DNA from: Bradyrhizobium sp. ISRA430
GTDB lineage: Bacteria; Pseudomonadota; Alphaproteobacteria; Rhizobiales; Xanthobacteraceae
NCBI RefSeq assembly: GCF_029909975.1
Contig: NZ_CP094516.1
Coordinates: forward strand, 1,054,001 to 1,118,000
Direction of reading: 5' to 3'
DNA: 64,000 nucleotides
Shown here: positions 1 to 64,000 of the stretch, in pieces
Position numbering within the stretch: the stretch's first letter is position 1
How the letters are laid out: each line of letters starts with the position of its first letter
Translations under genes and position numbers: made by a program
The notes under the pieces: model-generated
What the model was told of the DNA's origin: nothing
What the model saw: only the letters and a program-made list of their open reading frames with translations
Databases searched by the model: none

Positions 1-1359
1 CTGCATCGCGCCCGGCGTCTGCGGCAGCTCGCGGTTGCCGCCGATGAAGGCGCCGGCGAAATCGGTGCCGCCGGAGATGTTCGCCCACCAGATGTCGGCT
101 TGCGCCTTGCTGCCGTTGCGCTTCGACAGCGCCGCGAAGCGCGCGTTGAACCAGGCTTGCGTGTCGGCGCTGAGCGGCGAGCCGGTCGAGCCGAGGCAGC
201 GCAGATGTGAGAGGTCGCCCGCAGCGGCGAGGTCGATCTCGGCCTTGGCGCAGCTTGCGAAGAATGCCGCGCCCGCGCCGAAGAAGGTCGACTTCGAGTC
301 GGCGACGAAGCGCCACAACGTGGTCCAGTCCGGCTTGTCTTTGGGGCCGGCGGGACTGCCGTCGAAGATGCAGCAGGTGGTGCCGCTGAGCAGCCCGCCG
401 ACCTGACTGTTCCACATGATCCAGCCGGTCGAGCTGTACCAGTGATAGCGCTCGCCGAACGAGTTCTCGTGGTAGGAGCAGCCGATGTCGTTGTGCAGGC
501 CGAGCAGCGCCAGCACCACGATGACGATGCCGCCATGGCCGTGCACGATCGGCTTTGGTAGGCCGGTGGTGCCACTGGAGTAGACGATCCAGAGCGGATG
601 GTCGAACGGCAGCCAGACCGGTTCGAACGCGTCGATCGCCGCACCGGTCCTGGCGAGAATGGCCGAGAGGGGAGCGTCGGGGGCCGCTGCTTCCGCGCCG
701 TGCAGGATGACATGTTCGACCGTCGGCAGCGATCGGCGGAGCTCGCCAATGACATCGCTACGGTCGTGCCGCCGGCCTGCATAGGTGACGGCGTCGCAGG
801 CGATCAGCACCTTCGGCTCGATCTGCTTGAAGCGGTCGATGACGACAGGGGCGGCCATGTCGGGCGCGCAGACGCTCCAGACCGCGCCGATGCTGGCGGT
901 GGCCAAAAACGCGATGATGGTCTCGGGGATGTTGGGCAGATAGGCCGCGACGCGGTCGCCAGGCTTGACGCCCATGTCGCGCAGATGCAGCGCGAGCGCG
1001 GCGGCCTTGCGCCTCAGCTCCGGCCAGCTCGTCTCGGTGAGGCGTCCGTCCTCGCCGCTGCTGACGATCGCGGGTAAGCCGGCGGCGTCCGCCGCCACGA
1101 CGTGCCGGAACACCTGGCGCGCGTAGTTGACCTGCGCGCCGGGAAACCAGACCGCGCCGGGCATCTTGCGCTCGGTGATCACGGCCGAAAACGGAGTCGG
1201 CGACTGCAGATCGTAATAGTCCCAGATGCTGCGCCAGAAGCCTTCGAGATCGCGCACGGACCATTGCCGCATCTCCTCATAGCCGGCGAAGGAGAGGCCG
1301 CGCTGTTCAGTGAGCCAGCGGCGGTAGAGGGCGATCTGGGGGACGAAAGCTGCGGTCAT
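1..1359 (-). CDS. Acetoacetate--CoA ligase, C-terminus cut by window edge
   Basis: An ATP-dependent ligase that activates acetoacetate to acetoacetyl-CoA through an acyl-adenylate, used in polyhydroxybutyrate/ketone-body metabolism in the cytoplasm. The visible 453 codons begin MTAAFVPQIALYRRW. They show the adenylate-forming core: a YSSGTTGLPKPIVHG phosphate-binding loop near residue 265, a YHWYSSTGWIMWN segment, and SGGTDF near the left edge. Long acetoacetyl-CoA synthetases are about 650 residues, so roughly 200 C-terminal residues lie outside the window. The order of motifs and the N-terminal ACAS-type cap favour acetoacetate over acetate as substrate; this is a family inference. Confidence 0.88.
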   Translation of the reverse strand, partial: MTAAFVPQIALYRRWLTEQRGLSFAGYEEMRQWSVRDLEGFWRSIWDYYDLQSPTPFSAVITERKMPGAVWFPGAQVNYARQVFRHVVAADAAGLPAIVSSGEDGRLTETSWPELRRKAAALALHLRDMGVKPGDRVAAYLPNIPETIIAFLATASIGAVWSVCAPDMAAPVVIDRFKQIEPKVLIACDAVTYAGRRHDRSDVIGELRRSLPTVEHVILHGAEAAAPDAPLSAILARTGAAIDAFEPVWLPFDHPLWIVYSSGTTGLPKPIVHGHGGIVIVVLALLGLHNDIGCSYHENSFGERYHWYSSTGWIMWNSQVGGLLSGTTCCIFDGSPAGPKDKPDWTTLWRFVADSKSTFFGAGAAFFASCAKAEIDLAAAGDLSHLRCLGSTGSPLSADTQAWFNARFAALSKRNGSKAQADIWWANISGGTDFAGAFIGGNRELPQTPGAMQ

Positions 1360-1516
1360 TGTGTCCAAAACTCGATTGCGGGCAGGGGAGTGTAACTGGT
1401 GTCGCAGCGTTGCAGAAGCCGCAGTTCTCACAGACGACGCTGACCGGCGGCATGGGTCCCTGGCGTTCCGCCAGGACGACGTTGGGGAGGGTCGTACAGC
1501 ACTGCGTCAACAGATG

Positions 1517-1597
1517 CGTCATTGCGAGCGCAGTGAAGCAATCCAGGAACCTTTCCGCGGAGACAGCCTGGATTGCTTCGCTGCGCTCGCAATGACG
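1517..1597. repeat. Dispersed palindromic repeat, CATTGCGAGCG type
   Basis: Two 31-base arms are inverted copies with one mismatch, beginning CGTCATTGCGAGCG and ending with its complement. A close relative lies at 51453-51538. Such elements are common between genes in this group. The stretch 1360-1640 around it holds no convincing gene. Confidence 0.85.
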
Positions 1598-1640
1598 GAG
1601 TGTGGGCCGGTGGTGTTACTCTTTCAACTCGCATCTCGAA

Positions 1641-2228
1641 CGCCAGGCACGAGGCTTTCCGTCGGTGCGCGGCGATCAGGATCGAATTCTCGTTGAACTT
1701 TGGCAGGCGGGCAGCTCGACCCGAAGCGATTTCCGACAGCTTGAGCGCAAGCACTTCGAGTGGATGGCCAGCATGCCACCTACGCTCATGTATAGAGAGC
1801 AGGTGTTCCTATGCCATGCATCACCACGGGACGATGCTGAATTTTGGCTCGACTACATAACCAGTGATGGCGGCGTGCGCGCGAGTCCGATCGAGACTAT
1901 CGAGTCTGCGGCCGAGGGAATAGACGCGCAAGTCATCTTGTGCGGGCACACACACATTCCGCGAGTCGTTCGTCTGAGGAATGGGCGAATGGTGGTAAAT
2001 CCTGGCAGCGTTGGATTGCCCGGTTACGATGGGCGAGTGCCTGTCCCATACGTGGTCGAGGTCGGCACGTCCCACGCGTGCTATGCAATTTTGGACCACA
2101 CACGCGCGGGGTGGTCTGCCACACTCCGGTACGTACCATACGACAACGCGCCCATGGCCGAACTCGCGCGCAGCAAGGGGATGCACACTTGGGCGAGCGC
2201 GATCGCTACTGGTTGGGCCGAACGGTAG
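1641..2228 (+). pseudogene. Metallophosphoesterase, N-terminus missing
   Basis: The reading frame encodes the C-terminal two-thirds of a calcineurin-like phosphoesterase of the YfcE/MJ0936 type. Visible are FPSVRGDQDR (where GNHD or GNHE is expected), VFLCHASP, the metal-binding CGHTHIPR and NPGSVGLP. The first metal-ligand block (DxHG and GDxxxxG) is absent, and the homology starts abruptly just after the palindromic repeat ending at 1597. The degenerate GDQD in place of GNHD adds to the case for a non-functional remnant. A different upstream start cannot rescue the missing part. Function is therefore probably lost. Confidence 0.65.
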
Positions 2229-2357
2229 GTCGGCTCCTTGCCCTTCGCGGCAGATCGCGTCGCACGAGCTTGGTCGCTCGCGGACGTTGCCGCGCGCCAG
2301 AGCGGGATTATAATCTTGCGACATTGGAAGCCGATACAACCTGGAAGGAGGTTGACC

Positions 2358-2663
2358 GTGAACAGCTCCAATCGCTCCGTTCTGATGCTGGTTGTTCTAG
2401 CTGCAGCTCTCGTGCCGGTCAGCAAACGATATGTGGGACCTGCTTATGCCGACGCGACAGCAGACTTGCTCGCGACCCAGATACGCAGCCAGGGTCTTGT
2501 TTGCGACAAGCCTCAGAAAGCGACCCGCGATGCGAAGTTGTCAAAGCGGGACTACGACGTGTGGGTCGTCAAGTGCGAGAACGCCACCTACAGATACGGC
2601 CGATATCCGGACCTTCCCGCAAACATCGAAAAGCTGAGCGACGAGAATGCCGACAAGAAGTAG
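2358..2663 (+). CDS. Small exported protein, unknown function
   Basis: A 101-residue protein starting at GTG behind a strong ribosome site (AAGGAGGTTGACC). Residues 6-30 form a hydrophobic export signal ending near AYA, followed by a mature domain of about 70 residues with two cysteines (GLVCDKP and VKCEN) that could form a disulfide. A longer frame extends upstream but lacks a ribosome site. No family is recognised. The gene lies alone between the phosphoesterase remnant and another small membrane peptide. Confidence 0.6.
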   Translation: MNSSNRSVLMLVVLAAALVPVSKRYVGPAYADATADLLATQIRSQGLVCDKPQKATRDAKLSKRDYDVWVVKCENATYRYGRYPDLPANIEKLSDENADKK

Positions 2664-2876
2664 CCGGCTTGCAACGAACCTCGCACGGTAGCCGGGCACT
2701 CATTCCGAGAGCCGAGTAAATCATCGCCCTGAGTGAGGGTCGGTTAACAGAATAGTTACGACTTCTTGCCAGCCTGTGGCCATTGCAGATCGTCGCAGCA
2801 GCGACTTCTAGAAATATCTAGTCTATCTCAAATCGTACCTGCTCGGTTGGCAGTCTCTTCACTGGGGACGTCTGCT

Positions 2877-3011
2877 ATGTGCAAGGGAATTTTGATTACG
2901 CTTCTCGCGTTGTTCTGTCTGGCGATGTGCGATCTGTACTGGTCAGACGGCCGTTATACCGATGCTGCCATCGTGATGGCGAAACAGATCAAGCGCTCCT
3001 ACGGTGTCTGA
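2877..3011 (+). CDS. 44-residue single-pass membrane peptide
   Basis: The peptide begins MCKGILITLLALFCLAMCD, one hydrophobic helix, then a polar tail (DLYWSDGRYTDAA) ending in a basic KQIKRSYGV. The layout resembles short membrane proteins frequently seen in Bradyrhizobium, but I cannot name a family. The ribosome site is weak, and the call rests on the membrane helix plus balanced composition. Confidence 0.4.
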   Translation: MCKGILITLLALFCLAMCDLYWSDGRYTDAAIVMAKQIKRSYGV

Positions 3012-3066
3012 TTGAGCGGCTTTCCATCTTGAGACGCCGGGCTAGGAGCCAGCAGCCGCAAGCCTC

Positions 3067-3603
3067 CTACTTGCAACCGCGGCAGATCGTAAGCTTGCGT
3101 TTCAACGCCTCATCTTCTTGATCGATCGATTCCTGCGCAGTGATGTTATCTGTCTGCGCATTGGGCTTGGAGGCCTTTGCTGCGCGTGACCTCGTGGGGC
3201 GCGCCGCCTCGGCTGACGTCTCACTGTCGTCGACGGTGCCGACGCTGAAGCCATCGTAGTCGACGGCCGGACCCGGCGACGGCGGAGGCCCGCTGATCAC
3301 CGGTGGTGACGAAACCCTGTCGGATGCCGCCGGCGGGAGGGCCCCGCTCGTCGCCGATGACGGCCCGCCATCGGGCTTTGCCGCGGGCTTGGAATTCTTG
3401 GCGGTCGCTCGTGGCGGCGACGCTTTGGGCGCGGCCATAGGCGGCCAGGGGTTGTTGGTCGCGCCCGAAGGCGCCGCACCCCGTTCAGTCGGCGGCGGAG
3501 CAAGCGAAAGCGGCGGAGGGACCGACGTCTGGCCTCTCGCACTGCCCTGCAGCAGGGCGCCAGCAGACAGGAAGCCAAGGGCAAGGAGCGTCGCGCGTTT
3601 CAT
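3067..3603 (-). CDS. Proline-rich exported protein, unknown function
   Basis: A signal peptide (MKRATLLALGFLSAGALLQG, cleavage near ARGQ) is followed by about 100 low-complexity residues rich in Pro, Ala and Ser, then an acidic stretch around VDYDGFSVGTVDDSET and a basic C-terminus ending CRGCK. The composition fits a periplasmic or cell-wall-spanning linker protein. ATG at 3603 is preferred over 3609 because AAGGA lies six bases upstream of it. No enzymatic domain is visible. The C-terminal CxxC could bind metal or form a disulfide. Confidence 0.6.
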   Translation of the reverse strand: MKRATLLALGFLSAGALLQGSARGQTSVPPPLSLAPPPTERGAAPSGATNNPWPPMAAPKASPPRATAKNSKPAAKPDGGPSSATSGALPPAASDRVSSPPVISGPPPSPGPAVDYDGFSVGTVDDSETSAEAARPTRSRAAKASKPNAQTDNITAQESIDQEDEALKRKLTICRGCK

Positions 3604-3879
3604 CCGCATCCTTCAAACGGTTTTGGTTGAGCAATCGATCGCATGACTCGCCGAGCCACGCTGCGTTGAAAATATCCAGCAATCACATGGCGATCAAAGG
3701 TGACGGAAATGGGGAGCGAGGGGGCGTGAGGCTTCCCCTCTCCATCGTAGTTGCCGGGTCGCACGTTTTGGTGGTCAGGAGAGCAGGCACAAATGAATTG
3801 GGCCATCGCCCGAAGTCCGCTCTGGGCCGAAGGCAAGGGTGGCGAAATTGCGCTGTCGCAAATGAGAATGAGGATCAAC

Positions 3880-4551
3880 TTATTCCCTTTGAAAGAGATG
3901 CTCCGGTTCGAGGGTAGGGCCGACGATTGAACCCTGTCGCCAAGCTCGATACGCGAGCACCGCTGGATGCCCGGGTAGCCGCCACCACGGCAACATCTTT
4001 TCGATGCCCGTTGAGGCGGCTTCGCTTGTTGTTTCCAGTCGTGCCTGCCGAAACGCGAATCCTGGGCCTAGAGTTGCTGCTGCATCGGCAGGATCGACGC
4101 GCAACGCCGAGGTTGGATCACTGACGTCCTTGAAGGTGGCAAGCGCCGGAACATCGTCAGGCGGCAAGACACCTCGTCCCTTCAGTTTGAAATCTTCGGT
4201 CCAGTCGGCTTTCTGGCCTGGCGCCAATGCGTCGCGCGTGAGCCGAAAAAGACGGTATTGATCTGCCCCGAACGGACCAAAACCCAGCAAAGCAACGACG
4301 TTCTTTCCGTGGCCGAGATCTACGAATACCGCGCGACCTTTAAAGTCGCTACGAATTCCTCCTGCCTCTATAGGCCCCCAGTTGCCACTCTCCCACCGAT
4401 GGGTCTCGATAACACTGGAGCCAGATTTGATCCCTTCAGGGGTCTGGATTTCGATCGTGAGCCGGAAGCGCTGCGTGTATGCCGGCTGCACCCACAAATA
4501 CGCGCCGAACGCGAATACTAAAAGGATGGCGACTAAGCCGATCCGCCTCAT
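3880..4551 (-). CDS. Membrane-anchored hypothetical protein (223 aa)
   Basis: An N-terminal hydrophobic anchor (residues 4-22) precedes a domain of about 200 residues that should face the periplasm. It contains QRFRLTIEIQTPEGIKSGSSV, which looks like a beta-rich segment, and blocks such as VVALLGFGPFG and LFRLTRDALAPGQ. I recognise no catalytic motif. It stands alone; the 276 bases up to 3603 and the 250 bases above 4551 hold no clear gene. Intact length and normal codon use support it as real. Confidence 0.65.
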   Translation of the reverse strand: MRRIGLVAILLVFAFGAYLWVQPAYTQRFRLTIEIQTPEGIKSGSSVIETHRWESGNWGPIEAGGIRSDFKGRAVFVDLGHGKNVVALLGFGPFGADQYRLFRLTRDALAPGQKADWTEDFKLKGRGVLPPDDVPALATFKDVSDPTSALRVDPADAAATLGPGFAFRQARLETTSEAASTGIEKMLPWWRLPGHPAVLAYRAWRQGSIVGPTLEPEHLFQRE

Positions 4552-4807
4552 GCCGGCGCCTCTAGTTATCTACCGCTCTCCTTTTGGTTGTATCTGACGT
4601 GCGCGTCAATGAATTTGCTCGCCAAGAATCGACGTCCCATCAATTGCTGAAATTTCCGGTTTGGGGCAGTGGTCGACTTAGACTAAGGCCGGCGCGATGT
4701 CTGCGTTGGGGCCATTAGCGTCTTCGTTCGCAGCGGAACGCGCCACGAGCGGCTAGCACCTAGCAGATCGAGGCGTGCAACTAACGGCGGCGCGCCTTAG
4801 CGTCTGC

Positions 4808-5035
4808 CTACCACTGCACGCCGGCCCAGCGCCGGCCGAACACCGGTGGCTTCGTTTTCACCGCTGCCCAGCCGAAGAAGTGATGATTGCCGGACCAGGT
4901 GTGAATCACGCTGCTGCAGATGCTGCATTTGAAGCTGCCGGAGTGCGGCTCGGTGTGTTCTTCCCTGGTCGCGGTGTAGTTCATGCTGCAACCCGCGCAG
5001 GTGAATTCTTCGATCGTCCAGATGCTGTTGGCCAT
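4808..5035 (-). CDS. Small zinc-ribbon protein
   Basis: This 75-residue cytoplasmic protein has two paired-cysteine knuckles, FTCAGCS at residues 12-18 and FKCSICS at about 37-43, separated by roughly 20 polar residues. That spacing fits a zinc ribbon. The C-terminus is aromatic and basic (HHFFGWAAVKTKPPVFGRRW). The ATG at 5035 is chosen because the upstream extension begins with TTG and lacks a ribosome site. Binding to nucleic acid or protein is possible but not shown. Confidence 0.65.
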   Translation of the reverse strand: MANSIWTIEEFTCAGCSMNYTATREEHTEPHSGSFKCSICSSVIHTWSGNHHFFGWAAVKTKPPVFGRRWAGVQW

Positions 5036-5168
5036 TGCACAGGAGTGTTTTTGGGGACCTGGCGCCAAGCGTAGGCGCGGGCGCTTGCATCGGCGTAAAC
5101 CGGCCCAAGGAAATCCGGTTAATGGGTGTTAGCCAAACCGGTTCCGGATTTGAGGACCGCGATATCGC

Positions 5169-5390
5169 CTATTGCCCGATCCGGTCGCCCCGCATGTCCC
5201 GATCGATCCGCATCGTCACGCGCCTGATGGCGAGCAGCGACAGCCGGCCTTGAACCCGTCCGGTTCTGACTCTCGAGCCGATCGCATAGGCGTAGCGCCA
5301 ATAACCCGGTGCGCCATTTCGCTTCAACGAATAGTGGACACCGCGGTGAACGCCGCTGTGCTCATCAAGTTCTTGCAGTCGGCGGGCCAT
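5169..5390 (-). CDS. Small hypothetical protein (73 aa)
   Basis: The protein reads HRGVHYSLKRNGAPGYWRYAY in its middle, followed by GRVQGRLSLLAIRRVTMRID, a pattern of alternating beta residues and a basic helix. It resembles short uncharacterised rhizobial proteins with a 'YxL...W.Y..G...TG...' core, from memory only. The ribosome site is poor. The overlapping + strand frame here is less protein-like. The 170 bases between its start and the next gene hold nothing I can identify. Confidence 0.5.
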   Translation of the reverse strand: MARRLQELDEHSGVHRGVHYSLKRNGAPGYWRYAYAIGSRVRTGRVQGRLSLLAIRRVTMRIDRDMRGDRIGQ

Positions 5391-5560
5391 GGTCTCGGAA
5401 TGCGCAATCTGCGCGCCGCGTTCCTATTTTGCGCCGCTTCTGCCGTGCCACGGGGGGCGGGGCGGCCCCGGGTCGTCTTGACGCCCGGTTGGATGCTGGC
5501 AATAACCCAAGGCCGCACAAGCGGTGGAGACGCGTTGATGCCGCAAGGAAGGCCGTGCCC

Positions 5561-6661
5561 GTGAAAAGTCTTCGTCAGCTCCTGACCGGAGAAGACATCA
5601 TCCAGCTCGTGATCCGGCTCGGCCTGCTGGCGTTGCTGATCATCTGGACGTTCCTGATCATCCGGCCGTTCGTGCCGATCCTGACCTGGAGCGCCGTGCT
5701 CGCGGTCGCGTTCTATCCGGCGTTCAGCTCGCTGGCCAAGCTGCTCGGCGGCCGTCCGAAGACGGCGGCGGCGATCCTCACCTTGATCACGCTCGGCATC
5801 GTCATCGGCCCCGCGACCTGGCTCGGCCTTAGCGCGGTCGAGGGGGTGAGGGAGCTCGCGCGCCAGCTCGGCACCGGCGACCTCGCGCTGCAGTCGGCGC
5901 CGGAGCAGATCAAGTCCTGGCCGATCATCGGCCCGACACTCTACGAGCTCTGGGACCAGGCCTACAACAACATCCGCGCGGTGCTGCGCGAGGTGGCGCC
6001 TTATCTCCAGCCGCTGGCAGGGCCGCTCCTGTCGCTAGCCGGCGACGCCAGCCTCGGGACGCTCCAGTTCCTTGTCTCGGTGTTCGTGGCCGGCTTTCTG
6101 TTTCCGCACGGCCCGCGACTGGTCGAAGCCGGACGCGGCTTCCTGTTTCGCATCGTGCCAGAGCAGAGCGAGCATTTTCTGGAGCTTGCGGGTGCGACCA
6201 TCCGCGCGGTGGCGCAAGGCGTGATCGGCGTTGCAATCGTGCAGGCGCTGCTCGCCGGCATCGGCTTCAAGCTTGCGAGCGTGCCGAGCGCCGGCCTTCT
6301 CGCCTTTCTCGTGCTCCTGCTCTCGATCGTGCAGATCGGCGCATTCCTCGTGCTGCTGCCCGTCATCATCTGGATCTGGACCGCAAAGGACGTCACCACG
6401 GCGCTCCTGCTCACCGTGTTCCTCGTCCTGGTCGGCTTCATCGACACCATGTTGAAGCCGCTCGTGATGGGGCGCGGCCTCAACACGCCCACGATCGTGA
6501 TCTTCGTCGGCGTGATCGGCGGCACGCTCGCCCACGGCATCGTCGGCCTCTTCATTGGGCCGATTGTCCTGTCGGTCGCCTGGGAGCTCGCGGCCGCGTG
6601 GATCAGGACCGATCGGGCGCAGGCGGGAGCGGCGAGCGAAGGATCAGCCCGCTCTTTGTGA
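5561..6661 (+). CDS. AI-2E family membrane permease
   Basis: A 366-residue inner-membrane protein of the AI-2 exporter/YhhQ-PerM superfamily (PF01594). It has paired N-terminal helices (LGLLALLIIWTFLIIRPFVP), a central soluble segment around residues 110-190, and a cluster of four or five helices in the C-terminal half, including FVGVIGGTLAHGIVGLFIGP, the family's conserved glycine-rich signature. GTG at 5561 is chosen because AAGGAAGG lies nine bases upstream and the resulting length matches the family; the longer upstream frame is arginine-rich shadow. The substrate is unknown. Confidence 0.85.
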   Translation: MKSLRQLLTGEDIIQLVIRLGLLALLIIWTFLIIRPFVPILTWSAVLAVAFYPAFSSLAKLLGGRPKTAAAILTLITLGIVIGPATWLGLSAVEGVRELARQLGTGDLALQSAPEQIKSWPIIGPTLYELWDQAYNNIRAVLREVAPYLQPLAGPLLSLAGDASLGTLQFLVSVFVAGFLFPHGPRLVEAGRGFLFRIVPEQSEHFLELAGATIRAVAQGVIGVAIVQALLAGIGFKLASVPSAGLLAFLVLLLSIVQIGAFLVLLPVIIWIWTAKDVTTALLLTVFLVLVGFIDTMLKPLVMGRGLNTPTIVIFVGVIGGTLAHGIVGLFIGPIVLSVAWELAAAWIRTDRAQAGAASEGSARSL

Positions 6662-6700
6662 GCGGTCGATCGATCTGAGCGACTGACACGCGGGGGCTCG

Positions 6701-6726
6701 AACTTGTCTATTCAAATAGACAAGTT
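6701..6726. promoter_or_regulatory. Perfect 26-bp palindrome, candidate operator
   Basis: Two perfect 12-base arms, AACTTGTCTATT and its complement, flank a 2-base spacer. The site sits 37 bases upstream of the Nudix gene and 39 bases after the permease gene. Symmetry and AT-richness in a GC-rich genome suggest a binding site for a dimeric repressor such as a TetR-type protein. No regulator gene is adjacent. Confidence 0.6.
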
Positions 6727-6763
6727 ACCATTGGCGCGATTCTGGTATTGATTTACGGCAGCA

Positions 6764-7156
6764 ATGGCGAAGTCTTCCAAGCTGGTTGCCGCGAAGCGCG
6801 GCAAGGTTCTTTTGGTCAGACGACGATCGGACGGTTTGTGGATGTTCCCCGGCGGCCGCAGGCGCGCGCGCGAATCCTCGAAGGACTGCCTGCGGCGGGA
6901 GATCAAGGAGGAGTTGCCAAAGCTCAAGCTCGGCAGGATCAGCCTCTGGAAGGAAGTGAAGGCCAGAAACAAGCGCACCGGCCGCAGGATGAGCGATGCG
7001 ATCTTCATCGCCAAGAACGCCAAGGGACGGCTCGCGATCGGCGACAAGAAGGAGATCGATCGCGCCGCCTGGCAGAAGCCGCGCGGCATCCGCCTGACGC
7101 CGACCTCGCGCTACATCCGCGACCGCTTGTTTCCGAGGAAGCGGCGGCGGAGTTAG
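6764..7156 (+). CDS. Nudix hydrolase
   Basis: A 130-residue cytoplasmic hydrolase of nucleoside-diphosphate-linked compounds. The Nudix box is complete, running from GG at residue 30 (FPGGRRRARESSKDCLRREI) through KEEL, matching GX5EX7REUXEEXGU except that the last glycine is replaced. The protein is unusually basic, with Lys/Arg-rich ends (KRGKVLLVRRR and RKRRRS). This could reflect a phosphorylated or polymeric substrate such as diphosphoinositol polyphosphate; that is inference. The palindrome at 6701-6726 probably controls it. Confidence 0.85.
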   Translation: MAKSSKLVAAKRGKVLLVRRRSDGLWMFPGGRRRARESSKDCLRREIKEELPKLKLGRISLWKEVKARNKRTGRRMSDAIFIAKNAKGRLAIGDKKEIDRAAWQKPRGIRLTPTSRYIRDRLFPRKRRRS

Positions 7157-7162
7157 GCCGCG

Positions 7163-7402
7163 CTACGGCTTGGCAGCGAGCGCGTCGAGGCAATGGTTGA
7201 GATAGGCGGTGCGGTCCCTCGGCAGCACCTTTTCCAGATCGGCCTTCAGGGCACACTCGCGTTGCCGTAGCTGCTCGGCTCGGCGCTTTTCGGCGGCCTC
7301 ACGATATTCAGGGGCAACCTTGTTGGGATCGACCAGCGTCTGGGACCGCGCAGGGGCCGCAGCACACAGTGCGATGGCCGCAATGCAAATGACCTGTTTC
7401 AA
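7163..7402 (-). CDS. Small exported hypothetical protein
   Basis: After a signal peptide (LKQVICIAAIALCAAAPARS) the mature protein of about 55 residues is highly charged and probably helical (EYREAAEKRRAEQLRQREC), with two cysteines that could pair. I place the start at TTG 7402 because GGAGG lies five bases upstream; ATG at 7414 has no ribosome site but would also give a signal peptide. It converges with the Nudix gene, ending six bases from it. No family is recognised. Confidence 0.55.
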   Translation of the reverse strand: MKQVICIAAIALCAAAPARSQTLVDPNKVAPEYREAAEKRRAEQLRQRECALKADLEKVLPRDRTAYLNHCLDALAAKP

Positions 7403-7556
7403 ATGAGCCTCCATGAAAGAGGCCATGCTACCTCGCGGCATCCGAACGTTCAAACCGACGATCGGTACGAGCGAGGCGTGTGAACCAGTTCACAAACATT
7501 TACCGCGTTTGCTGCTATGAAGACGTCATTGCTTGACCAGTTCATTTGAACGAAAC

Positions 7557-7588
7557 GCCCCAGCGGTGCTCCAAGCGCTGGGGCTTTT
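7557..7588 (+). terminator. Rho-independent terminator without an upstream + gene
   Basis: GCCCCAGCG and CGCTGGGGC form a 9-bp stem with a 10-base loop followed by TTTT. The flanking genes both lie on the - strand, so the T-run points to a + strand transcript from about 7460-7590, possibly a small RNA. It could also serve the - strand gene ending at 7646. Confidence 0.6.
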
Positions 7589-7645
7589 CGTATTTTGCGA
7601 GCCAGGACGCGGTCGTACCGAATCCGCTGATGTCCGCGTGCCGAG

Positions 7646-8434
7646 CTAGGGCCCGGGCAGGAATGCATTCGTTCTTCCGAGTGCGCGATAGGCTGCAAGG
7701 CCAATCCATTCGCGGCTGGCAATATGGACGAGAAGGACGGAAGAGGCGAAGTTGCCGAAGTCGAGCCATGTGGTGTGCCCACCGGTCAACCAGCCGGTAG
7801 GAACGGGCTCGACCGGAAAGTCTGCCGCGCGGAATAGGCCGACGGCGCGCGGCATGTGGTAGGCCGACGTGACGAGCAGCCAACGGTCACCGGGTTTTGG
7901 CGAGGCCGCAGCCCTTGAAAGGATTGCATTCTCGGCTGTGTTGCGCGAGTCGCCTTCAATTTGAACGCGATCCTTCGAAATGCCCAGTTCACCCAGGATC
8001 TGCAGAGCGTAATCGGCCTTTCGCAGATTCCCGGGGAGGAGGTTGGGATTGCCGCTTGAATAGATGATGCGTGCATTCGGATAGCGCCGCGCAAGCATTG
8101 CACCGGTGATCAGCCGGTCTACTCCGATGTCGGACACCGGTCGTCCATGCGCCGCCGAGATATCGGGCTTGGTGCTTCCACCGAGGATGACGATGCCGGT
8201 CGGAGCGTCCGCCCCCGGGAGCCATGGTGGAAAGCGATCTTCGAGAGGCCTTAGCAAAAGGCTTCCCACCGGAGTGAACCCACACACCGCCAGGGCGACG
8301 GTGCAGCCTATCGCAAGTTTCCGGCCAGCGGCGGCGTATCGCGTCAACATCAGCAAGCAGCCGATCATGCTGCTTGCTGCAAGAAAATTTGGCAAGATGG
8401 CAACTGTGCCCAGGGTCTTGGAAAGCAAGAACAC
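7646..8434 (-). CDS. YdcF/ElyC-family envelope protein (DUF218)
   Basis: A 262-residue inner-membrane protein with two N-terminal helices (residues 8-33 and 39-60) followed by the DUF218 domain, which begins at GIVILGGS near residue 81 and includes YSSGNP, EGDSRNTAENA and VTSAYHMPRA, all family hallmarks. In E. coli the relatives ElyC and SanA act in envelope integrity and peptidoglycan precursor metabolism. The domain would face the periplasm. A 38-residue gene starts 11 bases upstream and probably shares its transcript. Confidence 0.85.
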   Translation of the reverse strand: MFLLSKTLGTVAILPNFLAASSMIGCLLMLTRYAAAGRKLAIGCTVALAVCGFTPVGSLLLRPLEDRFPPWLPGADAPTGIVILGGSTKPDISAAHGRPVSDIGVDRLITGAMLARRYPNARIIYSSGNPNLLPGNLRKADYALQILGELGISKDRVQIEGDSRNTAENAILSRAAASPKPGDRWLLVTSAYHMPRAVGLFRAADFPVEPVPTGWLTGGHTTWLDFGNFASSVLLVHIASREWIGLAAYRALGRTNAFLPGP

Positions 8435-8445
8435 CGCTGTTGCCG

Positions 8446-8562
8446 CTACTTCAGGTCCTTCGGGATTGCGTTGAACTGGTCACCCAGCGCAGCGTTCGCC
8501 TCAAGCACGCACCCGCACGAGATCGCGAGCACGATCACTCCCACCACACCGACCAGTTTCAC
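8446..8562 (-). CDS. 38-residue lipoprotein-like small protein
   Basis: Starting at GTG 8562 behind GGGAGGA (seven bases upstream), the frame reads VKLVGVVGVIVLAISCGCVL and then EANAALGDQFNAIPKDLK. The hydrophobic segment before SCGC resembles a lipobox or a short membrane anchor. The gene ends 11 bases before the YdcF-family start, so the two are probably cotranscribed. It is short enough to be missed by gene finders. No family is recognised. Confidence 0.55.
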   Translation of the reverse strand: MKLVGVVGVIVLAISCGCVLEANAALGDQFNAIPKDLK

Positions 8563-8667
8563 GGCAGTCCTCCCGCTGCGTCTCAGTCCAACTAACGAGT
8601 GGGACGGAATAGGTCAAACGCGCGACAGCCAGTGATCGCCATTGAGGAGAGAGAAGGGGCAAGCGAT

Positions 8668-8910
8668 CTACGACCCGATGAATCCCGCCTGCGCGGCGAG
8701 ACACCAGACGGCAGACAGTAGGACGATCGCCGTCACCAGCTTCGGCGCGACCCACCCGTCGTCCAGCAGGGTCCCCTGCGCCCGGGCCCTCCATCTCAAG
8801 CCGATGATGCCCACGTTGGTGATCAACGCGGCCACGCCGAAGAGCAGTGCGATCGTATTAAGGCCAGCCGCGAAGCAGAAGACCGCAATCGTCCCGAGCA
8901 CCCAATCCAT
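8668..8910 (-). CDS. Small integral membrane protein, unknown
   Basis: An 80-residue protein with two clear transmembrane helices at residues 4-36 (which may be a pair) and 55-75, and a basic loop RWRARAQGT between them. The ATG at 8910 is chosen because the upstream extension looks like promoter sequence rather than protein; starts at 8994 and 9018 remain possible. Its neighbours do not suggest a role. Confidence 0.55.
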   Translation of the reverse strand: MDWVLGTIAVFCFAAGLNTIALLFGVAALITNVGIIGLRWRARAQGTLLDDGWVAPKLVTAIVLLSAVWCLAAQAGFIGS

Positions 8911-9205
8911 AACCTGCAACCCCTTTGGCCCACTCAACCAGCGCCGCGCGAACTCGTCGCAATTGGGAACAAGTTCAGCTAGCGCAGGTTCCATGGAGCA
9001 TTGGTGGATTGCCCCCATCCGAATTCTTTGCCTGTTTGCGGCCTTCCCGTTTTCAGACCGCGTGGCGTAAGTCGTCCCTAGGGACTACTACCGTAAATTG
9101 CTGCGCTGCGCACTGGAAAATTGCAGGCGCGCGGTGGTTTGATCGCTGTTTTGCTTTCCATGGTCGAAAATCCGGCAGGCGCCGATATGCGCGCGATGTG
9201 ATTGT

Positions 9206-9985
9206 TTACGCGAGAGCAGCTCCCGAGGCCACGAGGCTGGGTTGCGACGGTCGCGCGTCGCCGGTGGCACGAACGCCCAGATAGGTGGGATCGAAGCCGG
9301 CGAGCCGAACCAGGCCCGGCCAGTCCATGATCGTCATGAACTTGCCCTGCCATTGCAGGAGGTTGCAGCGGCGCAACTCCTGGACGGTGCGATTGGCATG
9401 CACCGGGGAGATGCTGCAAGCCGCGGCAAGGTCGGACTGGGTAAATGGCGAGGATAATCGGAGCTCCCTGGCGAGGCCGACATTTTGCAGGCGCGTCGTG
9501 ATCTCGCAAAGCAGATGCGCAACGCGGGTCAGGGCGTCCCGGCTGCCGAGGTTCACGGTCCAGTTTCGCTGGATGGCGTGATCGACGAGCATCATCAGCA
9601 GCAGTGCGCGCGACATGGCGGGCGAACGCCCGGACAGGTCGCGAAAGAAGCGGTGCGGGACGAAGGCAACCACGGCCGGGCCGAGTGCGACCAGGTCGCT
9701 GTCGGCGCGAGCACGGTACAGCGTGTGCAGGTCGGGTATGTCACCGGGAACGTAGATTGACGTGATTTGCCCGTCGCCGCTTTCTGCGTCCTGCCAGGAC
9801 AGATATCCCTGGAGCAGCAGGCAGCATTGGGTCGGCTCGTCGCCATGGCGCAGGATTGCGTGACGAGAGCCGAAATGAGCGATGGCGCTCGGCATATCCG
9901 AGAGAAGGTCGAGGTCCTCGGCACTGAGGTCGGCGAGACCCGCCAAACGATCGGCGAGTTTGGAGAACGCAAAGCCTGCTTGCAT
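9206..9985 (-). CDS. Crp/Fnr-family transcriptional regulator
   Basis: A 259-residue DNA-binding regulator. Residues 30-130 form the cyclic-nucleotide-binding-like beta roll (HAILRHGDEPTQCCLLLQGY, IYVPGDIPDLHTLY). Residues 165-235 form the winged helix, with the recognition segment SDLAAACSISPVHANRTVQ. The FNR iron-sulfur cysteines are absent and the cAMP-contact residues are not conserved, so the signal is unknown. Similar proteins in Bradyrhizobium are numerous. Its promoter lies in the 180 bases up to 10165, shared with no divergent gene. Confidence 0.88.
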   Translation of the reverse strand: MQAGFAFSKLADRLAGLADLSAEDLDLLSDMPSAIAHFGSRHAILRHGDEPTQCCLLLQGYLSWQDAESGDGQITSIYVPGDIPDLHTLYRARADSDLVALGPAVVAFVPHRFFRDLSGRSPAMSRALLLMMLVDHAIQRNWTVNLGSRDALTRVAHLLCEITTRLQNVGLARELRLSSPFTQSDLAAACSISPVHANRTVQELRRCNLLQWQGKFMTIMDWPGLVRLAGFDPTYLGVRATGDARPSQPSLVASGAALA

Positions 9986-10164
9986 CGATTATCCGCTGGT
10001 CCCCAGCCATAGGTACTTTGCTCAAGGTCGTGAGAGCAGGCATTAACCTGTGATAGGTCCGCATGAGTGCAGCCTTTGCAGCAAGCGATGCCGTTCGAAG
10101 GGAACGGCCAGCGCAGCGACGAGCGCGCATCAGCCCGCTCGCCCGTCCAAGGTCCCTCAGCGGG

Positions 10165-11340
10165 TCAATTGACGTTGTCGCCGAGCATATTGCGGAAGGC
10201 GATGGTGACCGCGGCAACGCCGCTCGCGCCCTGCATCAGCGCGATCTCGCCCTGCTGCTCATGGCGAATGGCATGGGCCATGATCCGCAGTCGCGGGTCG
10301 CCGCTTCTGTGCCACATCTGATCAGCCATCTTCACCGCGCCCAGATGATGCAGCGTCATCATCTCGACAAAGATCGCGTCGAACCGCTCGGGCGCGGCGG
10401 TTTTGACCTGGCGTAGCTCAGCCGGGGTCAGGAAGCCCGGCATGACGGCGCGCTCTTGCGCGGTGCAGTCCGGCATCTCCGTGTCGAACCAGCTCAGCCA
10501 CCAGTTCTCGAAAATCCTGTTCTCGCCGGTCTGACTCGCCACCATCAGCATGGCAAGCTTCTGCAGATGCGGATCGTGCGCGCGCTCAGCCGCGATCCGC
10601 GCAAGCTCGATGCCCTGTGCGTGATGCGCGGTCATGTGCCGAATGAAGCTCTGGTCCGCGTCCCTGTCGCGGCCCATCCACGGGAGTTCGTAGCAATGCC
10701 GGCCGAACAGCGCGATCGTCCCGAGCAGCGCAATCGCGACCAAGCCGCCCGTGATCCAGGCGTCGGTGAAGCGCACATCCTGCTTAGGCGCATCGCTGCC
10801 TGCCCAGCGCAGTCGCGCGAACAGGGGATACATCACGGCCGACGAGCTGTGCACGAGCAGGCCGATCCAGTAGGGCTGCTGCAGCGTGAACAGCGGCTGC
10901 CGGAACGGAAACAGCGGCACCAGCACAAACCATTCCATCGCCGAAGAGAACACCGCCCAGGGAAGCGCGAGGACCAGGATCGCCTGCGGCCGCAGGTGAG
11001 CGGTCCAGCGGCCGAGGACACCGAAGAAGACAAGCGCCCAGGAAAAATCCGCCCATTGGTGGAAAGCGATTCCGGACAGGATCGCGCTCCATGATGGCTC
11101 GGCACTGATCGCCCAGTCGCGCGCCGGAATGGCGGCGACCGTCATCCAGTCGACCGCTGCATCACGGCCGATCCGGGCAGCGAAGAGCTGGCTGACGACG
11201 GTCGAGAAGGTGCTGCTGATCAGGCCGAGCTCGACCGCAGCAATCCAGCGCGACCGCAAGCGGCGTTTGGAAACCGTCGAAACATGATCGTCAATGCGTC
11301 GATCTGCATCGAAAACCGCAGGTTGCGCCCCGTCGTTCAC
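10165..11340 (-). CDS. Membrane protein with C-terminal DUF305 domain
   Basis: The first 220 residues contain about five transmembrane helices (for example ADFSWALVFFGVLGRW and AILVLALPWAVFSSAMEWFV). Residues 225-385 form a DUF305 ferritin-like four-helix domain with the family's paired histidine motifs MTAHHAQGIELA and MTLHHLGAVKMAD. DUF305 proteins are usually small and exported; fusion to a polytopic membrane domain is less common. Metal or redox binding is inferred. The GTG start overlaps the stop of the CsbD gene by four bases (GTGA), so the two are translationally coupled. Confidence 0.75.
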   Translation of the reverse strand: MNDGAQPAVFDADRRIDDHVSTVSKRRLRSRWIAAVELGLISSTFSTVVSQLFAARIGRDAAVDWMTVAAIPARDWAISAEPSWSAILSGIAFHQWADFSWALVFFGVLGRWTAHLRPQAILVLALPWAVFSSAMEWFVLVPLFPFRQPLFTLQQPYWIGLLVHSSSAVMYPLFARLRWAGSDAPKQDVRFTDAWITGGLVAIALLGTIALFGRHCYELPWMGRDRDADQSFIRHMTAHHAQGIELARIAAERAHDPHLQKLAMLMVASQTGENRIFENWWLSWFDTEMPDCTAQERAVMPGFLTPAELRQVKTAAPERFDAIFVEMMTLHHLGAVKMADQMWHRSGDPRLRIMAHAIRHEQQGEIALMQGASGVAAVTIAFRNMLGDNVN

Positions 11341-11534
11341 GTGAGCTGCTTGAGCTTCTTCAGCGGATTGAGCGGGCTCGGCTCCTTCTCCCGCTCGTCG
11401 CGCTCCTGCTCGTCGCGGCCGCTCTCCGCTTGTGCCTTCCCATCCTCATGGAGATCCTGGTCGCCAAGGATTTCGCCGACAGCCTGCTTCGTCTTGCCGA
11501 TGATCCGCTGTTGCAGACCTTTGGTCCTGCTCAT
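11337..11534 (-). CDS. CsbD-like stress protein
   Basis: A 65-residue hydrophilic protein beginning MSRTKGLQQRIIGKTKQAVG and continuing EILGDQDLHEDGKAQAESGR, which matches the CsbD-like family (PF05532). Members accumulate under general stress; the molecular role is unknown. GGAGG lies ahead of the ATG. The gene leads a two-gene unit with the DUF305 membrane protein, which points to stress induction of both. I found no clear EcfG promoter (GGAAC/CGTT) in front of it. Confidence 0.85.
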   Translation of the reverse strand: MSRTKGLQQRIIGKTKQAVGEILGDQDLHEDGKAQAESGRDEQERDEREKEPSPLNPLKKLKQLT

Positions 11535-11894
11535 CGCCTGCCTCCAAGCTCACGCCGAGACCCGGCGCGCGCTAAAGGGAATGACGCCGGGGCTACGGCT
11601 TCGTCCAAACGGCTTCCGGCAAGCAGGGGGCGGGAACACCGGAAGCATCGGCTAGACTCCGCGGCAGGCGAATGGTTCCTCGCGCGCCAAATGACATGCC
11701 GCAGCGCAAACAGCTCCACCACGCCGAGGCCGAACCAGCCAAGCCCACGGAAAAGCTGATCCCCGGGCCGCTTCAGGCTTGATCCGACGATCTTCGGGCC
11801 TTCCTTGGAGCGCACATGCGCTTGCGCGCCGGAGTTGGAACGAGCGGTCGGCGCGGCGATTGGGCGTAGCGAACGCAATCTGGAGGATAGGCCC

Positions 11895-12677
11895 ATGGCC
11901 GCCAAGCAGCTCGCTGTCGTCACCGGTGCCTCCACAGGAATCGGCCTGGAACTCGCGAGATGCTGCGCCGAGGCCGGCTTTGATCTCGTCCTCGCGGCGA
12001 ACGAATCGGCGATCGAGGACGCGGCCATCGATCTGCGCAAACTCGGCGTCAGCGTGGAAGCGGTCGAGACCGATCTTGCCACCACCGAAGGTGTCGACAT
12101 GCTCTGCGCGGCGGTGGGCGAGCGGCCGATCGAGGCGCTGCTGGCCAATGCCGGCATCGGTCTCGGCAAGGCCTTCCTCGATCAGGAGTTTGCCCGCATC
12201 AGGTGCGTGATCGACACCAATATTGCCGGCACGCTCTATTTGATCCATCGCGCCGGCAACCAGATGCTCCGGCGCAATTCGGGACGTATCCTCATCACGG
12301 GCTCGATCGCCGGCTTCATGCCGGGGAGCTTCCAGGCCGTCTACAACGCTACCAAGGCGTTCCTCGATTCATTCTCCTTCGCGCTGCGCGAGGAGTTGCG
12401 TGACAGCGGAGTGACTGTCACCTGCCTTATGCCTGGCGCCACAGAGACGGAATTCTTCCGCCGCGCCGACATGATGGACACCAAGGTCGGCACCGAGAAG
12501 AAGGACGATGCGCATGAGGTCGCGAAGGCCGGATTCGACGCGATGCTGCGCGGGGACTCCAACGTCGTCACGGGGCTGAAGAACAAGATCCAGACGACTA
12601 TCGCGAGCATCACACCGAACGAGATGCTCGCCAGGCAGCACCGCAAGATGGCCGAGCCCGGCACGGCGAAGCCGTAG
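11895..12677 (+). CDS. Short-chain dehydrogenase/reductase
   Basis: A 260-residue classical SDR. The NAD(P)-binding TGASTGIGLELA is at residues 10-21, NAG at about 87-89, the catalytic Ser in ILITGSIAG, and YNATK holds the catalytic Tyr and Lys. Ala and Asn after TGxxxGIG, with no acidic residue at the end of beta-2, leave NADP versus NAD open. The substrate cannot be read from sequence. ATG 11895 follows GGAGGATAGG. The 360 bases from 11535 to the start hold no other gene. Confidence 0.88.
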   Translation: MAAKQLAVVTGASTGIGLELARCCAEAGFDLVLAANESAIEDAAIDLRKLGVSVEAVETDLATTEGVDMLCAAVGERPIEALLANAGIGLGKAFLDQEFARIRCVIDTNIAGTLYLIHRAGNQMLRRNSGRILITGSIAGFMPGSFQAVYNATKAFLDSFSFALREELRDSGVTVTCLMPGATETEFFRRADMMDTKVGTEKKDDAHEVAKAGFDAMLRGDSNVVTGLKNKIQTTIASITPNEMLARQHRKMAEPGTAKP

Positions 12678-12725
12678 CGGCGGCCGAATGCAATCGCAAG
12701 GACGCGCGTTCACGCTCGGGGGCGC

Positions 12726-12884
12726 TCACCTGGCCGGCGTCGGCTTCCACCCGTAGGACGGGTGCGGAATTTGGCCGGTGATGTCGAGGCCTCTCTCGTC
12801 GGAGAGGCGCCAGGCCGCCACCCCAAAACATACCGTCAGCATGAGAGCCGTCGCTAGCAACAGCACGGATAAGAACTGGCTCAC
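12726..12884 (-). CDS. 52-residue single-pass membrane protein
   Basis: GTG at 12884 is preceded by a strong GGGGGGAG site and gives MSQFLSVLLLATALMLTVCF, then GVAAWRLSDERG, and a polar tail ending SYGWKPTPAR. It is one membrane helix with a short cytoplasmic or periplasmic tail. A longer frame reaches 12977 but has no ribosome site. Convergent with the SDR gene. Function unknown. Confidence 0.5.
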   Translation of the reverse strand: MSQFLSVLLLATALMLTVCFGVAAWRLSDERGLDITGQIPHPSYGWKPTPAR

Positions 12885-13229
12885 GTCTCCCCCCGCGATC
12901 GGAACACTCGCGAGAGCGAGCATGGAGCGCCGATTCGGAAAATGCAGAGGCACTGACGCAATAGCGGTTTTCCCCAAGCATCACGGTGGATTGGGATGGC
13001 TCCGCCGTCCTTGGCTTCAACGAGCACGACGACCATCGGTGCCCGGCGCGGCTTCCCCTACGAGCGCCATGCTCGGGCAACGGGTCAAATGCGGTCCATT
13101 GGAGACTGTCGGCCGTCGTTCATCCGAATTTCGGGCCTTCTATGAGTCGGGAACGACAGGCAATGTGGCGCGTTCTCGATGTGCTTCGGTCACCGGGTCC
13201 CCCTGTACGGTGCCGGAGTTCGACCCCAA

Positions 13230-13267
13230 GGCCCCAGCCGCCGCCAACCGCTGGGGCCGACTTTTTT
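13230..13267 (+). terminator. Strong terminator hairpin
   Basis: GGCCCCAGC pairs with GCTGGGGCC (9 bp, 11-base loop), followed after GAC by six T. No + strand protein gene lies upstream, so it may end a small RNA from about 13100-13267. Confidence 0.65.
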
Positions 13268-13595
13268 CCGCGATGAATGCAGAGAGGCCGCCCGAAGGCG
13301 GCCTCAGTATTGAAAGCGCTGATCTCATTCCGTGCGGAAACAGGCCCACGGCCAACCCTAAAGCTGTGCGCCGCCGCGGGTACAACAATAGATCGGAAAT
13401 TTAAAAACCAGCCCGGCCATCGAAAGCTACCGAGGCAGCGAGAGAGCCATAACAAATGCGAATCCGAACGGGAAAAAACGGCATGTTCTATGAGGAACAT
13501 TGCCGCCAATGTGCGGAAGCGAACAGAACGGCGCCGTGAGCTTTGAGTAAGCTTGCGGTCGCTTGGCCTTCCCCAAAGGTCCAAGCGCCTCCAAA

Positions 13596-13648
13596 CGGCC
13601 CCGGCCACCACGATCCCCTTAAAAGCCCCCACGGCCGGGGCCGTCTTT
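13596..13648 (+). terminator. Long-loop hairpin, possible terminator
   Basis: An 11-bp perfect stem, CGGCCCCGGCC with its complement at 13633-13643, is followed by TCTTT. A second smaller hairpin, GCTTGG/CCAAGC, lies just upstream at 13561-13586. The loop is 26 bases, long for a terminator. Confidence 0.4.
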
Positions 13649-13921
13649 GAGCCGCTATCGATAATCCCATAGCGGCAAGCCCATCCCAGTTGAAGCCGGA
13701 CCGGCTCGCCGCTCCACGCTTTCCACAATCGTGCAGACAAAACCGAGGCTCAAAGTCCGACGGGCTCAGCTCGTCCGGCCCACTGATCAGCAGTCAGCGG
13801 CGCGGAAGGGGCGCGAGCTGGCGAACGTATTGGATGTAGAAAATTCCTTGGAATGCATGGGCTTAAAGCCGCCAGAAGCGACGGAACTTTAAGTACTCTG
13901 TGTTCTACTTAGAGACGGTCA

Positions 13922-13947
13922 CGGCCGCCCCGTGACCGGGGCGGCCG
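13922..13947. other. GC-rich inverted repeat
   Basis: CGGCCGCCCC and its complement form a 10-bp stem with a 6-base loop (GTGACC). There is no T-run on either side, so it is probably not a terminator. Confidence 0.5.
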
Positions 13948-14156
13948 AGTGCCGTGCGTCCTCAACCTACCCCAGGCTGGTGCTTGGCCGCCTCCAGTAG
14001 CAACGCTTGCGATGTAATGCAAAGTAGAGTTGCAACCGCGCTGCAGGCAAATCGGTCGGCAGGTTGCGACCGAATTCGCGGTCGAGTCGCATTGTCGTGG
14101 CCGTCAGTGGATGGCGTGTTCTCGACCTCGTCGCAGACTCATCGGCTTTGAGGGAA

Positions 14157-14186
14157 GGCCCGCCGGGGGCTGGCATTTGGCGGGCC
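14157..14186. other. GC-rich inverted repeat
   Basis: GGCCCGCC pairs with GGCGGGCC around a 14-base loop. No T-run follows. It is part of the hairpin series between 13.2 and 14.5 kb. Confidence 0.45.
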
Positions 14187-14242
14187 CTCACCCCAAGCTC
14201 GAGGCAGCCACACATCCCTGTGATGGCCCCGTAGCAAGTCAA

Positions 14243-14258
14243 CAGTTTGCGCAAACTG
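14243..14258. promoter_or_regulatory. Perfect 16-bp palindrome
   Basis: CAGTTTGC followed directly by GCAAACTG. The symmetry suggests a dimeric regulator site, but there is no adjacent gene to assign it to. Confidence 0.35.
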
Positions 14259-14436
14259 CGTACCGCTTGCCTGAACAAACGTTAAGGAAAAATCCGAAGC
14301 GTTTGCAAAAATCCTGATTGACATCAGACTTGAGAACTCACGAAACTCAGAAATGTTAAAGGGGGAACAAGCGGTCACGAAATACCTTGTGCGAACCGGG
14401 GCTGGCATTTCATTTCGGATTTATTGCAACCCGGTA

Positions 14437-14465
14437 GGGCCGCTGTTTCAAAGCAGCGGCCCTTT
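14437..14465 (+). terminator. Terminator-like hairpin
   Basis: GGGCCGCTG pairs with CAGCGGCCC (9 bp, 8-base loop) followed by TTT. The 120 bases before it hold no protein gene, so it may end a short noncoding transcript. Confidence 0.45.
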
Positions 14466-14585
14466 GGCGTCCCGGGCGATGAGGGCGGTTCAACTGTTGT
14501 AACGCGAGCCTTGTCGACATGATGGGCTGCACCTGCCGGCTTCAGGCGGCGGCAGGGGTCTCGACGCCCGGCACCCTCAATCCCA

Positions 14586-14762
14586 TCAAATCCAGCGTCG
14601 CAGCAACCGAACAAGCGTTCCGCTCTGATGTAGATCGAGCCTGCCGCGTTCGGCCGCATGCATGATCTCGGCGCCGAACTCCTCGCCCGGCACCTTTGAG
14701 CTTGAAGAGGAAAGGCGCGTTGACCTTTTCGATGTGGACGACTTCGACGTGGCGATCTTGGC
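14586..14762 (-). pseudogene. Frameshifted remnant of a small hypothetical gene
   Basis: Two adjacent frames read as one protein: VEVVHIEKVNAPFLFKLKGAG in one frame, then, after a one-base shift near 14683-14690, EEFGAEIMHAAERGRLDLHQ in another. From memory this resembles short rhizobial proteins with a 'FKLKG..EEFGAE...A.ERGWL..H.SGTY' core. The C-terminus also seems shifted. It lies between the hairpin region and the left attachment repeat and is presumably host DNA. Confidence 0.35.
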
Positions 14763-14798
14763 AAGCTCCTCAACTTGCAACAGTCTCGTCGAACTTGC

Positions 14799-14851
14799 TT
14801 TTGCTTGGTGAGCGCGCTGGGGCTCGAACCCAGGACCCCGTGATTAAAAGT
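14799..14851. repeat. Left attachment repeat (displaced tRNA-Lys 3' part)
   Basis: These 53 bases are identical to 29697-29749. They contain the 3' part of a tRNA-Lys gene (- strand), from the last base of the 5' anticodon stem through CCA and five bases beyond. The 5' part is absent here, so this copy is the displaced host end after integration. Confidence 0.92.
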
Positions 14852-14858
14852 TATGGCC

Positions 14859-15030
14859 GTGCACACAGGCCAAGTTGCTGCAAACATTGCGTTTCCTCCG
14901 AAACCCCAAGAAAATCCTATAGATTCAGGCTTTACTGCGCTTGTCAACTGATGGCGAGAAATGACTTGCGTTGACCCTGCCGTGTGTGCATAGAGTGTGC
15001 ACAGAGACCACGTAATGATTTGGTGTGCAC
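14859..15030. promoter_or_regulatory. GTGTGCAY sites at the left end of the element
   Basis: One inverted copy lies at 14859-14866, a tandem pair at 14984-14991 and 14995-15002 (11-base period), and a single copy at 15023-15030, just upstream of the integrase ribosome site. Matching pairs occur at 20390-20408 and 29625-29643. They may be integrase arm sites or operators controlling the integrase. Confidence 0.55.
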
Positions 15031-15042
15031 GGAGGGCGGGCG

Positions 15043-16278
15043 ATGCAGGTCAAGATCAGCAAGACGCAAGTTGACCGGATGACAGCGGGGCAGATCCTCG
15101 CGGACAAGGAAGTGAAGGGCTTTGTGGCGCGCTGCCTCAACAGCGGTGCCGTGACGTATGGATATCGCTATCGCGACAAGACGACCGGCAAGCAGCGTTG
15201 GCTCGGCCTGGGGTTGCACGGGAATATCACTGCCGAGCAGGCTCGCGACTTCGCCAAGAAGGCAGCCGGCGAGGTGGCGGACAAGAAGGACCCGCAAGGG
15301 GAGTTGGAAACCTCCCGCGCCGACGCCAAGCGGGAGAAGCTGGCCGCCGTCAACACGGTGAACACGGTGCTGGACGCCTTCGAAAAGGACCACGTTGACG
15401 CTCTACGGAGCGGCGATCAGGTCAAGGCGGCCTTCACCAATCATGTTCGGCCGCGCATTGGTGATAAGTCGATTTACGATCTGAAGCGCAGCGACATCAC
15501 CACCATGCTCAACGAGATCAAGGCCGAGAGCGGTCCCGTGATGGCTGACCGGGTGTTGGCGCACGTCCGCAAGGCCTTCAACTGGCAGATGGTGCAGGAC
15601 GACGAATTCAAATCACCGATCGTCCGCGGCATGGCGAAAACGAAGCCGAAGGAGCGGGCTCGCAAGCGCATCCTGGCGGATGACGAGATCAGGGACGTTT
15701 GGGCGGCCCTCGACAAGATCGAGCAGCCGGCCTGCTATCCCCGGTATGTGAAATCTCTGCTGCTCGCCATGGCCCGGCGCAACGAGTGCTCCGAGATGCA
15801 CTCGGAAGAGATTAATGGCGATCTCTGGACCATCCCCGGGGCGCGCTACAAGAACAAGCTCGATCATGTCATTCCGATCACGCCCGCCCTGCGAGCGCTC
15901 ATAGGCGAGAAGCCTGACGGCTACGTGTTCTCGACCACCGGTGGCAAGAAACCCTTCAGCGGCTTCAGCAAGGCCAAGAAAGAGCTAAACCGGATCATAG
16001 CCAAGATCCGGAAGGCAGAGGGCAGGGCGCCAATGAAGCAATGGCAGCTACACGACCTGCGGCGCACCGGCCGTAGCCTCATGAGCCGCGCCAAGGTTGA
16101 CGCTGATCATGCCGAACGGTGCATGGGCCACGTCATCGGCGGTGTGCGTGAGACGTATGACCGTTACGAATATCTGGAGGAGAAGCGGCAGGCATTCGAG
16201 GCGCTGGCCTCGATGCTGAACATGATCCTGAACCCGCCGGCAAACAACGTGATCCAGTTTGCGGAAGCTTCCAAATGA
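15043..16278 (+). CDS. int: Tyrosine-type integrase of the element
   Basis: A 411-residue site-specific recombinase that would insert and excise the element at tRNA-Lys. Residues 1-90 form an arm-binding domain with the DUF4102-like GYRYRDKTTGKQRWLGLGLHG. The core carries the first catalytic Arg in AMARRNECSEM (about 245), HDLRRTGRS (about 337-345), MGHVIG (about 360) and the nucleophile in TYDRYEY (about 371). ATG 15043 follows GGAGGGCGGG; an upstream in-frame start at 15025 has no such site. The stop overlaps the next ATG by four bases. All catalytic residues seem present, so it is probably active. Confidence 0.95.
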   Translation: MQVKISKTQVDRMTAGQILADKEVKGFVARCLNSGAVTYGYRYRDKTTGKQRWLGLGLHGNITAEQARDFAKKAAGEVADKKDPQGELETSRADAKREKLAAVNTVNTVLDAFEKDHVDALRSGDQVKAAFTNHVRPRIGDKSIYDLKRSDITTMLNEIKAESGPVMADRVLAHVRKAFNWQMVQDDEFKSPIVRGMAKTKPKERARKRILADDEIRDVWAALDKIEQPACYPRYVKSLLLAMARRNECSEMHSEEINGDLWTIPGARYKNKLDHVIPITPALRALIGEKPDGYVFSTTGGKKPFSGFSKAKKELNRIIAKIRKAEGRAPMKQWQLHDLRRTGRSLMSRAKVDADHAERCMGHVIGGVRETYDRYEYLEEKRQAFEALASMLNMILNPPANNVIQFAEASK

Positions 16279-16661
16279 AAAAACGGAAGCCCTTCCCTGA
16301 GGTGCAAGACCATGAATTGGACATCGCGTTTCAATGGGTGCGCGCTCTGCTCGACGCCCTTGCAGAGAGCCCGCTTAAGACGGATCGCGAAAGGTATGCC
16401 GCTTTAGTAACTCTCAAGAAGGCTGGCGGCATATTGACATCCGGCGACACGCTGGCCGGCAACCGGCCCAAGGGTGAACTCATTTCGCCCGTTGATGCCG
16501 CAGTGATCGCTGACGAGGAGCGCTACGGATCTCTGCGCAAGGCAGTTGCCGCCCATGTGGCGGCGGGCAAGCTGTCTCGGCACACACAAGAAAACTCACA
16601 CTATCTTCGTATCCTTGGCTTAAGGAACGGGGCGAAAACTAAGATCAAACGCAAGCGATAG
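16275..16661 (+). CDS. Hypothetical protein coupled to the integrase
   Basis: A 128-residue charged protein whose ATG overlaps the integrase stop (ATGA). The first 55 residues look helical (HELDIAFQWVRALLDALAES, RERYAALVTLKKAGG), and the C-terminus is strongly basic (GAKTKIKRKR). No family is recognised. Coupling to the integrase suggests a part in integration or excision, for instance as a small DNA-binding accessory, but there is no visible helix-turn-helix. Confidence 0.7.
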   Translation: MKKRKPFPEVQDHELDIAFQWVRALLDALAESPLKTDRERYAALVTLKKAGGILTSGDTLAGNRPKGELISPVDAAVIADEERYGSLRKAVAAHVAAGKLSRHTQENSHYLRILGLRNGAKTKIKRKR

Positions 16662-16730
16662 TCCTAATCGTGCGCGGCCAGGTAATAGGCCGTAATTGGA
16701 TGGCGGTTCTTTCAACACAAGGACTGCCAA

Positions 16731-16994
16731 ATGACCACCACGACCAAGACCCGGCGCCCGCCAGTCGATACTCAGGGTGCCGCGATCTACACCGGCTTCG
16801 CCGAAAGTTATCTCACCAAGATCCGCTGCACTGGCGGTGGCCCCATCTTCATTAAGCGCAACGGCACCGTCCGGTATGACCTGGACGACCTTGATGCGTG
16901 GCTCGAGGCCGGCAAGCTGGCTTCTACTTCCGGCGAACGCCGCGGCATCCCGCGAAAGCGGAAGGCCAAGGAGAGCGCGGAGGCCGCCGCCTGA
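16731..16994 (+). CDS. AlpA/excisionase-like MerR-type HTH protein
   Basis: An 87-residue DNA-binding protein. Residues 12-60 read DTQGAAIYTGFAESYLTKIR, then GGGPIFIKRNGTVRYDLDDL and DAWLEAGK, the pattern of HTH_17/AlpA proteins. In satellites and prophages such proteins activate or direct excision and early transcription. The basic tail (RKRKAKE) would help DNA binding. The gene starts 70 bases after the previous one, and its stop overlaps the next start by one base. Confidence 0.82.
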   Translation: MTTTTKTRRPPVDTQGAAIYTGFAESYLTKIRCTGGGPIFIKRNGTVRYDLDDLDAWLEAGKLASTSGERRGIPRKRKAKESAEAAA

Positions 16995-17188
16995 TGCAGC
17001 CTCACATGGAAAACCCGGCGCTGGCGGGCACCGGGCTTCCGAAATCTGATCTGGCTGGCGCTTCGATCTGTTCGGAATCTAACTCACCGCTTCGCAAACT
17101 TCAAGCATCTCGCCTCATGCGACGTTGCGCGATCAGCTTCGCGCTGGCGGCTGCCATCGTTCCGTACGTTCACGGAGATGCAGCATGA
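16994..17188 (+). CDS. Small hypothetical protein (64 aa)
   Basis: Starts at an ATG overlapping the previous stop (TGATG) and ends four bases into the next gene (ATGA). Residues 40-58 form a hydrophobic stretch (CAISFALAAAIVPYV) that could be a membrane helix; the first half is polar. The support is its place in a chain of coupled genes, not its composition. Confidence 0.45.
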   Translation: MQPHMENPALAGTGLPKSDLAGASICSESNSPLRKLQASRLMRRCAISFALAAAIVPYVHGDAA

Positions 17189-17658
17189 GTGAGCCCATCA
17201 CCATCACTCTTCCTGGTGCCCCTCAGGGGAAGGGCCGCGCTCGAGCTTTCCTTCGCGGCGGCAAGATCGGCCACTACACGCCCCAGAAGACACGCTCTTA
17301 TGAGAGCCTGATCTTCGGCGCCGCCGTCGACGTAATGCGCGATCGGCCACCATTCGATGAGGCGGTGCAGTTCACGCTCCGCGCCATCTATCCGGTCCCG
17401 GCCTCATGGTCTGAACGCAAACGCCAGAAGGCACTAGCCGGCGAAATCAGGCCGGCGAAGAAGCCGGATCTCGACAATGTCGCAAAGGCCTGGAACGACG
17501 CTCTCAATGGCGTGGTGTACCGGGACGATGCGCAAATTGTCTTGATGTGGATCGAAAAGCGCTATGGCCCGCAGCCGCTTGTCGTCTGCACCATCCAACC
17601 GGTGGAGGCCGCAAAGATGTCCGAAGTCCGGACAGCTTCGGCGGAGGGCTCGCGATGA
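17185..17658 (+). CDS. rusA: RusA-family Holliday junction resolvase
   Basis: A 157-residue endonuclease that cuts four-way DNA junctions made during phage replication or recombination. The start of the fold, TITLPGAPQGKGRARAF, and the active-site block KPDLDNVAKAWNDALNG followed by VVYRDDAQI match RusA, with the metal-binding aspartates in PDLDN and RDDAQ. Length is slightly above E. coli RusA (120). Start and stop overlap both neighbours (ATGA), so it belongs to the replication operon. It could resolve replication intermediates before packaging. Confidence 0.9.
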   Translation: MSEPITITLPGAPQGKGRARAFLRGGKIGHYTPQKTRSYESLIFGAAVDVMRDRPPFDEAVQFTLRAIYPVPASWSERKRQKALAGEIRPAKKPDLDNVAKAWNDALNGVVYRDDAQIVLMWIEKRYGPQPLVVCTIQPVEAAKMSEVRTASAEGSR

Positions 17659-17852
17659 ACCCGCTAGCTCTCGCAATCATTGGTCAGCTTCGCGCCATCA
17701 GCGAAGCCACCTCCCAGGTTCATTGGCGGGCCGAGGAGCTTCAGGCGATGTCGAGCTTGCTGCACCAGGCAGCCGGCAACGTGGAGCAAGCCATCTCCCG
17801 GCGGCAGGTCACGAGGAAGCGTAACTATCCCGACCAGGGAGGCGCTGCATGA
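17655..17852 (+). CDS. Small helical hypothetical protein (65 aa)
   Basis: The ATG overlaps the rusA stop, and the stop overlaps the next ATG. The protein is predicted mostly helical (AIIGQLRAISEATSQVHWRA, EELQAMSSLLHQAAGNVEQA) with a basic tail (RRQVTRKRN). It may be a small coiled-coil or DNA-binding accessory protein of the replication operon; no family is recognised. Confidence 0.6.
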   Translation: MNPLALAIIGQLRAISEATSQVHWRAEELQAMSSLLHQAAGNVEQAISRRQVTRKRNYPDQGGAA

Positions 17853-19708
17853 ACCTTTCGCTTCAGCAACTGGCTGCGGCCCTTGGTGGCGAGATCTCAG
17901 GGAAGCAGATATTGGCTCCTGGACCGGGGCACTCTCCGAAAGACCGATCCCTTTCGATCAGGCTGGACGATACCGCGCCCGGCGGTATGGTGGTGCATAG
18001 CTTCGCAGGCGATGATGCGCTGACGTGCAAGGACTATGTGCGCAATCGGGCCGGCCTCGCGCGGTGGGAGCCACAAACATCCGGCAACGCCAATAACGCC
18101 ATTTCGAACATGACGAGCCGTGTTTCGCGCCCGGTTGCGAAGGCCGGTAGTCCGCCAGCAGAATACATCTATCGGCAAGCGGACGGCACGCCATACCTCC
18201 GCGTCAAGCGTCCTGGCTTCTACCAAGCGCATTGGGACGGCAATGTGTGGGTTAACGGTGCTCCAAAGGGGCCGAAGATCCCTTATCGGCTGCCCGAACT
18301 AACCGCGGCCGAGCACAATGACGTGGTCGTGGTCGAGGGCGAGAAAGACGCCGACAACGTTGCTGCGCTCGGCTTCGTCGCCACGACCAACTCTGGCGGT
18401 GCGGAGAAGTTCACTCCCGACCTGGCCGAACACTTCGAGGGCAAAGACGTCTATATCCTTCCTGACAACGACGACCCAGGCGAGGCGCACGCTGAGCAGG
18501 TAGTGGCAACGCTGCAGAGCGTCGCCCGCTCAATCCGCGTGGTGCGTTTGCCGGGCCTCCCCGCGAAAGGGGATGTCTCTAACTGGATCGAGGCCGGCGG
18601 GACCGCGGACGAACTCGCGGACCTGTTGCGCCGCGCGCCCGTCATTGAAGCAGTGGCTCCTCAGCGCCTCATTAAGTCCAGCGCGGAGTTTCTGGAAGGC
18701 TTCACGCCGCCGGACTATCTGATTGATGGGCTTGTGCAGCGCCGCTTCCTCTATTCGATCACGGCCCCAACCGGACACGGCAAAACAGCGGTTGCGCTGC
18801 TCATCTCGGCTCATAAAGCGCTGGGCCTGCCAATCGGCAAGCACGATGTCGATCCGGGCCGCGTTCTCTACTTTGCGGGCGAAAACCCCGACGACGTTCG
18901 GATGCGGTGGATTGCTCTTTCTGAGAGGATGAACTTCGATCCCAAGACTATCGACGTTCATTTTCTCGAAGGAACGTTCAAGGTTTCCGAGCTGATCGCA
19001 CGCATCAAGCAGGAAGTGAACGACCTTGGCGGCGTGTCTCTTATCGTTGTCGACACGAGCGCGGCGTATTTCGAGGGCAGCGAGGAGAACGGAAACGTTG
19101 AGTCTGGCACACACGCCCGGATGTTCCGGCAATGCCTGAAATTCGCTGGCGAGCCGTGCACACTTGTCCTTTGTCATCCGGTCAAGAATGCGAAGCAAGA
19201 CAACCTGCTTCCCCGTGGCGGCGGCGCCTTCGTTGCGGAGGTCGATGGCAACCTGACATGCTGGAAGACGGACAGCCTCGTGTCCCTGCATTGGCAGGGC
19301 AAGTTTCGTGGTCCCGACTTCGCGCCGATCACCTTCCAACTCGAGACCGTCACATCAGCGCACCTCAGGGACAGTAAGGGCCGACGAATCCCCAGCGTGG
19401 TGGCCAAGGTGCTTTCCGATGCCGAGAAGAGCCGGGCTGAGACCACTTCGCGGGACGATGAAGATGTTCTGCTGCTCGCGGTCGCAGACCACCCACGCGC
19501 GTCCTATGCCGGCCTGGCTGTCGCGCTCGGGTGGGTATCGGACAAGGGCGAGAACAAAGCCAAGGTGAAACGATGCGCCGACCGGCTGAAGTCCGACAAG
19601 CTCGTCAAACCTGATCGTCGCGGCACTCTCTGCCTCACAGAAAAGGGTGAAACGGAGGTGAAACGGCTGCGCGCCAATCAACCTCATCAAGCCGGCGTTT
19701 CAAACTGA
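17849..19708 (+). CDS. Toprim-RepA-like helicase, replication protein
   Basis: A 619-residue protein with three parts. Residues 150-220 form a Toprim fold (VVVVEGEKDADNVAALGFVA and DVYILPDNDDPGE). Residues 285-500 form a RecA/KaiC-like hexameric ATPase of the RepA type, with Walker A TAPTGHGKTAVAL and Walker B SLIVVDTSAAY. The C-terminus (550-619) looks like a winged helix. An N-terminal zinc finger, as in true primases, is not evident. It is probably the helicase, and perhaps initiator, for element replication. A cluster of TGAAACG repeats starts inside its 3' end and continues downstream. Confidence 0.88.
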   Translation: MNLSLQQLAAALGGEISGKQILAPGPGHSPKDRSLSIRLDDTAPGGMVVHSFAGDDALTCKDYVRNRAGLARWEPQTSGNANNAISNMTSRVSRPVAKAGSPPAEYIYRQADGTPYLRVKRPGFYQAHWDGNVWVNGAPKGPKIPYRLPELTAAEHNDVVVVEGEKDADNVAALGFVATTNSGGAEKFTPDLAEHFEGKDVYILPDNDDPGEAHAEQVVATLQSVARSIRVVRLPGLPAKGDVSNWIEAGGTADELADLLRRAPVIEAVAPQRLIKSSAEFLEGFTPPDYLIDGLVQRRFLYSITAPTGHGKTAVALLISAHKALGLPIGKHDVDPGRVLYFAGENPDDVRMRWIALSERMNFDPKTIDVHFLEGTFKVSELIARIKQEVNDLGGVSLIVVDTSAAYFEGSEENGNVESGTHARMFRQCLKFAGEPCTLVLCHPVKNAKQDNLLPRGGGAFVAEVDGNLTCWKTDSLVSLHWQGKFRGPDFAPITFQLETVTSAHLRDSKGRRIPSVVAKVLSDAEKSRAETTSRDDEDVLLLAVADHPRASYAGLAVALGWVSDKGENKAKVKRCADRLKSDKLVKPDRRGTLCLTEKGETEVKRLRANQPHQAGVSN

Positions 19709-19884
19709 GTGAAACGACTGAAACGACGTGAAACGACACAGCGAAAAGGCAAGCAGATGAAAGTACTTCTCCAATCCACGAAGGCTGAAACGGTTGAAAC
19801 GGTCTCCCCATTACGGGGTGGGTTTTCAAACCCCGTAGGGTCGTTTCGTTTCAGTCCCTTCCCTAGGGGTGAAACGATGAAACG
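19566..19884. repeat. Iteron-like TGAAACG repeats, candidate replication origin
   Basis: Ten direct copies of TGAAACG start at 19566, 19648, 19659, 19710, 19719, 19729, 19786, 19795, 19870 and 19878; inverted copies are at 19696-19702 and 19847-19853. Neighbouring copies are spaced 8-11 bases apart. A hairpin, TACGGGGT with ACCCCGTA, sits inside at 19812-19837. The position just after the helicase gene fits an origin bound by an initiator. Confidence 0.65.
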
Positions 19885-19960
19885 CTCGAGGTGCTATTGC
19901 GAGGAATGCGAAGGGTTGATGGCAGAAGGGCTGGTCTACGGGCCGGACGATTACCGGTGA
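19757..19960 (+). CDS. Possible small cysteine-cluster protein
   Basis: The frame from ATG 19757 encodes 67 residues ending in RSRCYCEECEGLMAEGLVYG, a CxCxxC cluster that might bind metal. An internal ATG at 19876 would leave only 27 residues. The first half coincides with the iteron-like repeats and the hairpin, which may be the true function of this DNA. The stop overlaps the GTG start of the next gene. I hold this call weakly. Confidence 0.3.
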   Translation: MKVLLQSTKAETVETVSPLRGGFSNPVGSFRFSPFPRGETMKRSRCYCEECEGLMAEGLVYGPDDYR

Positions 19961-20355
19961 AGAAACAGCAACGAAGCACCGGGCTGAAAGCGCCGTGGAA
20001 GCCTGGCCAATCTGGGAACCCCCTAGGACGGCCTCAGGGCGCCCGTAGCAAGTTCTCCGAAGCCGCATGCGCTGATGCGCTTGCGGACTGGACGAAGAAC
20101 GGCGCAAACGTCCTGGAGCGGGTGAGGGAGACCGACCCGTCAACCTACTTGAGAGTTTTGTTCGCGATCATCCCGCGCAACGTCGAGCTTTCGATCGAGA
20201 ACCGCACTGGTCCGATGGACGCCGTTGAGATGCAGGCGATGCGCCGGCTTGTGGCGCTGATCCAGGCGACGGCGAGCGCGGTCGATCCTGAGACCGTCTT
20301 CGCATGGATCGAAGAGGATCTGAGGGCTCGAGTTGCGAAGCAGGTTGGCGGCTAA
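19957..20355 (+). CDS. DUF5681 protein, possible small-terminase-like
   Basis: A 132-residue protein starting at GTG 19957, which overlaps the previous stop. It opens with the DUF5681 signature KAPWKPGQSGNPLGRPQGAR, followed by a helical region. DUF5681 proteins are often found near phage packaging genes, and some may act as small terminase or DNA-binding subunits; that role is inference. In this element it lies 4 kb before the large terminase. Confidence 0.7.
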   Translation: MKKQQRSTGLKAPWKPGQSGNPLGRPQGARSKFSEAACADALADWTKNGANVLERVRETDPSTYLRVLFAIIPRNVELSIENRTGPMDAVEMQAMRRLVALIQATASAVDPETVFAWIEEDLRARVAKQVGG

Positions 20356-20389
20356 CCCTGAGTCATTTTGACGCACATTTTTGCCGTTT

Positions 20390-20408
20390 GTGTGCATAGT
20401 GTGTGCAT
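20390..20408. promoter_or_regulatory. Tandem GTGTGCAT pair inside the element
   Basis: Two copies of GTGTGCAT at 20390 and 20401, 11 bases apart, lie in the 185-base gap before the gene at 20541. The spacing is the same as in the pairs at both ends of the element. It may be an operator for the next genes. Confidence 0.5.
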
Positions 20409-20540
20409 CAATTCCGACGAATTACCTAACGCATTTGAAAAAACGATGTAAAAGCACGATGAGCGCGTGATTAAAGATTACGTGGTCCGCTCAAACGTAG
20501 TACATTCGTACGACTCTGATTTGCGAAAGGACGCAACTGA

Positions 20541-20729
20541 ATGGCCTACGACTCCAACGACGACCGCTCGAACAACCCCAAGGCGGTCCTCCGCCGTGCC
20601 GGCTTCACGATTGTGAACAAGAGCATTCCGGAGGGGTATATGCGGAATCAATCGACCACGGAAATCGGCCGCAAGATCACTCCGAGCGGCGACGGTTCGG
20701 GCTGGGGCGATAATGGGAAGCTTGGGTGA
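20541..20729 (+). CDS. Hypothetical protein (62 aa), first of the virion-side genes
   Basis: A small polar protein, Asp/Asn/Gly-rich (MAYDSNDDRSNNPKAVLRRA), ending DGSGWGDNGKLG. The region upstream holds the tandem GTGTGCAT pair, and GAAAGGA lies ahead of the ATG, so this may be the first gene of a separately controlled transcript running to 26910. No family is recognised. Confidence 0.55.
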   Translation: MAYDSNDDRSNNPKAVLRRAGFTIVNKSIPEGYMRNQSTTEIGRKITPSGDGSGWGDNGKLG

Positions 20730-20734
20730 TCGCC

Positions 20735-20881
20735 ATGCTTTCCGAAGAGCAACTGCGTCAGCTTATCAACGACCTGCGCGACCAAACCGCACTGGGCCGG
20801 ATCGCCCTTCGCGAGGCTGAAGAGATCTTCGCCCGGCTGGTTGAGCTTGGCTATGTCGTGAGCAAGCCCGCCAATGGCTGA
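20735..20881 (+). CDS. 48-residue helical protein
   Basis: The frame from ATG 20735 reads MLSEEQLRQLINDLRDQTAL, then GRIALREAEEIFARLVELGY. It is probably two amphipathic helices. It overlaps the next gene by eight bases and starts five bases after the previous stop, which supports it as part of the operon despite its size. Confidence 0.55.
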   Translation: MLSEEQLRQLINDLRDQTALGRIALREAEEIFARLVELGYVVSKPANG

Positions 20882-21224
20882 GTTTAGATACGCCAGAGAA
20901 GACCTCCTGAAGGCCGCAGCCGAGCGCAAGGGTTTGACCGTCTCAGCCTATCTCCGCTCACTGGCGGACTCCGCATTGGCTTCTGAGGGCTTTCCCGTTG
21001 CCGAGCAGCAGTACTGCCTGGTTCGTGGCGGTGAGCTGATCGCCACCAGCTTCAAGCCGGCCAAGGACGAGGACGGCGGCGAATGGCTGCCGATCGAGAA
21101 CGAGGACAGCCAACCCTTTGACCCTGCCAAGCATTGGCGGCTGAAGCCTCTCCCGCTTCGCCTGGATGGTGATCGGGTGGTGCGGGTCTATCCGGTGGTC
21201 GTGAAGTCGCAGGAGCACGCATGA
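20874..21224 (+). CDS. Hypothetical protein next to the tail-collar gene
   Basis: A 116-residue protein. Residues 6-36 (AREDLLKAAAERKGLTVSAY, LRSLADSALASEG) resemble a short helix-turn-helix or ribbon-helix-helix arm; residues 45-116 are beta-rich (QYCLVRGGELIATSFKPAKD). The stop overlaps the tail-collar start by four bases, so the product may assist folding or attachment of that fibre. This is inference from order. Confidence 0.6.
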   Translation: MAEFRYAREDLLKAAAERKGLTVSAYLRSLADSALASEGFPVAEQQYCLVRGGELIATSFKPAKDEDGGEWLPIENEDSQPFDPAKHWRLKPLPLRLDGDRVVRVYPVVVKSQEHA

Positions 21225-22234
21225 CCGGCGTAGCATGGTGGTCTCAGACGGCGGCAAGCAACGCCACCCAGGATCCGACTGTCGGGTGGGCTGAAGGACA
21301 ATCGCCTTCCAGCGTCAATGACAGCGCCAGAGCCATGATGGCCTCTGCGGCCAAGTGGCGAGATGACATCTCCGGCGCTATCACGACTGGAGGCGTTGCC
21401 ACTGCCTACACGGTGGCTAGCAACCAGAACTTTGACAGCCTCTCACGGCTCGCCAACCAGGTGATTGCCTTCACCCCGCACACGACTTGCGGCGCCACGG
21501 TGACGTTGTCCGTTGACGGTCTGGGCGCGAAGCCTCTTCGCTCGGCGCCTAACGTCGAACTCGCTGCCGGACATCTCGTCCAGGGCACGCCGTATGTTGC
21601 CATCTACAATAACGGCGACGGGGTGTTTTACCTTCAGGGCTTCTACGGCAATCCGTACAACACCCCGATTGGCGGTGTTTTGCCCTACACGGGCACCAGT
21701 GCGCCCAACAGCTCGTTTGTGCTGCCGTACGGTCAGGCGATCAGCCGCACGACCTATTCCACCTATTTCGGGATTGTGGGCACGACGTACGGCGGCGGTG
21801 ACGGATCAACGACGTTTAACATTATCGACCTTCGTGGCCGCGTTGTCGCGGGCAAGGACGACATGGGTGGCGTTGCTGCAAATCGGCTCACTGCCGCCGG
21901 AGCGGTGACGGGAACGACCCTCGGTTACGCTGGCGGCGCCGAACTCCATACGCTGAGCGCATCTCAACTTCCGACGATCAACTCATCTGGCACAGCCTCG
22001 GTTACTTCGACGGAAGACAAGATCCCCTCAAACACCGTTCAGCTCGGAACGGTGACTGCTGTGGGTGGCGCTCAGTGGGGCATTGTCGGTCCGTCAAACG
22101 GTTCTCAGCCGGCAACGATTGGACTGATCCATTCCACCGGTACGGCCACCGTGGCCTCTACGAACACCGCGGGCGGGTCGCATAACAACGTGCAGCCGAC
22201 GATCATTCTCAATTATCTTCTGAGGATCATTTGA
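21221..22234 (+). CDS. Phage tail-collar domain fibre protein
   Basis: A 337-residue structural protein. Residues 1-150 are a repetitive beta region typical of fibre shafts. Residues 155-220 hold the tail-collar fold (PF07484): FVLPYGQAISRTTYSTYFGI, YGGGDGSTTFNIIDLRGRVV and AGKDDMGG. The C-terminus ends HNNVQPTIILNYLLRII, the standard end of collar proteins. It would sit at the tail tip and take part in host recognition. Its presence without tail-tube or baseplate genes is odd. It overlaps both neighbours. Confidence 0.9.
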   Translation: MTGVAWWSQTAASNATQDPTVGWAEGQSPSSVNDSARAMMASAAKWRDDISGAITTGGVATAYTVASNQNFDSLSRLANQVIAFTPHTTCGATVTLSVDGLGAKPLRSAPNVELAAGHLVQGTPYVAIYNNGDGVFYLQGFYGNPYNTPIGGVLPYTGTSAPNSSFVLPYGQAISRTTYSTYFGIVGTTYGGGDGSTTFNIIDLRGRVVAGKDDMGGVAANRLTAAGAVTGTTLGYAGGAELHTLSASQLPTINSSGTASVTSTEDKIPSNTVQLGTVTAVGGAQWGIVGPSNGSQPATIGLIHSTGTATVASTNTAGGSHNNVQPTIILNYLLRII

Positions 22235-23436
22235 TGTCCGAGACCGAACAGCCTCGCAGCGAAAACGGTCAATTCACGAGTGGCAATGAGCAGTTGTTCG
22301 GCCGATCTGCTGAGCTTGTGGATCACGGGTGGGTTGAGCCGGACAAGCCGAAAGAGGAAGAACCTGAGGCCAGCCTTGATGACCAACTCCGGCAAGCGGC
22401 TGACGCGTTGGCGGACTCTCGGTTCTCGGGCGACCCTTTCGAGACCAGCCCAATCGAGTTGACGCATGGCGGCGAGAAAGCGGCAGATAATCTTGCACTG
22501 ACGCCTGAGGAGGCGTCAGACTCGCTGAAGCAGTGGCGGGCAGACGAGGCCGAAACGAAGCAGGTGCTCGAGGATGCCGAGTTCCTGGAATCGATCGGGC
22601 TTGACCCGCTGCCGCCGCAATTACAGCAGCCGGCTGAAGCGGCTCAAGACGGGGTGGCGAATAAGTCCGCAGAGGCACAACAGCAGCCTGCGGACCAGCA
22701 TCAGCATGAGGCGGACGAACTCGGCAAGGCGCTGGCGAACCCGGTCATTGTGGAGGCGTTGAAGGGTGAGTTTGCCAAGGCCGAGCAGGTTAGGTCAGCG
22801 TATGCGCAAACCCTGGACAACGCTGTCGCGGTCGCCGAGTTTAGCTTCCTATCCCAATTCCCCGAGTTTCGGGGAGTTACCGATGCCGGTCATCTGAAGT
22901 CGATTGCGAATTCGATCGCTGTTCAAAATCCGCAGCGATGGCAGGCCATTCAGCAGACTGCGGCACAGGCCGGCCAGCTCGTGCAGGCGCAGGCGGCGGA
23001 ACGTGCCCATGCTGCGCAGGCTCGTCAGGCGGATCTCGACCGCGTTGGTGCGGAGCATGACGGCAAGTTTGCCGCATGGGAGAAAACACTGCCAGAGACA
23101 ACGCGGCGCGCGGCAGCAGCCGAATTGCCAGCGATGTTCGCGGAGGCGGGGGTCTCGGTCGATGACTTCGCGCGTGAGATGAAGACCAATCCGGCGCTGC
23201 GGCACCATGCATTTCAACGCATGGTGATGGAGGCTGCGGCCTATCGGGCTATGCAAAAGAACGTGCCGAAAGCCCTCCCCAAAAACCTGCCTCCGGTTCA
23301 GCGGCCGGGAACGGCACAGCCGCGCGCTCCCCAGGGTGTGCAGGATGTCAGCCGAGCGAATGCACGGTTTCAGGCGTCGGGATCGATCGACGATGCACTT
23401 GAATTGTTGTCCGCACAGCGAGCCTCAAGAGGATAA
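22234..23436 (+). CDS. Scaffold-like acidic phage protein
   Basis: A 400-residue soluble protein, rich in Gln, Ala and Glu. It has a disordered N-terminus (SETEQPRSENGQFTSGNEQL), a long helical middle (residues 170-310), and a C-terminus with SRANARFQASGSIDDALELL, which resembles the C-terminal helical hairpin of podovirus-type scaffolding proteins. No capsid gene follows it. ATG 22234 overlaps the collar stop; the in-frame TTG just before is unlikely. A role in procapsid assembly or capsid redirection is inference. Confidence 0.55.
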   Translation: MSETEQPRSENGQFTSGNEQLFGRSAELVDHGWVEPDKPKEEEPEASLDDQLRQAADALADSRFSGDPFETSPIELTHGGEKAADNLALTPEEASDSLKQWRADEAETKQVLEDAEFLESIGLDPLPPQLQQPAEAAQDGVANKSAEAQQQPADQHQHEADELGKALANPVIVEALKGEFAKAEQVRSAYAQTLDNAVAVAEFSFLSQFPEFRGVTDAGHLKSIANSIAVQNPQRWQAIQQTAAQAGQLVQAQAAERAHAAQARQADLDRVGAEHDGKFAAWEKTLPETTRRAAAAELPAMFAEAGVSVDDFAREMKTNPALRHHAFQRMVMEAAAYRAMQKNVPKALPKNLPPVQRPGTAQPRAPQGVQDVSRANARFQASGSIDDALELLSAQRASRG

Positions 23437-23439
23437 GCC

Positions 23440-23688
23440 ATGGCTGATGATTATTTGACCCGCTCGCGGCGGCGCGCCGGCTACTTCGGTACCGACGACA
23501 CGCCGCAGGAAATTGCCCGCAACTTTGGAACGATGCCTCTCGAGAAGAGGGCCAACGTTCTCGAGGAACTGGAAAACGGCTCGGACGATTCGATTGACAG
23601 CACGGACATGACGGCCGCGCTTGATAAGCGTCGTTACGTCGAGCTGATGCGGCGCACTCATGACGCATTGCGGAGGCAGGGCCGATGA
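23440..23688 (+). CDS. Hypothetical phage-type protein (82 aa)
   Basis: A charged, mostly helical protein (MADDYLTRSRRRAGYFGTDD, MPLEKRANVLEELENGSDD). It starts three bases after the scaffold-like gene and overlaps the next start by four bases (ATGA). No family is recognised. Its place between scaffold-like and terminase genes suggests a virion or packaging accessory. Confidence 0.65.
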   Translation: MADDYLTRSRRRAGYFGTDDTPQEIARNFGTMPLEKRANVLEELENGSDDSIDSTDMTAALDKRRYVELMRRTHDALRRQGR

Positions 23689-24098
23689 GGCTGTTTCTGG
23701 GCTGGTGTAAGCTCAACCAGGCGCATCATTTGCCTGCCTCGGTGCCGGACGTTGTTCGGTTCGTTACGGACAATTCGAACATTTCGCCCGACCTGATGCA
23801 TGCGGAGCTTACGGCGATCGATGAGGAGCACGAAGCCTTGCTTTATGCCCCTCCCGGCAAGGCTCGCGCAGTAATCAAGGCAGTCAACGCGGCATGGCCG
23901 ATTGATGCGCCGCGATCGTGGCCCGCAGAAGATAAGGGGCGTTTTGCCGAGCTGCCGCATCATCTTCAGGTCTACCTTGAGAGGCGGGAGAAGCAGCGCG
24001 ATCAGGCCGTGAGGGACGCACAGAACGAGGCCGCCGAGCTGCGCAAAAAGCTCAAGAAATTCGAGGAAGCAAATGCTGAAACCAAAACCGCAGCCTGA
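23685..24098 (+). CDS. Hypothetical coiled-coil protein (137 aa)
   Basis: Residues 1-90 form a compact domain (GWCKLNQAHHLPASVPDVVR, ISPDLMHAELTAIDEEHEAL). Residues 95-133 form a charged coiled coil (EKQRDQAVRDAQNEAAELRK, KLKKFEEANAE). The architecture is compatible with an assembly or adaptor protein. The gene overlaps the previous one by four bases and the next by 26 bases. No family is recognised. Confidence 0.65.
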   Translation: MRLFLGWCKLNQAHHLPASVPDVVRFVTDNSNISPDLMHAELTAIDEEHEALLYAPPGKARAVIKAVNAAWPIDAPRSWPAEDKGRFAELPHHLQVYLERREKQRDQAVRDAQNEAAELRKKLKKFEEANAETKTAA

Positions 24099-24282
24099 AA
24101 AGCCGCTGGCTGAGCGGATCGCAGATTTTCGGGCTGAACTTGACGCCTTTATCGATGCGAGGGCCAAGGAGGTGGCGGAGGATTGCCCCGGTGTGCCGCT
24201 TGGCGTGGTGCGCAACATGCTGACCGCTCACGCTGGCGCCTGTCAGTGTCAGGCCGTGCAGAACCTAGAGCAGAGCGCATGA
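24073..24282 (+). CDS. Hypothetical helical protein (69 aa)
   Basis: An acidic helix (AERIADFRAELDAFIDARAK) is followed by a short segment with GACQCQAV near the C-terminus. The start lies inside the end of the preceding gene (26-base overlap in another frame), and the stop overlaps the next ATG. Coupling on both sides supports it as real. Function unknown. Confidence 0.6.
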   Translation: MLKPKPQPEKPLAERIADFRAELDAFIDARAKEVAEDCPGVPLGVVRNMLTAHAGACQCQAVQNLEQSA

Positions 24283-24458
24283 GCGATATGGGACTCCTCT
24301 CCATGCTGGCCGACAACGATTTCATGGCTCGATTGGCCGAGAAGGAGCGCATTGCCGAACGCGTTGCCGAGCAAATGGGTGTAACGCTCCAGGAGGCTCA
24401 TCAGGCGCTCTATCATTTCGCGGCCGATCTCTCCAGTGATGGGCAGACGTTGCATTGA
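24279..24458 (+). CDS. Small hypothetical protein before terminase (59 aa)
   Basis: Begins at an ATGA overlap and ends on the base where the terminase ATG starts. The product is helical and charged (DNDFMARLAEKERIAERVAE, QMGVTLQEAHQALYHF). The position directly before the large terminase is where a small terminase often lies, but 59 residues is short for that, so I leave it unassigned. Confidence 0.6.
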   Translation: MSDMGLLSMLADNDFMARLAEKERIAERVAEQMGVTLQEAHQALYHFAADLSSDGQTLH

Positions 24459-26029
24459 TGCACTGGACGGACGCAATCAACGGCGCCCTGGATCATGCCG
24501 AGCGGCTTGATACGGACCTGGAGTATTTCGCCGAGCAGCACCTGAAGATCCGCCCCAAGGCCGGCGGCCTTGTGCCGTTCAAGTTCAATCCGGTGCAACG
24601 GAAGCTACATCAGATCATCGAGGAGCAGCGCGCCAAGACCGGGATGGTGCGCGTTGTGGTCCTCAAGGCGCGACAGGAAGGCGTCAGCACCTATGTTGCC
24701 GGCCGCTACTATCACAAGACGATCAAAAAGCCCGGCTTCCTCACCGCGATCGTGGCGCACGAAAAGCCGGCGGTGCGAAACCTGTTCGGCCTGGTCAAGC
24801 GCATGCACGATTGCATGCCTGACGATATGCGCCCGGTGACTGGTGCAAGCAACGCTGAAGAGCTGAAGTTCTCTAGCATCGATAGCGGCTATCTCGTCTC
24901 CGTCGCGACGGAAGACGGCGCCGGCCGATCGTCAACCGCGCAGGCTTTGCACGCTTCGGAGGCTGCGTTCTGGGTGAACCTCAAGGAGCAGCTTGCCGCA
25001 CTGATGGAGACCGTGCCCGATCTCCCCGACACGGAAATCATCGTGGAGACCACGGGCAACCAGTTCGGTGATGAGTTTCATCAATTCTGGTGCAAGGCCG
25101 TTGCCGGCGAGAACAGCTTCCTGGCGGTCTTCCTTCCCTGGTCTGAAGATCCGACCTATCGCAAGGCCATTCCCGACGACTTCGCGATGACGGCGGAGGA
25201 GAAGCGGCTTGCCGAGCTGCACAACCTCGATGCCGAGCAGATTTACTGGCGGCGCTGCAAGATCGCCGACAAGGGGGACATCAACTATTTCAAGCGCGAA
25301 TATCCGCTGACACCGGATGAAGCTTTCCTTGCCTCCAGCTTCGACAGCTTCATTCCGCACGAGCTCGTGATGCGAGCCCGGAAGGCCCCGAAGACTGGAT
25401 CGGGGCCGCTCATCATCGGGGTTGACCCCGCGCGCTTCGGTCCTGACAGCACGGCCATTGCCTGGCGCCGCGGTAGCTGCATCGAGAAGATCGAGAAGCG
25501 GAAGGGCCTTGATACCATGCAGGTGGCCGGCTGGGTTGCCTCGATCATGCGGGAAGACAAGCCGGCCAAGGTCAATATCGACGTGGGCGGCCTCGGCTCC
25601 GGCATCTATGACCGTCTCGTGGAGCAAGGCTACGGCGGCTCATTCGGAAGCGGCAAGCTGAACGCGATCAACTTCGGTTCAAAGCCGATCGAGCCTCCGC
25701 CCCTGGATGACACCGGCAAGCCGTCCGGTGGTCCCGCCAACCGGCGGGCTGAGATGTGGTCTCATCTTAAAGCCGCGCTCGAGGGGGCTCACTTCTCATT
25801 GCCGGACAGCGACAGCCTGCAAACCGACATCTGCGGTCCTGGCTACCGCTACATGAGCGACGGCCGGCTCGTGCTGGAGAGCAAGGACGAGATGAAGAAG
25901 CGGGGGATGCAGAGCCCCGACGAAGGCGACGCGGTGGCGCTGTGCTTCAGCGAGCCTGGAGGGGCTCCCATGGTCGCCAACAGCAACTTCAATCGGCCGA
26001 TCGTGTATCCCAATGCGGGGATCGTTTGA
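24458..26029 (+). CDS. Terminase large subunit
   Basis: A 523-residue DNA-packaging motor. The ATPase half shows the Walker A-like VLKARQEGVST (about 68-78) and ALHASEAAFW (about 163-172). The nuclease half has an RNase H-type fold with aspartates in IIGVDPARFGPDS (about 318), VNIDVGGLGSGIYD (about 371) and DEGDAVAL (about 487). Both halves seem complete. ATG 24458 overlaps the previous stop. The downstream primase starts at TTG inside its last codons. In a satellite this enzyme would allow packaging independent of the helper's terminase. Confidence 0.9.
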   Translation: MHWTDAINGALDHAERLDTDLEYFAEQHLKIRPKAGGLVPFKFNPVQRKLHQIIEEQRAKTGMVRVVVLKARQEGVSTYVAGRYYHKTIKKPGFLTAIVAHEKPAVRNLFGLVKRMHDCMPDDMRPVTGASNAEELKFSSIDSGYLVSVATEDGAGRSSTAQALHASEAAFWVNLKEQLAALMETVPDLPDTEIIVETTGNQFGDEFHQFWCKAVAGENSFLAVFLPWSEDPTYRKAIPDDFAMTAEEKRLAELHNLDAEQIYWRRCKIADKGDINYFKREYPLTPDEAFLASSFDSFIPHELVMRARKAPKTGSGPLIIGVDPARFGPDSTAIAWRRGSCIEKIEKRKGLDTMQVAGWVASIMREDKPAKVNIDVGGLGSGIYDRLVEQGYGGSFGSGKLNAINFGSKPIEPPPLDDTGKPSGGPANRRAEMWSHLKAALEGAHFSLPDSDSLQTDICGPGYRYMSDGRLVLESKDEMKKRGMQSPDEGDAVALCFSEPGGAPMVANSNFNRPIVYPNAGIV

Positions 26030-26910
26030 GCGAACCACTTACTCCAGACAAACGAGAACTTAGCCGTTTCGTTGCCTCGATCTTCAAGCACGCAAACCGT
26101 GAGGGTCACGTGCTGTTGCAGGCCTTCCCGGCCGGCAAAGGATATGATGAAGCACTGTTTGCCGAGACGATTGCCCTTGATGACCCGCGTTTTCTCGACG
26201 CTGTCTATGAGCGAGCGCGGGAGACGGCAGGCCACCCGGTCCCGGCTGCGTTCTGTCCTCCTGTGTGGACGTTCAGGCCCGATTCGACGGAGCCATTCGA
26301 GGGTTTATGCATCAGCATCGATGCCGACTTCATGCCAAACGCGGGACGGGATAGGCTCGAGCGAACGCTAGGCCCCGCAACGATCGTCATTGCCTCCGGC
26401 GGTAATTGCCTTGGGACGGGCGAACCAAGGCTGCATCTGTATTGGCGTCTCGCCAGTCCGGCTGTCACGCCTGAAGATCGGGCGTTGTTGGCTGATGTGC
26501 GCGAGCAGGCAATCAGGCTCGCGATTGCTGACAGGGGTATATTCCCACTGCGCTGGCCGGGGAGTTGGCACCGCAAGGGTGATCCAAAATTAGCGAGGAT
26601 CATTTTCGAGAGTGAAACAGAGATAGATCTGAATGTGGCCATGAGCCGCCTTCAGGAGGGATTTGACCAGCTAACGGACGTTGAGCAGCTTGCCATCGAT
26701 CTTGAAGATCAAATCAATCACTTCGCTTGCCTGATTGCCGATCTGGCCATTCCAGAACTCTTGGAAATGTTTGAATTTGCGGCCCGCGAATACGGCCTTT
26801 CCCTGTTGCAGTATCTACGCGCCATGATCAGGCTGTGGGCTACGGGATCAGGCCTGCCTATCGGTGATTGCGCAGCGCCCGCTTCTGTTGCCAAGCCCTT
26901 AATTCATTGA
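26026..26910 (+). CDS. RepB-type primase (archaeo-eukaryotic fold)
   Basis: A 294-residue protein starting at TTG 26026, overlapping the terminase stop (TTGA). Motifs of the AEP superfamily are visible: the catalytic SIDAD at about 95-99, SGGNCLGTGEPRLHLYW at about 125-141 with the conserved His, and PLRWPGSWHRKGDPKLARI at about 173-191, the RepB_primase signature block. It would make primers for element replication together with the Toprim-helicase. It overlaps the convergent membrane gene by 53 bases at its 3' end. Confidence 0.78.
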   Translation: MSEPLTPDKRELSRFVASIFKHANREGHVLLQAFPAGKGYDEALFAETIALDDPRFLDAVYERARETAGHPVPAAFCPPVWTFRPDSTEPFEGLCISIDADFMPNAGRDRLERTLGPATIVIASGGNCLGTGEPRLHLYWRLASPAVTPEDRALLADVREQAIRLAIADRGIFPLRWPGSWHRKGDPKLARIIFESETEIDLNVAMSRLQEGFDQLTDVEQLAIDLEDQINHFACLIADLAIPELLEMFEFAAREYGLSLLQYLRAMIRLWATGSGLPIGDCAAPASVAKPLIH

Positions 26911-27043
26911 TGATCTCGGTCACCAGGAACGCCGCCGACCCTCCGAGGATTGCGGCGAGATGCCCGTTAGGTGTCCATTGCCAATGGATGTTTGAAGCCA
27001 CCACGGCAAAGAATATCGAACCTTGAAGCAGATACCACCACAT
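26858..27043 (-). CDS. Small two-helix membrane protein, holin-like
   Basis: The 61-residue product reads MWWYLLQGSIFFAVVASNIH, then WQWTPNGHLAAILGGSAAFL and a basic end KRALRNHR. Two membrane helices with a short loop fit a class II holin or a general small membrane protein; there is no endolysin gene nearby. The ATG at 27043 gives this compact product; longer frames upstream are shadow. It is convergent with the primase and overlaps its end. Confidence 0.6.
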   Translation of the reverse strand: MWWYLLQGSIFFAVVASNIHWQWTPNGHLAAILGGSAAFLVTEIINELRAWQQKRALRNHR

Positions 27044-27115
27044 GGCGTTAGATCCTGCTGCGATGCGTGGATTCAACCGAAACGGGCGCGTAAAGGCAAG
27101 ATGTGGAGATGAGCC

Positions 27116-27340
27116 ATGGATGTGATCGATTTTCACAACGTCCCCGAGCTGTTTTTTGACGGCCTCCACGAGGTGAAAATCATCAACGGCATCGTGCGCG
27201 CCGCGCTTTTCAGCCGGCAGAATGACGTTGGCGTCGTCGTCGCGCGTCTCGCTCTGCCGGTCTCCGAGCTTGCTGACGTAATCCAGGCACTCGTCATTGC
27301 GCAAACCGAAGCGGCAAGGAACCCGCCGGCAACGAGTTGA
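27116..27340 (+). CDS. Hypothetical protein (74 aa)
   Basis: The protein begins MDVIDFHNVPELFFDGLHEV and continues with a beta-rich region (IINGIVRAALFSRQNDVGVV) and a helix ending QALVIAQTEAAR. I recall similar short proteins in rhizobial mobile elements, with no known function. It is divergent from the small membrane gene, with 72 bases between them that could hold both promoters. Confidence 0.6.
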   Translation: MDVIDFHNVPELFFDGLHEVKIINGIVRAALFSRQNDVGVVVARLALPVSELADVIQALVIAQTEAARNPPATS

Positions 27341-27704
27341 TGCCCCCGAAGGGGATGGATTTTTAAGCAAATCAGGTGCAGGCTGTCCGTGGGTGTCGAA
27401 ACCCGGACCAGTGATAAGCCGCTTCATGCTTGGTCTGCATGTCCACTCGATTGGCGTCGAGCGGTGACGGCTGAATGAAATGGTACCTCGACGGTACCGT
27501 TTCGACGGACGCACTTGGCGGTGCGGCTCCGACCCGAGAGTTATTGCCTATTCGGTTCCGAATGGCAAGGCCGGGGGCGGACTGTGCTGTCCAGGGCGAA
27601 AGCCTAAAAGCGTCCGACCAGTCTCACTGGCTGGTTTCGACCCCCCGGCTGCCTCGTCTGACACGGGGTACGGCTGTCGAAAGCCGAACCAGTGAGAAAC
27701 CACC
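27341..27704. promoter_or_regulatory. Structured leader with a duplicated 27-base block
   Basis: Two blocks, 27394-27420 and 27675-27701, match at 23 of 27 bases (both begin TGTCGAAA and contain ACCAGTGA). The second ends three bases before the ATG at 27705, and its complement also pairs imperfectly with 27619-27641. A short frame (MLGLHVHSIGVER) follows the first block. Two overlapping frames at 27475-27708 and 27480-27695 are possible genes but neither is convincing. It looks like a regulated leader. Confidence 0.4.
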
Positions 27705-28220
27705 ATGAAAGCCCAATACGTCCTAGACGCCCCTGGCGAGTCCCAGGAATCGTTCGCCGCGCTCGCGGCTGCCGTACACCCCGCTTGGCACCAGGCCATC
27801 ATACGACTCGCTAACGCCTCTGAGAGGGTCGCCTTTCGCCTTGAGGCGTTCATGGGTACGCCCATCGACCGCGGAATGGTCCACCACGCCCGAGAGCTGG
27901 TTAAGGATCTCATCGACTTCCTGGACCAGCTCGAGGCCGATCCCGACCTCGAACCTTCGTTCGGTTCGGTAGCGTATGGCTACGGTCCCGGCGCCGATGA
28001 ATGCGAGCCGGACGACGCAGAGCCGTCCCTTGGCTCTCTCGACCGCGCCATGGACCAAGTCCGCTGGGCTATGGGTGCCTGCGACGATGCCGAGCACGAG
28101 CACGATGGCCGGGAGCCGGAGGACCGCGAGGACGACCCTGCCGAGGCCGGCGTCGCCGATTTCGAGGGGCTGCTTGAGCAGATCGGCATGCGGGACTGGA
28201 CAAACACGGTGATGGCCTGA
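27705..28220 (+). CDS. Acidic hypothetical protein (171 aa)
   Basis: The N-terminal 75 residues form a helical domain (AWHQAIIRLANASERVAFRL, ARELVKDLIDFLDQLE). The rest is strongly acidic with a repeated motif (DLEPSFGS at about 82 and DAEPSLGSLD at about 106) and a run of Asp/Glu. The EPSLGS motif recurs in rhizobial and Rhodopseudomonas proteins of unknown role. The charge might mimic DNA, but there is no direct evidence. The stop overlaps the next ATG by one base. Confidence 0.65.
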   Translation: MKAQYVLDAPGESQESFAALAAAVHPAWHQAIIRLANASERVAFRLEAFMGTPIDRGMVHHARELVKDLIDFLDQLEADPDLEPSFGSVAYGYGPGADECEPDDAEPSLGSLDRAMDQVRWAMGACDDAEHEHDGREPEDREDDPAEAGVADFEGLLEQIGMRDWTNTVMA

Positions 28221-28339
28221 TGCGTCTGATCCGGCTTCTAGTCATGCGAGCGCGGGTCCGGCTCGTCTGCTGGGCGATTAAGGGCAGCCTCTTGCTTGCC
28301 AAGCTCTATAGCCTCTTGATGCCGGAGGAGCATCGTTGA
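28220..28339 (+). CDS. 39-residue basic/hydrophobic peptide
   Basis: The frame starts on the last base of the previous stop and reads MRLIRLLVMRARVRLVCWAI, then KGSLLLAKLYSLLMPEEHR. The mix of Arg and Leu/Val suggests a membrane-associated amphipathic peptide. A strong hairpin 10 bases downstream probably ends the transcript. Coupling to the acidic protein is the main support. Confidence 0.5.
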   Translation: MRLIRLLVMRARVRLVCWAIKGSLLLAKLYSLLMPEEHR

Positions 28340-28348
28340 AAGCAGGGG

Positions 28349-28393
28349 CGCTGCCGGGCTCGAAATCCATGTCCCCCCGGCAGCGTCCTGTTT
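28349..28393 (+). terminator. Terminator after the acidic-protein operon
   Basis: A 10-bp stem (CGCTGCCGGG with CCCGGCAGCG) and a 17-base loop are followed by TCCTGTTT. A second smaller hairpin, GACTGGG/CCCAGTC, follows at 28397-28419. Confidence 0.5.
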
Positions 28394-28480
28394 CAAGACT
28401 GGGCACTGAAATCCCAGTCCGTTTCGAATGTGCAATGGTCATGCCACAGGTTTGTGACAGTGCCCATCGGCCCGACGGTC

Positions 28481-29047
28481 CTACTGCGATTGCCAGCTAA
28501 GCTTTCCGTCGCGCTCAGGGCGCGTGAAGAACCGGAATTGTGTCTCCCACAGTGTAGGCCAATAGCCCGGCCGGTAATTCACCTTCAGGATAAAATCCGC
28601 TGCTGTCAGACTGACCGGCTTTTCGGCCGTCAGAGCGTCGTCAATCCGAAATGTGTACTTTTGATCGCGAGTACGGGTATCAACATGTAGCTGCGCAAAC
28701 CGTAGCCACGTAGGGGAGCATGGAATCGGGTCTATTCGAATAAGCGGTCCATCCGTTTGGACAAAGCACAGCCCCAGGTCGATCTGGACGTCGTTGAGGC
28801 TAATGAATCCGGTGTTGGTTAGCTTGAATTGAAGCGGATGCGGATCCCGCGGGTCGAAGCTCGATGGGTCAGCGTCAAGCGTCATCCGTGGCCAAAGGAA
28901 TTGGAAACTGAGCACAAAACCGACGATGGCAATTGTGCCGAAGAAGACGGCAGCCCTTCGACTGCCTTTGCGCTTGCGCTCTTTCGCAAGTTGATCCTCT
29001 AGCCATTTGATGTGCTTTCGGTCGGCTCTGCTGTTTCTTTTCGACAT
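28481..29047 (-). CDS. Membrane-anchored hypothetical protein (188 aa)
   Basis: Residues 1-30 are basic and helical (WLEDQLAKERKRKGSRRAAV), residues 32-50 form one membrane helix (VFFGTIAIVGFVLSFQFLW), and the remaining 135 residues are a beta-rich periplasmic domain (PLQFKLTNTGFISLNDVQID, SLTAADFILKVNYRPGYWP). The domain resembles an Ig-like or CARDB-type fold in its alternation, but I cannot assign it. It lies in the accessory arm of the element and could be cargo. Confidence 0.65.
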   Translation of the reverse strand: MSKRNSRADRKHIKWLEDQLAKERKRKGSRRAAVFFGTIAIVGFVLSFQFLWPRMTLDADPSSFDPRDPHPLQFKLTNTGFISLNDVQIDLGLCFVQTDGPLIRIDPIPCSPTWLRFAQLHVDTRTRDQKYTFRIDDALTAEKPVSLTAADFILKVNYRPGYWPTLWETQFRFFTRPERDGKLSWQSQ

Positions 29048-29120
29048 AGCTCCCTATCGGACGACAGGACCTGGGCTGCTTTCGTCTACCAGAATCAGAT
29101 CTTCGAAAGGCCGCCCCAGA

Positions 29121-29408
29121 TCATGTCGTGTTTCGATACCCCATCGATGGACCACGCGTTTGGCCCCAGTTGAAATCAGGCCGGATCTCGGCACCGCGCC
29201 TGCCGCAGGCCTTGCAGGCGAATCGGGGCTCGAGGTCGGACAACCGTACTTCATCAGGCCAGGAGTCCGCATTCAGGGCAACGCTATGGCCGCACTGATA
29301 GTCGGCGCAATAGACCAGCACGCCGCGCACGCCCATCTCGCGCATCTCGCCGAGGGTGATTTTGACCGGGCGGTGACCGGGCGGTGTGTGGGGAACGGGC
29401 TTACGCAT
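29121..29408 (-). CDS. Small zinc-binding hypothetical protein
   Basis: A 95-residue protein containing KITLGEMREMGVRGVLVYCA, then DYQCGHS and FACKACGRRGAEIRPDFNW. The four cysteines (YCADYQC and CKAC) suggest zinc binding. From memory it belongs to a widespread rhizobial family of unknown function that also occurs on chromosomes. It shares orientation with the gene at 28481-29047, with 73 bases between. The 240 bases to the tRNA end carry no other gene. Confidence 0.7.
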   Translation of the reverse strand: MRKPVPHTPPGHRPVKITLGEMREMGVRGVLVYCADYQCGHSVALNADSWPDEVRLSDLEPRFACKACGRRGAEIRPDFNWGQTRGPSMGYRNTT

Positions 29409-29624
29409 GCCGCCATCAAAGCGGCGCCCAACACGGCGTCAAACTATCGATTCCTAGCGGCCCGGAACGCGCGCGAGCTACTGCCGGTCGTGGGTGTGGA
29501 AAAGCGTCGGGTCTGCCGGCGAACCGCTCTTTGCCCGCCGGGCGAGGCGAACAACGATTATGCACCAAAACATTATCAGGCCCCCGAAGGCGAAAGCGTC
29601 TTCGCTCATTGCGGCACCCGCGGT

Positions 29625-29643
29625 GTGTGCATGACGTGTGCAC
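29625..29643. promoter_or_regulatory. Tandem GTGTGCAY pair at the right end
   Basis: GTGTGCAT at 29625-29632 and GTGTGCAC at 29636-29643 are 11 bases apart, 54 bases inside the right attachment repeat. The arrangement mirrors the left end, which fits arm sites for the integrase. Confidence 0.55.
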
Positions 29644-29648
29644 GCATT

Positions 29649-29674
29649 AAAAAAGCCCCTCGATTTGAAGGGCT
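29649..29674 (-). terminator. Terminator downstream of tRNA-Lys
   Basis: Read on the - strand, AGCCC and GGGCT form the stem base, followed by six T. It lies 30 bases after the tRNA 3' end and within the element, so integration has supplied the tRNA with this terminator. Confidence 0.6.
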
Positions 29675-29696
29675 GAAATACAGGATAAGTCCTTGA

Positions 29697-29749
29697 TTTT
29701 GCTTGGTGAGCGCGCTGGGGCTCGAACCCAGGACCCCGTGATTAAAAGT
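29697..29749. repeat. Right attachment repeat (within tRNA-Lys)
   Basis: Identical to 14799-14851. Identity stops at 29749, which is tRNA position 31, the last base of the 5' anticodon stem. Strand exchange therefore probably happened around the anticodon loop. Confidence 0.92.
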
Positions 29750-29779
29750 CACGTGCTCTACCGGCTGAGCTACGCGCTC
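29704..29779 (-). tRNA. tRNA-Lys (anticodon UUU)
   Basis: A complete cloverleaf of 73 bases plus encoded CCA. The acceptor stem is GAGCGCG/CGCGCTC, the D stem GCTC/GAGC, the anticodon stem CGTGA/TCACG with loop CTTTTAA, the T stem CTGGG/CCCAG and the discriminator A. The gene is restored by the element's copy of the 3' part. The 310 bases beyond it to 30092 hold nothing I can identify. Confidence 0.97.
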
Positions 29780-30092
29780 CCATGGCCGCTTGATGGCGTT
29801 GCGAGATCGGTCGCCATCGTCGTCGGTCATTCGAGAAGCATGTCTTGCCGCTTACGTCTTAACGCGCGCCGCGGGGAAAACCGGTAAGGCAATTTCCGGA
29901 TCATGCTTCGGCCCGCGCTGTGTAGGGGGAGCCGCCGCCGAGGTCAATAGCGCGGATGGCTACCGGAGTTCGCGGCAGGGATGGGGATTGTTCCGGCGTT
30001 TCCGTCGCTTAGCCCCAAATTTTCAACCCGATTGACGGCCCGTCATCCACGCCGAAGAGTGCGGGATGATGCCGCCTTGGCCCCGTGCCCCC

Positions 30093-32762
30093 TTAGTTCA
30101 CCTCGCGGCGGACCTCGCTCGGCACTGCTTGCGAGGAACCGACCGGCGTCGGCAGTGCGACGGGGCGTAGGCCGATGAGCTCGGCGGTGCGGATCGCGCT
30201 GTCGCGCCAGAACTTGAAGGAATTGATGCGGCTGAGCTCGAGGATCGCGATTGCGACCGCAGCCAGGAACGGCAGGCTTTGCAGCACCAGGACGCCGGCG
30301 AAGATGTAGATCTCGGTAATCTGCCGAAAACTGTTGGAGGCGATCAGGACGCCGGCGCCGATCAGGAGCAGGGCGCCGATCACGGCCTCCCAGAACGCCT
30401 GGAATTCGATCGACATCCGCGACAGGCCGCCCTTGGAGGTACGCGCGAATGCAAGGTGCTCGGTGATCAGGCCCTGCGCCACCGCGCGCGACACCGTCCA
30501 TTGCACGCTCATCGCCGCGATCATGGCGCCCAGCATCTGGCCAGGCTTCACCGCGACGCGCAGGCGGTACATCGACAGGAAGTGCGCGAGCGAGACGATG
30601 AAGGCCGCGATGATCGGCAGCGTCAGGATCTTGTCGGGGATGGCGATGTCGGCAAAGGCGACGATCGGCACCCAGACGAGGTTGAGCAGCGCCACGACCA
30701 CGCCGAGGCTCTCGGCGCCAAGCCAGTTCAGCCAGCCGAGGCCATAGTCGCGCTTCTGATCGGGTGTCAGGCGGCTCCTGCCCGGGAGGAACTGGCGCCA
30801 GTGCTTCTTCACGATCTGGAATCCGCCATAGGCCCAGCGGTGACGCTGTTTCTTGAAGGCCTCGTAGGTATCGGGCAGCAAGCCCTGGCCGTAGCGGTGG
30901 TTGGTGTAGTGGGTGGTCCAACCGAGCTCCTGGATTGCGAGGCCGAGATCCGAGTCCTCGCAGATCGTGTCGCTCGACCAGCCGCCGGCCATGTCCATCG
31001 CGGCGCGGCGAATCAGGCACATCGTGCCGTGCACGATGATGGCGTTGGCCTCGTTGCGCTGGACCATGCCGATGTCGAAGAACCCCGCATATTCGCCGTT
31101 CATGATGTAGTGCATGATCGACTGGTCGCCGTCGCGATGCTCCTGCGGCGCCTGCACGAGGCCGACACGCGGATCGGCGAAGGCCGGCACGAGGTCCTTC
31201 AGCCAGTCGGGATCGACCACGTAGTCGGCGTCGAGGATGCCGATGATCTCGGCATCCGCCGCTGTGCGGTCCATCGCTATGCGTAGCGCGCCGGCCTTGA
31301 AGCCTTGCACCTTCTCGGCGTTGATGAACTTGAAACGTTCACCGAGCGCGCGGCAGTGATCCTGGATCGGCTGCCAGAAGGCGGGGTCGGGCGTGTTGTT
31401 GATGATGACGACGCATTCATAGTTCGGGTAGTTCAGCCGCGACAGTGCATCGAGCGTCTGCTTGAGCATATCGACCGGCTCGAAATAAGCCGGGATGTGG
31501 ATCGAGACCTTCGGGCAGTAATTCTCGGGCACGTCGGCGATCGGCTTGCCCTTGGCGAGCAGCCGCTGCGGTGGCCTGCCGAAGGCAACTGCCGCGATCT
31601 CGTCGATGCGCGCCATCGCGATGAGGACGAGGGGAACGAGCAGGATCATGCCGAGCGTCAGCGCGAAGGCCGAGCCGAAGATGAAGTAATGCCCGTTCCA
31701 ATAGGCGAACACGGTCGCGGCCCAGGCGCCGACGCCGTTCGCGGTCGCCGACAGCAGGAAGGCCTGGCGCGCGGTCGGCTGCTCCAGCCGCAGGATCGGG
31801 AGCGACAAGAGGATGCCGACCAGGAGCGCGATCGTCATCAGCTTCCAGTAGTCGGGGTTCTCGACCGGGCCGGTCCAGGCGAATTTCGGCTCGCGGCTGG
31901 CGTCGAGGATGCCCCAATAGGGACCGACGCCGCCTTCGAAGAATTTCCAGGGCTGATCAATCGCCTCGACGATGTTGTAATCCATGCCCATGGCGTCGGC
32001 GCGGCTGACGAAATTGCGCAGCGTCAGCGCCTGCTGGAACGGACCGGGGTCGGCGTTGCGAAGGTTATAGCCCGCGCTCGGCCAGCCGAACTCGGCGATC
32101 ACGATGCGCTTGCCGGGGAACAGGTTGCGCAGCAGGTTATAGCGGTCGACGGCCTGATCGACCGCCTGGTCCGAGCGGAAGTTCTCCCAGTAGGGGAGGA
32201 CGTGGGCGGCGATGAAGTCGACATTGGACGCAAGGTCCGGATTGTCGCGCCAGATATTCCAGATCTCGCCGGTCGTGACGGGGACGCGGACCGCGCCCTT
32301 GACCTTCTTGATCATGTCGATGAGGTCTTCGACCTTCTGCTCGCCGCGGTAGATCACCTCATTGCCGACGACAACGCCGATGACGTTGCTGTTCTTCCGG
32401 GCGAGCTCGATCGCGGCCTTGATCTCGCGCTCGTTGCGATCCTTGTCCTTGTCGATCCAGGCGCCGACCGTGACCTTGAGACCGAACTCGGCCGCGATCG
32501 GCGGCACCAGTTCGACGCCGCCGGTGGACGAGTAGAGGCGGATCGCGCGCGTCATCGTCGACAGCGTCTTGAGATCTGCGCGGATTTTCTCGACGGTCGG
32601 GATGTTGTCGATGTCGGGGTGCGCCGACCCCTCGAACGGCGCGTAGGAGACGCTGGGCAGCAGGCCCTTGAAATCGGGCGCGGGTTCCTTGTCGCGCAAG
32701 ACTCCCCAGATGCCGGCGTGGAGCACGGACACGAGCAACAGAACGGCGGCGACAACGCGCAT
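30093..32762 (-). CDS. ndvB: Beta-glucan synthase, GH17-GT2 membrane fusion (NdvB type)
   Basis: An 889-residue inner-membrane enzyme for beta-(1,3)(1,6)-glucans. After a signal anchor (MRVVAAVLLLVSVLHAGIWG), residues 35-285 form a GH17-like domain (VSYAPFEGSAHPD, VVGNEVIYRG, IAEFGWPSAGYN). Membrane helices and a GT2 domain follow, with CVVIINNTPDPAF, GILDADYVVDPDWL, EDSDLGLAIQELGW and the processivity motif QRHRWAYGG, then four or five C-terminal helices. In B. japonicum, ndvB of about 100 kDa is known for cyclic beta-glucan synthesis, needed for nodulation and low-osmolarity growth; size, domains and the neighbouring ndvC-type gene fit. ATG 32762 begins the anchor. Confidence 0.85.
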   Translation of the reverse strand: MRVVAAVLLLVSVLHAGIWGVLRDKEPAPDFKGLLPSVSYAPFEGSAHPDIDNIPTVEKIRADLKTLSTMTRAIRLYSSTGGVELVPPIAAEFGLKVTVGAWIDKDKDRNEREIKAAIELARKNSNVIGVVVGNEVIYRGEQKVEDLIDMIKKVKGAVRVPVTTGEIWNIWRDNPDLASNVDFIAAHVLPYWENFRSDQAVDQAVDRYNLLRNLFPGKRIVIAEFGWPSAGYNLRNADPGPFQQALTLRNFVSRADAMGMDYNIVEAIDQPWKFFEGGVGPYWGILDASREPKFAWTGPVENPDYWKLMTIALLVGILLSLPILRLEQPTARQAFLLSATANGVGAWAATVFAYWNGHYFIFGSAFALTLGMILLVPLVLIAMARIDEIAAVAFGRPPQRLLAKGKPIADVPENYCPKVSIHIPAYFEPVDMLKQTLDALSRLNYPNYECVVIINNTPDPAFWQPIQDHCRALGERFKFINAEKVQGFKAGALRIAMDRTAADAEIIGILDADYVVDPDWLKDLVPAFADPRVGLVQAPQEHRDGDQSIMHYIMNGEYAGFFDIGMVQRNEANAIIVHGTMCLIRRAAMDMAGGWSSDTICEDSDLGLAIQELGWTTHYTNHRYGQGLLPDTYEAFKKQRHRWAYGGFQIVKKHWRQFLPGRSRLTPDQKRDYGLGWLNWLGAESLGVVVALLNLVWVPIVAFADIAIPDKILTLPIIAAFIVSLAHFLSMYRLRVAVKPGQMLGAMIAAMSVQWTVSRAVAQGLITEHLAFARTSKGGLSRMSIEFQAFWEAVIGALLLIGAGVLIASNSFRQITEIYIFAGVLVLQSLPFLAAVAIAILELSRINSFKFWRDSAIRTAELIGLRPVALPTPVGSSQAVPSEVRREVN

Positions 32763-32977
32763 CGCGGCTAAACCAAATGGGGCTGAGATGGCAGGGAAGC
32801 GGATCCGACCCCGAGATCCGACCAAGTCCGCGGCAAATGGAGCATACCTCTGCCGCGTGGTTTCACAACTGTCATGGCCTCATGTCCTTATGAGGGCACG
32901 GACTTTCGGAAAACCTGGCAGTGCCAACCGGAGCTATCGTCGATCGTTCCTGAACGCAGGCTGAAAACGATCGCGGG

Positions 32978-33571
32978 TTATTTCGAGGGCGCGGGCGAGG
33001 GGCTGGCTGCAGGTGAGGGGCTCGCCGCCGGCTGCGGTTGCGTTGCGCCGGTCGTTGGCGCGGCGGGTGCCGGGGCTGCGGCGGTTGCCTGCTGCGGCTG
33101 GGCTGCCGGGTTGATCCAGCAGGCGTGCACGCGGCTGTCCAGGGTCTCGGCGACCTTCGGGTCGATCTGGGCGCCGAACCGGGTCAGGCAGCGGAAGGCG
33201 GCCTGGATGTGGCCGCCGGGGCAGCCGAAGCGGTCGTAGAGATCAAGGTGGCGGAACGCGGTATCGAGGTCATCGCGCCACATCAGCCGCACCACGCGCC
33301 GGCCGAGCCAGACGCATTCGGGGTTGCCGGCCGGGCCGTTGATGACTTGCGCCGCTTCCGCGAACTCGTCGGTGCGGCGCTGGTTCTGGGCCGCATCCTT
33401 GGCCGCATCGGCTGGCTGCGCCGCAGCCGGCTTGCCTTGGTCCGGCGCGGGGGTGCCGCTCTGGGCGGAGGCGCCGCTGAGGCCGATTGGAATGACAAGG
33501 GAGGAGACGGCCAAGGTGGCGGCGAACTGCCGCAGGACCGCATTTCGTAACTCGAGCACCCGTCGCCGCAT
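32978..33571 (-). CDS. ndvD: Beta-glucan locus exported protein (NdvD-like)
   Basis: A 197-residue exported protein with signal peptide (residues 8-35, ending ASAQS), a Pro/Ala/Gln-rich linker, a central domain of about 90 residues with conserved cysteines (NPECVWLGRRVVRLMWRDDL, DRFGCPGGHIQAAFRCLTRF, VHACWINP) and a Pro/Ala-rich tail. It lies between the ndvB- and ndvC-type genes, where a third B. japonicum gene, ndvD, has been described; I rely on position and memory. A start at 33604 is also possible (GAGGT in front). Role in glucan cyclisation or transport is inferred. Confidence 0.6.
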   Translation of the reverse strand: MRRRVLELRNAVLRQFAATLAVSSLVIPIGLSGASAQSGTPAPDQGKPAAAQPADAAKDAAQNQRRTDEFAEAAQVINGPAGNPECVWLGRRVVRLMWRDDLDTAFRHLDLYDRFGCPGGHIQAAFRCLTRFGAQIDPKVAETLDSRVHACWINPAAQPQQATAAAPAPAAPTTGATQPQPAASPSPAASPSPAPSK

Positions 33572-33901
33572 GAATTCCCCAATTTCTCCACTGATCGCCC
33601 ACATCAGACCTCGCGGACGCGCGCTGTGATGGCGTCCAAATGGGTCTCCAATGCGGCGGAAAAGTCCCGCGGAATCCCATGACCTGTATTTGGATTTTTG
33701 TCCAGCAAAGTCACGCTCGTAAGACCCGGTCGAACGGCCGCAGGTTAATTCGCCGGGGAGACCGGGACGTTGCCGCATACCACCCCCCTTGGCAGACGGC
33801 GTGCGAGCAGGTAATCGACGGGCCCTTCGCGGAGGACGGAACCGATTTCTCTTCGTACGCCACTGGCGCTTCTCCTCGCTTCCCTGTGTGCGATTGCTGC
33901 C

Positions 33902-35461
33902 GTGTGGTGGTGGCTGGCGACGCCGATCACGCTCGCGCGCGCCCCGATCGACCCCAGCGACAAGCTGCAATGTGTCTCGTATGCGCCGTTCCGCGGCGAC
34001 CAGACGCCGCTGAACCAATGGACCCATATCGAGGCCGACCAGATCGAGCAGGACCTGCGCCAGCTCAAGGAGATCACTGACTGCGTCCGCACCTATTCGA
34101 TCGAGAACGGTCTCGACCAGGTGCCGGCGGTCGCGACCAAGGTCGGCGGACTGAAGGTGATCCAGGGCATCTGGCTCGGCAGCAATCGCGCCAAGAACTT
34201 TGCGCAGGTGGCGACCGCCATCCACCTCACCAAGGAATTCCCCAACACCATCTCCTCGCTCGTCGTCGGCAATGAGGTGCTGCTGCGCGGGGAGATGACG
34301 ACGGCCGATCTGATCGCCATCATCCGTTCGGTGAAGGCACAGGTCAGCGTGCCCGTCACCTATGCTGACGTCTGGGAGTACTGGCTGAAGAACCGCGACG
34401 TCTACGACGCCGTCGACTTCGTCACGATCCACATCCTGCCCTATTGGGAAGACATGCCGGTGCGGGCGAAGTTCGCAGCCTCCCACGTGGAATCAATTCG
34501 CGAGCGGATGGCGGTGGCATTCCCCGGCAAGGAGATCCTGATCGGCGAGACCGGCTGGCCGAGCGAAGGACGAATGCGCGAGGGCGCGCTGCCGTCGCGC
34601 ACCAACCAGGCCCGGGTCGTCTCGGAGATCCTGGGGCTAGCGAAGGCGCAGAAATTCCGGGTCAACCTGATCGAGGCCTATGACCAGCCCTGGAAGCGCC
34701 GGCTCGAAGGCACCGTCGGCGGCTATTGGGGCCTGATCGATTCCGTGCGCCGGCAGCTCAAATATCCGCCGGGGCAGCCGATCAGCAATTTCCCTTACTG
34801 GAAATGGTACATGGGCGCCGGCATGGGCCTCAGCGCGCTGGTGTTCGCCATCGCCGGGATCACGCTGCGGCGCAGGCCATGGACTCCGCGCTTCTCGGCC
34901 TGGCTGGGGGTCGGAATCTCGGCGACATCAGCGGGTATCCTGCTCGGGATCGGCGCCGACAAGATGTACTATGAGAGCTATGGCTGGGGCGGCTGGCTGC
35001 AATGGGGCGCGCTGCTGCTCGCCGGCATTCTGTCGCCGATCCTCTGCTCGCAGGCGCTGGTCATCGGCCGCGGCCTGCCGACCTTCCTCGATCTGCTCGG
35101 TCCGCGCGAGGAACGGAAGTGGTCGAAGCTCACCGCCGTGCTCGGTCTGACGCTCGTCGTGACCGTGGTGATCGCGGCCGAGACCGCGCTCGGCTTCGTG
35201 TTCGATCCGCGCTACCGCGACTTCCCCTATGCCTCGCTGACGATGGCGGTGGTGCCGTTCGCGCTTCTGATGCTGAACCGGCCGCAGATCGGCGTGCGCC
35301 CGATCGCGGAGGCGGTCTTCGCAGGGCTACTCGCTTTGTCGGCGGCCTACACGCTGCTCAATGAAGGCCGCGACAACTGGCAGTCGATGTGGACCTGCGC
35401 GATCTATCTCTTGCTGGCGCTCACGCTGTGGCAGGCGCGGGCCGCGCAAAGCCAAGAATGA
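33902..35461 (+). CDS. ndvC: Beta-glucan synthesis protein, GH17 plus membrane domain (NdvC type)
   Basis: Residues 15-300 form a GH17-like glucanosyltransferase domain (CVSYAPFRGDQTPLNQW, VVGNEVLLRGEM with the acid/base Glu, LIGETGWPSEGRM with the nucleophile Glu), followed by seven or eight membrane helices. In B. japonicum, ndvC affects beta-(1,6) linkages. I give GTG 33902 as the first standard start, but it cuts into the hydrophobic signal segment. In-frame sequence upstream (ISLRTPLALLLASLCAIAAV) supplies a full signal, beginning at ATT 33845, nine bases after GGAGG. The true start is probably that ATT. Confidence 0.82.
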   Translation: MWWWLATPITLARAPIDPSDKLQCVSYAPFRGDQTPLNQWTHIEADQIEQDLRQLKEITDCVRTYSIENGLDQVPAVATKVGGLKVIQGIWLGSNRAKNFAQVATAIHLTKEFPNTISSLVVGNEVLLRGEMTTADLIAIIRSVKAQVSVPVTYADVWEYWLKNRDVYDAVDFVTIHILPYWEDMPVRAKFAASHVESIRERMAVAFPGKEILIGETGWPSEGRMREGALPSRTNQARVVSEILGLAKAQKFRVNLIEAYDQPWKRRLEGTVGGYWGLIDSVRRQLKYPPGQPISNFPYWKWYMGAGMGLSALVFAIAGITLRRRPWTPRFSAWLGVGISATSAGILLGIGADKMYYESYGWGGWLQWGALLLAGILSPILCSQALVIGRGLPTFLDLLGPREERKWSKLTAVLGLTLVVTVVIAAETALGFVFDPRYRDFPYASLTMAVVPFALLMLNRPQIGVRPIAEAVFAGLLALSAAYTLLNEGRDNWQSMWTCAIYLLLALTLWQARAAQSQE

Positions 35462-35801
35462 GCAGGCCGATCGCCAGGCCCGACAGGACGATGTTGTAGA
35501 GCACGATGCCGAGGCCCGCGGCGATTACGCCGAGGGTCAAGAGCACGATCGAAGGCCGCATCAGGTTCAGCGTCGCGATCACCAGCGCGACGATGCCGAA
35601 CACCGAATTCTTGAACAGCGACGTCGAGACCGAGCGTGCCTTGCAGATCATCGTCTGCAGGCCGGCATCGCAGGCGAGCGCCACCTGCGAGAACTCGATC
35701 GCGAGATAGCGGACATAGAGCGCCCAGCCGACGGTCACGAAGCCGACGACGAGCAGGAACTGCACCTGATAGGGCGTCAGGCGAAAAGGCTTTTTCTTCA
35801 T
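35421..35801 (-). CDS. Integral membrane protein (126 aa), unknown
   Basis: Three or four helices: residues 14-32 (FLLVVGFVTVGWALYVRYL), 64-80, 83-101 (IVLLTLGVIAAGLGIVLYNI) and 103-119. The loop between the first two contains two cysteines (VALACDAGLQTMICKARS) that would be periplasmic. It is convergent with the ndvC-type gene and overlaps its end by 41 bases. No family is assigned; the position beside the glucan locus may be accidental. Confidence 0.75.
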   Translation of the reverse strand: MKKKPFRLTPYQVQFLLVVGFVTVGWALYVRYLAIEFSQVALACDAGLQTMICKARSVSTSLFKNSVFGIVALVIATLNLMRPSIVLLTLGVIAAGLGIVLYNIVLSGLAIGLLILGFARPAPATA

Positions 35802-35951
35802 AAGGCCAATATGGTCGGGAAGGGGCGAGCGGGCAACAGGGGAGGTGAATCTTTCCCGCGAATTCGCCTGAGAATCTTGAGCTAATCGCCTGATGGCGTG
35901 GAGGTTTCGCGGTCAACCGCACGCGCGGTTGATGGGTCGAGAGAGATGGCT

Positions 35952-36185
35952 TCACGGGATGATCCGGCGCAGCACACGTTCGTAGATGTGATCCGCGCGG
36001 AACGTGGATCTGGCTTTCGCGCGGAACGCCTGCGCAAGCTCCAGGCGCCGTTCGTAGATCCCCTCTGTCAGATCGACCAGATAGGGATCGACAATGTCGT
36101 CGATCAACGGCTGCGTCAGTGGAGTGCTGGAGTTGCAAAGCGCCAAGAGAGCATTGACGGTACCGTCAAAAGTAGATGCGGCCAT
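35952..36185 (-). CDS. Hypothetical protein (77 aa)
   Basis: A soluble protein with no export signal (MAASTFDGTVNALLALCNSS, TPLTQPLIDDIVDPYLVDLT), ending in basic residues. GAGGAAAG lies ahead of the ATG. Composition is mixed alpha/beta; no family is recognised. It stands 150 bases from the previous gene. Confidence 0.5.
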   Translation of the reverse strand: MAASTFDGTVNALLALCNSSTPLTQPLIDDIVDPYLVDLTEGIYERRLELAQAFRAKARSTFRADHIYERVLRRIIP

Positions 36186-36222
36186 CTTGGTTCGCTTTCC
36201 TCGATAGCGACGTGGCCGTCTC

Positions 36223-36396
36223 TCAGGGAAGCAGCCACACGATGAGCTGCCAGCTCACCCAACTGATCGCCACCGCCCAAGCGGCCGTCGCCGCCGCGGC
36301 CAGCGCCAGGACGCCGGCTGGCAAAACGCTGTCGCGAAGCCTCTGCCGATGATCGGTTGGGGCAGCCGGGTTTGCCTTGTTGGTTTCGTCGAGCAT
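36223..36396 (-). CDS. Single-pass membrane protein (57 aa)
   Basis: MLDETNKANPAAPTDHRQRL is a polar N-terminus; residues 25-55 form a hydrophobic helix (VLALAAAATAAWAVAISWVS, then WQLIVWLLP). Longer upstream frames lack this pattern. The ribosome site is weak. It may be expressed with the SPOR-like gene upstream, but 240 bases separate them. Confidence 0.45.
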   Translation of the reverse strand: MLDETNKANPAAPTDHRQRLRDSVLPAGVLALAAAATAAWAVAISWVSWQLIVWLLP

Positions 36397-36633
36397 GTCC
36401 GCGCCGGCGCACCTAAGACAGAAGTGAAAGCCGGCGCTCCGTCGGCCGCTCCGGTTCACGACCGAGTTAACTTGGCAGCCGATGGCCGGTTTCTATGGCG
36501 GACTGAAAATTTGGGTGTGTCCAACTGGCGGTTCACTGCGGCCGCCGCGCCCAGCGCATAGGTAAGATCGTTTCGGCCCCGGCGGACCGCTTGTCCATAA
36601 ATTGCATAATGCGGTGCGGCGTTTGACGGGAGC

Positions 36634-38001
36634 TTAGTCCGTCCTGCGCCTGAAGAAGGACGACAGGGTCGATCCCGTCGACGCGGTTTCCGGCTTCGCG
36701 GGAGCAGCCGGCGGCGGCGGAGGCGGGGGGTCTTCATGTTTCGCGCGCTTGGAGGAGTAGCCGCGGCGACGCTGCGGCTTTTCGGGCTTGACGCTTGGGG
36801 CGGGCGGCGTCTCGGCCTGGGTCGTCGTGTCCTGATCCTTGCTCGCCTCCGAGCTCTTCTCTCCCTTTTCTTGCGCCTTCTCTGCCTTCTCTTGCGCCTT
36901 GTCCGAGCCGCCGCGCATTGAGAGCCGCTGGCCGTCGAACACGGTGGTCTCGCAGTGGCGGTTGCTCTCGGTCAGGCCTGCGCAGAGTTTCGCCGCGGCG
37001 GCGGCATTGATCAGGGGACCGGCGCCGAGGCGAAGCTGCATGCCGAGCCCGTTGGTGCCTTCCTTGATCATGATGATGGGTCGGAGCCCGGCGACCTCCG
37101 GATTGGACTTGGTCAGGCCGCGCCAGAGCGCACGCAAGCCGTCGATCGAGTTGGCGCCACCGAGATCGATTGCAAAGCGCGTCTGCTGAACCGCGATCGC
37201 AGGCGCCTCGCTTTCGGCTGCCTCCGGCGACTTCGCCGTCGTTGCCGCAACTTCGGTGGAAGCGGGCGGCGGCTCGGCCTTCTTCTCGGCCGCTTCGGGC
37301 TGCATCAATTTTTGTGCGGCTGGATCAGGCGGCGCCATGATCGACTTCGATGCGACCAGCGGAATGGTTGGCAGCGCCGAAGCGGCGGGCGGTGACTGCG
37401 GCACGAGCGAGGCTGCGGCCGCGGTCTGCGGCGGCGCGCTCGGTTGATCCTTTGCAGTTTCCTTCGAAGCTTCCTTCGGCTCCTTGGCGGCACCCGCACG
37501 CGGCTTTTCGCCTGACGCCGCCGTCGAGGCGACCGGCGCGACATCGGGCGCTGGCTGCGCGGCCGCGACCGACGCGTCCTGCTGTTTTGACGCGGATGCT
37601 TGCGGCGGCGGAGTCTGCTTGGCGATGGCACCGGTGACGGAATCGAGCCCTTGCTCCAGCACCGTGACGCGCGCGTAGAGGCGGTCGCGATCGGTGTTCA
37701 GCGTCTCGATGGCGGAGGCGAGCCTGCGGGCTTCGGTCTGGCTTTCCTTCGTCAGCATCTGCAGCCGGTCGGCCTGGCGCGCCAGATCGGTGGCCGCGAC
37801 CTGATCGCGCCGCCAGCCGAGCTGCGCCTGGTTGGCGAGGACGGCCACCACGACGGCGCCGACAGCGGCCACGCTCCACGAGCCCAGCCGCCACATCATG
37901 CGGCGGTCGAACGTGCTCTCCTCGGCCACCAATCTGGAGAAAAGCCCGCTGGTCTCCTTGGTGTCGAAGGCACTGGCCAGCGGGTCGGAATCCTTTGCCA
38001 T
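36634..38001 (-). CDS. Membrane protein with coiled coil and SPOR-like domain
   Basis: 455 residues: a cytoplasmic N-terminus, one membrane helix (SWSVAAVGAVVVAVLANQAQ, about 41-60), a periplasmic coiled coil (about 65-125), a long Ala/Pro/Lys linker, and a folded domain at about 275-370 (TRFAIDLGGANSIDGLRALW, IMIKEGTNGLGMQLRLGAGP) that matches SPOR in pattern. SPOR domains bind denuded peptidoglycan at division sites. The C-terminus is again low-complexity with a proline run. Role in division or cell-wall sensing is inferred. It is divergent from glmU. Confidence 0.75.
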   Translation of the reverse strand: MAKDSDPLASAFDTKETSGLFSRLVAEESTFDRRMMWRLGSWSVAAVGAVVVAVLANQAQLGWRRDQVAATDLARQADRLQMLTKESQTEARRLASAIETLNTDRDRLYARVTVLEQGLDSVTGAIAKQTPPPQASASKQQDASVAAAQPAPDVAPVASTAASGEKPRAGAAKEPKEASKETAKDQPSAPPQTAAAASLVPQSPPAASALPTIPLVASKSIMAPPDPAAQKLMQPEAAEKKAEPPPASTEVAATTAKSPEAAESEAPAIAVQQTRFAIDLGGANSIDGLRALWRGLTKSNPEVAGLRPIIMIKEGTNGLGMQLRLGAGPLINAAAAAKLCAGLTESNRHCETTVFDGQRLSMRGGSDKAQEKAEKAQEKGEKSSEASKDQDTTTQAETPPAPSVKPEKPQRRRGYSSKRAKHEDPPPPPPPAAPAKPETASTGSTLSSFFRRRTD

Positions 38002-38174
38002 GAAGTTTAGGTGCCCAGCCCCGTCGATCTTCCCCGAATCAATCAGGGAACATTAACAGGAAAACTGTCCTGCACTTGAATTCCGGGCATTTGCGGGGGT
38101 AGCAAGACCGCTATGAGGGTATCGCCCGCTGCCCGCCGGGGCCGATTGATTCGGCCGTATTTGACAGGATTGCA

Positions 38175-39530
38175 ATGACCGTTCGCTCAAGCCTCACCAT
38201 CGTGCTCGCCGCAGGTGAAGGCACGCGCATGCGATCGAGCCTGCCGAAGGTGCTGCATCCCGTTGCAGGCCAGACGTTGCTCGCCCATGTGCTCGCCGCT
38301 GCACCCAAGGGAACCGGCACCTCGCTCGCGGTTGTGGTCGGTCCCGGCCATCAGGCGGTCGCGGACGAGGTCAAGCGGATCCGGCCCGATGCGCTCACCT
38401 TCATGCAGGCCGAGCGGCTCGGTACCGCGCATGCGGTGCTGGCGGCGCGCGAGGCGATCGCGCGCGGGGCTGACGATCTCTTGATCGCGTTCGGCGACAC
38501 GCCGCTGATTTCCGCCGAGACGTTCGCGCGGCTGCGCGCGCCGCTCGCCAAGGGCGCGGCGCTCACCGCGCTCGGCTTCCGCGCCGCCGATCCCACCGGC
38601 TACGGCCGCTTCATCGTCGAGGGCGACCGCCTGATCGCGATCCGCGAGCAGGCCGACGCCAACCCTGAAGAACGCAAGATCACGCTGTGCAACGCCGGCG
38701 TGATGGCGCTCGACGGGCGCCGCGCGCTCGAAATCCTCGGGCAAATCGGCAACGCGAATTCGAAAGGCGAATATTATCTCACCGATGCGGTCGGCATTGT
38801 CCGCGAACAGGGAGGGGAAGCCGTGGTGATCGAGACCAGCGAAGACGAGGTGCGCGGCATCAACACCAAGGCCCAGCTCGCCGAGGCCGAAGCCGTGATG
38901 CAGGCGCGGCTACGGAAGGCTGCGATGGAGGCCGGCGTCACACTGATCGCGCCTGAGACCGTCTATCTCGCCGCCGACACCGTCTTCGGCAAGGACGTGA
39001 CGATCGAACCGTTCGTGGTGATCGGCCCCGGCGTGTCGATCGCCGACGGCACGGTGATCCATTCCTTCTCGCACATCGTGCAGACCTCGCTCGGCAGGAA
39101 CGTCTCCATCGGCCCCTATGCGCGCCTGCGGCCCGGCACCTCGCTCGGCGACGGCGCCCGCATCGGCAATTTCGTGGAGACCAAGGCCGCGACGCTGGAG
39201 GCTGGCGTCAAGGTCAACCATCTCTCCTACATCGGCGATGCCACCATCGGGGCCAATTCCAACATCGGCGCCGGCACCATCACCTGCAACTACGACGGCT
39301 TCAAGAAGCACAAGACGACGATCGGGCAGGGCGCCTTCATCGGCACCAACTCCTCGCTCGTCGCTCCTGTGACGATCGGCAAGGGCGCCTATATCGGCTC
39401 GGGCTCGGTGATCACGCGCGATGTGCCCGACGATGCGATGGCGCTCGAGCGCAGTCAGCAGACCATCAGGGAAGGCGGCGCCACGCGCTATCGCGAACTG
39501 AAGACGGGCGGCAAGAAGCCGGAGAAGTGA
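38175..39530 (+). CDS. glmU: Bifunctional UDP-GlcNAc pyrophosphorylase/GlcN-1-P acetyltransferase
   Basis: A 451-residue cytoplasmic enzyme making UDP-N-acetylglucosamine from glucosamine-1-phosphate, for peptidoglycan and lipopolysaccharide. The uridyltransferase domain (1-230) carries [20 protein letters not shown]. The left-handed beta-helix domain (250-440) carries hexapeptide repeats and [19 protein letters not shown], including the conserved acetyltransferase residues. Length matches the family. glmS lies 440 bases downstream on the same strand, so both steps of amino-sugar supply are together. Confidence 0.97.
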
Positions 39531-39536
39531 GCGGCG

Positions 39537-39755
39537 TTATTCGTCCTCGGCAAATTCCGAGAAGATCGCGCGGGTCAGGCGCCAGCCGCGCGGCTTGGCG
39601 CGCTTCGCCGGTTCGCCCGCCGGGTGCTTGACGAAGACGGGCTTGCTTTCCTTGCCGCGTTGGGGTGGAGGCCAGTGTGCCAGATGCGTGCCCGCGGTCT
39701 CGCTCGCGCGCAAGTACATCGACGACGGACCTTTGCGGTCGGATGAGCCTCTCAT
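39537..39755 (-). CDS. Small basic hypothetical protein (72 aa)
   Basis: The ATG at 39755 has AGGAGATACGGCC ahead of it. The protein is basic and Pro-rich (GTHLAHWPPPQRGKESKPVF, VKHPAGEPAKRAKPRGWRLT) with an acidic end (FSEFAEDE). It lies between glmU and glmS on the opposite strand, six bases from the glmU stop. No family is recognised. The strong ribosome site is the main support. Confidence 0.6.
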   Translation of the reverse strand: MRGSSDRKGPSSMYLRASETAGTHLAHWPPPQRGKESKPVFVKHPAGEPAKRAKPRGWRLTRAIFSEFAEDE

Positions 39756-39973
39756 GGCCGTATCTCCTGGGCGGGAATCGTTGGCCAAATGTGTTGACAG
39801 CGCGTTAATGTGCGGGGTTAAAGGCCGGCCAATTCGACGCACGTCAGGCTGACGGAAATTGATGCTGTCGCAATCCGCAACAATTGTTGAGTATCTGGTT
39901 CGTTGCGAATTTCGATAAAAACCGAACGCGTCGTTTTGGCGATTTTTCGACGATTTAGGGGATATTGAACCGC

Positions 39974-41800
39974 ATGTGCGGGATTGTCGGCATTCTCGGG
40001 CGCGAACCGGTTGCGGAGCAACTGGTGGATTCGCTCAAGCGTCTTGAATATCGCGGCTACGATTCCGCAGGCGTCGCCACGCTCGAGGGCAGCCATCTCG
40101 AGCGCCGCCGCGCCGAAGGCAAGCTAAAGAATTTGGAGAAGCGGCTCTACGCCGAGCCGCTGCAGGGCACGACCGGCATCGGCCACACTCGCTGGGCCAC
40201 GCATGGCAAGCCGACCGAGCACAACGCGCATCCGCACGCGACCGAGCGCGTTGCCGTCGTCCACAACGGCATCATCGAGAATTTCCGCGAGCTGCGCGAG
40301 GAGCTCGAGAGCAACGGCACGGTATTCCACACCGAGACCGACACCGAGATCGTGCTGCATCTCGTCGACGACCTGCTGGTGCGCGGCACCAAGCCGGTCG
40401 AGGCGGTGAAGCTGACGCTGGCGCGGCTGCGCGGCGCCTTCGCGCTCGGCTTCATCTTCGCCGGCGAGGACGATCTCATGATCGGCGCCCGCAACGGACC
40501 GCCGCTCGCGATCGGCTATGGCGAGGGCGAGATGTATCTCGGCTCGGACGCCATCGCGCTCGGCCCGTTCACCGACACGATCGGCTATCTCGATGATGGC
40601 GACTGGGTCGTGCTGACCCGCAAGGGCGCCACGATCTTCGACAAGGACGGTCATGCCGTCCAGCGTGAGAAGATCAAGCACGCGGCCTCGACCTCGCTGG
40701 TCGACAAAGCCAACTACCGCCACTTCATGGCGAAGGAAATTCACGAGCAGCCGGAGGTGGTCGGCCATACGCTGGCGCGCTACATCGACATGGCGACCGA
40801 GCGTGTCTTGCTGCCGGTCAAGCTGCCGTTCGACTTCAGCACCATCGAGCGCGTCACGATCACGGCCTGCGGCACCGCGAGCTATGCCGGCTATGTCGCA
40901 AAGTACTGGTTCGAGCGTTTTGCGCGCCTGCCGGTCGAGGTCGATGTCGCGTCCGAATTCCGCTATCGCGAGGCCCCCTTGCGCAAGGGCGATCTCGCCA
41001 TCTTTATCTCGCAGTCCGGCGAGACCGCCGATACGCTGGCCGCGCTGCGCTACGCCAAGGCCGCGGGCGTGCACACGGTAGCCGTGGTCAACGTGCCGAC
41101 CTCGACGATCGCGCGCGAGAGCGAGACCGTGCTGCAGACGCTGGCCGGCCCGGAGATCGGCGTTGCCTCGACCAAGGCCTTCACCTGCCAGCTCATGGTG
41201 CTCGCCGCACTCGCAGTCGCCGCCGGCAAGGCGCGCGGCGAATTGTCCGAGGCCGACGAGACCAAGCTCGTGCACGGTCTCGTCGAAATCCCGCGCCTGA
41301 TGGCGGACGCGCTCACCACCGAGCTCCAGATCGAGAAGCTCGCGCGCGAGATCGCGAAATCGCGCGACGTGCTCTATCTCGGCCGCGGCACCAGCTTCCC
41401 GCTCGCGCTTGAGGGCGCGCTGAAGCTGAAGGAGATCTCCTATATCCACGCGGAGGGCTACGCCGCCGGCGAGCTCAAGCACGGGCCGATCGCGCTGATC
41501 GACGAGAACGTGCCGGTGGTGGTGATTGCGCCCCACGACCGGGTGTTCGAGAAAACCGTCTCCAACATGCAGGAAGTGGCCGCCCGCGGCGGCAACATTA
41601 TCCTGATGACCGACGCCAAGGGCGCAGCCGAGGCGACCGTCGATTCCCTCGTCACCATCGTCATGCCGGACATGGCAGCGGCCTTCACGCCGATGGTCTA
41701 CGCCGTGCCGGTGCAGTTGCTCGCCTATCATACGGCGGTTGTGATGGGCACCGACGTCGACCAGCCGCGCAACCTCGCCAAGTCGGTGACCGTGGAATAG
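39974..41800 (+). CDS. glmS: Glutamine--fructose-6-phosphate aminotransferase
   Basis: A 608-residue cytoplasmic enzyme converting fructose-6-phosphate and glutamine to glucosamine-6-phosphate, the first step of amino-sugar synthesis. MCGIVGILG places the catalytic Cys directly after the initiator Met, which requires ATG 39974 rather than the upstream TTG. The glutaminase half contains GIGHTRWATHG and HNGIIENF. Two SIS domains follow (about 290-430 and 460-600), with SQSGETADT and GRGTSFPLALEGALKLKEIS. No glmS ribozyme is apparent upstream. Confidence 0.97.
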   Translation: MCGIVGILGREPVAEQLVDSLKRLEYRGYDSAGVATLEGSHLERRRAEGKLKNLEKRLYAEPLQGTTGIGHTRWATHGKPTEHNAHPHATERVAVVHNGIIENFRELREELESNGTVFHTETDTEIVLHLVDDLLVRGTKPVEAVKLTLARLRGAFALGFIFAGEDDLMIGARNGPPLAIGYGEGEMYLGSDAIALGPFTDTIGYLDDGDWVVLTRKGATIFDKDGHAVQREKIKHAASTSLVDKANYRHFMAKEIHEQPEVVGHTLARYIDMATERVLLPVKLPFDFSTIERVTITACGTASYAGYVAKYWFERFARLPVEVDVASEFRYREAPLRKGDLAIFISQSGETADTLAALRYAKAAGVHTVAVVNVPTSTIARESETVLQTLAGPEIGVASTKAFTCQLMVLAALAVAAGKARGELSEADETKLVHGLVEIPRLMADALTTELQIEKLAREIAKSRDVLYLGRGTSFPLALEGALKLKEISYIHAEGYAAGELKHGPIALIDENVPVVVIAPHDRVFEKTVSNMQEVAARGGNIILMTDAKGAAEATVDSLVTIVMPDMAAAFTPMVYAVPVQLLAYHTAVVMGTDVDQPRNLAKSVTVE

Positions 41801-41888
41801 GCAGGCGGGAAGGGTGCCGCTCGCTATGTGGTCTTCAAAAATCTGCTAGAAGACCTTAGCTAAAGAGTTGCGACCACCTGGAACCCGA

Positions 41889-42668
41889 ATGACCGCCCGC
41901 CACGACGCGTCTCCGCCTGCGCCTCCGGCTGATCCCGTCCCGGAACCTCATACCGGCCTGATGGGCCGTTTCCGCAACTATTTTCTTACCGGCCTCGTCG
42001 TGACGGGGCCGATCGCGATCACGCTTTACCTGGTCTGGTGGTTCGTGACCTGGGTCGATGGCGTGGTGCGGCCCTTCGTGCCGCTGGCCTATCGCCCGGA
42101 AACCTATCTGCCCTACGGCGTCCCCGGTTGGGGACTGATTGTCGCAGTCTTCACGCTGACACTGCTCGGCTTCCTCGCCGCCAACCTGATTGGCCGTACG
42201 CTGGTCGATGTCGGCGAGACCTTTCTCGGCCGCATCCCGGCCGTTCGCGCCATCTACCGTGGCCTGAAGCAGGTGTTCGAGACGCTGTTCTCGGGCAAGG
42301 GCTCGAGCTTCCGCAAGGTGGGCTTGGTCGAGTTTCCTTCGCCGGGCATGTGGTCGATCGTGCTGATCTCGCAATCACCGAGTGAGGACGTCGCGCGCAG
42401 CCTGCCGGGAGAGGAGCACGTCTCGGTGTTCCTGCCGTGCTCGCCGAACCCGACCACCGGCTTCTTCTTTTACGTACCCAAGAGCAAGATCATCGAGGTC
42501 GAGCTGAGTGCCGAGGATGCGGCGACGCTGATCATGTCGGCTGGCGTGGTGCAGCCTGGCTCCGTAGCCGATCCGAAGAAGGTGGCGGCGCTCGCCGGCG
42601 TGGCGAATGCCGCGCGGATCGCCAATGCCTCCACCACGCTCAAGCCCGAGCCCGCGAAGGTGGAATGA
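41889..42668 (+). CDS. DUF502 membrane protein
   Basis: A 259-residue inner-membrane protein. Two helices at about 32-55 (YFLTGLVVTGPIAITLYLVW) and 82-105 are followed by the family block GRIPAVRAIYRGLKQVFETL and SPNPTTGFFFYVPKS, both typical of DUF502. The function is not known. It follows glmS by 88 bases in an arrangement I recall as common in Rhizobiales. The TTG at 41868 is rejected in favour of ATG 41889. The rhodanese gene starts 10 bases downstream. Confidence 0.88.
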   Translation: MTARHDASPPAPPADPVPEPHTGLMGRFRNYFLTGLVVTGPIAITLYLVWWFVTWVDGVVRPFVPLAYRPETYLPYGVPGWGLIVAVFTLTLLGFLAANLIGRTLVDVGETFLGRIPAVRAIYRGLKQVFETLFSGKGSSFRKVGLVEFPSPGMWSIVLISQSPSEDVARSLPGEEHVSVFLPCSPNPTTGFFFYVPKSKIIEVELSAEDAATLIMSAGVVQPGSVADPKKVAALAGVANAARIANASTTLKPEPAKVE

Positions 42669-42678
42669 GCAGCAGTCG

Positions 42679-43116
42679 ATGAGCGACGGAAAGACGTTCG
42701 ATGGCAAAGTGCGGGACGCCCGCGAGGGCAGCGTTCGCATGGTTGCGCCAGACGAAGCCAGGCGACTGATCGAGCAAGGTGGTGTCACCGTCATCGATGT
42801 CGGCGACGAGTGGCAGTTGCGCGAGCGCGGCACACTGCCCGGTGCCCGCAACATCACGCATGGCGAGCTCGCGATCAAAGCCGACACGAAGCAAGAGCAT
42901 CGCGATCCTGCCTTGCAGGACAGCAATCAGAAGATCCTCCTCACCTGCGGCGGTGGCGGCAAGGCGACGCTGTCGGCCGCCGCCCTGCAGGAGATGGGAT
43001 TTACCGACGTGTCCGTGCTCCAGGGTGGCTGCCGCGGCTGGCAGAAGGCCGGCTATGCGCTGGAGCCGTATCCCGGCTCGGACAGCGCCACTACCGCGCA
43101 GGACGCCGGCAAGTAG
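42679..43116 (+). CDS. Rhodanese-like sulfurtransferase
   Basis: A 145-residue single-domain rhodanese. MVAPDEARRLIEQGGVTVID starts the fold, and the active-site loop is LLTCGGGGKATLSAAALQEM with the catalytic Cys followed by a Gly-rich loop. FTDVSVLQGGCRGWQKAGYA is the C-terminal signature. The loop GGGGK instead of the usual charged CRxGxR suggests a different sulfur donor or acceptor. There is no export signal, so it is cytoplasmic. It is probably cotranscribed with the DUF502 gene. Confidence 0.88.
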   Translation: MSDGKTFDGKVRDAREGSVRMVAPDEARRLIEQGGVTVIDVGDEWQLRERGTLPGARNITHGELAIKADTKQEHRDPALQDSNQKILLTCGGGGKATLSAAALQEMGFTDVSVLQGGCRGWQKAGYALEPYPGSDSATTAQDAGK

Positions 43117-43170
43117 AATCCGCGGCCGACGGTTGGCCACGCTATGGCCGGAACCCGATCGGAGCCGACG

Positions 43171-44025
43171 ATGACAACCACGATAGCGATTCTTGCACCG
43201 GGCGCCATGGGTAGCGCGGTGGCCCGCCGCCTCGGCGAGCACGGCGCGCGCGTGCTCACCTCCTTGAAGGAGCGGAGCGAAGCGACGCTGAAACGGGCGG
43301 CAGACGCGGGCATGGTCGGCGCCGAGGACGATGAGATCGCTGACGCCGACATCATTCTCTCGATCGTGCCGCCGGGCGAGGCCGTCGCGCTGGCGGAGCG
43401 CCTGGCGCGACTGATCGTCAGGCGCGAGAAGAAGCCTGTCGTCGTCGACTGCAATGCCGTCAATGTCGAAACCGTGCTCCGCATTGAGGAGATCATCAGC
43501 TCGGCGCAGGCGCCATTCGTCGATGCCGGCATCATCGGCTTCCCGCCGCAGCCCGGCAGCAAGGGACCGGCGTTCTACATGTCCGGCGAGCATGCCAAGG
43601 ACGTCGCCGTGTTGAAGCAACTCGGGCTGGACCTGCGCATCGTCGAGGGGCCGGTCGGCGCAGCCTCCGCGCTCAAAATGTCCTACGCCGGAATCGTCAA
43701 GGGCCTCGCCGGCATCGGCTCGGCCATGGTGCTTGCTGCGACCAAGGCGGGCGCGGCGGATGCGCTTCGCAACGAGCTCGCACTGAGCCAGCCTGCGATC
43801 CTGGCGCGGCTCGAGGTCGCGCTGCCGGACATGATCCCAAAGGCCTATCGCTGGATTGCGGAGATGCGGGAGATTTCCGGCTTCCTCGGCCCGGATCATC
43901 CGGCAAGCCAGATCTACGAAGGCTTTGCACGCTGGTTCGAGCATCTTGCCGAGGATGCGAAGGGCGAGGCGACGGAAGCGGAGCTGTTGAAAGCGTTCGC
44001 GGCGAATGTCCAAAAGAAGGTCTAG
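43171..44025 (+). CDS. NAD(P)-binding 6-phosphogluconate-dehydrogenase-like protein (DUF1932)
   Basis: A 284-residue oxidoreductase. The Rossmann start IAILAPGAMGSAVARRLGEH gives the dinucleotide-binding GxxxxG pattern. SIVPPGEAVALAERL and VVDCNAVNVETV resemble beta-hydroxyacid dehydrogenases, and residues 165-260 match the DUF1932 domain (SALKMSYAGIVKGLAGIGSA, with the conserved Lys). The substrate is unknown. ATG 43171 is preferred to 43144 since it begins directly at the Rossmann strand and is preceded by GGAGCCGACG. Confidence 0.8.
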   Translation: MTTTIAILAPGAMGSAVARRLGEHGARVLTSLKERSEATLKRAADAGMVGAEDDEIADADIILSIVPPGEAVALAERLARLIVRREKKPVVVDCNAVNVETVLRIEEIISSAQAPFVDAGIIGFPPQPGSKGPAFYMSGEHAKDVAVLKQLGLDLRIVEGPVGAASALKMSYAGIVKGLAGIGSAMVLAATKAGAADALRNELALSQPAILARLEVALPDMIPKAYRWIAEMREISGFLGPDHPASQIYEGFARWFEHLAEDAKGEATEAELLKAFAANVQKKV

Positions 44026-44109
44026 ATTGCACTCGCAAGCCCGGTGCGCTCGCCAAGGCTCGGCCTCAAGGCCGAACTCCATCGAATGTCTCGGCTAGAA
44101 TGTGTTGAG

Positions 44110-44538
44110 CTAAGACAGCGGCTGCGTCTCCGAGAACATATCGACGATCTTGTTGGTCATGCCGTTCACGATCAGCACCTGATCCTTCATCTTGGCGTAC
44201 ATGTAGTCGCGCAGCTCCGGCAATTGCGAGATCACCTGCGTGGGTAGGCCTTGAGCCTTGACGCCTTTCGGAAGTGTTGCCCCAACGGCAGGTGTGAAGT
44301 CCTTGGCTGACTTCGTGGCTGCTTGCCGGAATTGTATATCGTTATGCTCGGTCAGCACCGTCTTGCGAATCTGCTCGCGCTGCGCGTTTGTCAGGCTGAG
44401 TTTCGGCAGCGATGGATTTTGCGATACCGTCGTGCCACCGCTCAATTCGACCGCACCTTGCGCAGCCGGTTGTGCGAGCGAAAGTGCGGGCGCGCCGAGT
44501 ATGATCGCGAGCGCAGCGATTGTGGTGGGAGCCCTCAT
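44110..44538 (-). CDS. DUF1236 exported protein
   Basis: A 142-residue periplasmic protein. It has a signal peptide (MRAPTTIAALAIILGAPALS, cleavage near LAQ), a helical stretch (KLSLTNAQREQIRKTVLTEH) and the DUF1236 end (ISQLPELRDYMYAKMKDQVL, then IVNGMTNKIVDMF). A strong ribosome site (GGAAGGAGC) precedes the ATG. DUF1236 proteins are abundant in Rhizobiales and have no established function. Convergent with the dehydrogenase gene. Confidence 0.85.
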   Translation of the reverse strand: MRAPTTIAALAIILGAPALSLAQPAAQGAVELSGGTTVSQNPSLPKLSLTNAQREQIRKTVLTEHNDIQFRQAATKSAKDFTPAVGATLPKGVKAQGLPTQVISQLPELRDYMYAKMKDQVLIVNGMTNKIVDMFSETQPLS

Positions 44539-44714
44539 GGTTCTGCTCCTTCCTGTACCGCCCTTGAGCAGTTAACGGGCGCATGGTGCGTCCGTTCCGC
44601 GGCCGGCGAGCAACGTGCGCGCCTTTGTCTGCCGTACAGGCGGGCAATGGTGGCAGTGTGCTGGACCAGCTCGCCCGAGTATCGCTTCCCCGGCGGCATT
44701 ACGGCGGCCATGGA

Positions 44715-44921
44715 TCAGCGTGCACTCGTCCATGTGCGCCAATGGGTCGGCTGAATGTCGGCGTGCGTTTTGCCTGATCGGTCGACCCAATTGGATCCAT
44801 CCTTGCGACAAGGAAAAGGAAGCGAATGGACGATACCATCAAAGTCCAGCGCGCAGATTTCGAGGTCTCCGTCTGACGGAGCTGTCGAAGTTGACTGCCA
44901 TTCGGTGGAGATGAACTGCAT
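44715..44921 (-). CDS. Small hypothetical protein (68 aa)
   Basis: ATG 44921 follows GGAGGTAGATC. The protein runs SDGDLEICALDFDGIVHSLP, then FPCRKDGSNWVDRSGKTHAD and IQPTHWRTW. This matches, from memory, a common Bradyrhizobium small-protein pattern ('FPCRK.G..W.D......DIQPTHWR'). No function is known. A strong ribosome site and this pattern make it likely real. Confidence 0.65.
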   Translation of the reverse strand: MQFISTEWQSTSTAPSDGDLEICALDFDGIVHSLPFPCRKDGSNWVDRSGKTHADIQPTHWRTWTSAR

Positions 44922-45307
44922 GATCTACCTCCAGCAGGAAATATGGGGATAGTTCCAATGTACTTTTTAGCACGAGTGATCGTCCTTGGGTGTGAACCAG
45001 CTCGCAATGACGCAAGGAACCCGTACCCTTCATTGGGGCAATTGCCTTGTCCTTGCCTCGGGCGTCTCTGATACGTCCGGGCGCACGATCACCGCTTGCA
45101 AGTGAGTCTGTCTCGGCTACGGGCGGTTCATGGGCGTGGGGCCGAATGTCGCGAAACGCCAGGCCCGGCTTGGGCATGCTCTGCGGCCGAGACAACGCGT
45201 CACGCGCGAGTGTGACCGGCGCATCTATTGGAGATGCATCACGGAGAAGAGTTGCTTCGGGCGATGGATTGCCGGGTCAAGCCCGGCAATTACGAGAATG
45301 AACCACT
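44922..45307. other. Intergenic stretch without a gene
   Basis: About 390 bases between the small gene and recG's stop. I see no protein gene here. The only structure is the inverted repeat at 45268-45290. Confidence 0.5.
45268..45290. repeat. Short perfect inverted repeat (ATTGCCGGG type)
   Basis: ATTGCCGGG, a 5-base loop TCAAG, then CCCGGCAAT. It lies 18 bases past the recG stop and may act as that gene's transcript end or as a dispersed repeat. Confidence 0.6.
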
Positions 45308-47416
45308 TTAACCCGCCCCAATCAGCGGAATTGCTTCATCCCGCTCATACAGATACAGCAGGCAGCGCAGCGCTTCGCCGCGCTCGCCCTTCAGCTTCGG
45401 ATCGTCGTTCATGATGCGCAGGGCCTCGTCGCGGGCCTGCGTGATGAGCTGGCTGTGGACCTCCGAACGCGCGATCCGATAGCCGGGCAGGCCGCTTTGG
45501 CGCACGCCGAGCACGTCGCCTTCGCCGCGCAGCTTCAAATCTTCCTCGGCGATGCGAAAGCCGTCGGTGGTCTCGCGGATCACCTTCAGCCGCGCCTTCG
45601 ACATTTCGCCGAGCGGCTCTGAGTAAAGCAGGAGGCAGGTCGAAGCTTCGGAGCCGCGTCCGATACGGCCGCGCAATTGATGGAGCTGGGCAAGGCCGAA
45701 GCGCTCGGCGTTCTCGATCACCATGATGGTGGCGGCCGGCACGTCGACGCCGACCTCGACCACGGTGGTCGCAACCAGGAGCCCGATCTCGTGGGCGGCG
45801 AACTGGCCCATCACGCGGTCCTTCTCTGCGCCCTTCATCTGCCCGTGGACGAGCCCGACGCGGTCGCCGAAGCGCTTCTGCAAACTCTCGAAACGTTTCG
45901 TCGCGTTGGTCAGGTGCTCGGTGCCTTCGGCCTCGGACTCCTCGACCAGCGGACAAATCCAGTAGACCAGCTTGCCGGACTGGAGCGCGCGGCCGACGCC
46001 GTCCATGACCTCCTCGATCCGGCTCATCGGCACCGCGCGGGTGTCGATCGGCTGCCGGCCGGCGGGCTTTTCGCGCAGCTCGCTGATGTCCATGTCGCCG
46101 AAATAGGTCAGCACCAGCGTGCGCGGGATCGGCGTGGCGCTCAGCACCAGCACGTCAACGGCCTCGCCCTTCGAGGTCAGCGCCAATCGCTCGCGCACGC
46201 CGAAACGGTGCTGCTCGTCGACGACGGCAAGCGCGAGATCCCCAAAGATCACGTCGTCCTGGATCAGCGCATGGGTGCCGACGAGGAGATCGATCTCGCC
46301 CTCGGCGAGCCGCGCGAGAATCTCGCGCCGCTCCTTGCCTTTTTCCCGCCCGGTGAGGATCGCGACCCGCAAGCCGGCGCGCTCGGCGAGCGGCGCGATG
46401 GTCTTGATGTGTTGGCGCGCCAGGATTTCGGTCGGCGCCATCAACGCGGCCTGCTTGCCGACCTCGGCGACGGCGGCAGCAGCGAGTAACGCCACCACGG
46501 TCTTGCCGGAGCCGACGTCGCCCTGAAGCAGACGGAGCATGCGCACGGATTGTTTCAGATCATCGGCGATCGCGGCCGCGGCACTGCGCTGGGAGGGTGT
46601 CAGCGCATAGGGCAGGGCATCGATGATCTTGTTGCGCAGGTGGCCGTCGCCGGCGTTGCGCACGCCGGCGGGCCGGCGCAACCGCGCACGGATCAGCGCC
46701 AGCGCCAGTTGCCCGGCCAAGAGCTCGTCGAAGGCGAGGCGCGACCAGAAGCGCTGGTCGGGCAGGACGTCGGTGAGCTCGACGGGCTGATGCACACGGA
46801 TGAGTGCCTCGGCGAGAGGCGGGAAGTTGCAGCGGCGGAGCACGTCCGGGCTGATCCATTCCGGCAAGGAGGGGAGCTTCTGCAGCGCCTGCGCGATCGC
46901 GCGGCGCAGCGAGCCGAGCGCCAGCCCCTCGGTCAGCGGATAGACGGGATCGATCCCGGAGAGCTTCGCGATGGCCTCCTCGTCCAGCACGCGGTCGGGA
47001 TGCACGATCTGCGGGATGCCGTCATACATCTGCAGCGTGCCGGAGACGTAGCGCTTCTCGCCCATCGGCAGCAGCTTCTCGACATAGCCGGGCTTGGCGC
47101 GGAAGAAGGTCAGCACGACGTCGCCGGTATCGTCGCTGGCGTAGACGAGATAGGGCGCGCGCGCATTGCGCGGCGGCGGAGGGCGGTGGCGGTCGATCGT
47201 CACCTCCAGCGTCACCACGGTTCCCGGCACGGCGTCACGGATCTTCGGCCGCGCGCGGCGGTCGATCACGTTGCTCGGCAAGTGCAGGAGGAGGTCGACC
47301 AGCCGCGGCGTCTCATCGCGGTCGAGCAGATAGCGCAACAGCTTGTCCTGCTTCGGACCGACGCCGGGGAGGCTGGTCACGGGAGCAAACAGCGGGTTGA
47401 GCAGGCTGGGGCGCAT
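45308..47416 (-). CDS. recG: ATP-dependent DNA helicase RecG
   Basis: A 702-residue branch-migration helicase that regresses stalled forks and processes Holliday junctions. The N-terminal wedge/OB domain lies at about 50-170 (VVTLEVTIDRHRPPPPRNAR). The helicase has Walker A LLQGDVGSGKTVVAL (about 294-308), VVDEQHRFGVRERLAL, SATPIPRTL, and the C-terminal QLRGRIGRGSEASTCLLLY. Length and motifs are normal. It is divergent from sdhE and mfd, with a dispersed repeat in the gap. Confidence 0.97.
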   Translation of the reverse strand: MRPSLLNPLFAPVTSLPGVGPKQDKLLRYLLDRDETPRLVDLLLHLPSNVIDRRARPKIRDAVPGTVVTLEVTIDRHRPPPPRNARAPYLVYASDDTGDVVLTFFRAKPGYVEKLLPMGEKRYVSGTLQMYDGIPQIVHPDRVLDEEAIAKLSGIDPVYPLTEGLALGSLRRAIAQALQKLPSLPEWISPDVLRRCNFPPLAEALIRVHQPVELTDVLPDQRFWSRLAFDELLAGQLALALIRARLRRPAGVRNAGDGHLRNKIIDALPYALTPSQRSAAAAIADDLKQSVRMLRLLQGDVGSGKTVVALLAAAAVAEVGKQAALMAPTEILARQHIKTIAPLAERAGLRVAILTGREKGKERREILARLAEGEIDLLVGTHALIQDDVIFGDLALAVVDEQHRFGVRERLALTSKGEAVDVLVLSATPIPRTLVLTYFGDMDISELREKPAGRQPIDTRAVPMSRIEEVMDGVGRALQSGKLVYWICPLVEESEAEGTEHLTNATKRFESLQKRFGDRVGLVHGQMKGAEKDRVMGQFAAHEIGLLVATTVVEVGVDVPAATIMVIENAERFGLAQLHQLRGRIGRGSEASTCLLLYSEPLGEMSKARLKVIRETTDGFRIAEEDLKLRGEGDVLGVRQSGLPGYRIARSEVHSQLITQARDEALRIMNDDPKLKGERGEALRCLLYLYERDEAIPLIGAG

Positions 47417-47442
47417 GGGGCGAATCTAGGATCGTTTCGGCT

Positions 47443-47523
47443 CGTCATGCCCGGCTTTATGCCGGGCATCCACGCTTTTTTCTCGGCAACGCGTGGATGG
47501 CCGGGACAAGCCTGGCCATGACG
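47443..47523. repeat. Dispersed palindromic repeat, CATGCCCGG type
   Basis: Starts CGTCATGCCCGGC and ends GGCCATGACG, with the inner inverted pair CCACGC/GCGTGG. It lies between the divergent recG and sdhE genes. It belongs to a different family from the CATTGCGAGCG repeats. Confidence 0.7.
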
Positions 47524-47634
47524 GGGCGGAGAGTGGCAAACCAGAACAACAAAGGGCTGACATCGGTCATCCGAGTGGCTATATCACCCGCGCCCGGCAC
47601 GTCCGGGCTTTTGGCGTTGGACTGGATTTGAGAC

Positions 47635-47925
47635 ATGACGGGAACGACACGATCGAGCGACGGGCTGGATGAGCGTCGCAAGCGGCTTCTGTTCCGCTGC
47701 TGGCACCGCGGCACGCGCGAGATGGACCTCATCCTCGGCCGCTTTGCCGATGCCGAGATTGGCAACCTGTCCGATGCCGAACTGACCGAGCTCGAGCACC
47801 TGCTGGAGGTGCCCGATCCCGATTTCTACGCGGCCGTCACGGGAGACAAAGTGCTTCCGGGTGACGTTGCAGGCGCGCTGTTCGCGCGTATCAAGGCATT
47901 TCCGATTGCGGACGGCAACGCATGA
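47635..47925 (+). CDS. sdhE: FAD assembly factor SdhE
   Basis: A 96-residue cytoplasmic protein needed for covalent attachment of FAD to succinate dehydrogenase subunit A. The RGxxE motif is present in CWHRGTREMDLILGRFAD (residues 22-39), followed by LSDAELTELEHLLEVPDPDF and YAAVTGDK, all typical of the family. The stop overlaps the mfd start by four bases (ATGA), giving coupled translation with a repair gene, as seen in other Rhizobiales to my knowledge. Confidence 0.93.
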   Translation: MTGTTRSSDGLDERRKRLLFRCWHRGTREMDLILGRFADAEIGNLSDAELTELEHLLEVPDPDFYAAVTGDKVLPGDVAGALFARIKAFPIADGNA

Positions 47926-50900
47926 AACAGCCGTCGAAATCTCCGGCCGAGCTGCTCGCGCCGGGCCGCGCACTGACGCTCGCCAACGTCGCCGAAGGCG
48001 CTGAAGGCCTCGTCGTCTCCGACCTCGCGCGCGCCATCGCGGCACGGCCGAAGAAGCCGGCCGTCAGCCTCGCTGTCGTCTGCCGCGACGGCCCGCGCAT
48101 GCAGCAGCTCGAGCGCGCGTTGCAATTCTTCGCGCCCGACCTGCCCGTGCTGACGTTCCCGGCCTGGGACTGCCAGCCCTATGACCGGGTCTCGCCGCAT
48201 GGCGGCATCCTGGCGCAGCGCCTGACCACGCTGGCGCGGCTTGCTTCGCTCACCGGCAGCGACAAGCCGCTGATCGTGCTGACGACCGTGAACGCCGTCG
48301 TGCAGCGCGTGCCGTCGCGCGATCTCGTCGCCGCCCAGGCGCTGTCGGTCGCACCCGGCAATGTCGTGCCGATGGACACCATCGTCGCCTGGCTCGAGCA
48401 CAATGGGTACAGCCGCTCCTCGACGGTGCGCGAGCCCGGAGAATATGCCGTGCGCGGCGGCATCCTCGATCTGTTCCCGGCCGGCCTCGACCAGCCCGTC
48501 CGCTTCGATTTCTTCGGCGACAGCCTGGAATCGATCCGCTCCTTCGACGCCGAGACCCAGCGCACGCTGCTCGACATGCGCGCGCTCGATCTCGTGCCGA
48601 TCTCGGAATTCCAGCTCGTCACTGACACCATCCGCCGCTTCCGCATGGGCTATGTCGCTGAGTTCGGCGCGCCCGAGCGTGACGATGCGCTGTACGAGGC
48701 CGTCAGCGAAGGCCGGCGTCATCCCGGCATGGAGCACTGGCTGCCGCTGTTCCAGGAGCGGATGGACACGCTGTTCGACTATCTGCAGGGCGCGCCGATC
48801 GCGATCGAGCCGCAGGCCGAGGACGCCATCCGCGAGCGCTTCAAGCAGATCCTCGACTACTACGAGGCGCGCCGCGACGCGCTGGAGCATCCGACCGGTG
48901 GCGGCATCTACAAGCCGCTGCCGCCCGACCGGCTCTATCTGACCGAAGAGGAGTGGACCAAGCGCGAAGCCGACATTCCGCTGGCGCGGCTGACGCAATT
49001 CTCCGTGCCGGCTGATGGCGCGAGCGTCGTCGATGCCGGCGCGCGCAAGGGGCGGGATTTCGCACCCGAGCGCAACGACACGACCGCCAACGTGTTCGAG
49101 GCCGTGGTGGCGCACGTGATGGCGTTGCAGGCGCAGCGCAAGAAGGTCGTCATCGCGCTCTGGACCGAAGGCTCGCGCGACCGCATGACCTCGATGTTGC
49201 GCGACCATAAGCTGACCCACACCACCAGCGTCAATAGCTGGCGGACGGTGCAGGCAACTCCGCGCAACGAGACCATGCTCGCCGTGCTGGGCCTCGAAAG
49301 CGGCTTCGAGACCGACGAGATCGCGCTCATCAGCGAGCAGGACATCCTCGGCGATCGCCTGGTGCGGCCGCGCAAGGCGAGCCGCAAGCTCGACAACTTC
49401 ATCTCGGAGGTCACGAGCCTCGCTGCCGGCGACATCGTCGTGCACGTCGATCACGGCATCGGCCGCTTCATCGGCCTGCAGACGCTCGACGTCGCCGGCG
49501 CGCCGCATGACTGTCTCGAGCTGCATTATGCCGCCGAGACAAAGCTGTTCCTGCCGGTCGAGAACATCGAACTGCTGTCGCGCTACGGCTCCGACCAGAC
49601 CACGGTCGAGCTCGACCGCCTCGGCGGCTCGGGCTGGCAGACCCGCAAGGCCAAGCTGAAGAACCGCATCCGCGAGATCGCCGGCGAGTTGATCAAGATC
49701 GCTGCCGAACGGCAGCTCCACGAAGCGCCAAAACTGCCGGTGCAGCCGGGCCTCTATGACGAGTTCTGCGCGCGTTTCCCCTATGACGAGACCGAGGACC
49801 AGTTGGGGGCGATCGAGTCCACGCTGAAGGACCTCGAGCGGGGCCGGCCCATGGACCGGCTGATCTGCGGCGACGTCGGCTTCGGCAAGACGGAGGTCGC
49901 GCTGCGCGCGGCGTTTGCCGTCGGGCTGGAAGGCAAGCAGGTCGCGGTCGTGGTGCCGACCACGCTGCTTGCGCGCCAGCATTACAAGACGTTCTCCGAA
50001 CGCTTCCGCGGCTTCCCGGTGCAGGTCGCGCAGGCTTCGCGCCTGATCCCGGCCAAGCAGCTCAACCAGGTCAAGAAGGGCATCGCCGACGGCTCGGTCG
50101 ACATCGTCGTGGGTACCCATGCGCTGCTCGGCAAGTCGATCAAGTTCCGTGACCTTGGCCTCTTGATCGTCGACGAGGAGCAGCATTTCGGCGTCAGTCA
50201 CAAGGAGCGGCTGAAAGCACTCCGCGCCGAGGTGCATGTGCTGACGCTATCGGCAACGCCGATCCCGCGCACGCTCCAGCTTGCCTTGACTGGCGTGCGC
50301 GAGCTCTCGATCATCGCCTCGCCCCCGGTCGACCGCCTTGCGGTGCGCACCTTCGTCGCCCCGCACGATCCCCTGATGATCCGCGAGGCGCTCTTGCGCG
50401 AGCGCTATCGCGGCGGGCAGGCATTCTACGTAGTGCCGCGCATCGACGATCTCGCCGAGGTCAAGGATTTCCTCGACAAGAACGTACCGGAGATGAAGGT
50501 CGCGGTCGCACATGGCCAAATGCCCCCGGCCGTGATCGAGGACATCATGACGGCGTTCTACGACGGCAGGTTCGACATCCTGCTGTCGACCACGATCGTG
50601 GAGTCCGGCCTCGACATTCCGAACGCCAACACGCTGATCGTGCATCGGGCCGACATGTTCGGCCTCGCCCAGCTCTATCAGCTCCGTGGCCGTGTCGGAC
50701 GCTCCAAGCTGCGCGCCTACGCCTTGTTCACGCTGCCGGCGCAGCAGAAGATCACGGCACAGGCCGAGCGGCGGCTGACCGTGCTGCAATCGCTGGAGAC
50801 ATTGGGCGCGGGCTTCCAGCTCGCCTCCCACGATCTCGACATTCGCGGCGCCGGCAATCTGCTCGGTGAGGAGCAGTCCGGGCACATCAAGGAGGTCGGC

Positions 50901-51440
50901 TTTGAGCTCTACCAGTCGATGCTGGAAGAGGCGATCGTCAACCTCAAGGCCGGCGTCGCCGAGCCCGCCGCCGACCGCTGGTCGCCGCAGATCACGATCG
51001 GCATGCCTGTACTCATTCCGGAGGACTATGTCGGCGACCTCTCGGTCCGCCTGTCGCTCTACCGGCGGCTCGCAGATCTCGACACCGAGGAGGAGATCGA
51101 GAACTTTGCCGCCGAGATGCGCGACCGCTTCGGTGTGCTGCCGGATGAGGTGCGCTATCTCTTCAAGGTCGCCGCGATCAAGGCGTTCTGTCGACGGGCC
51201 AATGTCGAGAAGATCGACGCGGGCCCGAAGGGCGCCGTCATCGTGTTCCGCGACAATTCCTTTGCGCATCCCGACCGCCTGGTGTCGTTCATCCGCAGCC
51301 ACGGCCAAGCCGCAAAGGTGCGGCCCGACATGAAGGTGGTGTTCTTCCAGGACTGGGAGACGCCGGAAGAGCGCCTCGTCGGCACCACCGAGATCATGCG
51401 CCAGCTCGCGCAGCTCGCACAGAGCAAGAAGGCGGCGTAG
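47922..51440 (+). CDS. mfd: Transcription-repair coupling factor Mfd
   Basis: A 1172-residue translocase that removes RNA polymerase stalled at lesions and recruits UvrA. UvrB-like domains lie at 20-350, the polymerase-interaction domain near 495-560 (GDIVVHVDHGIGRFIGLQTL), and the translocase at 600-960 with Walker A LICGDVGFGKTEVAL, DEEQ in LLIVDEEQHFG, SATPIPRTLQLA and QLRGRVGRSK. The C-terminal UvrA-masking domain (about 1015-1120) has IPEDYVGDLSVRLSLYRRLA. It is complete and of standard length. Confidence 0.97.
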   Translation: MKQPSKSPAELLAPGRALTLANVAEGAEGLVVSDLARAIAARPKKPAVSLAVVCRDGPRMQQLERALQFFAPDLPVLTFPAWDCQPYDRVSPHGGILAQRLTTLARLASLTGSDKPLIVLTTVNAVVQRVPSRDLVAAQALSVAPGNVVPMDTIVAWLEHNGYSRSSTVREPGEYAVRGGILDLFPAGLDQPVRFDFFGDSLESIRSFDAETQRTLLDMRALDLVPISEFQLVTDTIRRFRMGYVAEFGAPERDDALYEAVSEGRRHPGMEHWLPLFQERMDTLFDYLQGAPIAIEPQAEDAIRERFKQILDYYEARRDALEHPTGGGIYKPLPPDRLYLTEEEWTKREADIPLARLTQFSVPADGASVVDAGARKGRDFAPERNDTTANVFEAVVAHVMALQAQRKKVVIALWTEGSRDRMTSMLRDHKLTHTTSVNSWRTVQATPRNETMLAVLGLESGFETDEIALISEQDILGDRLVRPRKASRKLDNFISEVTSLAAGDIVVHVDHGIGRFIGLQTLDVAGAPHDCLELHYAAETKLFLPVENIELLSRYGSDQTTVELDRLGGSGWQTRKAKLKNRIREIAGELIKIAAERQLHEAPKLPVQPGLYDEFCARFPYDETEDQLGAIESTLKDLERGRPMDRLICGDVGFGKTEVALRAAFAVGLEGKQVAVVVPTTLLARQHYKTFSERFRGFPVQVAQASRLIPAKQLNQVKKGIADGSVDIVVGTHALLGKSIKFRDLGLLIVDEEQHFGVSHKERLKALRAEVHVLTLSATPIPRTLQLALTGVRELSIIASPPVDRLAVRTFVAPHDPLMIREALLRERYRGGQAFYVVPRIDDLAEVKDFLDKNVPEMKVAVAHGQMPPAVIEDIMTAFYDGRFDILLSTTIVESGLDIPNANTLIVHRADMFGLAQLYQLRGRVGRSKLRAYALFTLPAQQKITAQAERRLTVLQSLETLGAGFQLASHDLDIRGAGNLLGEEQSGHIKEVGFELYQSMLEEAIVNLKAGVAEPAADRWSPQITIGMPVLIPEDYVGDLSVRLSLYRRLADLDTEEEIENFAAEMRDRFGVLPDEVRYLFKVAAIKAFCRRANVEKIDAGPKGAVIVFRDNSFAHPDRLVSFIRSHGQAAKVRPDMKVVFFQDWETPEERLVGTTEIMRQLAQLAQSKKAA

Positions 51441-51452
51441 GGACTTCTCCTT

Positions 51453-51538
51453 CGTCATTGCGAGCGAAGCGAAGCAATCCAGAAATCTATCCGCAGAAGG
51501 ACGCTGGATTGCTTCGTCGCTTCGCTCCTCGCAATGAC
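51453..51538. repeat. Dispersed palindromic repeat, CATTGCGAGCG type
   Basis: The left arm CGTCATTGCGAGCGAAGCG and a right arm ending CTCGCAATGAC form an inverted pair with small indels. It belongs to the same family as 1517-1597. It starts 12 bases after the mfd stop and may also end its transcript. Confidence 0.8.
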
Positions 51539-51615
51539 CGTGTTACTGGGAGCATTGTACGGTGCGTAAAAGCGCGTAGTGTGCCCACCATCTCCGCACT
51601 CGGATCTGAAAACAG

Positions 51616-51639
51616 GTGGGCACGCTTCGCTTTGCCCAC
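51616..51639. repeat. Short inverted repeat (GTGGGCA type)
   Basis: GTGGGCA, a 10-base loop, then TGCCCAC. It is another dispersed palindrome, 78 bases from the previous one. Confidence 0.55.
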
Positions 51640-51643
51640 GTCG

Positions 51644-51691
51644 TCAATCGAGGTGGAATCTCAAGTATCAATCGAGGTGGAATCTCAAGTA
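51644..51691. repeat. 24-bp perfect tandem duplication
   Basis: The unit starting TCAATCGAGGTGG is present twice with no gap. The right copy encodes the last seven codons and stop of the gene at 51668-52060; the left copy is the same sequence after the stop. Confidence 0.9.
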
Positions 51692-52060
51692 AAGGTTTCC
51701 CGCCGGCTCATTCTGGAAAAACAAGAGGCCTCGCGGCGCCATGCCGGCAAAAAAGCGAAGCCTCGGTGGCGGGTCGCCTGGCACTATTCTCTGCGATGGC
51801 GCACCTAGTTCGAAGAAACAGCAGCCGGGCTTGCCTTCGATTTGAATGCGCGCGTGGTCAGGGTCGTCGCGAGACAGGGAAATGATGACCGTCAAGTTTA
51901 GCTTCTCGACCTTCACATGGCATACCCCATAGGGGCACGTCGTCGAACCTGCATCGCTGTCTCTCGGTGTTTCAATGCCGTAATCCAACCTGTAGTCCTT
52001 GGCGTAGGAGGCCGGCAAAAGCAGAACGGCGGAAATGAACGCTGTTGCGAATTTCATCAT
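51668..52060 (-). CDS. Exported hypothetical protein (130 aa)
   Basis: A signal peptide (MMKFATAFISAVLLLPASYA) is followed by a beta-rich domain with paired cysteines (STTCPYGVCHVKVEKLNLTV and GKPGCCFFEL). The two CxxxxC or CC groups suggest disulfides in the periplasm. The extreme C-terminus (YLRFHLD) coincides with the right copy of a 24-bp tandem duplication. No family is recognised. The ATG choice between 52060 and 52057 is open. Confidence 0.65.
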   Translation of the reverse strand: MMKFATAFISAVLLLPASYAKDYRLDYGIETPRDSDAGSTTCPYGVCHVKVEKLNLTVIISLSRDDPDHARIQIEGKPGCCFFELGAPSQRIVPGDPPPRLRFFAGMAPRGLLFFQNEPAGNLYLRFHLD

Positions 52061-52222
52061 CAACCATCATATCGTGGCGCGCTTAGCAGACAATTTATCG
52101 CTCACAGGTTGCGGGTGGTATGTATAGAACGAAGCAGGAACATCGTCAACCGATTTTCGCACATTGGCGACAGCGCTGATGCCACCGCGTGGGCGCGCCT
52201 CCTCAGCATCTGATGGACTATC

Positions 52223-52783
52223 TCAATCCCTGACGATGCGACGGAGAACACGGATGTTCGGGTCGTCACGATCGGGAGCTTTCTCGACTGGGGGCACGAC
52301 CGGAGCACGATTGATCTGAGCTGCCTTGGGCGTCGAGAGCACGCCCTGGTTTGTCGGCGCTGCAAGAATTTGAATTTTCCCATTCGTGGTTGGTGGAGCA
52401 AAGATTGGCGGGCGCGCCCGCATGATCGAATCGTTTGGATCGCGCGGACGGATCTCGCCACGGCCGTCATTCTCTAGACTCGGGATTGCATTGCCGGCCT
52501 GCTTGATAGCCGCGTCAATCATTTCCTTTACAGAACCCAGTACTGAGCCGGGGTCATCGATATATTGCTCGGACGCTACAACGCTGTCCTTAAATCGTTT
52601 GAGGTCATCGATGGTCTGCTGGACGGATTTTCGCGGCCCTTCGTCCCACCAGGATCCCTTGCCAGACATGTAATGATCTATGACGTCGCGCGCGCGACTC
52701 GTAACGTCTTCCTTGTCTGACGGATTGATCGTGACAAACCCGGAGCCGATCGGCGGTAAGGGTTTCTTCTCAATCGTCGGCAT
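52223..52783 (-). CDS. Hypothetical soluble protein (186 aa)
   Basis: ATG 52783 follows AGGAGATTTTT, a strong site. Residues 20-105 are helical and charged (DKEDVTSRARDVIDHYMSGK, RKSVQQTIDDLKRFKDSVVA), and the C-terminal 80 residues are Pro-rich and probably disordered (PPIFAPPTTNGKIQILAAPT), ending in a basic RVLRRIVRD. No signal peptide. No family is recognised. A terminator upstream separates it from the GGDEF-like gene. Confidence 0.65.
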   Translation of the reverse strand: MPTIEKKPLPPIGSGFVTINPSDKEDVTSRARDVIDHYMSGKGSWWDEGPRKSVQQTIDDLKRFKDSVVASEQYIDDPGSVLGSVKEMIDAAIKQAGNAIPSLENDGRGEIRPRDPNDSIMRARPPIFAPPTTNGKIQILAAPTNQGVLSTPKAAQINRAPVVPPVEKAPDRDDPNIRVLRRIVRD

Positions 52784-52804
52784 GAAAAATCTCCTGCGCA
52801 AATG

Positions 52805-52835
52805 AAAAAACCCGCAGCGGATTTCTCCACGCGGG
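52805..52835 (-). terminator. Terminator after the GGDEF-like gene
   Basis: On the - strand CCCGC and GCGGG (15-base loop) are followed by six T. It lies about 195 bases past the stop at 53033 and just before the start region of the gene at 52783. Confidence 0.55.
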
Positions 52836-53032
52836 CCAACTGACTTATTTCGATGATGCCACTATGCCGGTGTTTTGCCCGACGTGTCAAATGGCTTCGT
52901 AAAATCCGTAGGACTTCACGTCAGCAATTGACATTTCCTTTGCATGGGGTTGTTTTTCAGATTTTGTCGGATCCCAGGGCAAACCGAGATCCTACGAAAG
53001 GGCCGATCCCGCGAAAACGGGCGCGATGGTAT

Positions 53033-54262
53033 CTACGACGCCGCCCGTGACGCGTCGGCGGATAGCCGCGCCAGCAGCGACCTTGCCGTATCCGATGGCG
53101 ACAGCGAATCCACGCTGACGACGGGGTCGCTGCGCATCTCGCCTTTGCCGTTCGAGGTGTGCCGCATCACCGCAGAGAGGCGTCGGGCGATCATGTGGGC
53201 GGTGCGGAAGTCGGTCTCTGCGAACACGACGATCACCGAGCCGTCCTTCTGGGCGGTGCCAAAATCCATCTGCCGCATCAGCCGACTCAGGATGCGCGCG
53301 GCGTCTAACTGGGCGCGGGGATTGCCCGAATCGAAAGCGAAGCGCGCAACCGAGAGACCACCGCCGCGGGCGAGCGTCTGCTCGACCGCTTTGGAAAAGT
53401 CGCGGGCGAAGGCTTCGACCGTCAGCAGGCCACTGCGCGGATCGAGCCAGCCGCCGGCATCGATCGAACGCAGCGTGCGGCCAAGTTGTGCCTCCATCGC
53501 GTGCTGGCGGATCAGCGGCAGCGCGTTGGCCGCGATCCTGGTGGGTTCACCCGAGATGACCTCGAGATTGGGCAGGTCGTAGCTCTGCGCGAGCTGGTGC
53601 GCGGTAACAACGACGGGCAGGTTGCGGAAGCGGGTATCTTCCGCAAGCACTGTGAGGAAGGCGTCAGTGACGCGCGCAGTGAAACCTTCGGCGAGCACGA
53701 CGCCGTCGATGTCGCGGGTGTTGAGATGCTTTGCGGCGGCTTCGATCGACAGCGCCCCGATCACGCCCACGCGTTCGCCGAGCGCGACCGAGAGCGCGGG
53801 ATAGGCGGCGCCGCGGCCGATCAGAAGCACCGTGGCATCGCGCGCAGGATCTGCCTCTGGGACCGAGACCTTCGTCGTCACCTCTGGCAGCCGGCGCAGC
53901 ACGGTCGCGTGCAGTGTGCGTACGCGCAGCCCGGCGCGCAGCCGCGCGATCAGGCGGTCTGGATTGCCGCCGCTCGTGGCGAAGGGCAGGGCGTTGTGGG
54001 GGAGAGTGCCCGGCGCGTCCAGTGCGACGAACGGAATGTAGAGTGGCTGGTCGGCGATTTTCCTGGCGAACGGCGCGATGTGCGGCTCGTGTCCGCCTGA
54101 CATGGCGGCAAGAACCGCAGCAGGCTGCATCTGCTCGACGGCGCGCGCAGCACTCGCCCAGTCGCTGTCGACAATGGGGAAGAGGCGGCCCTCGTCCAGC
54201 GCCGCAATGAAGGCCGGCCGCTCGGCGTTGGACACAAACAGGATCGGGCCCGCCTGGGACAT
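53033..54262 (-). CDS. Degenerate GGDEF-domain protein
   Basis: A 409-residue cytoplasmic protein. The first 240 residues look like two receiver-type or flavodoxin-like halves (ILFVSNAERPAFIAALDEGR and VLLIGRGAAYPALSVAL). Residues 265-400 follow the GGDEF fold (DPRSGLLTVEAFARDFSKAV, LSRLMRQMDFGTAQKDGSVI, VFAETDFRTAHMIARRL). The GGDEF signature itself is replaced by QKDGSV, so cyclic-di-GMP synthesis is unlikely. It could be a binding or scaffolding protein. It follows a short gap from the AMP-ligase-like gene. Confidence 0.75.
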   Translation of the reverse strand: MSQAGPILFVSNAERPAFIAALDEGRLFPIVDSDWASAARAVEQMQPAAVLAAMSGGHEPHIAPFARKIADQPLYIPFVALDAPGTLPHNALPFATSGGNPDRLIARLRAGLRVRTLHATVLRRLPEVTTKVSVPEADPARDATVLLIGRGAAYPALSVALGERVGVIGALSIEAAAKHLNTRDIDGVVLAEGFTARVTDAFLTVLAEDTRFRNLPVVVTAHQLAQSYDLPNLEVISGEPTRIAANALPLIRQHAMEAQLGRTLRSIDAGGWLDPRSGLLTVEAFARDFSKAVEQTLARGGGLSVARFAFDSGNPRAQLDAARILSRLMRQMDFGTAQKDGSVIVVFAETDFRTAHMIARRLSAVMRHTSNGKGEMRSDPVVSVDSLSPSDTARSLLARLSADASRAAS

Positions 54263-54345
54263 CGCAAACTCTGATCACGCAATACTGCTGCGCAATCTAG
54301 TTTGGTCGCCTTAATGCCGCGTCAACATATCAGCCGAAAGTGCGA

Positions 54346-55851
54346 TCAAACCGGGCCGGAACGATCGCGAAAAGCCTCAACCATCAGAGGGTTAAGCCCG
54401 AGTTCGCTGAGCGCCTCGCGGGCGCGGGTGTTATCCTGGGCGCGACCCGCCAGCCGGTGTCCGGAGAGCCGGTCGGGCAGCGCAGTCAACAGCGCGCCCT
54501 GGCCGAGCCGCCGGGCCCATTCCTGCAGGTCGTTGGAGAGGAAGCGGTAGCCGCCGACCGCCATGATGCCGGACGGGGGTGCGGTGATGCAGATCGCGCC
54601 GTTTGCCCTGTCGATCCGCGCGGCGTAGCCGGTGTCGACATAGTCCCGCGGCGGCTGCGCCGTCAGGGCCTCGCCGACCGGCTGCGGCGGGGCGTAGGCC
54701 GCGATCGGGACCATCGCTCCGCGCAGGCCCAACGTTCCCTTCGGCGTGAGCAGGATCTCGCCGGCGATGGAGGAGCCCGACTGCTCGCGCGGCGCGCCAT
54801 GGGGACCCGGCATCACCGCCACCGGCATGCCGTCCTCGCCGCGCCGGACGCCGAACAGCCCGGCCTCGCCGAACAGATAGACGTCGGTGAGCGGCGCATG
54901 CGGCGCGATCCAGGCATCGCTCGCCGCTACCTGCTCCGGCGCGCGCCACAGGCCGATGACGTTGCGTAAGCTCGGCATCCGCGCCGCGAGATCGGAATCG
55001 CCAAGCCTAAGCGCGAGTTGAGCCGGCGCGATCAGCACGTCGCAATCGTGCTCGTTGATTTGCTGCTCCAGCACCTCGCTCTCGAAGGGATGATGCAGCG
55101 CCAGCGTGCCGCCGGAGAGCAGCCACACCGCGAGCGAGGAGGCGAGGCCGGCGAACGACATCGGCGTGAACGCCGCCATCACGGTCGCGCCCTGCTTGAC
55201 GTCGGCCTCCAGCGACATCGCAAGGCCACCGGCGATCAGGCTGAAATGCGGTCGCGGCACCGGGCGAAAGCCCTCCGCCGTAACATCGAAAGAGATCATC
55301 GCCGCCTTGCGGCCATCCTGGATGACGCGGCGCGTAGTGCCGGGCGGGCGCGCCAGCACCTCGTCGAGCGGGGCCATGCCTTCGGGCAGGTCGGTGCCGA
55401 AACCGAAGACATGGCGGATCGAAAACGCTTCCGCTGCGGCATGCATGGCGAGGTCGGAATAGATCACGCCGTCGACCTTGCTCATGGTGACGATTGCGCG
55501 TGCCGCAGTGCGGTTGAGCGCGGCGGTCAGCTCCGCATGACGCCAGAGCAGCGGCAGCACGGCAACGACGAGGCCGGCGCGATGGGCGGCGAGCACCGTG
55601 AGCACGAACTCGACCGTGTTCGGCAACTGGATCGCGATGACGGAATTGGCCGGCAGGCCGGATTCGACGAAGTGCGCCGACAGCGCGTCGATGGCGAGAT
55701 CCGCCTCGGCGTAGGTCAGCCGCCTCGGCTCGTGGCCGGTCACGCGCGCCTTGTTGATGGGGTCGAGCAGTGCCGGCGCGTGCGGCTGGCGAGACAGCGT
55801 GCGCTGAAACAGCGTGTCGAGCGTCGGCGATGCGGCTGGCTGATTCGTCAT
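54346..55851 (-). CDS. AMP-ligase-like protein with degenerate active site
   Basis: 501 residues with the ANL-superfamily fold (RRLTYAEADLAIDALSAHFV, VIAIQLPNTVEFVLTVLAAH, VYLFGEAGLFGVRRGEDG, DYVDTGYAARID). The phosphate loop expected as SGTTGxPK reads ISFDVTAEGFRPVPR, without the glycines or lysine, and the TE of the A5 motif is absent. Acyl-adenylate formation is therefore doubtful. ATG 55849-55851 overlaps the stop of the solute-binding gene (ATGA), so the two are coupled. Its role may be binding of an acyl or aryl compound. Confidence 0.75.
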   Translation of the reverse strand: MTNQPAASPTLDTLFQRTLSRQPHAPALLDPINKARVTGHEPRRLTYAEADLAIDALSAHFVESGLPANSVIAIQLPNTVEFVLTVLAAHRAGLVVAVLPLLWRHAELTAALNRTAARAIVTMSKVDGVIYSDLAMHAAAEAFSIRHVFGFGTDLPEGMAPLDEVLARPPGTTRRVIQDGRKAAMISFDVTAEGFRPVPRPHFSLIAGGLAMSLEADVKQGATVMAAFTPMSFAGLASSLAVWLLSGGTLALHHPFESEVLEQQINEHDCDVLIAPAQLALRLGDSDLAARMPSLRNVIGLWRAPEQVAASDAWIAPHAPLTDVYLFGEAGLFGVRRGEDGMPVAVMPGPHGAPREQSGSSIAGEILLTPKGTLGLRGAMVPIAAYAPPQPVGEALTAQPPRDYVDTGYAARIDRANGAICITAPPSGIMAVGGYRFLSNDLQEWARRLGQGALLTALPDRLSGHRLAGRAQDNTRAREALSELGLNPLMVEAFRDRSGPV

Positions 55852-57707
55852 TTCGCTTGCGGCTGCCCCTTGGACCACCAGGTCTCCGGCAAATAGCCGG
55901 ACAGCGCGGTAGCCGATGGCCGTTCTATCCGATTCCAGCGCGCGATCCATTGCTCCGATACGTTAAAGAGGGGGATTGTGTAGAAGCCTGCGATCAGGGT
56001 GCGGTCGAGCGCCCGCACTGCCGACACGAAGGCCGTATGTTCGCGGGCCTCCAGTAGGGCTGCGATCATGGCGTCGACGGCCGGATCCTTGGCGCCCATG
56101 TAGTTGCGGGTGCCCGGATTGTCGGCAGCGGCGCTGCCCCAATAGAAATATTGCTCGTTGCCGGGCGACAGCGACTGATCCCAGCGGTTCTGGATCATGT
56201 CGAACTCGAAAGCGAGCCGGCGCTGGTCGAACTGCACGGGATCGACCGATCGCACGGTCGGCTCGATGCCGGCGCGCTTCAGGTCGCGCTGGAAGGCAAG
56301 CGCGATGCGCTCCTGGTCGCGCGTCGTGACCAGGATCTCGAAGGTGAAGGGAGCCTTGGTCTTGCGGTTGCGCAGCACGGTTCCGTTGAGATCGTAGCCG
56401 GCCTCCGACAGAAGCTTGAGCGCCGCGCGCAGCGTCGTGCGATCGCGCCCCGAGCCGTCGGTGACGGGCAGGCGGTAGCTGCCATCCATGATGTCGGCTG
56501 GAATTTGCGCAGCGAACGGTTGGAGCAGCTCGCGCTCGCGTGCATCCGCAGGACGGGCGTAGGCGGAGAGGTCCGAACCGGCGAAATAGCCGGCGACGCG
56601 CGAGTAGAGCCCGAAGAAGTAGTTGCGATTGACCAGCTCGAAGTCGAACAGCAGCGTCAGCGCCTGGCGCACGCGGATGTCGGCGAAGATCGGACGCCGG
56701 GTGTTGAACACCAGGAATTCCGACGGCTGTGGCACGCCCGGCTTGATGGTGTCGCGGATCACCTCGCCGGTCTTGGCTGCAGGGAAATCGTAGCCGTCGT
56801 GCCAGCGCAACGGCTCGTTCTCGACGCGGAAGTCATAGAGGCCGCGCTTGAAGGCTTCGAACTGGCCGTTGGCCTCGCGGTAGTAGTCGAGCCTGATCTC
56901 GTCGAAATTGTAGAGGCCGCGATTGACCGGCAGGTCGCGGCCCCAATAGTCGGGGTTGCGGGTCAGCGTCACGCTGGTGCCGGGCTTCACCGCCGTGACC
57001 CGGTACGGGCCCGAGCCGATCGGGCCTACCATCGTCGTCTCCTCGAAGGTCGCGACGTCGACCGCATGCTTGGGCAGGATCGGCATCAGGCCGAGGATCA
57101 GCGGCAACTCCCGGTCATTGGCGCCGGCCAGATCGAAGCGGATCGTGAGGGGATCGAGCACTTCGGCCTTTGCTACTTTCGCATAGTAATGGCGGTGGTT
57201 CGGTCGGCCGTGATCGCGCAGGAGCTGCCAGGAGAACTCGACGTCCTCGGCGAGCACCGGCTTGCCGTCGGAGAACCGCGCGCGAGGATCGAGGCGGAAA
57301 GTGACGTAGGTCCGCTCGTCGTCGGTTTCGACCGTCCTGGCCAGGAGGCCATAGAGTGTGAACGGCTCGTCGTTGCCGCGCGCCAAAAGACTCTCGATCA
57401 CGTAGTTCCGGACCTGCTGCACCGCCAATCCCTTCACGATGAGGGGATTGAGGCTGTCGAAGGTACCCAGAAGGTCCCAGGTCAGCCGGCCGCCCTTGGG
57501 TGCGTCGGGGTTGGTGTAGGGCATGTGGGTGAAGTCGGCCGGCAGTGCCGGCTTGCCGTGCATGGCGATGGCGTGGGCTTCTTCGGCCCGCGCCGCGGCC
57601 GTCGGCAACATGATGGCGAGGAGAAGGGCGAGGCCGCGAAGCCGGGCGCCAAGGACCCCGACAAGGACCTCGACAAGCCCCTCGAGAAGGCGCGGGAACA
57701 TGAACAT
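55848..57707 (-). CDS. Family 5 extracellular solute-binding protein (YejA-like)
   Basis: A 619-residue periplasmic binding protein for an ABC transporter of peptides or similar compounds. A signal region (GLALLLAIMLPTAAARAEEA) is followed by MHGKPALPADFTHMPYTNPD and APKGGRLTWDLLGTFDSLNP, the start typical of YejA/microcin C-binding types. It shows FSDGKPVLAEDVEFSW and the C-terminal NRWDQSLSPGNEQYFYW. No permease or ATPase gene is adjacent. The exact start is uncertain: ATG 57707 gives a plausible signal, and longer starts reach 57842. Confidence 0.88.
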   Translation of the reverse strand: MFMFPRLLEGLVEVLVGVLGARLRGLALLLAIMLPTAAARAEEAHAIAMHGKPALPADFTHMPYTNPDAPKGGRLTWDLLGTFDSLNPLIVKGLAVQQVRNYVIESLLARGNDEPFTLYGLLARTVETDDERTYVTFRLDPRARFSDGKPVLAEDVEFSWQLLRDHGRPNHRHYYAKVAKAEVLDPLTIRFDLAGANDRELPLILGLMPILPKHAVDVATFEETTMVGPIGSGPYRVTAVKPGTSVTLTRNPDYWGRDLPVNRGLYNFDEIRLDYYREANGQFEAFKRGLYDFRVENEPLRWHDGYDFPAAKTGEVIRDTIKPGVPQPSEFLVFNTRRPIFADIRVRQALTLLFDFELVNRNYFFGLYSRVAGYFAGSDLSAYARPADARERELLQPFAAQIPADIMDGSYRLPVTDGSGRDRTTLRAALKLLSEAGYDLNGTVLRNRKTKAPFTFEILVTTRDQERIALAFQRDLKRAGIEPTVRSVDPVQFDQRRLAFEFDMIQNRWDQSLSPGNEQYFYWGSAAADNPGTRNYMGAKDPAVDAMIAALLEAREHTAFVSAVRALDRTLIAGFYTIPLFNVSEQWIARWNRIERPSATALSGYLPETWWSKGQPQAK

Positions 57708-57969
57708 CGGCACACGTTGATTCGAGAACCGGCGGATATGAATCCTAACACAGCGATTTTCCCCGGGAGCGCACGTGCTGTCGCGGTCAAAGAGAGTTGT
57801 CGGCATTGATCTTTTCGTCCGCCACGTTAAGAAGGCGGGCAATCGCGCAAGAGCGCCGGACCCGTCACTTTTCCGCCTCTATTGACGGGGAGACAGCCGC
57901 GCCCAAGGCGGCTTGGTTCGGTGTTTCGGAGCGGCTCGGGCCATTCCCGTTCAGAAAGGGTTTTCCGCA

Positions 57970-58770
57970 ATGAATTTCCGCTATTTGGCCGCGTCCGTCC
58001 GGCCGCGCGGGCGACTTCTCGCCCTGTTGACGGCGACGGCATTGGTCGTTCCGTTCGCCGCAGAAGCCCAGGCTCCAGCGCCGGCACCCAAGGCAGCGCC
58101 GAAAGCCGCGCCGAAGGCCGCCCCCAAGGCGCCCGCGCCGGCTCAAACTCCTCAGGCCCAGCAGGCCCCAGCTCAGGGCGCTCCAGCCCAGCCGAACGGC
58201 CAACCGGCGGATCAGCAGATTCAGCTCATCTACGCGCCGTGGACCAAATTCTGCCTCAAGGGCCAGGACGCCAACGCCAAGCAGGTGTGCTTCACCGGCA
58301 AGGACGGCCGCATCGAGTCGGGCCAGCCGGTCATCGCCGCCGTGATCATCGAGCCCGAAGGCGAGCCCAAGAAGATCCTTCGCGTGACGCTGCCGCTCGG
58401 CATGCAGCTCGTCCATGGCACCCGCATCATCGTGGACAACAATCCGCCGCTGCAGAGCCCGTACGTGATCTGCTTCGCCAATGGCTGCATGTCGGACTAC
58501 GAGGCGACCCCGGACCTCATCAACAACATGAAGAAGGGGCAGAACCTCGTGGTGCAGGCAATCAACGCCAACGGCGCGCCGCTGACGCTGCCGCTGCCGC
58601 TGGCCGGCGAGTTCGCCAAGGCCTATGACGGCCCGCCGACCGACCCGAAGCAGTTCGAGGAAACCCAGAAGAAGCTTCAGGAAGAGCTGCAGAAGAAGGC
58701 TGAAGAGCAGCGCAAGAAGCTCGAGCAGCAGGGCGCGGCCTCCGGCGCGGCTCCGGCTGGGCAGAAGTAA
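57970..58770 (+). CDS. Invasion-associated locus B (IalB) family protein
   Basis: A 266-residue periplasmic protein. A signal peptide (LLALLTATALVVPFAAEAQA) and an Ala/Pro/Lys repeat region (about 36-75) precede the IalB domain at 85-225, which shows WTKFCLKGQDANAKQVCFTG, LPLGMQLVHGTRIIVDNNPP and CFANGCMSDYEA. Four cysteines would form two disulfides. The C-terminus is a charged coiled coil (KKLQEELQKKAEEQRKKLEQ). IalB proteins affect host-cell invasion in Bartonella; here envelope or stress function is more likely. ATG 57970 follows AAAGGG. Confidence 0.9.
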   Translation: MNFRYLAASVRPRGRLLALLTATALVVPFAAEAQAPAPAPKAAPKAAPKAAPKAPAPAQTPQAQQAPAQGAPAQPNGQPADQQIQLIYAPWTKFCLKGQDANAKQVCFTGKDGRIESGQPVIAAVIIEPEGEPKKILRVTLPLGMQLVHGTRIIVDNNPPLQSPYVICFANGCMSDYEATPDLINNMKKGQNLVVQAINANGAPLTLPLPLAGEFAKAYDGPPTDPKQFEETQKKLQEELQKKAEEQRKKLEQQGAASGAAPAGQK

Positions 58771-58794
58771 GCAGGCCGCTCAAGCCTGGACATG

Positions 58795-58824
58795 AAAAAG
58801 GCGCTCGGTTCGAGCGCCTTTTTT
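58795..58824. terminator. Bidirectional terminator
   Basis: GGCGCTCG and CGAGCGCC (3-base loop) with five A before and six T after. It serves the IalB-family gene on the + strand and hspQ on the - strand. Confidence 0.88.
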
Positions 58825-58848
58825 GCTGGTCCGCGTGCGGAGCGAAGT

Positions 58849-59181
58849 TCAGTTCAGCGACGGATTGCGCGGGCGGTAGCCGCCGGTCTTGTCCTTGATG
58901 AAGATTTCGGCCACCTGGGAATGGCGGATCGGCTCGCCAGAGTTATCCGGCAGCAAGTTCTGCTCCGAGACGTAGGCGACGTACTCCGACTCAGCGTTCT
59001 CCGCGAGCAGGTGATAGAACGGCTGGTCCTTACTGGGCCGCACCTCCTCAGGGATCGACAGCCACCACTCCTCGGTGTTGTTGAATTCCGGATCGATATC
59101 AAAGATCACGCCCCGGAACGAGAAGATCCGGTGGCGAACGACCTGTCCGATCTGGAACTTGGCAGTCCGAGCTTTAATCAT
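58849..59181 (-). CDS. hspQ: Heat shock protein HspQ
   Basis: A 110-residue cytoplasmic protein of the HspQ/YccV family. It contains KFQIGQVVRHRIFSFRGVIF, DIDPEFNNTEEWW, KDQPFYHLLAENAESEYVAY and VSEQNLLPD, all conserved in the family. E. coli HspQ promotes DnaA turnover and acts as a Lon specificity factor. The gene stands alone, ending at the bidirectional terminator. No heat-shock promoter is obvious in the 106 bases upstream. Confidence 0.93.
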   Translation of the reverse strand: MIKARTAKFQIGQVVRHRIFSFRGVIFDIDPEFNNTEEWWLSIPEEVRPSKDQPFYHLLAENAESEYVAYVSEQNLLPDNSGEPIRHSQVAEIFIKDKTGGYRPRNPSLN

Positions 59182-59287
59182 TCCCCGTCGATAGACCAGG
59201 ATTGTGGCCGATGCTAGTGCCCAGATTCGGAATTAACCCACCGGTAATGGGCAGATAGCCCCCAAGCCTTCAGAAAACACTTCATCA

Positions 59288-60241
59288 ATGGTCGATATCC
59301 TCAATCTGGCCCTTCCTTATTTCGGCCTGATCTTCGTTGGTTTTGCCTGCGGCAAGGCTAAGTCCCTGCCGGAATCGGGACTAGCCTGGATGAACTTCTT
59401 CCTGCTCTACGTGTCGCTGCCGGCGCTGCTCTTCGCGATCATGTCGAAGACGCCGTTCTCGGAGCTCAACAACCCGCCGTTCCTGGTTGCGACCACGCTG
59501 TCGACCATCGCGGCGTTCACCATTGCGCTCAGCGTCGGGAAGATCCTCGGCCGACTGTCGCTGCGCGAGGCGACGCTTGCCGGACTCTCCGGAGGTTACG
59601 GCAATATCGGCTATATGGGGCCGGGGCTGGCGCTCGCGGTGCTCGGGACGAAGGCGGCAGCGCCGACCGCGCTGATCTTCTGCTGCGACAGCATCTTCCT
59701 GTTCACGATCGTGCCGCTGCTGATCGAGCTCTCCGATCGCGATCATCCTTCGCTTGTGCACGCCTTCGGCGTGGTGCTGAAGCAGATCGTGCTCAACCCC
59801 CTGATCATGTCGGCCTGCTTCGGCGCCGCTGTCGCGGCGCTCCATATCGAGCTGCCGGTGGCGCTCGATCGCACCATCACCTTCCTCCAGAACGCCGCAG
59901 CCCCGACCGCGCTGTTCGTGCTCGGCGTGACTGTGGCGCTACGTCCGTTCGATCGCGTGCCCTGGGAGGTGCCGGGCGTGATCGCGGTCAAGCTGCTGGT
60001 CCATCCGCTCGCTTCGTTTGCGCTGATGCTGGCGTTCGGTCCGTTCGCGCAGCCCTGGGCCGCGACTGCCGTACTGATGGCCTCGCTGCCGCCGGCGCTG
60101 AACGTGTTCGTCATCGCGCGCCAGAACGATGCCTGGATCGAATCCGCATCCGTCGCGGTGCTGCTCGGGACCTTCGCCTCCGTGGTTACGCTGACGAGCG
60201 TGATGTGGTTCATCCAGACCGGGCGACTGGCGTTTCCGTGA
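59288..60241 (+). CDS. AEC-family transporter
   Basis: A 317-residue inner-membrane permease of the auxin efflux carrier/malonate-type family (PF03547). About ten helices in two halves: the first starts LALPYFGLIFVGFACGKAKS with SGLAWMNFFLLYVSLPALLF; the crossover region has GGYGNIGYMGPGLALAVLG; and the C-terminus contains MASLPPALNVFVIARQ. Substrates of bacterial members include dicarboxylates; here it is unknown. It is convergent with the UbiH-type gene, with eight bases between. Confidence 0.88.
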   Translation: MVDILNLALPYFGLIFVGFACGKAKSLPESGLAWMNFFLLYVSLPALLFAIMSKTPFSELNNPPFLVATTLSTIAAFTIALSVGKILGRLSLREATLAGLSGGYGNIGYMGPGLALAVLGTKAAAPTALIFCCDSIFLFTIVPLLIELSDRDHPSLVHAFGVVLKQIVLNPLIMSACFGAAVAALHIELPVALDRTITFLQNAAAPTALFVLGVTVALRPFDRVPWEVPGVIAVKLLVHPLASFALMLAFGPFAQPWAATAVLMASLPPALNVFVIARQNDAWIESASVAVLLGTFASVVTLTSVMWFIQTGRLAFP

Positions 60242-60249
60242 GCGGGTGG

Positions 60250-61434
60250 CTAGCGCCACCAGGTGGGGGTCAGTCCCTCGCGCATGGCGAAACGCCGCAG
60301 CGGGCCGATGGCGCCGAGCAGGTGCATGCCCATGGCGCGGACCGGCTGGAGCGGCAGGAAATCGTTGAGCAGGGAGCGGTTCGCAATGTCGATCATGAAA
60401 GTCCGGCTCAGGATGTCCGGCCGCCGCGCCCAGTCGTAGCGCGCCAGCGCCTCGGGCGCGCCGGGATCGCGGCCGGCCGCAACCGCCTCACCCGTGACCT
60501 TGGCGATGTCGGCGGCATCTCTGAGGCCAAGGTTGAGGCCCTGGGCGCCGATCGGGGGGACCACATGCGCGGCCTCGCCGACCAGCGCGATGCGGTCGCG
60601 GGCGAATGATTTCGGCCGCTCGATCGCCAGCGGGAATAGGTTGCGGCCGGGCTCGACCGTCATGCGTCCCAGAATGGAATGCGACTGCTTCTCGATCGCT
60701 ATGGACAGCTCCTCGTCGGTCAGCGCGCGAAGCCGCTCGGCCTCGGCGGGAGCCGCAACCCAGACGATGCTGGAACGGTTGCCGGGCAGGGGCACGAACA
60801 CGCAAGGGCCGTGCGGGGTGTGGAACTCGGTCGAGACGCTCCGGTGCGGCCGGGCATGGGCGACGTTGAAGGTCAGCGCGGTCTGGGTCAGGTCGCGCCG
60901 CGTGACTGCAATGCCGGCGGCCTCGCGGCACAGCGAATGTCGGCCGTCGGCGCCCACCACGAGCCGTGCCGTCAAAAACCGTGCGGACGCCGTGCGGATT
61001 GCGACATCGTCGGCCTCGATGACCACGCTCTCGGCTTCATCGTCGAAACGGACGAGCTGGAGCAGCTCGGCCGCGCGTTCTTCCAGCGCCAGCATCAGCG
61101 AGCGGTTGTCGATGTTGTAGCCGAAGGCCTCGAGCCCGATTTCGTGACAGGAGAACCGGACCTCCGGCGCGCGGATCAACCGGCCGGTGTCATCGATGAG
61201 ACGCATGACCTCGAGCGAGGCGGCCTTGTCCTTGCAGCGCGGCCAGACGCCGAGCCTCTCCAGCAGATCGACGGAGGCGCCGAGCAGCGCGGTGGTACGG
61301 TTGTCGGCATAGGGCGCGCGCCGCGCCACCAGCGCGGTTCGCACACCGGCCTCCGCCAGCGCGATCGCCGCCGCCAATCCGGCCGGTCCGCCGCCGATAA
61401 CGGCCGCGTCAAAAGAGACCGATGCATCTATCAT
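60250..61434 (-). CDS. UbiH/COQ6-type FAD-dependent hydroxylase
   Basis: A 394-residue flavoprotein monooxygenase, probably hydroxylating the ubiquinone ring. FAD-binding motifs are AAVIGGGPAGLAAAIALAEA near the N-terminus, VVGADGRHSLCREAAGI (the DG motif, about 158-174) and IALVGEAAHVVPPIGAQGLN (about 281-300, here with GE in place of the usual GD). The subclass (UbiH, UbiF or alphaproteobacterial UbiL) cannot be set from sequence alone. It is divergent from pcs with 127 bases between. Confidence 0.87.
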   Translation of the reverse strand: MIDASVSFDAAVIGGGPAGLAAAIALAEAGVRTALVARRAPYADNRTTALLGASVDLLERLGVWPRCKDKAASLEVMRLIDDTGRLIRAPEVRFSCHEIGLEAFGYNIDNRSLMLALEERAAELLQLVRFDDEAESVVIEADDVAIRTASARFLTARLVVGADGRHSLCREAAGIAVTRRDLTQTALTFNVAHARPHRSVSTEFHTPHGPCVFVPLPGNRSSIVWVAAPAEAERLRALTDEELSIAIEKQSHSILGRMTVEPGRNLFPLAIERPKSFARDRIALVGEAAHVVPPIGAQGLNLGLRDAADIAKVTGEAVAAGRDPGAPEALARYDWARRPDILSRTFMIDIANRSLLNDFLPLQPVRAMGMHLLGAIGPLRRFAMREGLTPTWWR

Positions 61435-61561
61435 GAAGGAGAAATGACATGCCCCGCGGCAAATTCAAGCCCGCAAATTTTCCCTGATTTTGTGCCGAAT
61501 TGCGCGGCCGAACGCCGCAATGGCGGATGTGCAAACCGGTCTCATTCTGATAGCAGAAGCC

Positions 61562-62287
61562 ATGGACAGCCAGGAGGATTCCCTGAAGCCCACGCCGGTG
61601 ATCCGCGCCGCGGCCTTCTCGGTGCACATCTTCACCGCATGTGGCGCCGCGCTGGCGCTGCTGGCGATGCTGGAGGCGGTGCGCGAGCACTGGGCGGCGA
61701 TGTTTCAGTGGCTGGGTGCCGCGCTGATCGTCGACGCGATCGACGGCCCGATCGCGCGCAGGCTCGACGTCAAGAACGTGCAGCCGAACTGGTCGGGCGA
61801 CGTGCTCGATCTCGTGTGCGACTTCGTGACCTATGTGTTCGTGCCGGCCTACGCGATCGTCGCCAGCGGTCTGTTGCTGCCGGTCGCAGCGCCACTGCTG
61901 GGGATCGCCATCATCGTCACCAGCGCGCTTTATTTTGCCGATCTGCGCATGAAGGCCGACGACAATCATTTCCGCGGCTTCCCGGCGCTGTGGAACGCGG
62001 CGGCGTTCTACCTGTTCCTGCTGCACTGGCCGCCGGTAGCGTCGACGCTGCTGGTCGCGGCGCTGGTCGTGCTGACATTCATTCCCTTCCACGTGCTGCA
62101 TCCGGTCCGCGTCGTGCGGCTGCGCTGGCTGACGATGTCGCTGATCGTGCTCTGGGCGCTGCTCGGGCTTTACACCCTGGAGATGGATTTCCGCGTCGGT
62201 CCCGTCGTCACCGTCGCGCTGTGCGCGATCGCGCTCTGGATCACCTTCAGCGACGCACTGATCCGGCTCGTAAAATCATTCGCATGA
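61562..62287 (+). CDS. pcs: Phosphatidylcholine synthase
   Basis: A 241-residue membrane enzyme that joins choline to CDP-diacylglycerol, a route typical of symbiotic alphaproteobacteria. The CDP-alcohol phosphotransferase motif spans residues 60-90: DAIDGPIARRLDVKN, then NWSGDVLDLVCDFVTY with the conserved aspartates. Seven or eight helices are predicted, with FIPFHVLHPVRVVRLR near the end as in Sinorhizobium Pcs. ATG 61562 leaves 16 residues before the first helix, as in that enzyme; 61520 is possible. The stop overlaps the TerC gene by four bases. Confidence 0.92.
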   Translation: MDSQEDSLKPTPVIRAAAFSVHIFTACGAALALLAMLEAVREHWAAMFQWLGAALIVDAIDGPIARRLDVKNVQPNWSGDVLDLVCDFVTYVFVPAYAIVASGLLLPVAAPLLGIAIIVTSALYFADLRMKADDNHFRGFPALWNAAAFYLFLLHWPPVASTLLVAALVVLTFIPFHVLHPVRVVRLRWLTMSLIVLWALLGLYTLEMDFRVGPVVTVALCAIALWITFSDALIRLVKSFA

Positions 62288-63018
62288 TGCATCTGTTGAC
62301 CAGCCCCGAAGCCTGGGCCGCGCTCTTGACGCTGACCTCGCTCGAGATCGTGCTCGGCATCGACAACGTCATCTTCATCTCCGTCATCGTCTCGCGCATT
62401 CCGGAAAAGCAGGCCAACCGCGCGCGTCAGATCGGTCTGGGGCTGGCGCTGGTGTTCCGCATCATCCTGCTGAGCGCGCTGGTCTGGTTGATCGGGTTGA
62501 CCGAGCCGGTTTTTACCGTGAAGGGCAGTGCGTTTTCCTGGCGCGACATCATCCTGATCGGCGGCGGCCTGTTCCTGATCGCCAAGGCCACGCACGAGAT
62601 TCACGGCGAGGTCGAGGCCGACGAGGCGGGCGACGGGAATGGATCCGGCCGCAGCGCCTTCTTCTTGGTGATCGCTCAGATCATCGTCATCGACATGGTG
62701 TTCTCGCTGGACTCGATCATCACCGCGATCGGCATGGCGCAGGATATCGAGATCATGATCGCGGCCGTCGTGATCGCCTGCCTGATCATGTACATCTCGT
62801 CGGGGCCGGTGGCGCGATTCGTCGCAGAGCATCCGACCACCAAGATGCTGGCGCTTGCGTTCCTGGTGCTGATCGGCGTCGCGCTGGTGGCGGATGGATT
62901 CAAGTTTCACATTCCGCGCGGCTACATCTATTTCGCAATTGCGTTCTCGGCGGCGGTGGAGTTCTTCAACGTTCTGGCGAAGCGCAACCGCAAGAAGGCC
63001 CGCCAATCGCCGCTGTAG
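62284..63018 (+). CDS. TerC-family membrane protein
   Basis: A 244-residue integral membrane protein. EIVLGIDNVIFISVIVSRIP holds the family's conserved Asp and Asn in the first helix, and IIVIDMVFSLDSIITAIGMA holds the second acidic pair. Seven helices are predicted. TerC proteins are linked to tellurite resistance or manganese export and metal loading of exported enzymes; which applies here is open. Its start overlaps the pcs stop (ATGA), so the two are cotranscribed. Confidence 0.92.
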   Translation: MMHLLTSPEAWAALLTLTSLEIVLGIDNVIFISVIVSRIPEKQANRARQIGLGLALVFRIILLSALVWLIGLTEPVFTVKGSAFSWRDIILIGGGLFLIAKATHEIHGEVEADEAGDGNGSGRSAFFLVIAQIIVIDMVFSLDSIITAIGMAQDIEIMIAAVVIACLIMYISSGPVARFVAEHPTTKMLALAFLVLIGVALVADGFKFHIPRGYIYFAIAFSAAVEFFNVLAKRNRKKARQSPL

Positions 63019-63107
63019 GCGTTCTATCCGGCGTCGAGTTGACAACGCAGGCGCGATGCCTTTCGCTTGTAGAGCGAAGCGGGGCGGGGAGCGAGGGAGG
63101 CCATGTG

Positions 63108-64000
63108 ATGACCAAAGCCGTCCGGGTGCACAAGGTCGGAGGTCCCGAGGCCCTGGTCTATGAGAGCGTCGACGTGCCGGCGCCGGACCGCGGCGAGGTG
63201 CGCATCCGCCAGCACGCGGTCGGGCTGAACTTCATCGACGTCTATTATCGCACCGGGCTCTACAAGGCGCCGGAGCTTCCCTTCGTCGCCGGCAACGAGG
63301 CTGCAGGCGAGGTCGTCGCGGTCGGACCCGGCGTGACGCATTTCCATCCCGGCGATCGCGTCGCCTACTACCACAATCTCGGCGCCTATACTGGCGAACG
63401 GAATATGCCTTGGGAGCGGCTGGTCAAGCTGCCCGATCACATCACCTACGAGCAGGGCGCCGTGCTGATGCTGAAGGGGTTGACGGTCTGGTATCTCCTG
63501 CACAAGACCTTCAAGGTCGAGCAGCATCATCGCGTGCTGATCCATGCCGCGGCCGGCGGCATCGGCCTGCTCGCCTGCCAATGGGCGCGGGCGATGGGGG
63601 CGCATGTCATCGGCACGGTCGGCTCGCGCGCCAAGGCCGAGCTCGCGGCGGCGAATGGCTGCGACCACGTCATCCTCTACAACGAAGAAGATTTCGTCGC
63701 GCGTGTGAAGCAGATCAGCCGCAACGAAGGCTGCGACGTCGTCTATGACGGCGTCGGCAAGGCGACATTCCCGGGCTCGCTCGCCTGCCTGAAGCCGCGC
63801 GGCATGTTCGTCTCGTTCGGCAATGCTTCGGGCCCGGTGCCTCCCTTCGCGATCGCCGAACTCAACAGTCACGGCTCGCTGTTTGCGACCCGGCCGAAGC
63901 TCAACGACTACATCGGCAAGCGCTCGGAGCTGCTGGAAGGCGCCGACACCCTGTTTGCCGCTGTCATCAGCGGCAAGCTGCACGTGCCGATCAACCATGC
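63108..64000 (+). CDS. Quinone oxidoreductase, C-terminus cut by window edge
   Basis: An NADPH-dependent quinone reductase of the medium-chain dehydrogenase superfamily. The visible 297 residues begin MTKAVRVHKVGGPEALVYES, with GLNFIDVYYRTGLYKAPELP, the family hallmark. The nucleotide-binding AAAGGIGLLACQWARAMGAH is at about 147-166, and YDGVGKATFPGSLACLKPRG follows. Zinc ligands are absent, as in QOR. Family length is about 325, so about 28 residues are missing at the edge. GGGAGGCC lies upstream of the ATG. Confidence 0.92.
   Translation, partial: MTKAVRVHKVGGPEALVYESVDVPAPDRGEVRIRQHAVGLNFIDVYYRTGLYKAPELPFVAGNEAAGEVVAVGPGVTHFHPGDRVAYYHNLGAYTGERNMPWERLVKLPDHITYEQGAVLMLKGLTVWYLLHKTFKVEQHHRVLIHAAAGGIGLLACQWARAMGAHVIGTVGSRAKAELAAANGCDHVILYNEEDFVARVKQISRNEGCDVVYDGVGKATFPGSLACLKPRGMFVSFGNASGPVPPFAIAELNSHGSLFATRPKLNDYIGKRSELLEGADTLFAAVISGKLHVPINH

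Follow-up and report, generated by a model that had tools for sequence, protein, structure and literature searches.

A probable phage satellite family in Bradyrhizobium carrying packaging genes, a tail fibre and an apparently divided podophage scaffold

The element at tRNA-Lys and its genes

The window analysed here, a 64,000-nt stretch of the Bradyrhizobium sp. ISRA430 genome (contig NZ_CP094516.1, positions 1,054,001 to 1,118,000), contains 14.9 kb of densely packed genes enclosed by near-identical direct repeats at a tRNA-Lys gene. The repeats measure 58 nt with one mismatch and share an exact core of 53 nt, in agreement with the att repeats proposed by the first-pass annotation; the left one (attL, 14794–14851) is a partial tRNA-Lys copy, and the right one (attR, 29692–29749) overlaps the intact tRNA-Lys(ttt) gene (29704–29779, minus strand), the integration target. 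A 33-nt core of the repeat occurs at only two places in the window (none expected from 100 shuffles), and a 34-nt core pattern with open positions and up to two mismatches recovered the same two att places only in the whole 8.56-Mb genome. The empty integration site was weakly supported on the left flank. The dense and often overlapping frames described earlier up to position 26910 are real, since coding sequence makes up 96% of 15043–26910 and genes overlap at 12 of the 18 junctions there, eight of them by 4 nt.

The genes up to 28220 lie on the plus strand. A tyrosine integrase (15043–16278; Arm-DNA-bind_3, E 2e-11; Phage_integrase, E 4e-8), with 81–84% relatives in genomes G081 and G331, is followed by orf2 (16275–16661), which had no match in family searches, an AlpA-like excisionase/activator (16731–16994; phrog_66, E 4.5e-6; in Pfam, HTH_17 below the cut-off only), a RusA Holliday-junction resolvase (17185–17658; PF05866, E 5e-30), the small orf5 (17655–17852; 55% relative in G081) and rep, a Toprim/AAA_25 primase-helicase (17849–19708; AAA_25, E 3e-19; Toprim match below the cut-off). 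Next come the small orf7 (19709–19960), a DUF5681 protein (19957–20355; E 4e-7), the small orf9 (20541–20729) and orf10 (20726–20881), and orf11 (20874–21224), a core family protein of 116 aa with an 87% relative in G093. They are followed by a tail-collar fibre (21221–22234; collar, E 1e-11; phrog_8763, E 1e-26), the 400-aa scaffold-like protein scaf (22234–23436; phrog_3927, E 2.6e-7), the small core protein orf14 (23440–23688), orf15 (23685–24098), a separate protein with the phage-scaffold N-terminal motif P.SW..LP..Q..RE, the small core protein orf16 (24073–24282), which has an invariant C.C pair, the small orf17 (24279–24458; six of nine related elements), a large terminase (24458–26029) and orf19 (26041–26910). 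Three accessory genes complete the element, namely one whose product is common to other family members (27705–28220; 86% in G093) and two on the minus strand (28481–29047, and 29121–29408 with a 62% relative in G093).

Family matches thus uphold the earlier calls of integrase, AlpA-like protein, RusA, Toprim-helicase (through AAA_25), DUF5681, collar fibre, scaffold-like protein and large terminase, with one exception: the putative AEP primase, orf19, had no match in Pfam, PHROG or NCBIfam and no meaningful PDB match. It is likely primase-like, because PriCT_2 or AAA_25 is found in some of the 55 homologues listed. A profile search for portal, capsid and tail genes, suggested together with the first-pass annotation, was run on the 24 window products, and none of them matched a portal, capsid or tail-tube family. 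PADLOC recognised no defence genes among ten products, six of them from the window.

Related elements across the genus

The block recurs in other Bradyrhizobium genomes, as tRNA-bounded elements of near-constant size with the same genes missing. Nine bounded Bradyrhizobium elements, the window included, span 14.7–17.4 kb and sit at Lys, Arg or Ser tRNA genes. The integrase, orf11, collar fibre, scaf, orf14 and orf16 are present in all nine and orf15 in eight, terL and DUF5681 occur together in the same seven, and rep is of the AAA_25 type by profile in seven, the other two having D5_N or AAA_25 proteins. Profiles of the podophage-type MCP and portal found neither in any of the nine elements, and 26 selected proteins of the relatives matched no portal or capsid family among the PHROGs; divergent portal or capsid genes, which might have overturned the satellite idea, were therefore found neither among the window's products nor, by these profiles, in its eight relatives.

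Altogether, 14 genomes hold a family member, and terL is absent from five of them (G331, G223, G201, G272 and G078). Since scaf occurs without orf15 in G034 and G201 and these five lack terL, neither orf15 nor terL is indispensable. The G081 element has a clear internal deletion in which rep runs into terL, the G078 member is degraded, G087 has an att repeat of just 15 nt, and terL fragments of the element type lie elsewhere in Bradyrhizobium. A scan of the order (397 genomes) gave two weak matches outside Bradyrhizobium. A scaf match was found in 61 genomes, and its surroundings were mapped for 44, the window included; 12 of the 17 unmapped genomes match only about the last 70 profile positions. 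Judged by its gene content, the family probably belongs to the phage satellites and lacks a complete virion gene set.

Packaging genes, fibre and scaffold

The large terminase, which the first-pass annotation regarded as the element's own, is borne out by its match to phrog_2 (E 3e-32) and by its ATPase and RNase H-like nuclease motifs; it has no Pfam match. All eight satellite TerL proteins form one separate clade (support 100/100, stem 1.2) in a tree for which the best 10 of 80 viral loci were mapped and included, and from which the G089 row was excluded because its reading had a stop. The satellite terL is under purifying selection, with omega of 0.067–0.228 (median 0.121) over 28 pairs; the terL alignment contains only N-terminal pieces for G034 and G087. 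A C-terminal kinship between the satellite TerL and that of the Bradyrhizobium podophage ppBeUSDA76-2 (E about 7e-4) was considered and dropped, because the match covers the nuclease motif region.

Exactly the five members without terL carry an Sf6-type TerS (PF20901, E 3e-32; phrog_1482, E 5e-36 and 5e-37), which was found in none of the nine other members, 12 copies of locus A (a podovirus cluster treated below) and eight phage loci scanned. DUF5681 occurs only alongside terL, and in two bounded elements without terL the Sf6-type TerS stands at the very place of TerL and DUF5681. On the basis of this co-occurrence and placement DUF5681 is a candidate small terminase, for which the structure model is poor (pLDDT 49.8). 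TerL with DUF5681 versus TerS alone thereby provides a natural comparison of two packaging variants.

The collar fibre resembles that of phages at its base and is hypervariable at its tip: per 30-residue block, residues 1–210 retain 43–80% identity to the window protein, against 17–36% for residues 241–330.

The scaffold genes are more unusual, in that what Bradyrhizobium podophages encode as a one-piece scaffold is, by profile comparison, divided over the two satellite proteins scaf and orf15. In the phage scaffold profile A3, columns 135–362 align with scaf (hhalign probability 99.8, E 9e-30) and columns 88–148 with orf15 (97.9, E 5e-13), compared with 0.7% for the orf16 control, so that scaf corresponds to the C-terminal half of the podophage scaffold joined to an unrelated N-terminal region. 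Profiles of scaf and orf15, built from the satellites and locus A, match one single ORF in six of eight phage loci (L002 and G089 miss; G010 is probably the same prophage as ppBeUSDA76-2); among the 13 members having scaf, they fall on two ORFs in 11. The prophage proteins matched by scaf are placed between the portal and a separate MCP, and in pairwise comparison scaf and a phage scaffold align over only about 80 C-terminal residues. By analogy with other phages, in which the C-terminal end of the scaffold binds coat, this stretch could be the coat-binding part. The AlphaFold model of scaf is of moderate quality (pLDDT 70.7); eight of its 12 best viral Foldseek matches are named scaffold or scaffolding protein (three of six at E ≤ 0.001), at low TM-scores, and the PDB gave no match at E ≤ 0.001. 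Phage scaffolds of the L003 type were rejected as partners of scaf by hhalign, the right partners being L002 and the Bradyrhizobium type. A scaffold split in this way is a new finding and suggests a testable new route to the takeover of capsid assembly.

Helper, rival explanations and known satellites

Among 50,697 phage records, ppBeUSDA76-2 (OP596614) was the sole match of scaf (E 3e-3) and also the best match of the collar fibre (49% over the full length). It shares with the satellite a homologous scaffold C-terminus and a whole homologous tail fibre, and it differs in being a complete 41.8-kb podophage whose genes include portal, MCP, a scaffold in one piece and a TerL assigned by annotation to the PBSX family. 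ppBeUSDA76-2 is available in culture as a candidate helper with visible 57-nm particles. Podophage MCP was found in 42 of 265 genomes and in none of the 14 with a family member, so the pairing of satellite and podophage has no support from resident helpers; since chance would give only about two such genomes, this absence is not read as exclusion.

The element seems to be built for seizing the heads of short-tailed Bradyrhizobium phages, because packaging, fibre and scaffold genes are present and the capsid is absent. We consider it likely, from the sequence comparisons, that it is a satellite that takes over the podophage coat by a split scaffold, probably forms small heads and uses a terminase of its own for packaging; the identity of the helper, mobility, capsid shrinkage and the redirection of helper capsid and tail tip, the latter already suspected in the first-pass annotation, are what we infer from the gene set. 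When a podophage like ppBeUSDA76-2 infects the cell or is induced, the element would excise and replicate with its own enzymes. The scaf protein could then compete for the DUF5309 coat protein of the helper via the C-terminal half common to the phage scaffold, with orf15 as a second scaffold part that may recruit the portal or remove helper scaffold, and together they may steer the coat into heads, probably smaller ones, fitting 15 kb rather than 42 kb. The terminase of the element would dock on the helper portal and fill these heads, while members without TerL would supply only TerS and redirect the TerL of the helper. Its fibre might replace or supplement that of the helper, keeping the base and changing the tip.

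Heads of full size are a less likely outcome, in which the terminase would package concatemers and scaf and orf15 would aid assembly or interfere with the helper without any shrinkage. Three 15-kb units come close to one 41.8-kb phage genome, and published accounts describe the filling of large capsids with concatemers for SaPIs that lack size redirection (PMC6893505) and suggest trimers or longer units for the Pseudomonas satellite AH14b (PMC4936722); a dedicated, rebuilt scaffold pair, with scaf in all nine elements and orf15 in eight, would nevertheless make little sense if it left assembly unaffected. It is improbable that the element is what prophage decay left behind after the loss of head and tail genes, retained by chance. 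The terL fragments elsewhere in the genus, the deletion in G081 and the degraded G078 member would fit such decay, but nine bounded elements keep the same genes and miss the same ones, terL is under purifying selection within a satellite-only clade, TerL with DUF5681 is exchanged in an orderly way for TerS alone, and the prophages of the genus have a one-piece scaffold and, in ppBeUSDA76-2, a TerL annotated as PBSX. Random gene loss and relaxed selection, expected of a defective prophage, are not seen in the family, and the earlier concern that the block might be a fragment of a longer prophage has found no support. Very improbable, finally, is a self-sufficient small phage whose coat and portal have diverged past recognition. 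Several products do lack a family match, yet only the integrase, orf11, collar, scaf, orf14 and orf16 families are present in all nine elements, and the sole large protein without an assigned family among them, scaf, is homologous to scaffolds of phages that have a separate MCP.

The split scaffold also occurs outside the satellites. At locus A, the podovirus cluster, 22 of 265 Bradyrhizobium genomes have MCP on the same contig as a near full-length scaf match, at a distance of 9–19 kb, and all 11 mapped loci with MCP have the split pair about 8–12 kb away as their only scaffold matches. In a scaf tree rooted at the midpoint, with the phage scaffolds on the opposite side, the locus A proteins, represented by five, group together in one clade (100/99) beside the window and G277 proteins (86/93), within the satellite side, and the cluster has median dN/dS of 0.08–0.21 (16 genes). 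It is possible, if rather doubtful, that the satellite lineage split a helper scaffold, joining its C-half to a new N-region, freeing the N-motif and coupling both to a satellite-only TerL or TerS and a swappable fibre tip, and that a domesticated locus A, whose MCP-side scaffold was lost, then captured the result, so that its heads would use a satellite-derived scaffold. Such heads would perhaps be gene-transfer particles.

With the takeover of a podophage coat as the favoured reading, the element would represent a new family of integrated phage satellites, which supports and extends the earlier satellite idea. A full-text search of the open literature, spanning 5.39 million papers, found no description of a Bradyrhizobium phage satellite family among the matches listed. 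The expectation that the gene set differs from the well-known satellite types is supported, with scaffold parts, fibre and TerL present and MCP and portal in none of nine elements. P4-like satellites are marked by Sid, Psu, Delta and alpha genes. Family searches matched none of these P4-type families among the 24 window products, nor any Cpm family, of which the libraries may hold none.

SaPI1-type islands resemble the element in size, their own rep and a two-protein capsid module (CpmA/CpmB versus scaf/orf15), and CpmB is described as carrying a C-terminal coat-binding motif that the helper scaffold also has (PMC5644958, PMC6893505), much as scaf shares its C-terminal part with a helper-type scaffold; members with TerS alone also recall the SaPIs that redirect helper TerL. 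Unlike these islands, the window element encodes TerL and a tail fibre itself, scaf has 400 aa versus 72 for CpmB, and orf15 appears to be another piece of the helper scaffold. Helper capsids are reshaped by a satellite protein in P4/P2 and PLE/ICP1, through Sid, described as an external scaffold without obvious phage relatives (PMC6893505), and a PLE protein acting on ICP1 capsids (PMC10945586), whereas the Bradyrhizobium parts are homologues of the phage's own scaffold. PICIs are characterised by about 15 kb, int, AlpA or a repressor, and pri-rep, with an absence of phage structural genes stated for the Gram-positive ones (PMC6092414); their att sites are also described as never taken by prophages. 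Gram-negative PICIs of the EcCI type are alike in integrase, AlpA-like protein, primase-helicase, size of about 15 kb and lack of MCP; the Bradyrhizobium family differs from PICIs in its scaffold parts and fibre, and in TerL in seven of nine bounded members. Capsid-forming PICIs and the Mulch and Flayer satellites are reported to have their own large terminase, MCP and portal (PMC10690885), of which the family shares the large terminase and, in all nine elements, lacks the other two; of the large and small terminases that define capsid-forming PICIs, it has TerL in seven of nine and DUF5681 as a candidate TerS only. These elements add a phage satellite family to the nitrogen-fixing genus Bradyrhizobium, one that brings packaging genes, scaffold and fibre and presumably borrows coat and portal, and thereby occupy the so far vacant ground between satellites whose virion parts are all borrowed and satellites able to build complete heads.

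The tRNA-Lys element and its family

The source genome of the window (64 kb) is a single contig of 8.56 Mb. The element is bounded by 58-nt direct repeats with one mismatch (14794-14851 and 29692-29749), the right copy overlapping tRNA-Lys(ttt), and no third copy of the att core occurred in the window or, allowing up to two mismatches, genome-wide. Its genes run int, orf2, AlpA-like, RusA, orf5, Toprim/AAA_25 rep, orf7, DUF5681, orf9-11, tail-collar fibre (collar), scaffold-like protein (scaf), orf14-17, large terminase (terL), orf19 and accessory genes, with 96% coding density across 15043-26910 and overlaps at 12 of 18 gene junctions, eight of them 4-nt overlaps. The first-pass annotation, which had described att repeats enclosing replication and packaging genes at tRNA-Lys without visible capsid or tail-tube genes, was borne out on both points; the 24 products gave no match to portal, capsid, protease or tail-tube families. 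Its AEP primase, orf19, is probably primase-like: orf19 itself had no domain match, but PriCT_2 or AAA_25 is present in some of the 55 homologues among the matches listed. In relatives lacking the element, the right flank is continuous through tRNA-Lys (84-91% identity, 11 loci), in contrast to the poorly conserved chromosome on the left (12600-14790), for which similarity at a fitting distance (~2.1 kb) was found only in G009 (75%) and G002 (72%).

The window TerL was matched in 22 of 197 genomes, its own included. The scaf profile matched 61 of 265 Bradyrhizobium genomes, and for 44 of these 61 the surroundings of the match were mapped. Nine elements of 14.7 to 17.4 kb, the window element included, are bounded by repeats derived from tRNA-Lys (window, G277, G331), tRNA-Ser (gct in G093; tga in G034 and G087) or tRNA-Arg (G042, G344, G223), the boundary of G087 being weaker because its repeat is only 15 nt. 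By profile search, int, orf11, collar, scaf, orf14 and orf16 are common to all nine, orf15 is found in eight, terL and DUF5681 in the same seven, and orf17 in six; member sequences served as seeds for the profiles, and G034 scores low for orf11 and int (26 and 32 bits). Podophage-type MCP and portal were matched in none of the nine. The same gene set recurs in other genomes of the genus together with the same absences, and the window element is a member of a family of probable phage satellites, not a fragment of a longer prophage.

Four further members are partial or unbounded (G204, G272, G201, G078). Twenty-six further proteins of relatives were compared with PHROGs; none matched a portal or capsid, and the matches comprised primases, helicases, small terminases, an HNH nuclease, and fibre or spike proteins of tails. 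In some members, further tail genes separate collar from scaf: G087 has a fibre (phrog_11393, 2e-16) and G034 two proteins, one being phrog_5880 (6e-97); relatives of the G034 pair (28% and 39%) precede collar in prophage G043. The satellite of G331 (L147/L206; 17.3 kb, at tRNA-Lys, without terL) has a tRNA-Ser gene inside it. A deletion derivative of 10.5 kb, still between att repeats, occurs in G081, where rep to about codon 483 is joined to terL from about codon 126 (L113 3200-5814). Weak matches to the C-terminal half of scaf were also seen in two other families of the order (L215 and L216, in G486 and G497).

Two sets of packaging genes

Residues 16-229 of the window TerL match the PDB entry 'DNA packaging protein Gp17' (8e-7) and residues 313-394 'Gene 2 protein' (1e-6), which are the ATPase of T4 and the nuclease of Sf6, respectively. 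Full-length relatives occur in 8 of 265 genomes, each in a family member; placed in a tree alongside those of the 10 best phage contigs, these eight form one clade (support 100/100, stem 1.2 changes per site). Their dN/dS ranges from 0.067 to 0.228 (median 0.121, 28 pairs), with synonymous sites near saturation in distant pairs, and all five motifs sought with strict patterns are present in six, G034 lacking one and G087 two.

Both bounded members without TerL, G331 and G223, have an Sf6-type small terminase (L147 13310-14125 and L175 13147-13917), supported by PF20901 (3e-32, G331) and phrog_1482 (5e-36 and 5e-37 across the two). It lies between rep and orf11, the place of DUF5681 in other members. 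A profile built from the two proteins matches every one of the five members that lack terL (G331, G223, G201, G272 and G078) and none of nine other members, 12 locus A loci or 8 phage loci; this is a second packaging strategy within the same family. DUF5681 is present in seven members, all carrying terL, while G204 has terL and lacks the left part of the gene set. Given the shared place and the occurrence only alongside terL, the DUF5681 protein is a candidate small terminase; its structure model gave no usable fold.

A divided scaffold and locus A

Between portal and MCP, directly upstream of the latter, prophages G010, G020, G043, G049 and G343 encode a protein whose called length is 254-402 aa; G010 scores identically to the Bradyrhizobium podophage ppBeUSDA76-2 and probably is the same prophage. 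An alignment of Bradyrhizobium prophage scaffolds with that of L002, which matches head scaffolding phrog_3927 (3e-39), was compared by hhalign with the satellite proteins. Its columns 135-362 match scaf (E 9e-30, probability 99.8) and columns 88-148 match orf15 (E 5e-13, 97.9), with no match for orf16 (0.7%) and no counterpart found for the first ~170 residues of scaf. In six-frame scans with profiles built from the scaf and orf15 proteins of satellites and locus A, both profiles matched one and the same ORF in six of eight phage loci, L002 being matched only by the phage-scaffold profile, which includes it, and G089 by neither. Of the 13 members with scaf, 11 have the two matches on separate ORFs (orf15 is missing in G034 and G201, and scaf is broken in G078), and no MCP match was found in any member. 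By these comparisons, the one-piece podophage scaffold is split in the satellites into scaf and orf15. The AlphaFold model of scaf is helical (pLDDT 70.7); of the 12 viral proteins that Foldseek ranked highest for it, 8 bear the name scaffold(ing) protein, with low TM-scores, and the PDB gave no match at E up to 0.001.

Locus A is a cluster derived from a podovirus that holds these genes as well, in 11 loci with MCP (L153, L155, L156, L161, L164, L170, L172-L174, L176, L177, with L187-L197). A 418-428-aa gene precedes the portal in 9 of 11; the portal spans at least two ORFs and is followed by MCP, tail genes and scaf-orf14-15-16-collar, in this order. The mapped stretches hold no match to satellite integrases and no tRNA, and no scaffold match adjoins MCP. 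Its genes are under purifying selection (MCP omega 0.09), and locus A could possibly be a gene transfer agent or a domesticated prophage. Only its distal half persists in L186/L204 (G308) and L185 (G034, contig 57), where scaf is reduced to a remnant of 173 aa and is accompanied by orf14-16, collar (as a copy or a remnant) and the genes after collar; both genomes lack an MCP match.

Candidate helper and proposed mechanism

In a search of 50,697 phage records, ppBeUSDA76-2 gave the only match to scaf (40% over 72 C-terminal residues, E 3e-3 for the collection) and also the best match to collar (49%, full length, E 3e-59). B. elkanii USDA 76 is reported to produce this podophage spontaneously, with heads of 57 nm (PMC10127595). 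Collar was compared with its counterparts in this phage, in four copies of locus A and in seven other satellites: blocks of residues 1-210 are 43-80% identical to the window (group means), identity drops to 17-36% over residues 241-330, and the end is conserved again. Collar is read as a base that fits the virion, with a hypervariable tip. Podophage MCP was found in none of the 14 genomes hosting a member, against 42 of 265 overall; a helper would therefore need to come from outside.

Anatomy, family, selection and scaffold homology are shown by the sequences; the following steps are proposed, in order of falling confidence: a helper would be needed for coat and portal; the shared half of scaf would bind the helper coat; the element would be packaged by its own TerL; the satellite fibre might be substituted for the helper's; orf15 might serve as a second scaffold beside scaf or compete with that of the helper; and heads might be smaller. 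Several observations count against this reading: among the nine bounded members, two lack terL and one lacks orf15; no genome hosting a member has the podophage MCP; and the left flank of the element is poorly conserved in relatives without it.

No description of a rhizobial phage satellite was found among the matches listed from open full-text literature. SaPI1 is ~15 kb and its phage 80alpha ~44 kb, a length ratio close to that of the family to its candidate helper (15-17 kb vs 41.8 kb). With SaPI1, the T=7 head of 80alpha is reported to become T=4 (PMC5644958, PMC6893505). The pair scaf/orf15 parallels CpmA/CpmB in design.
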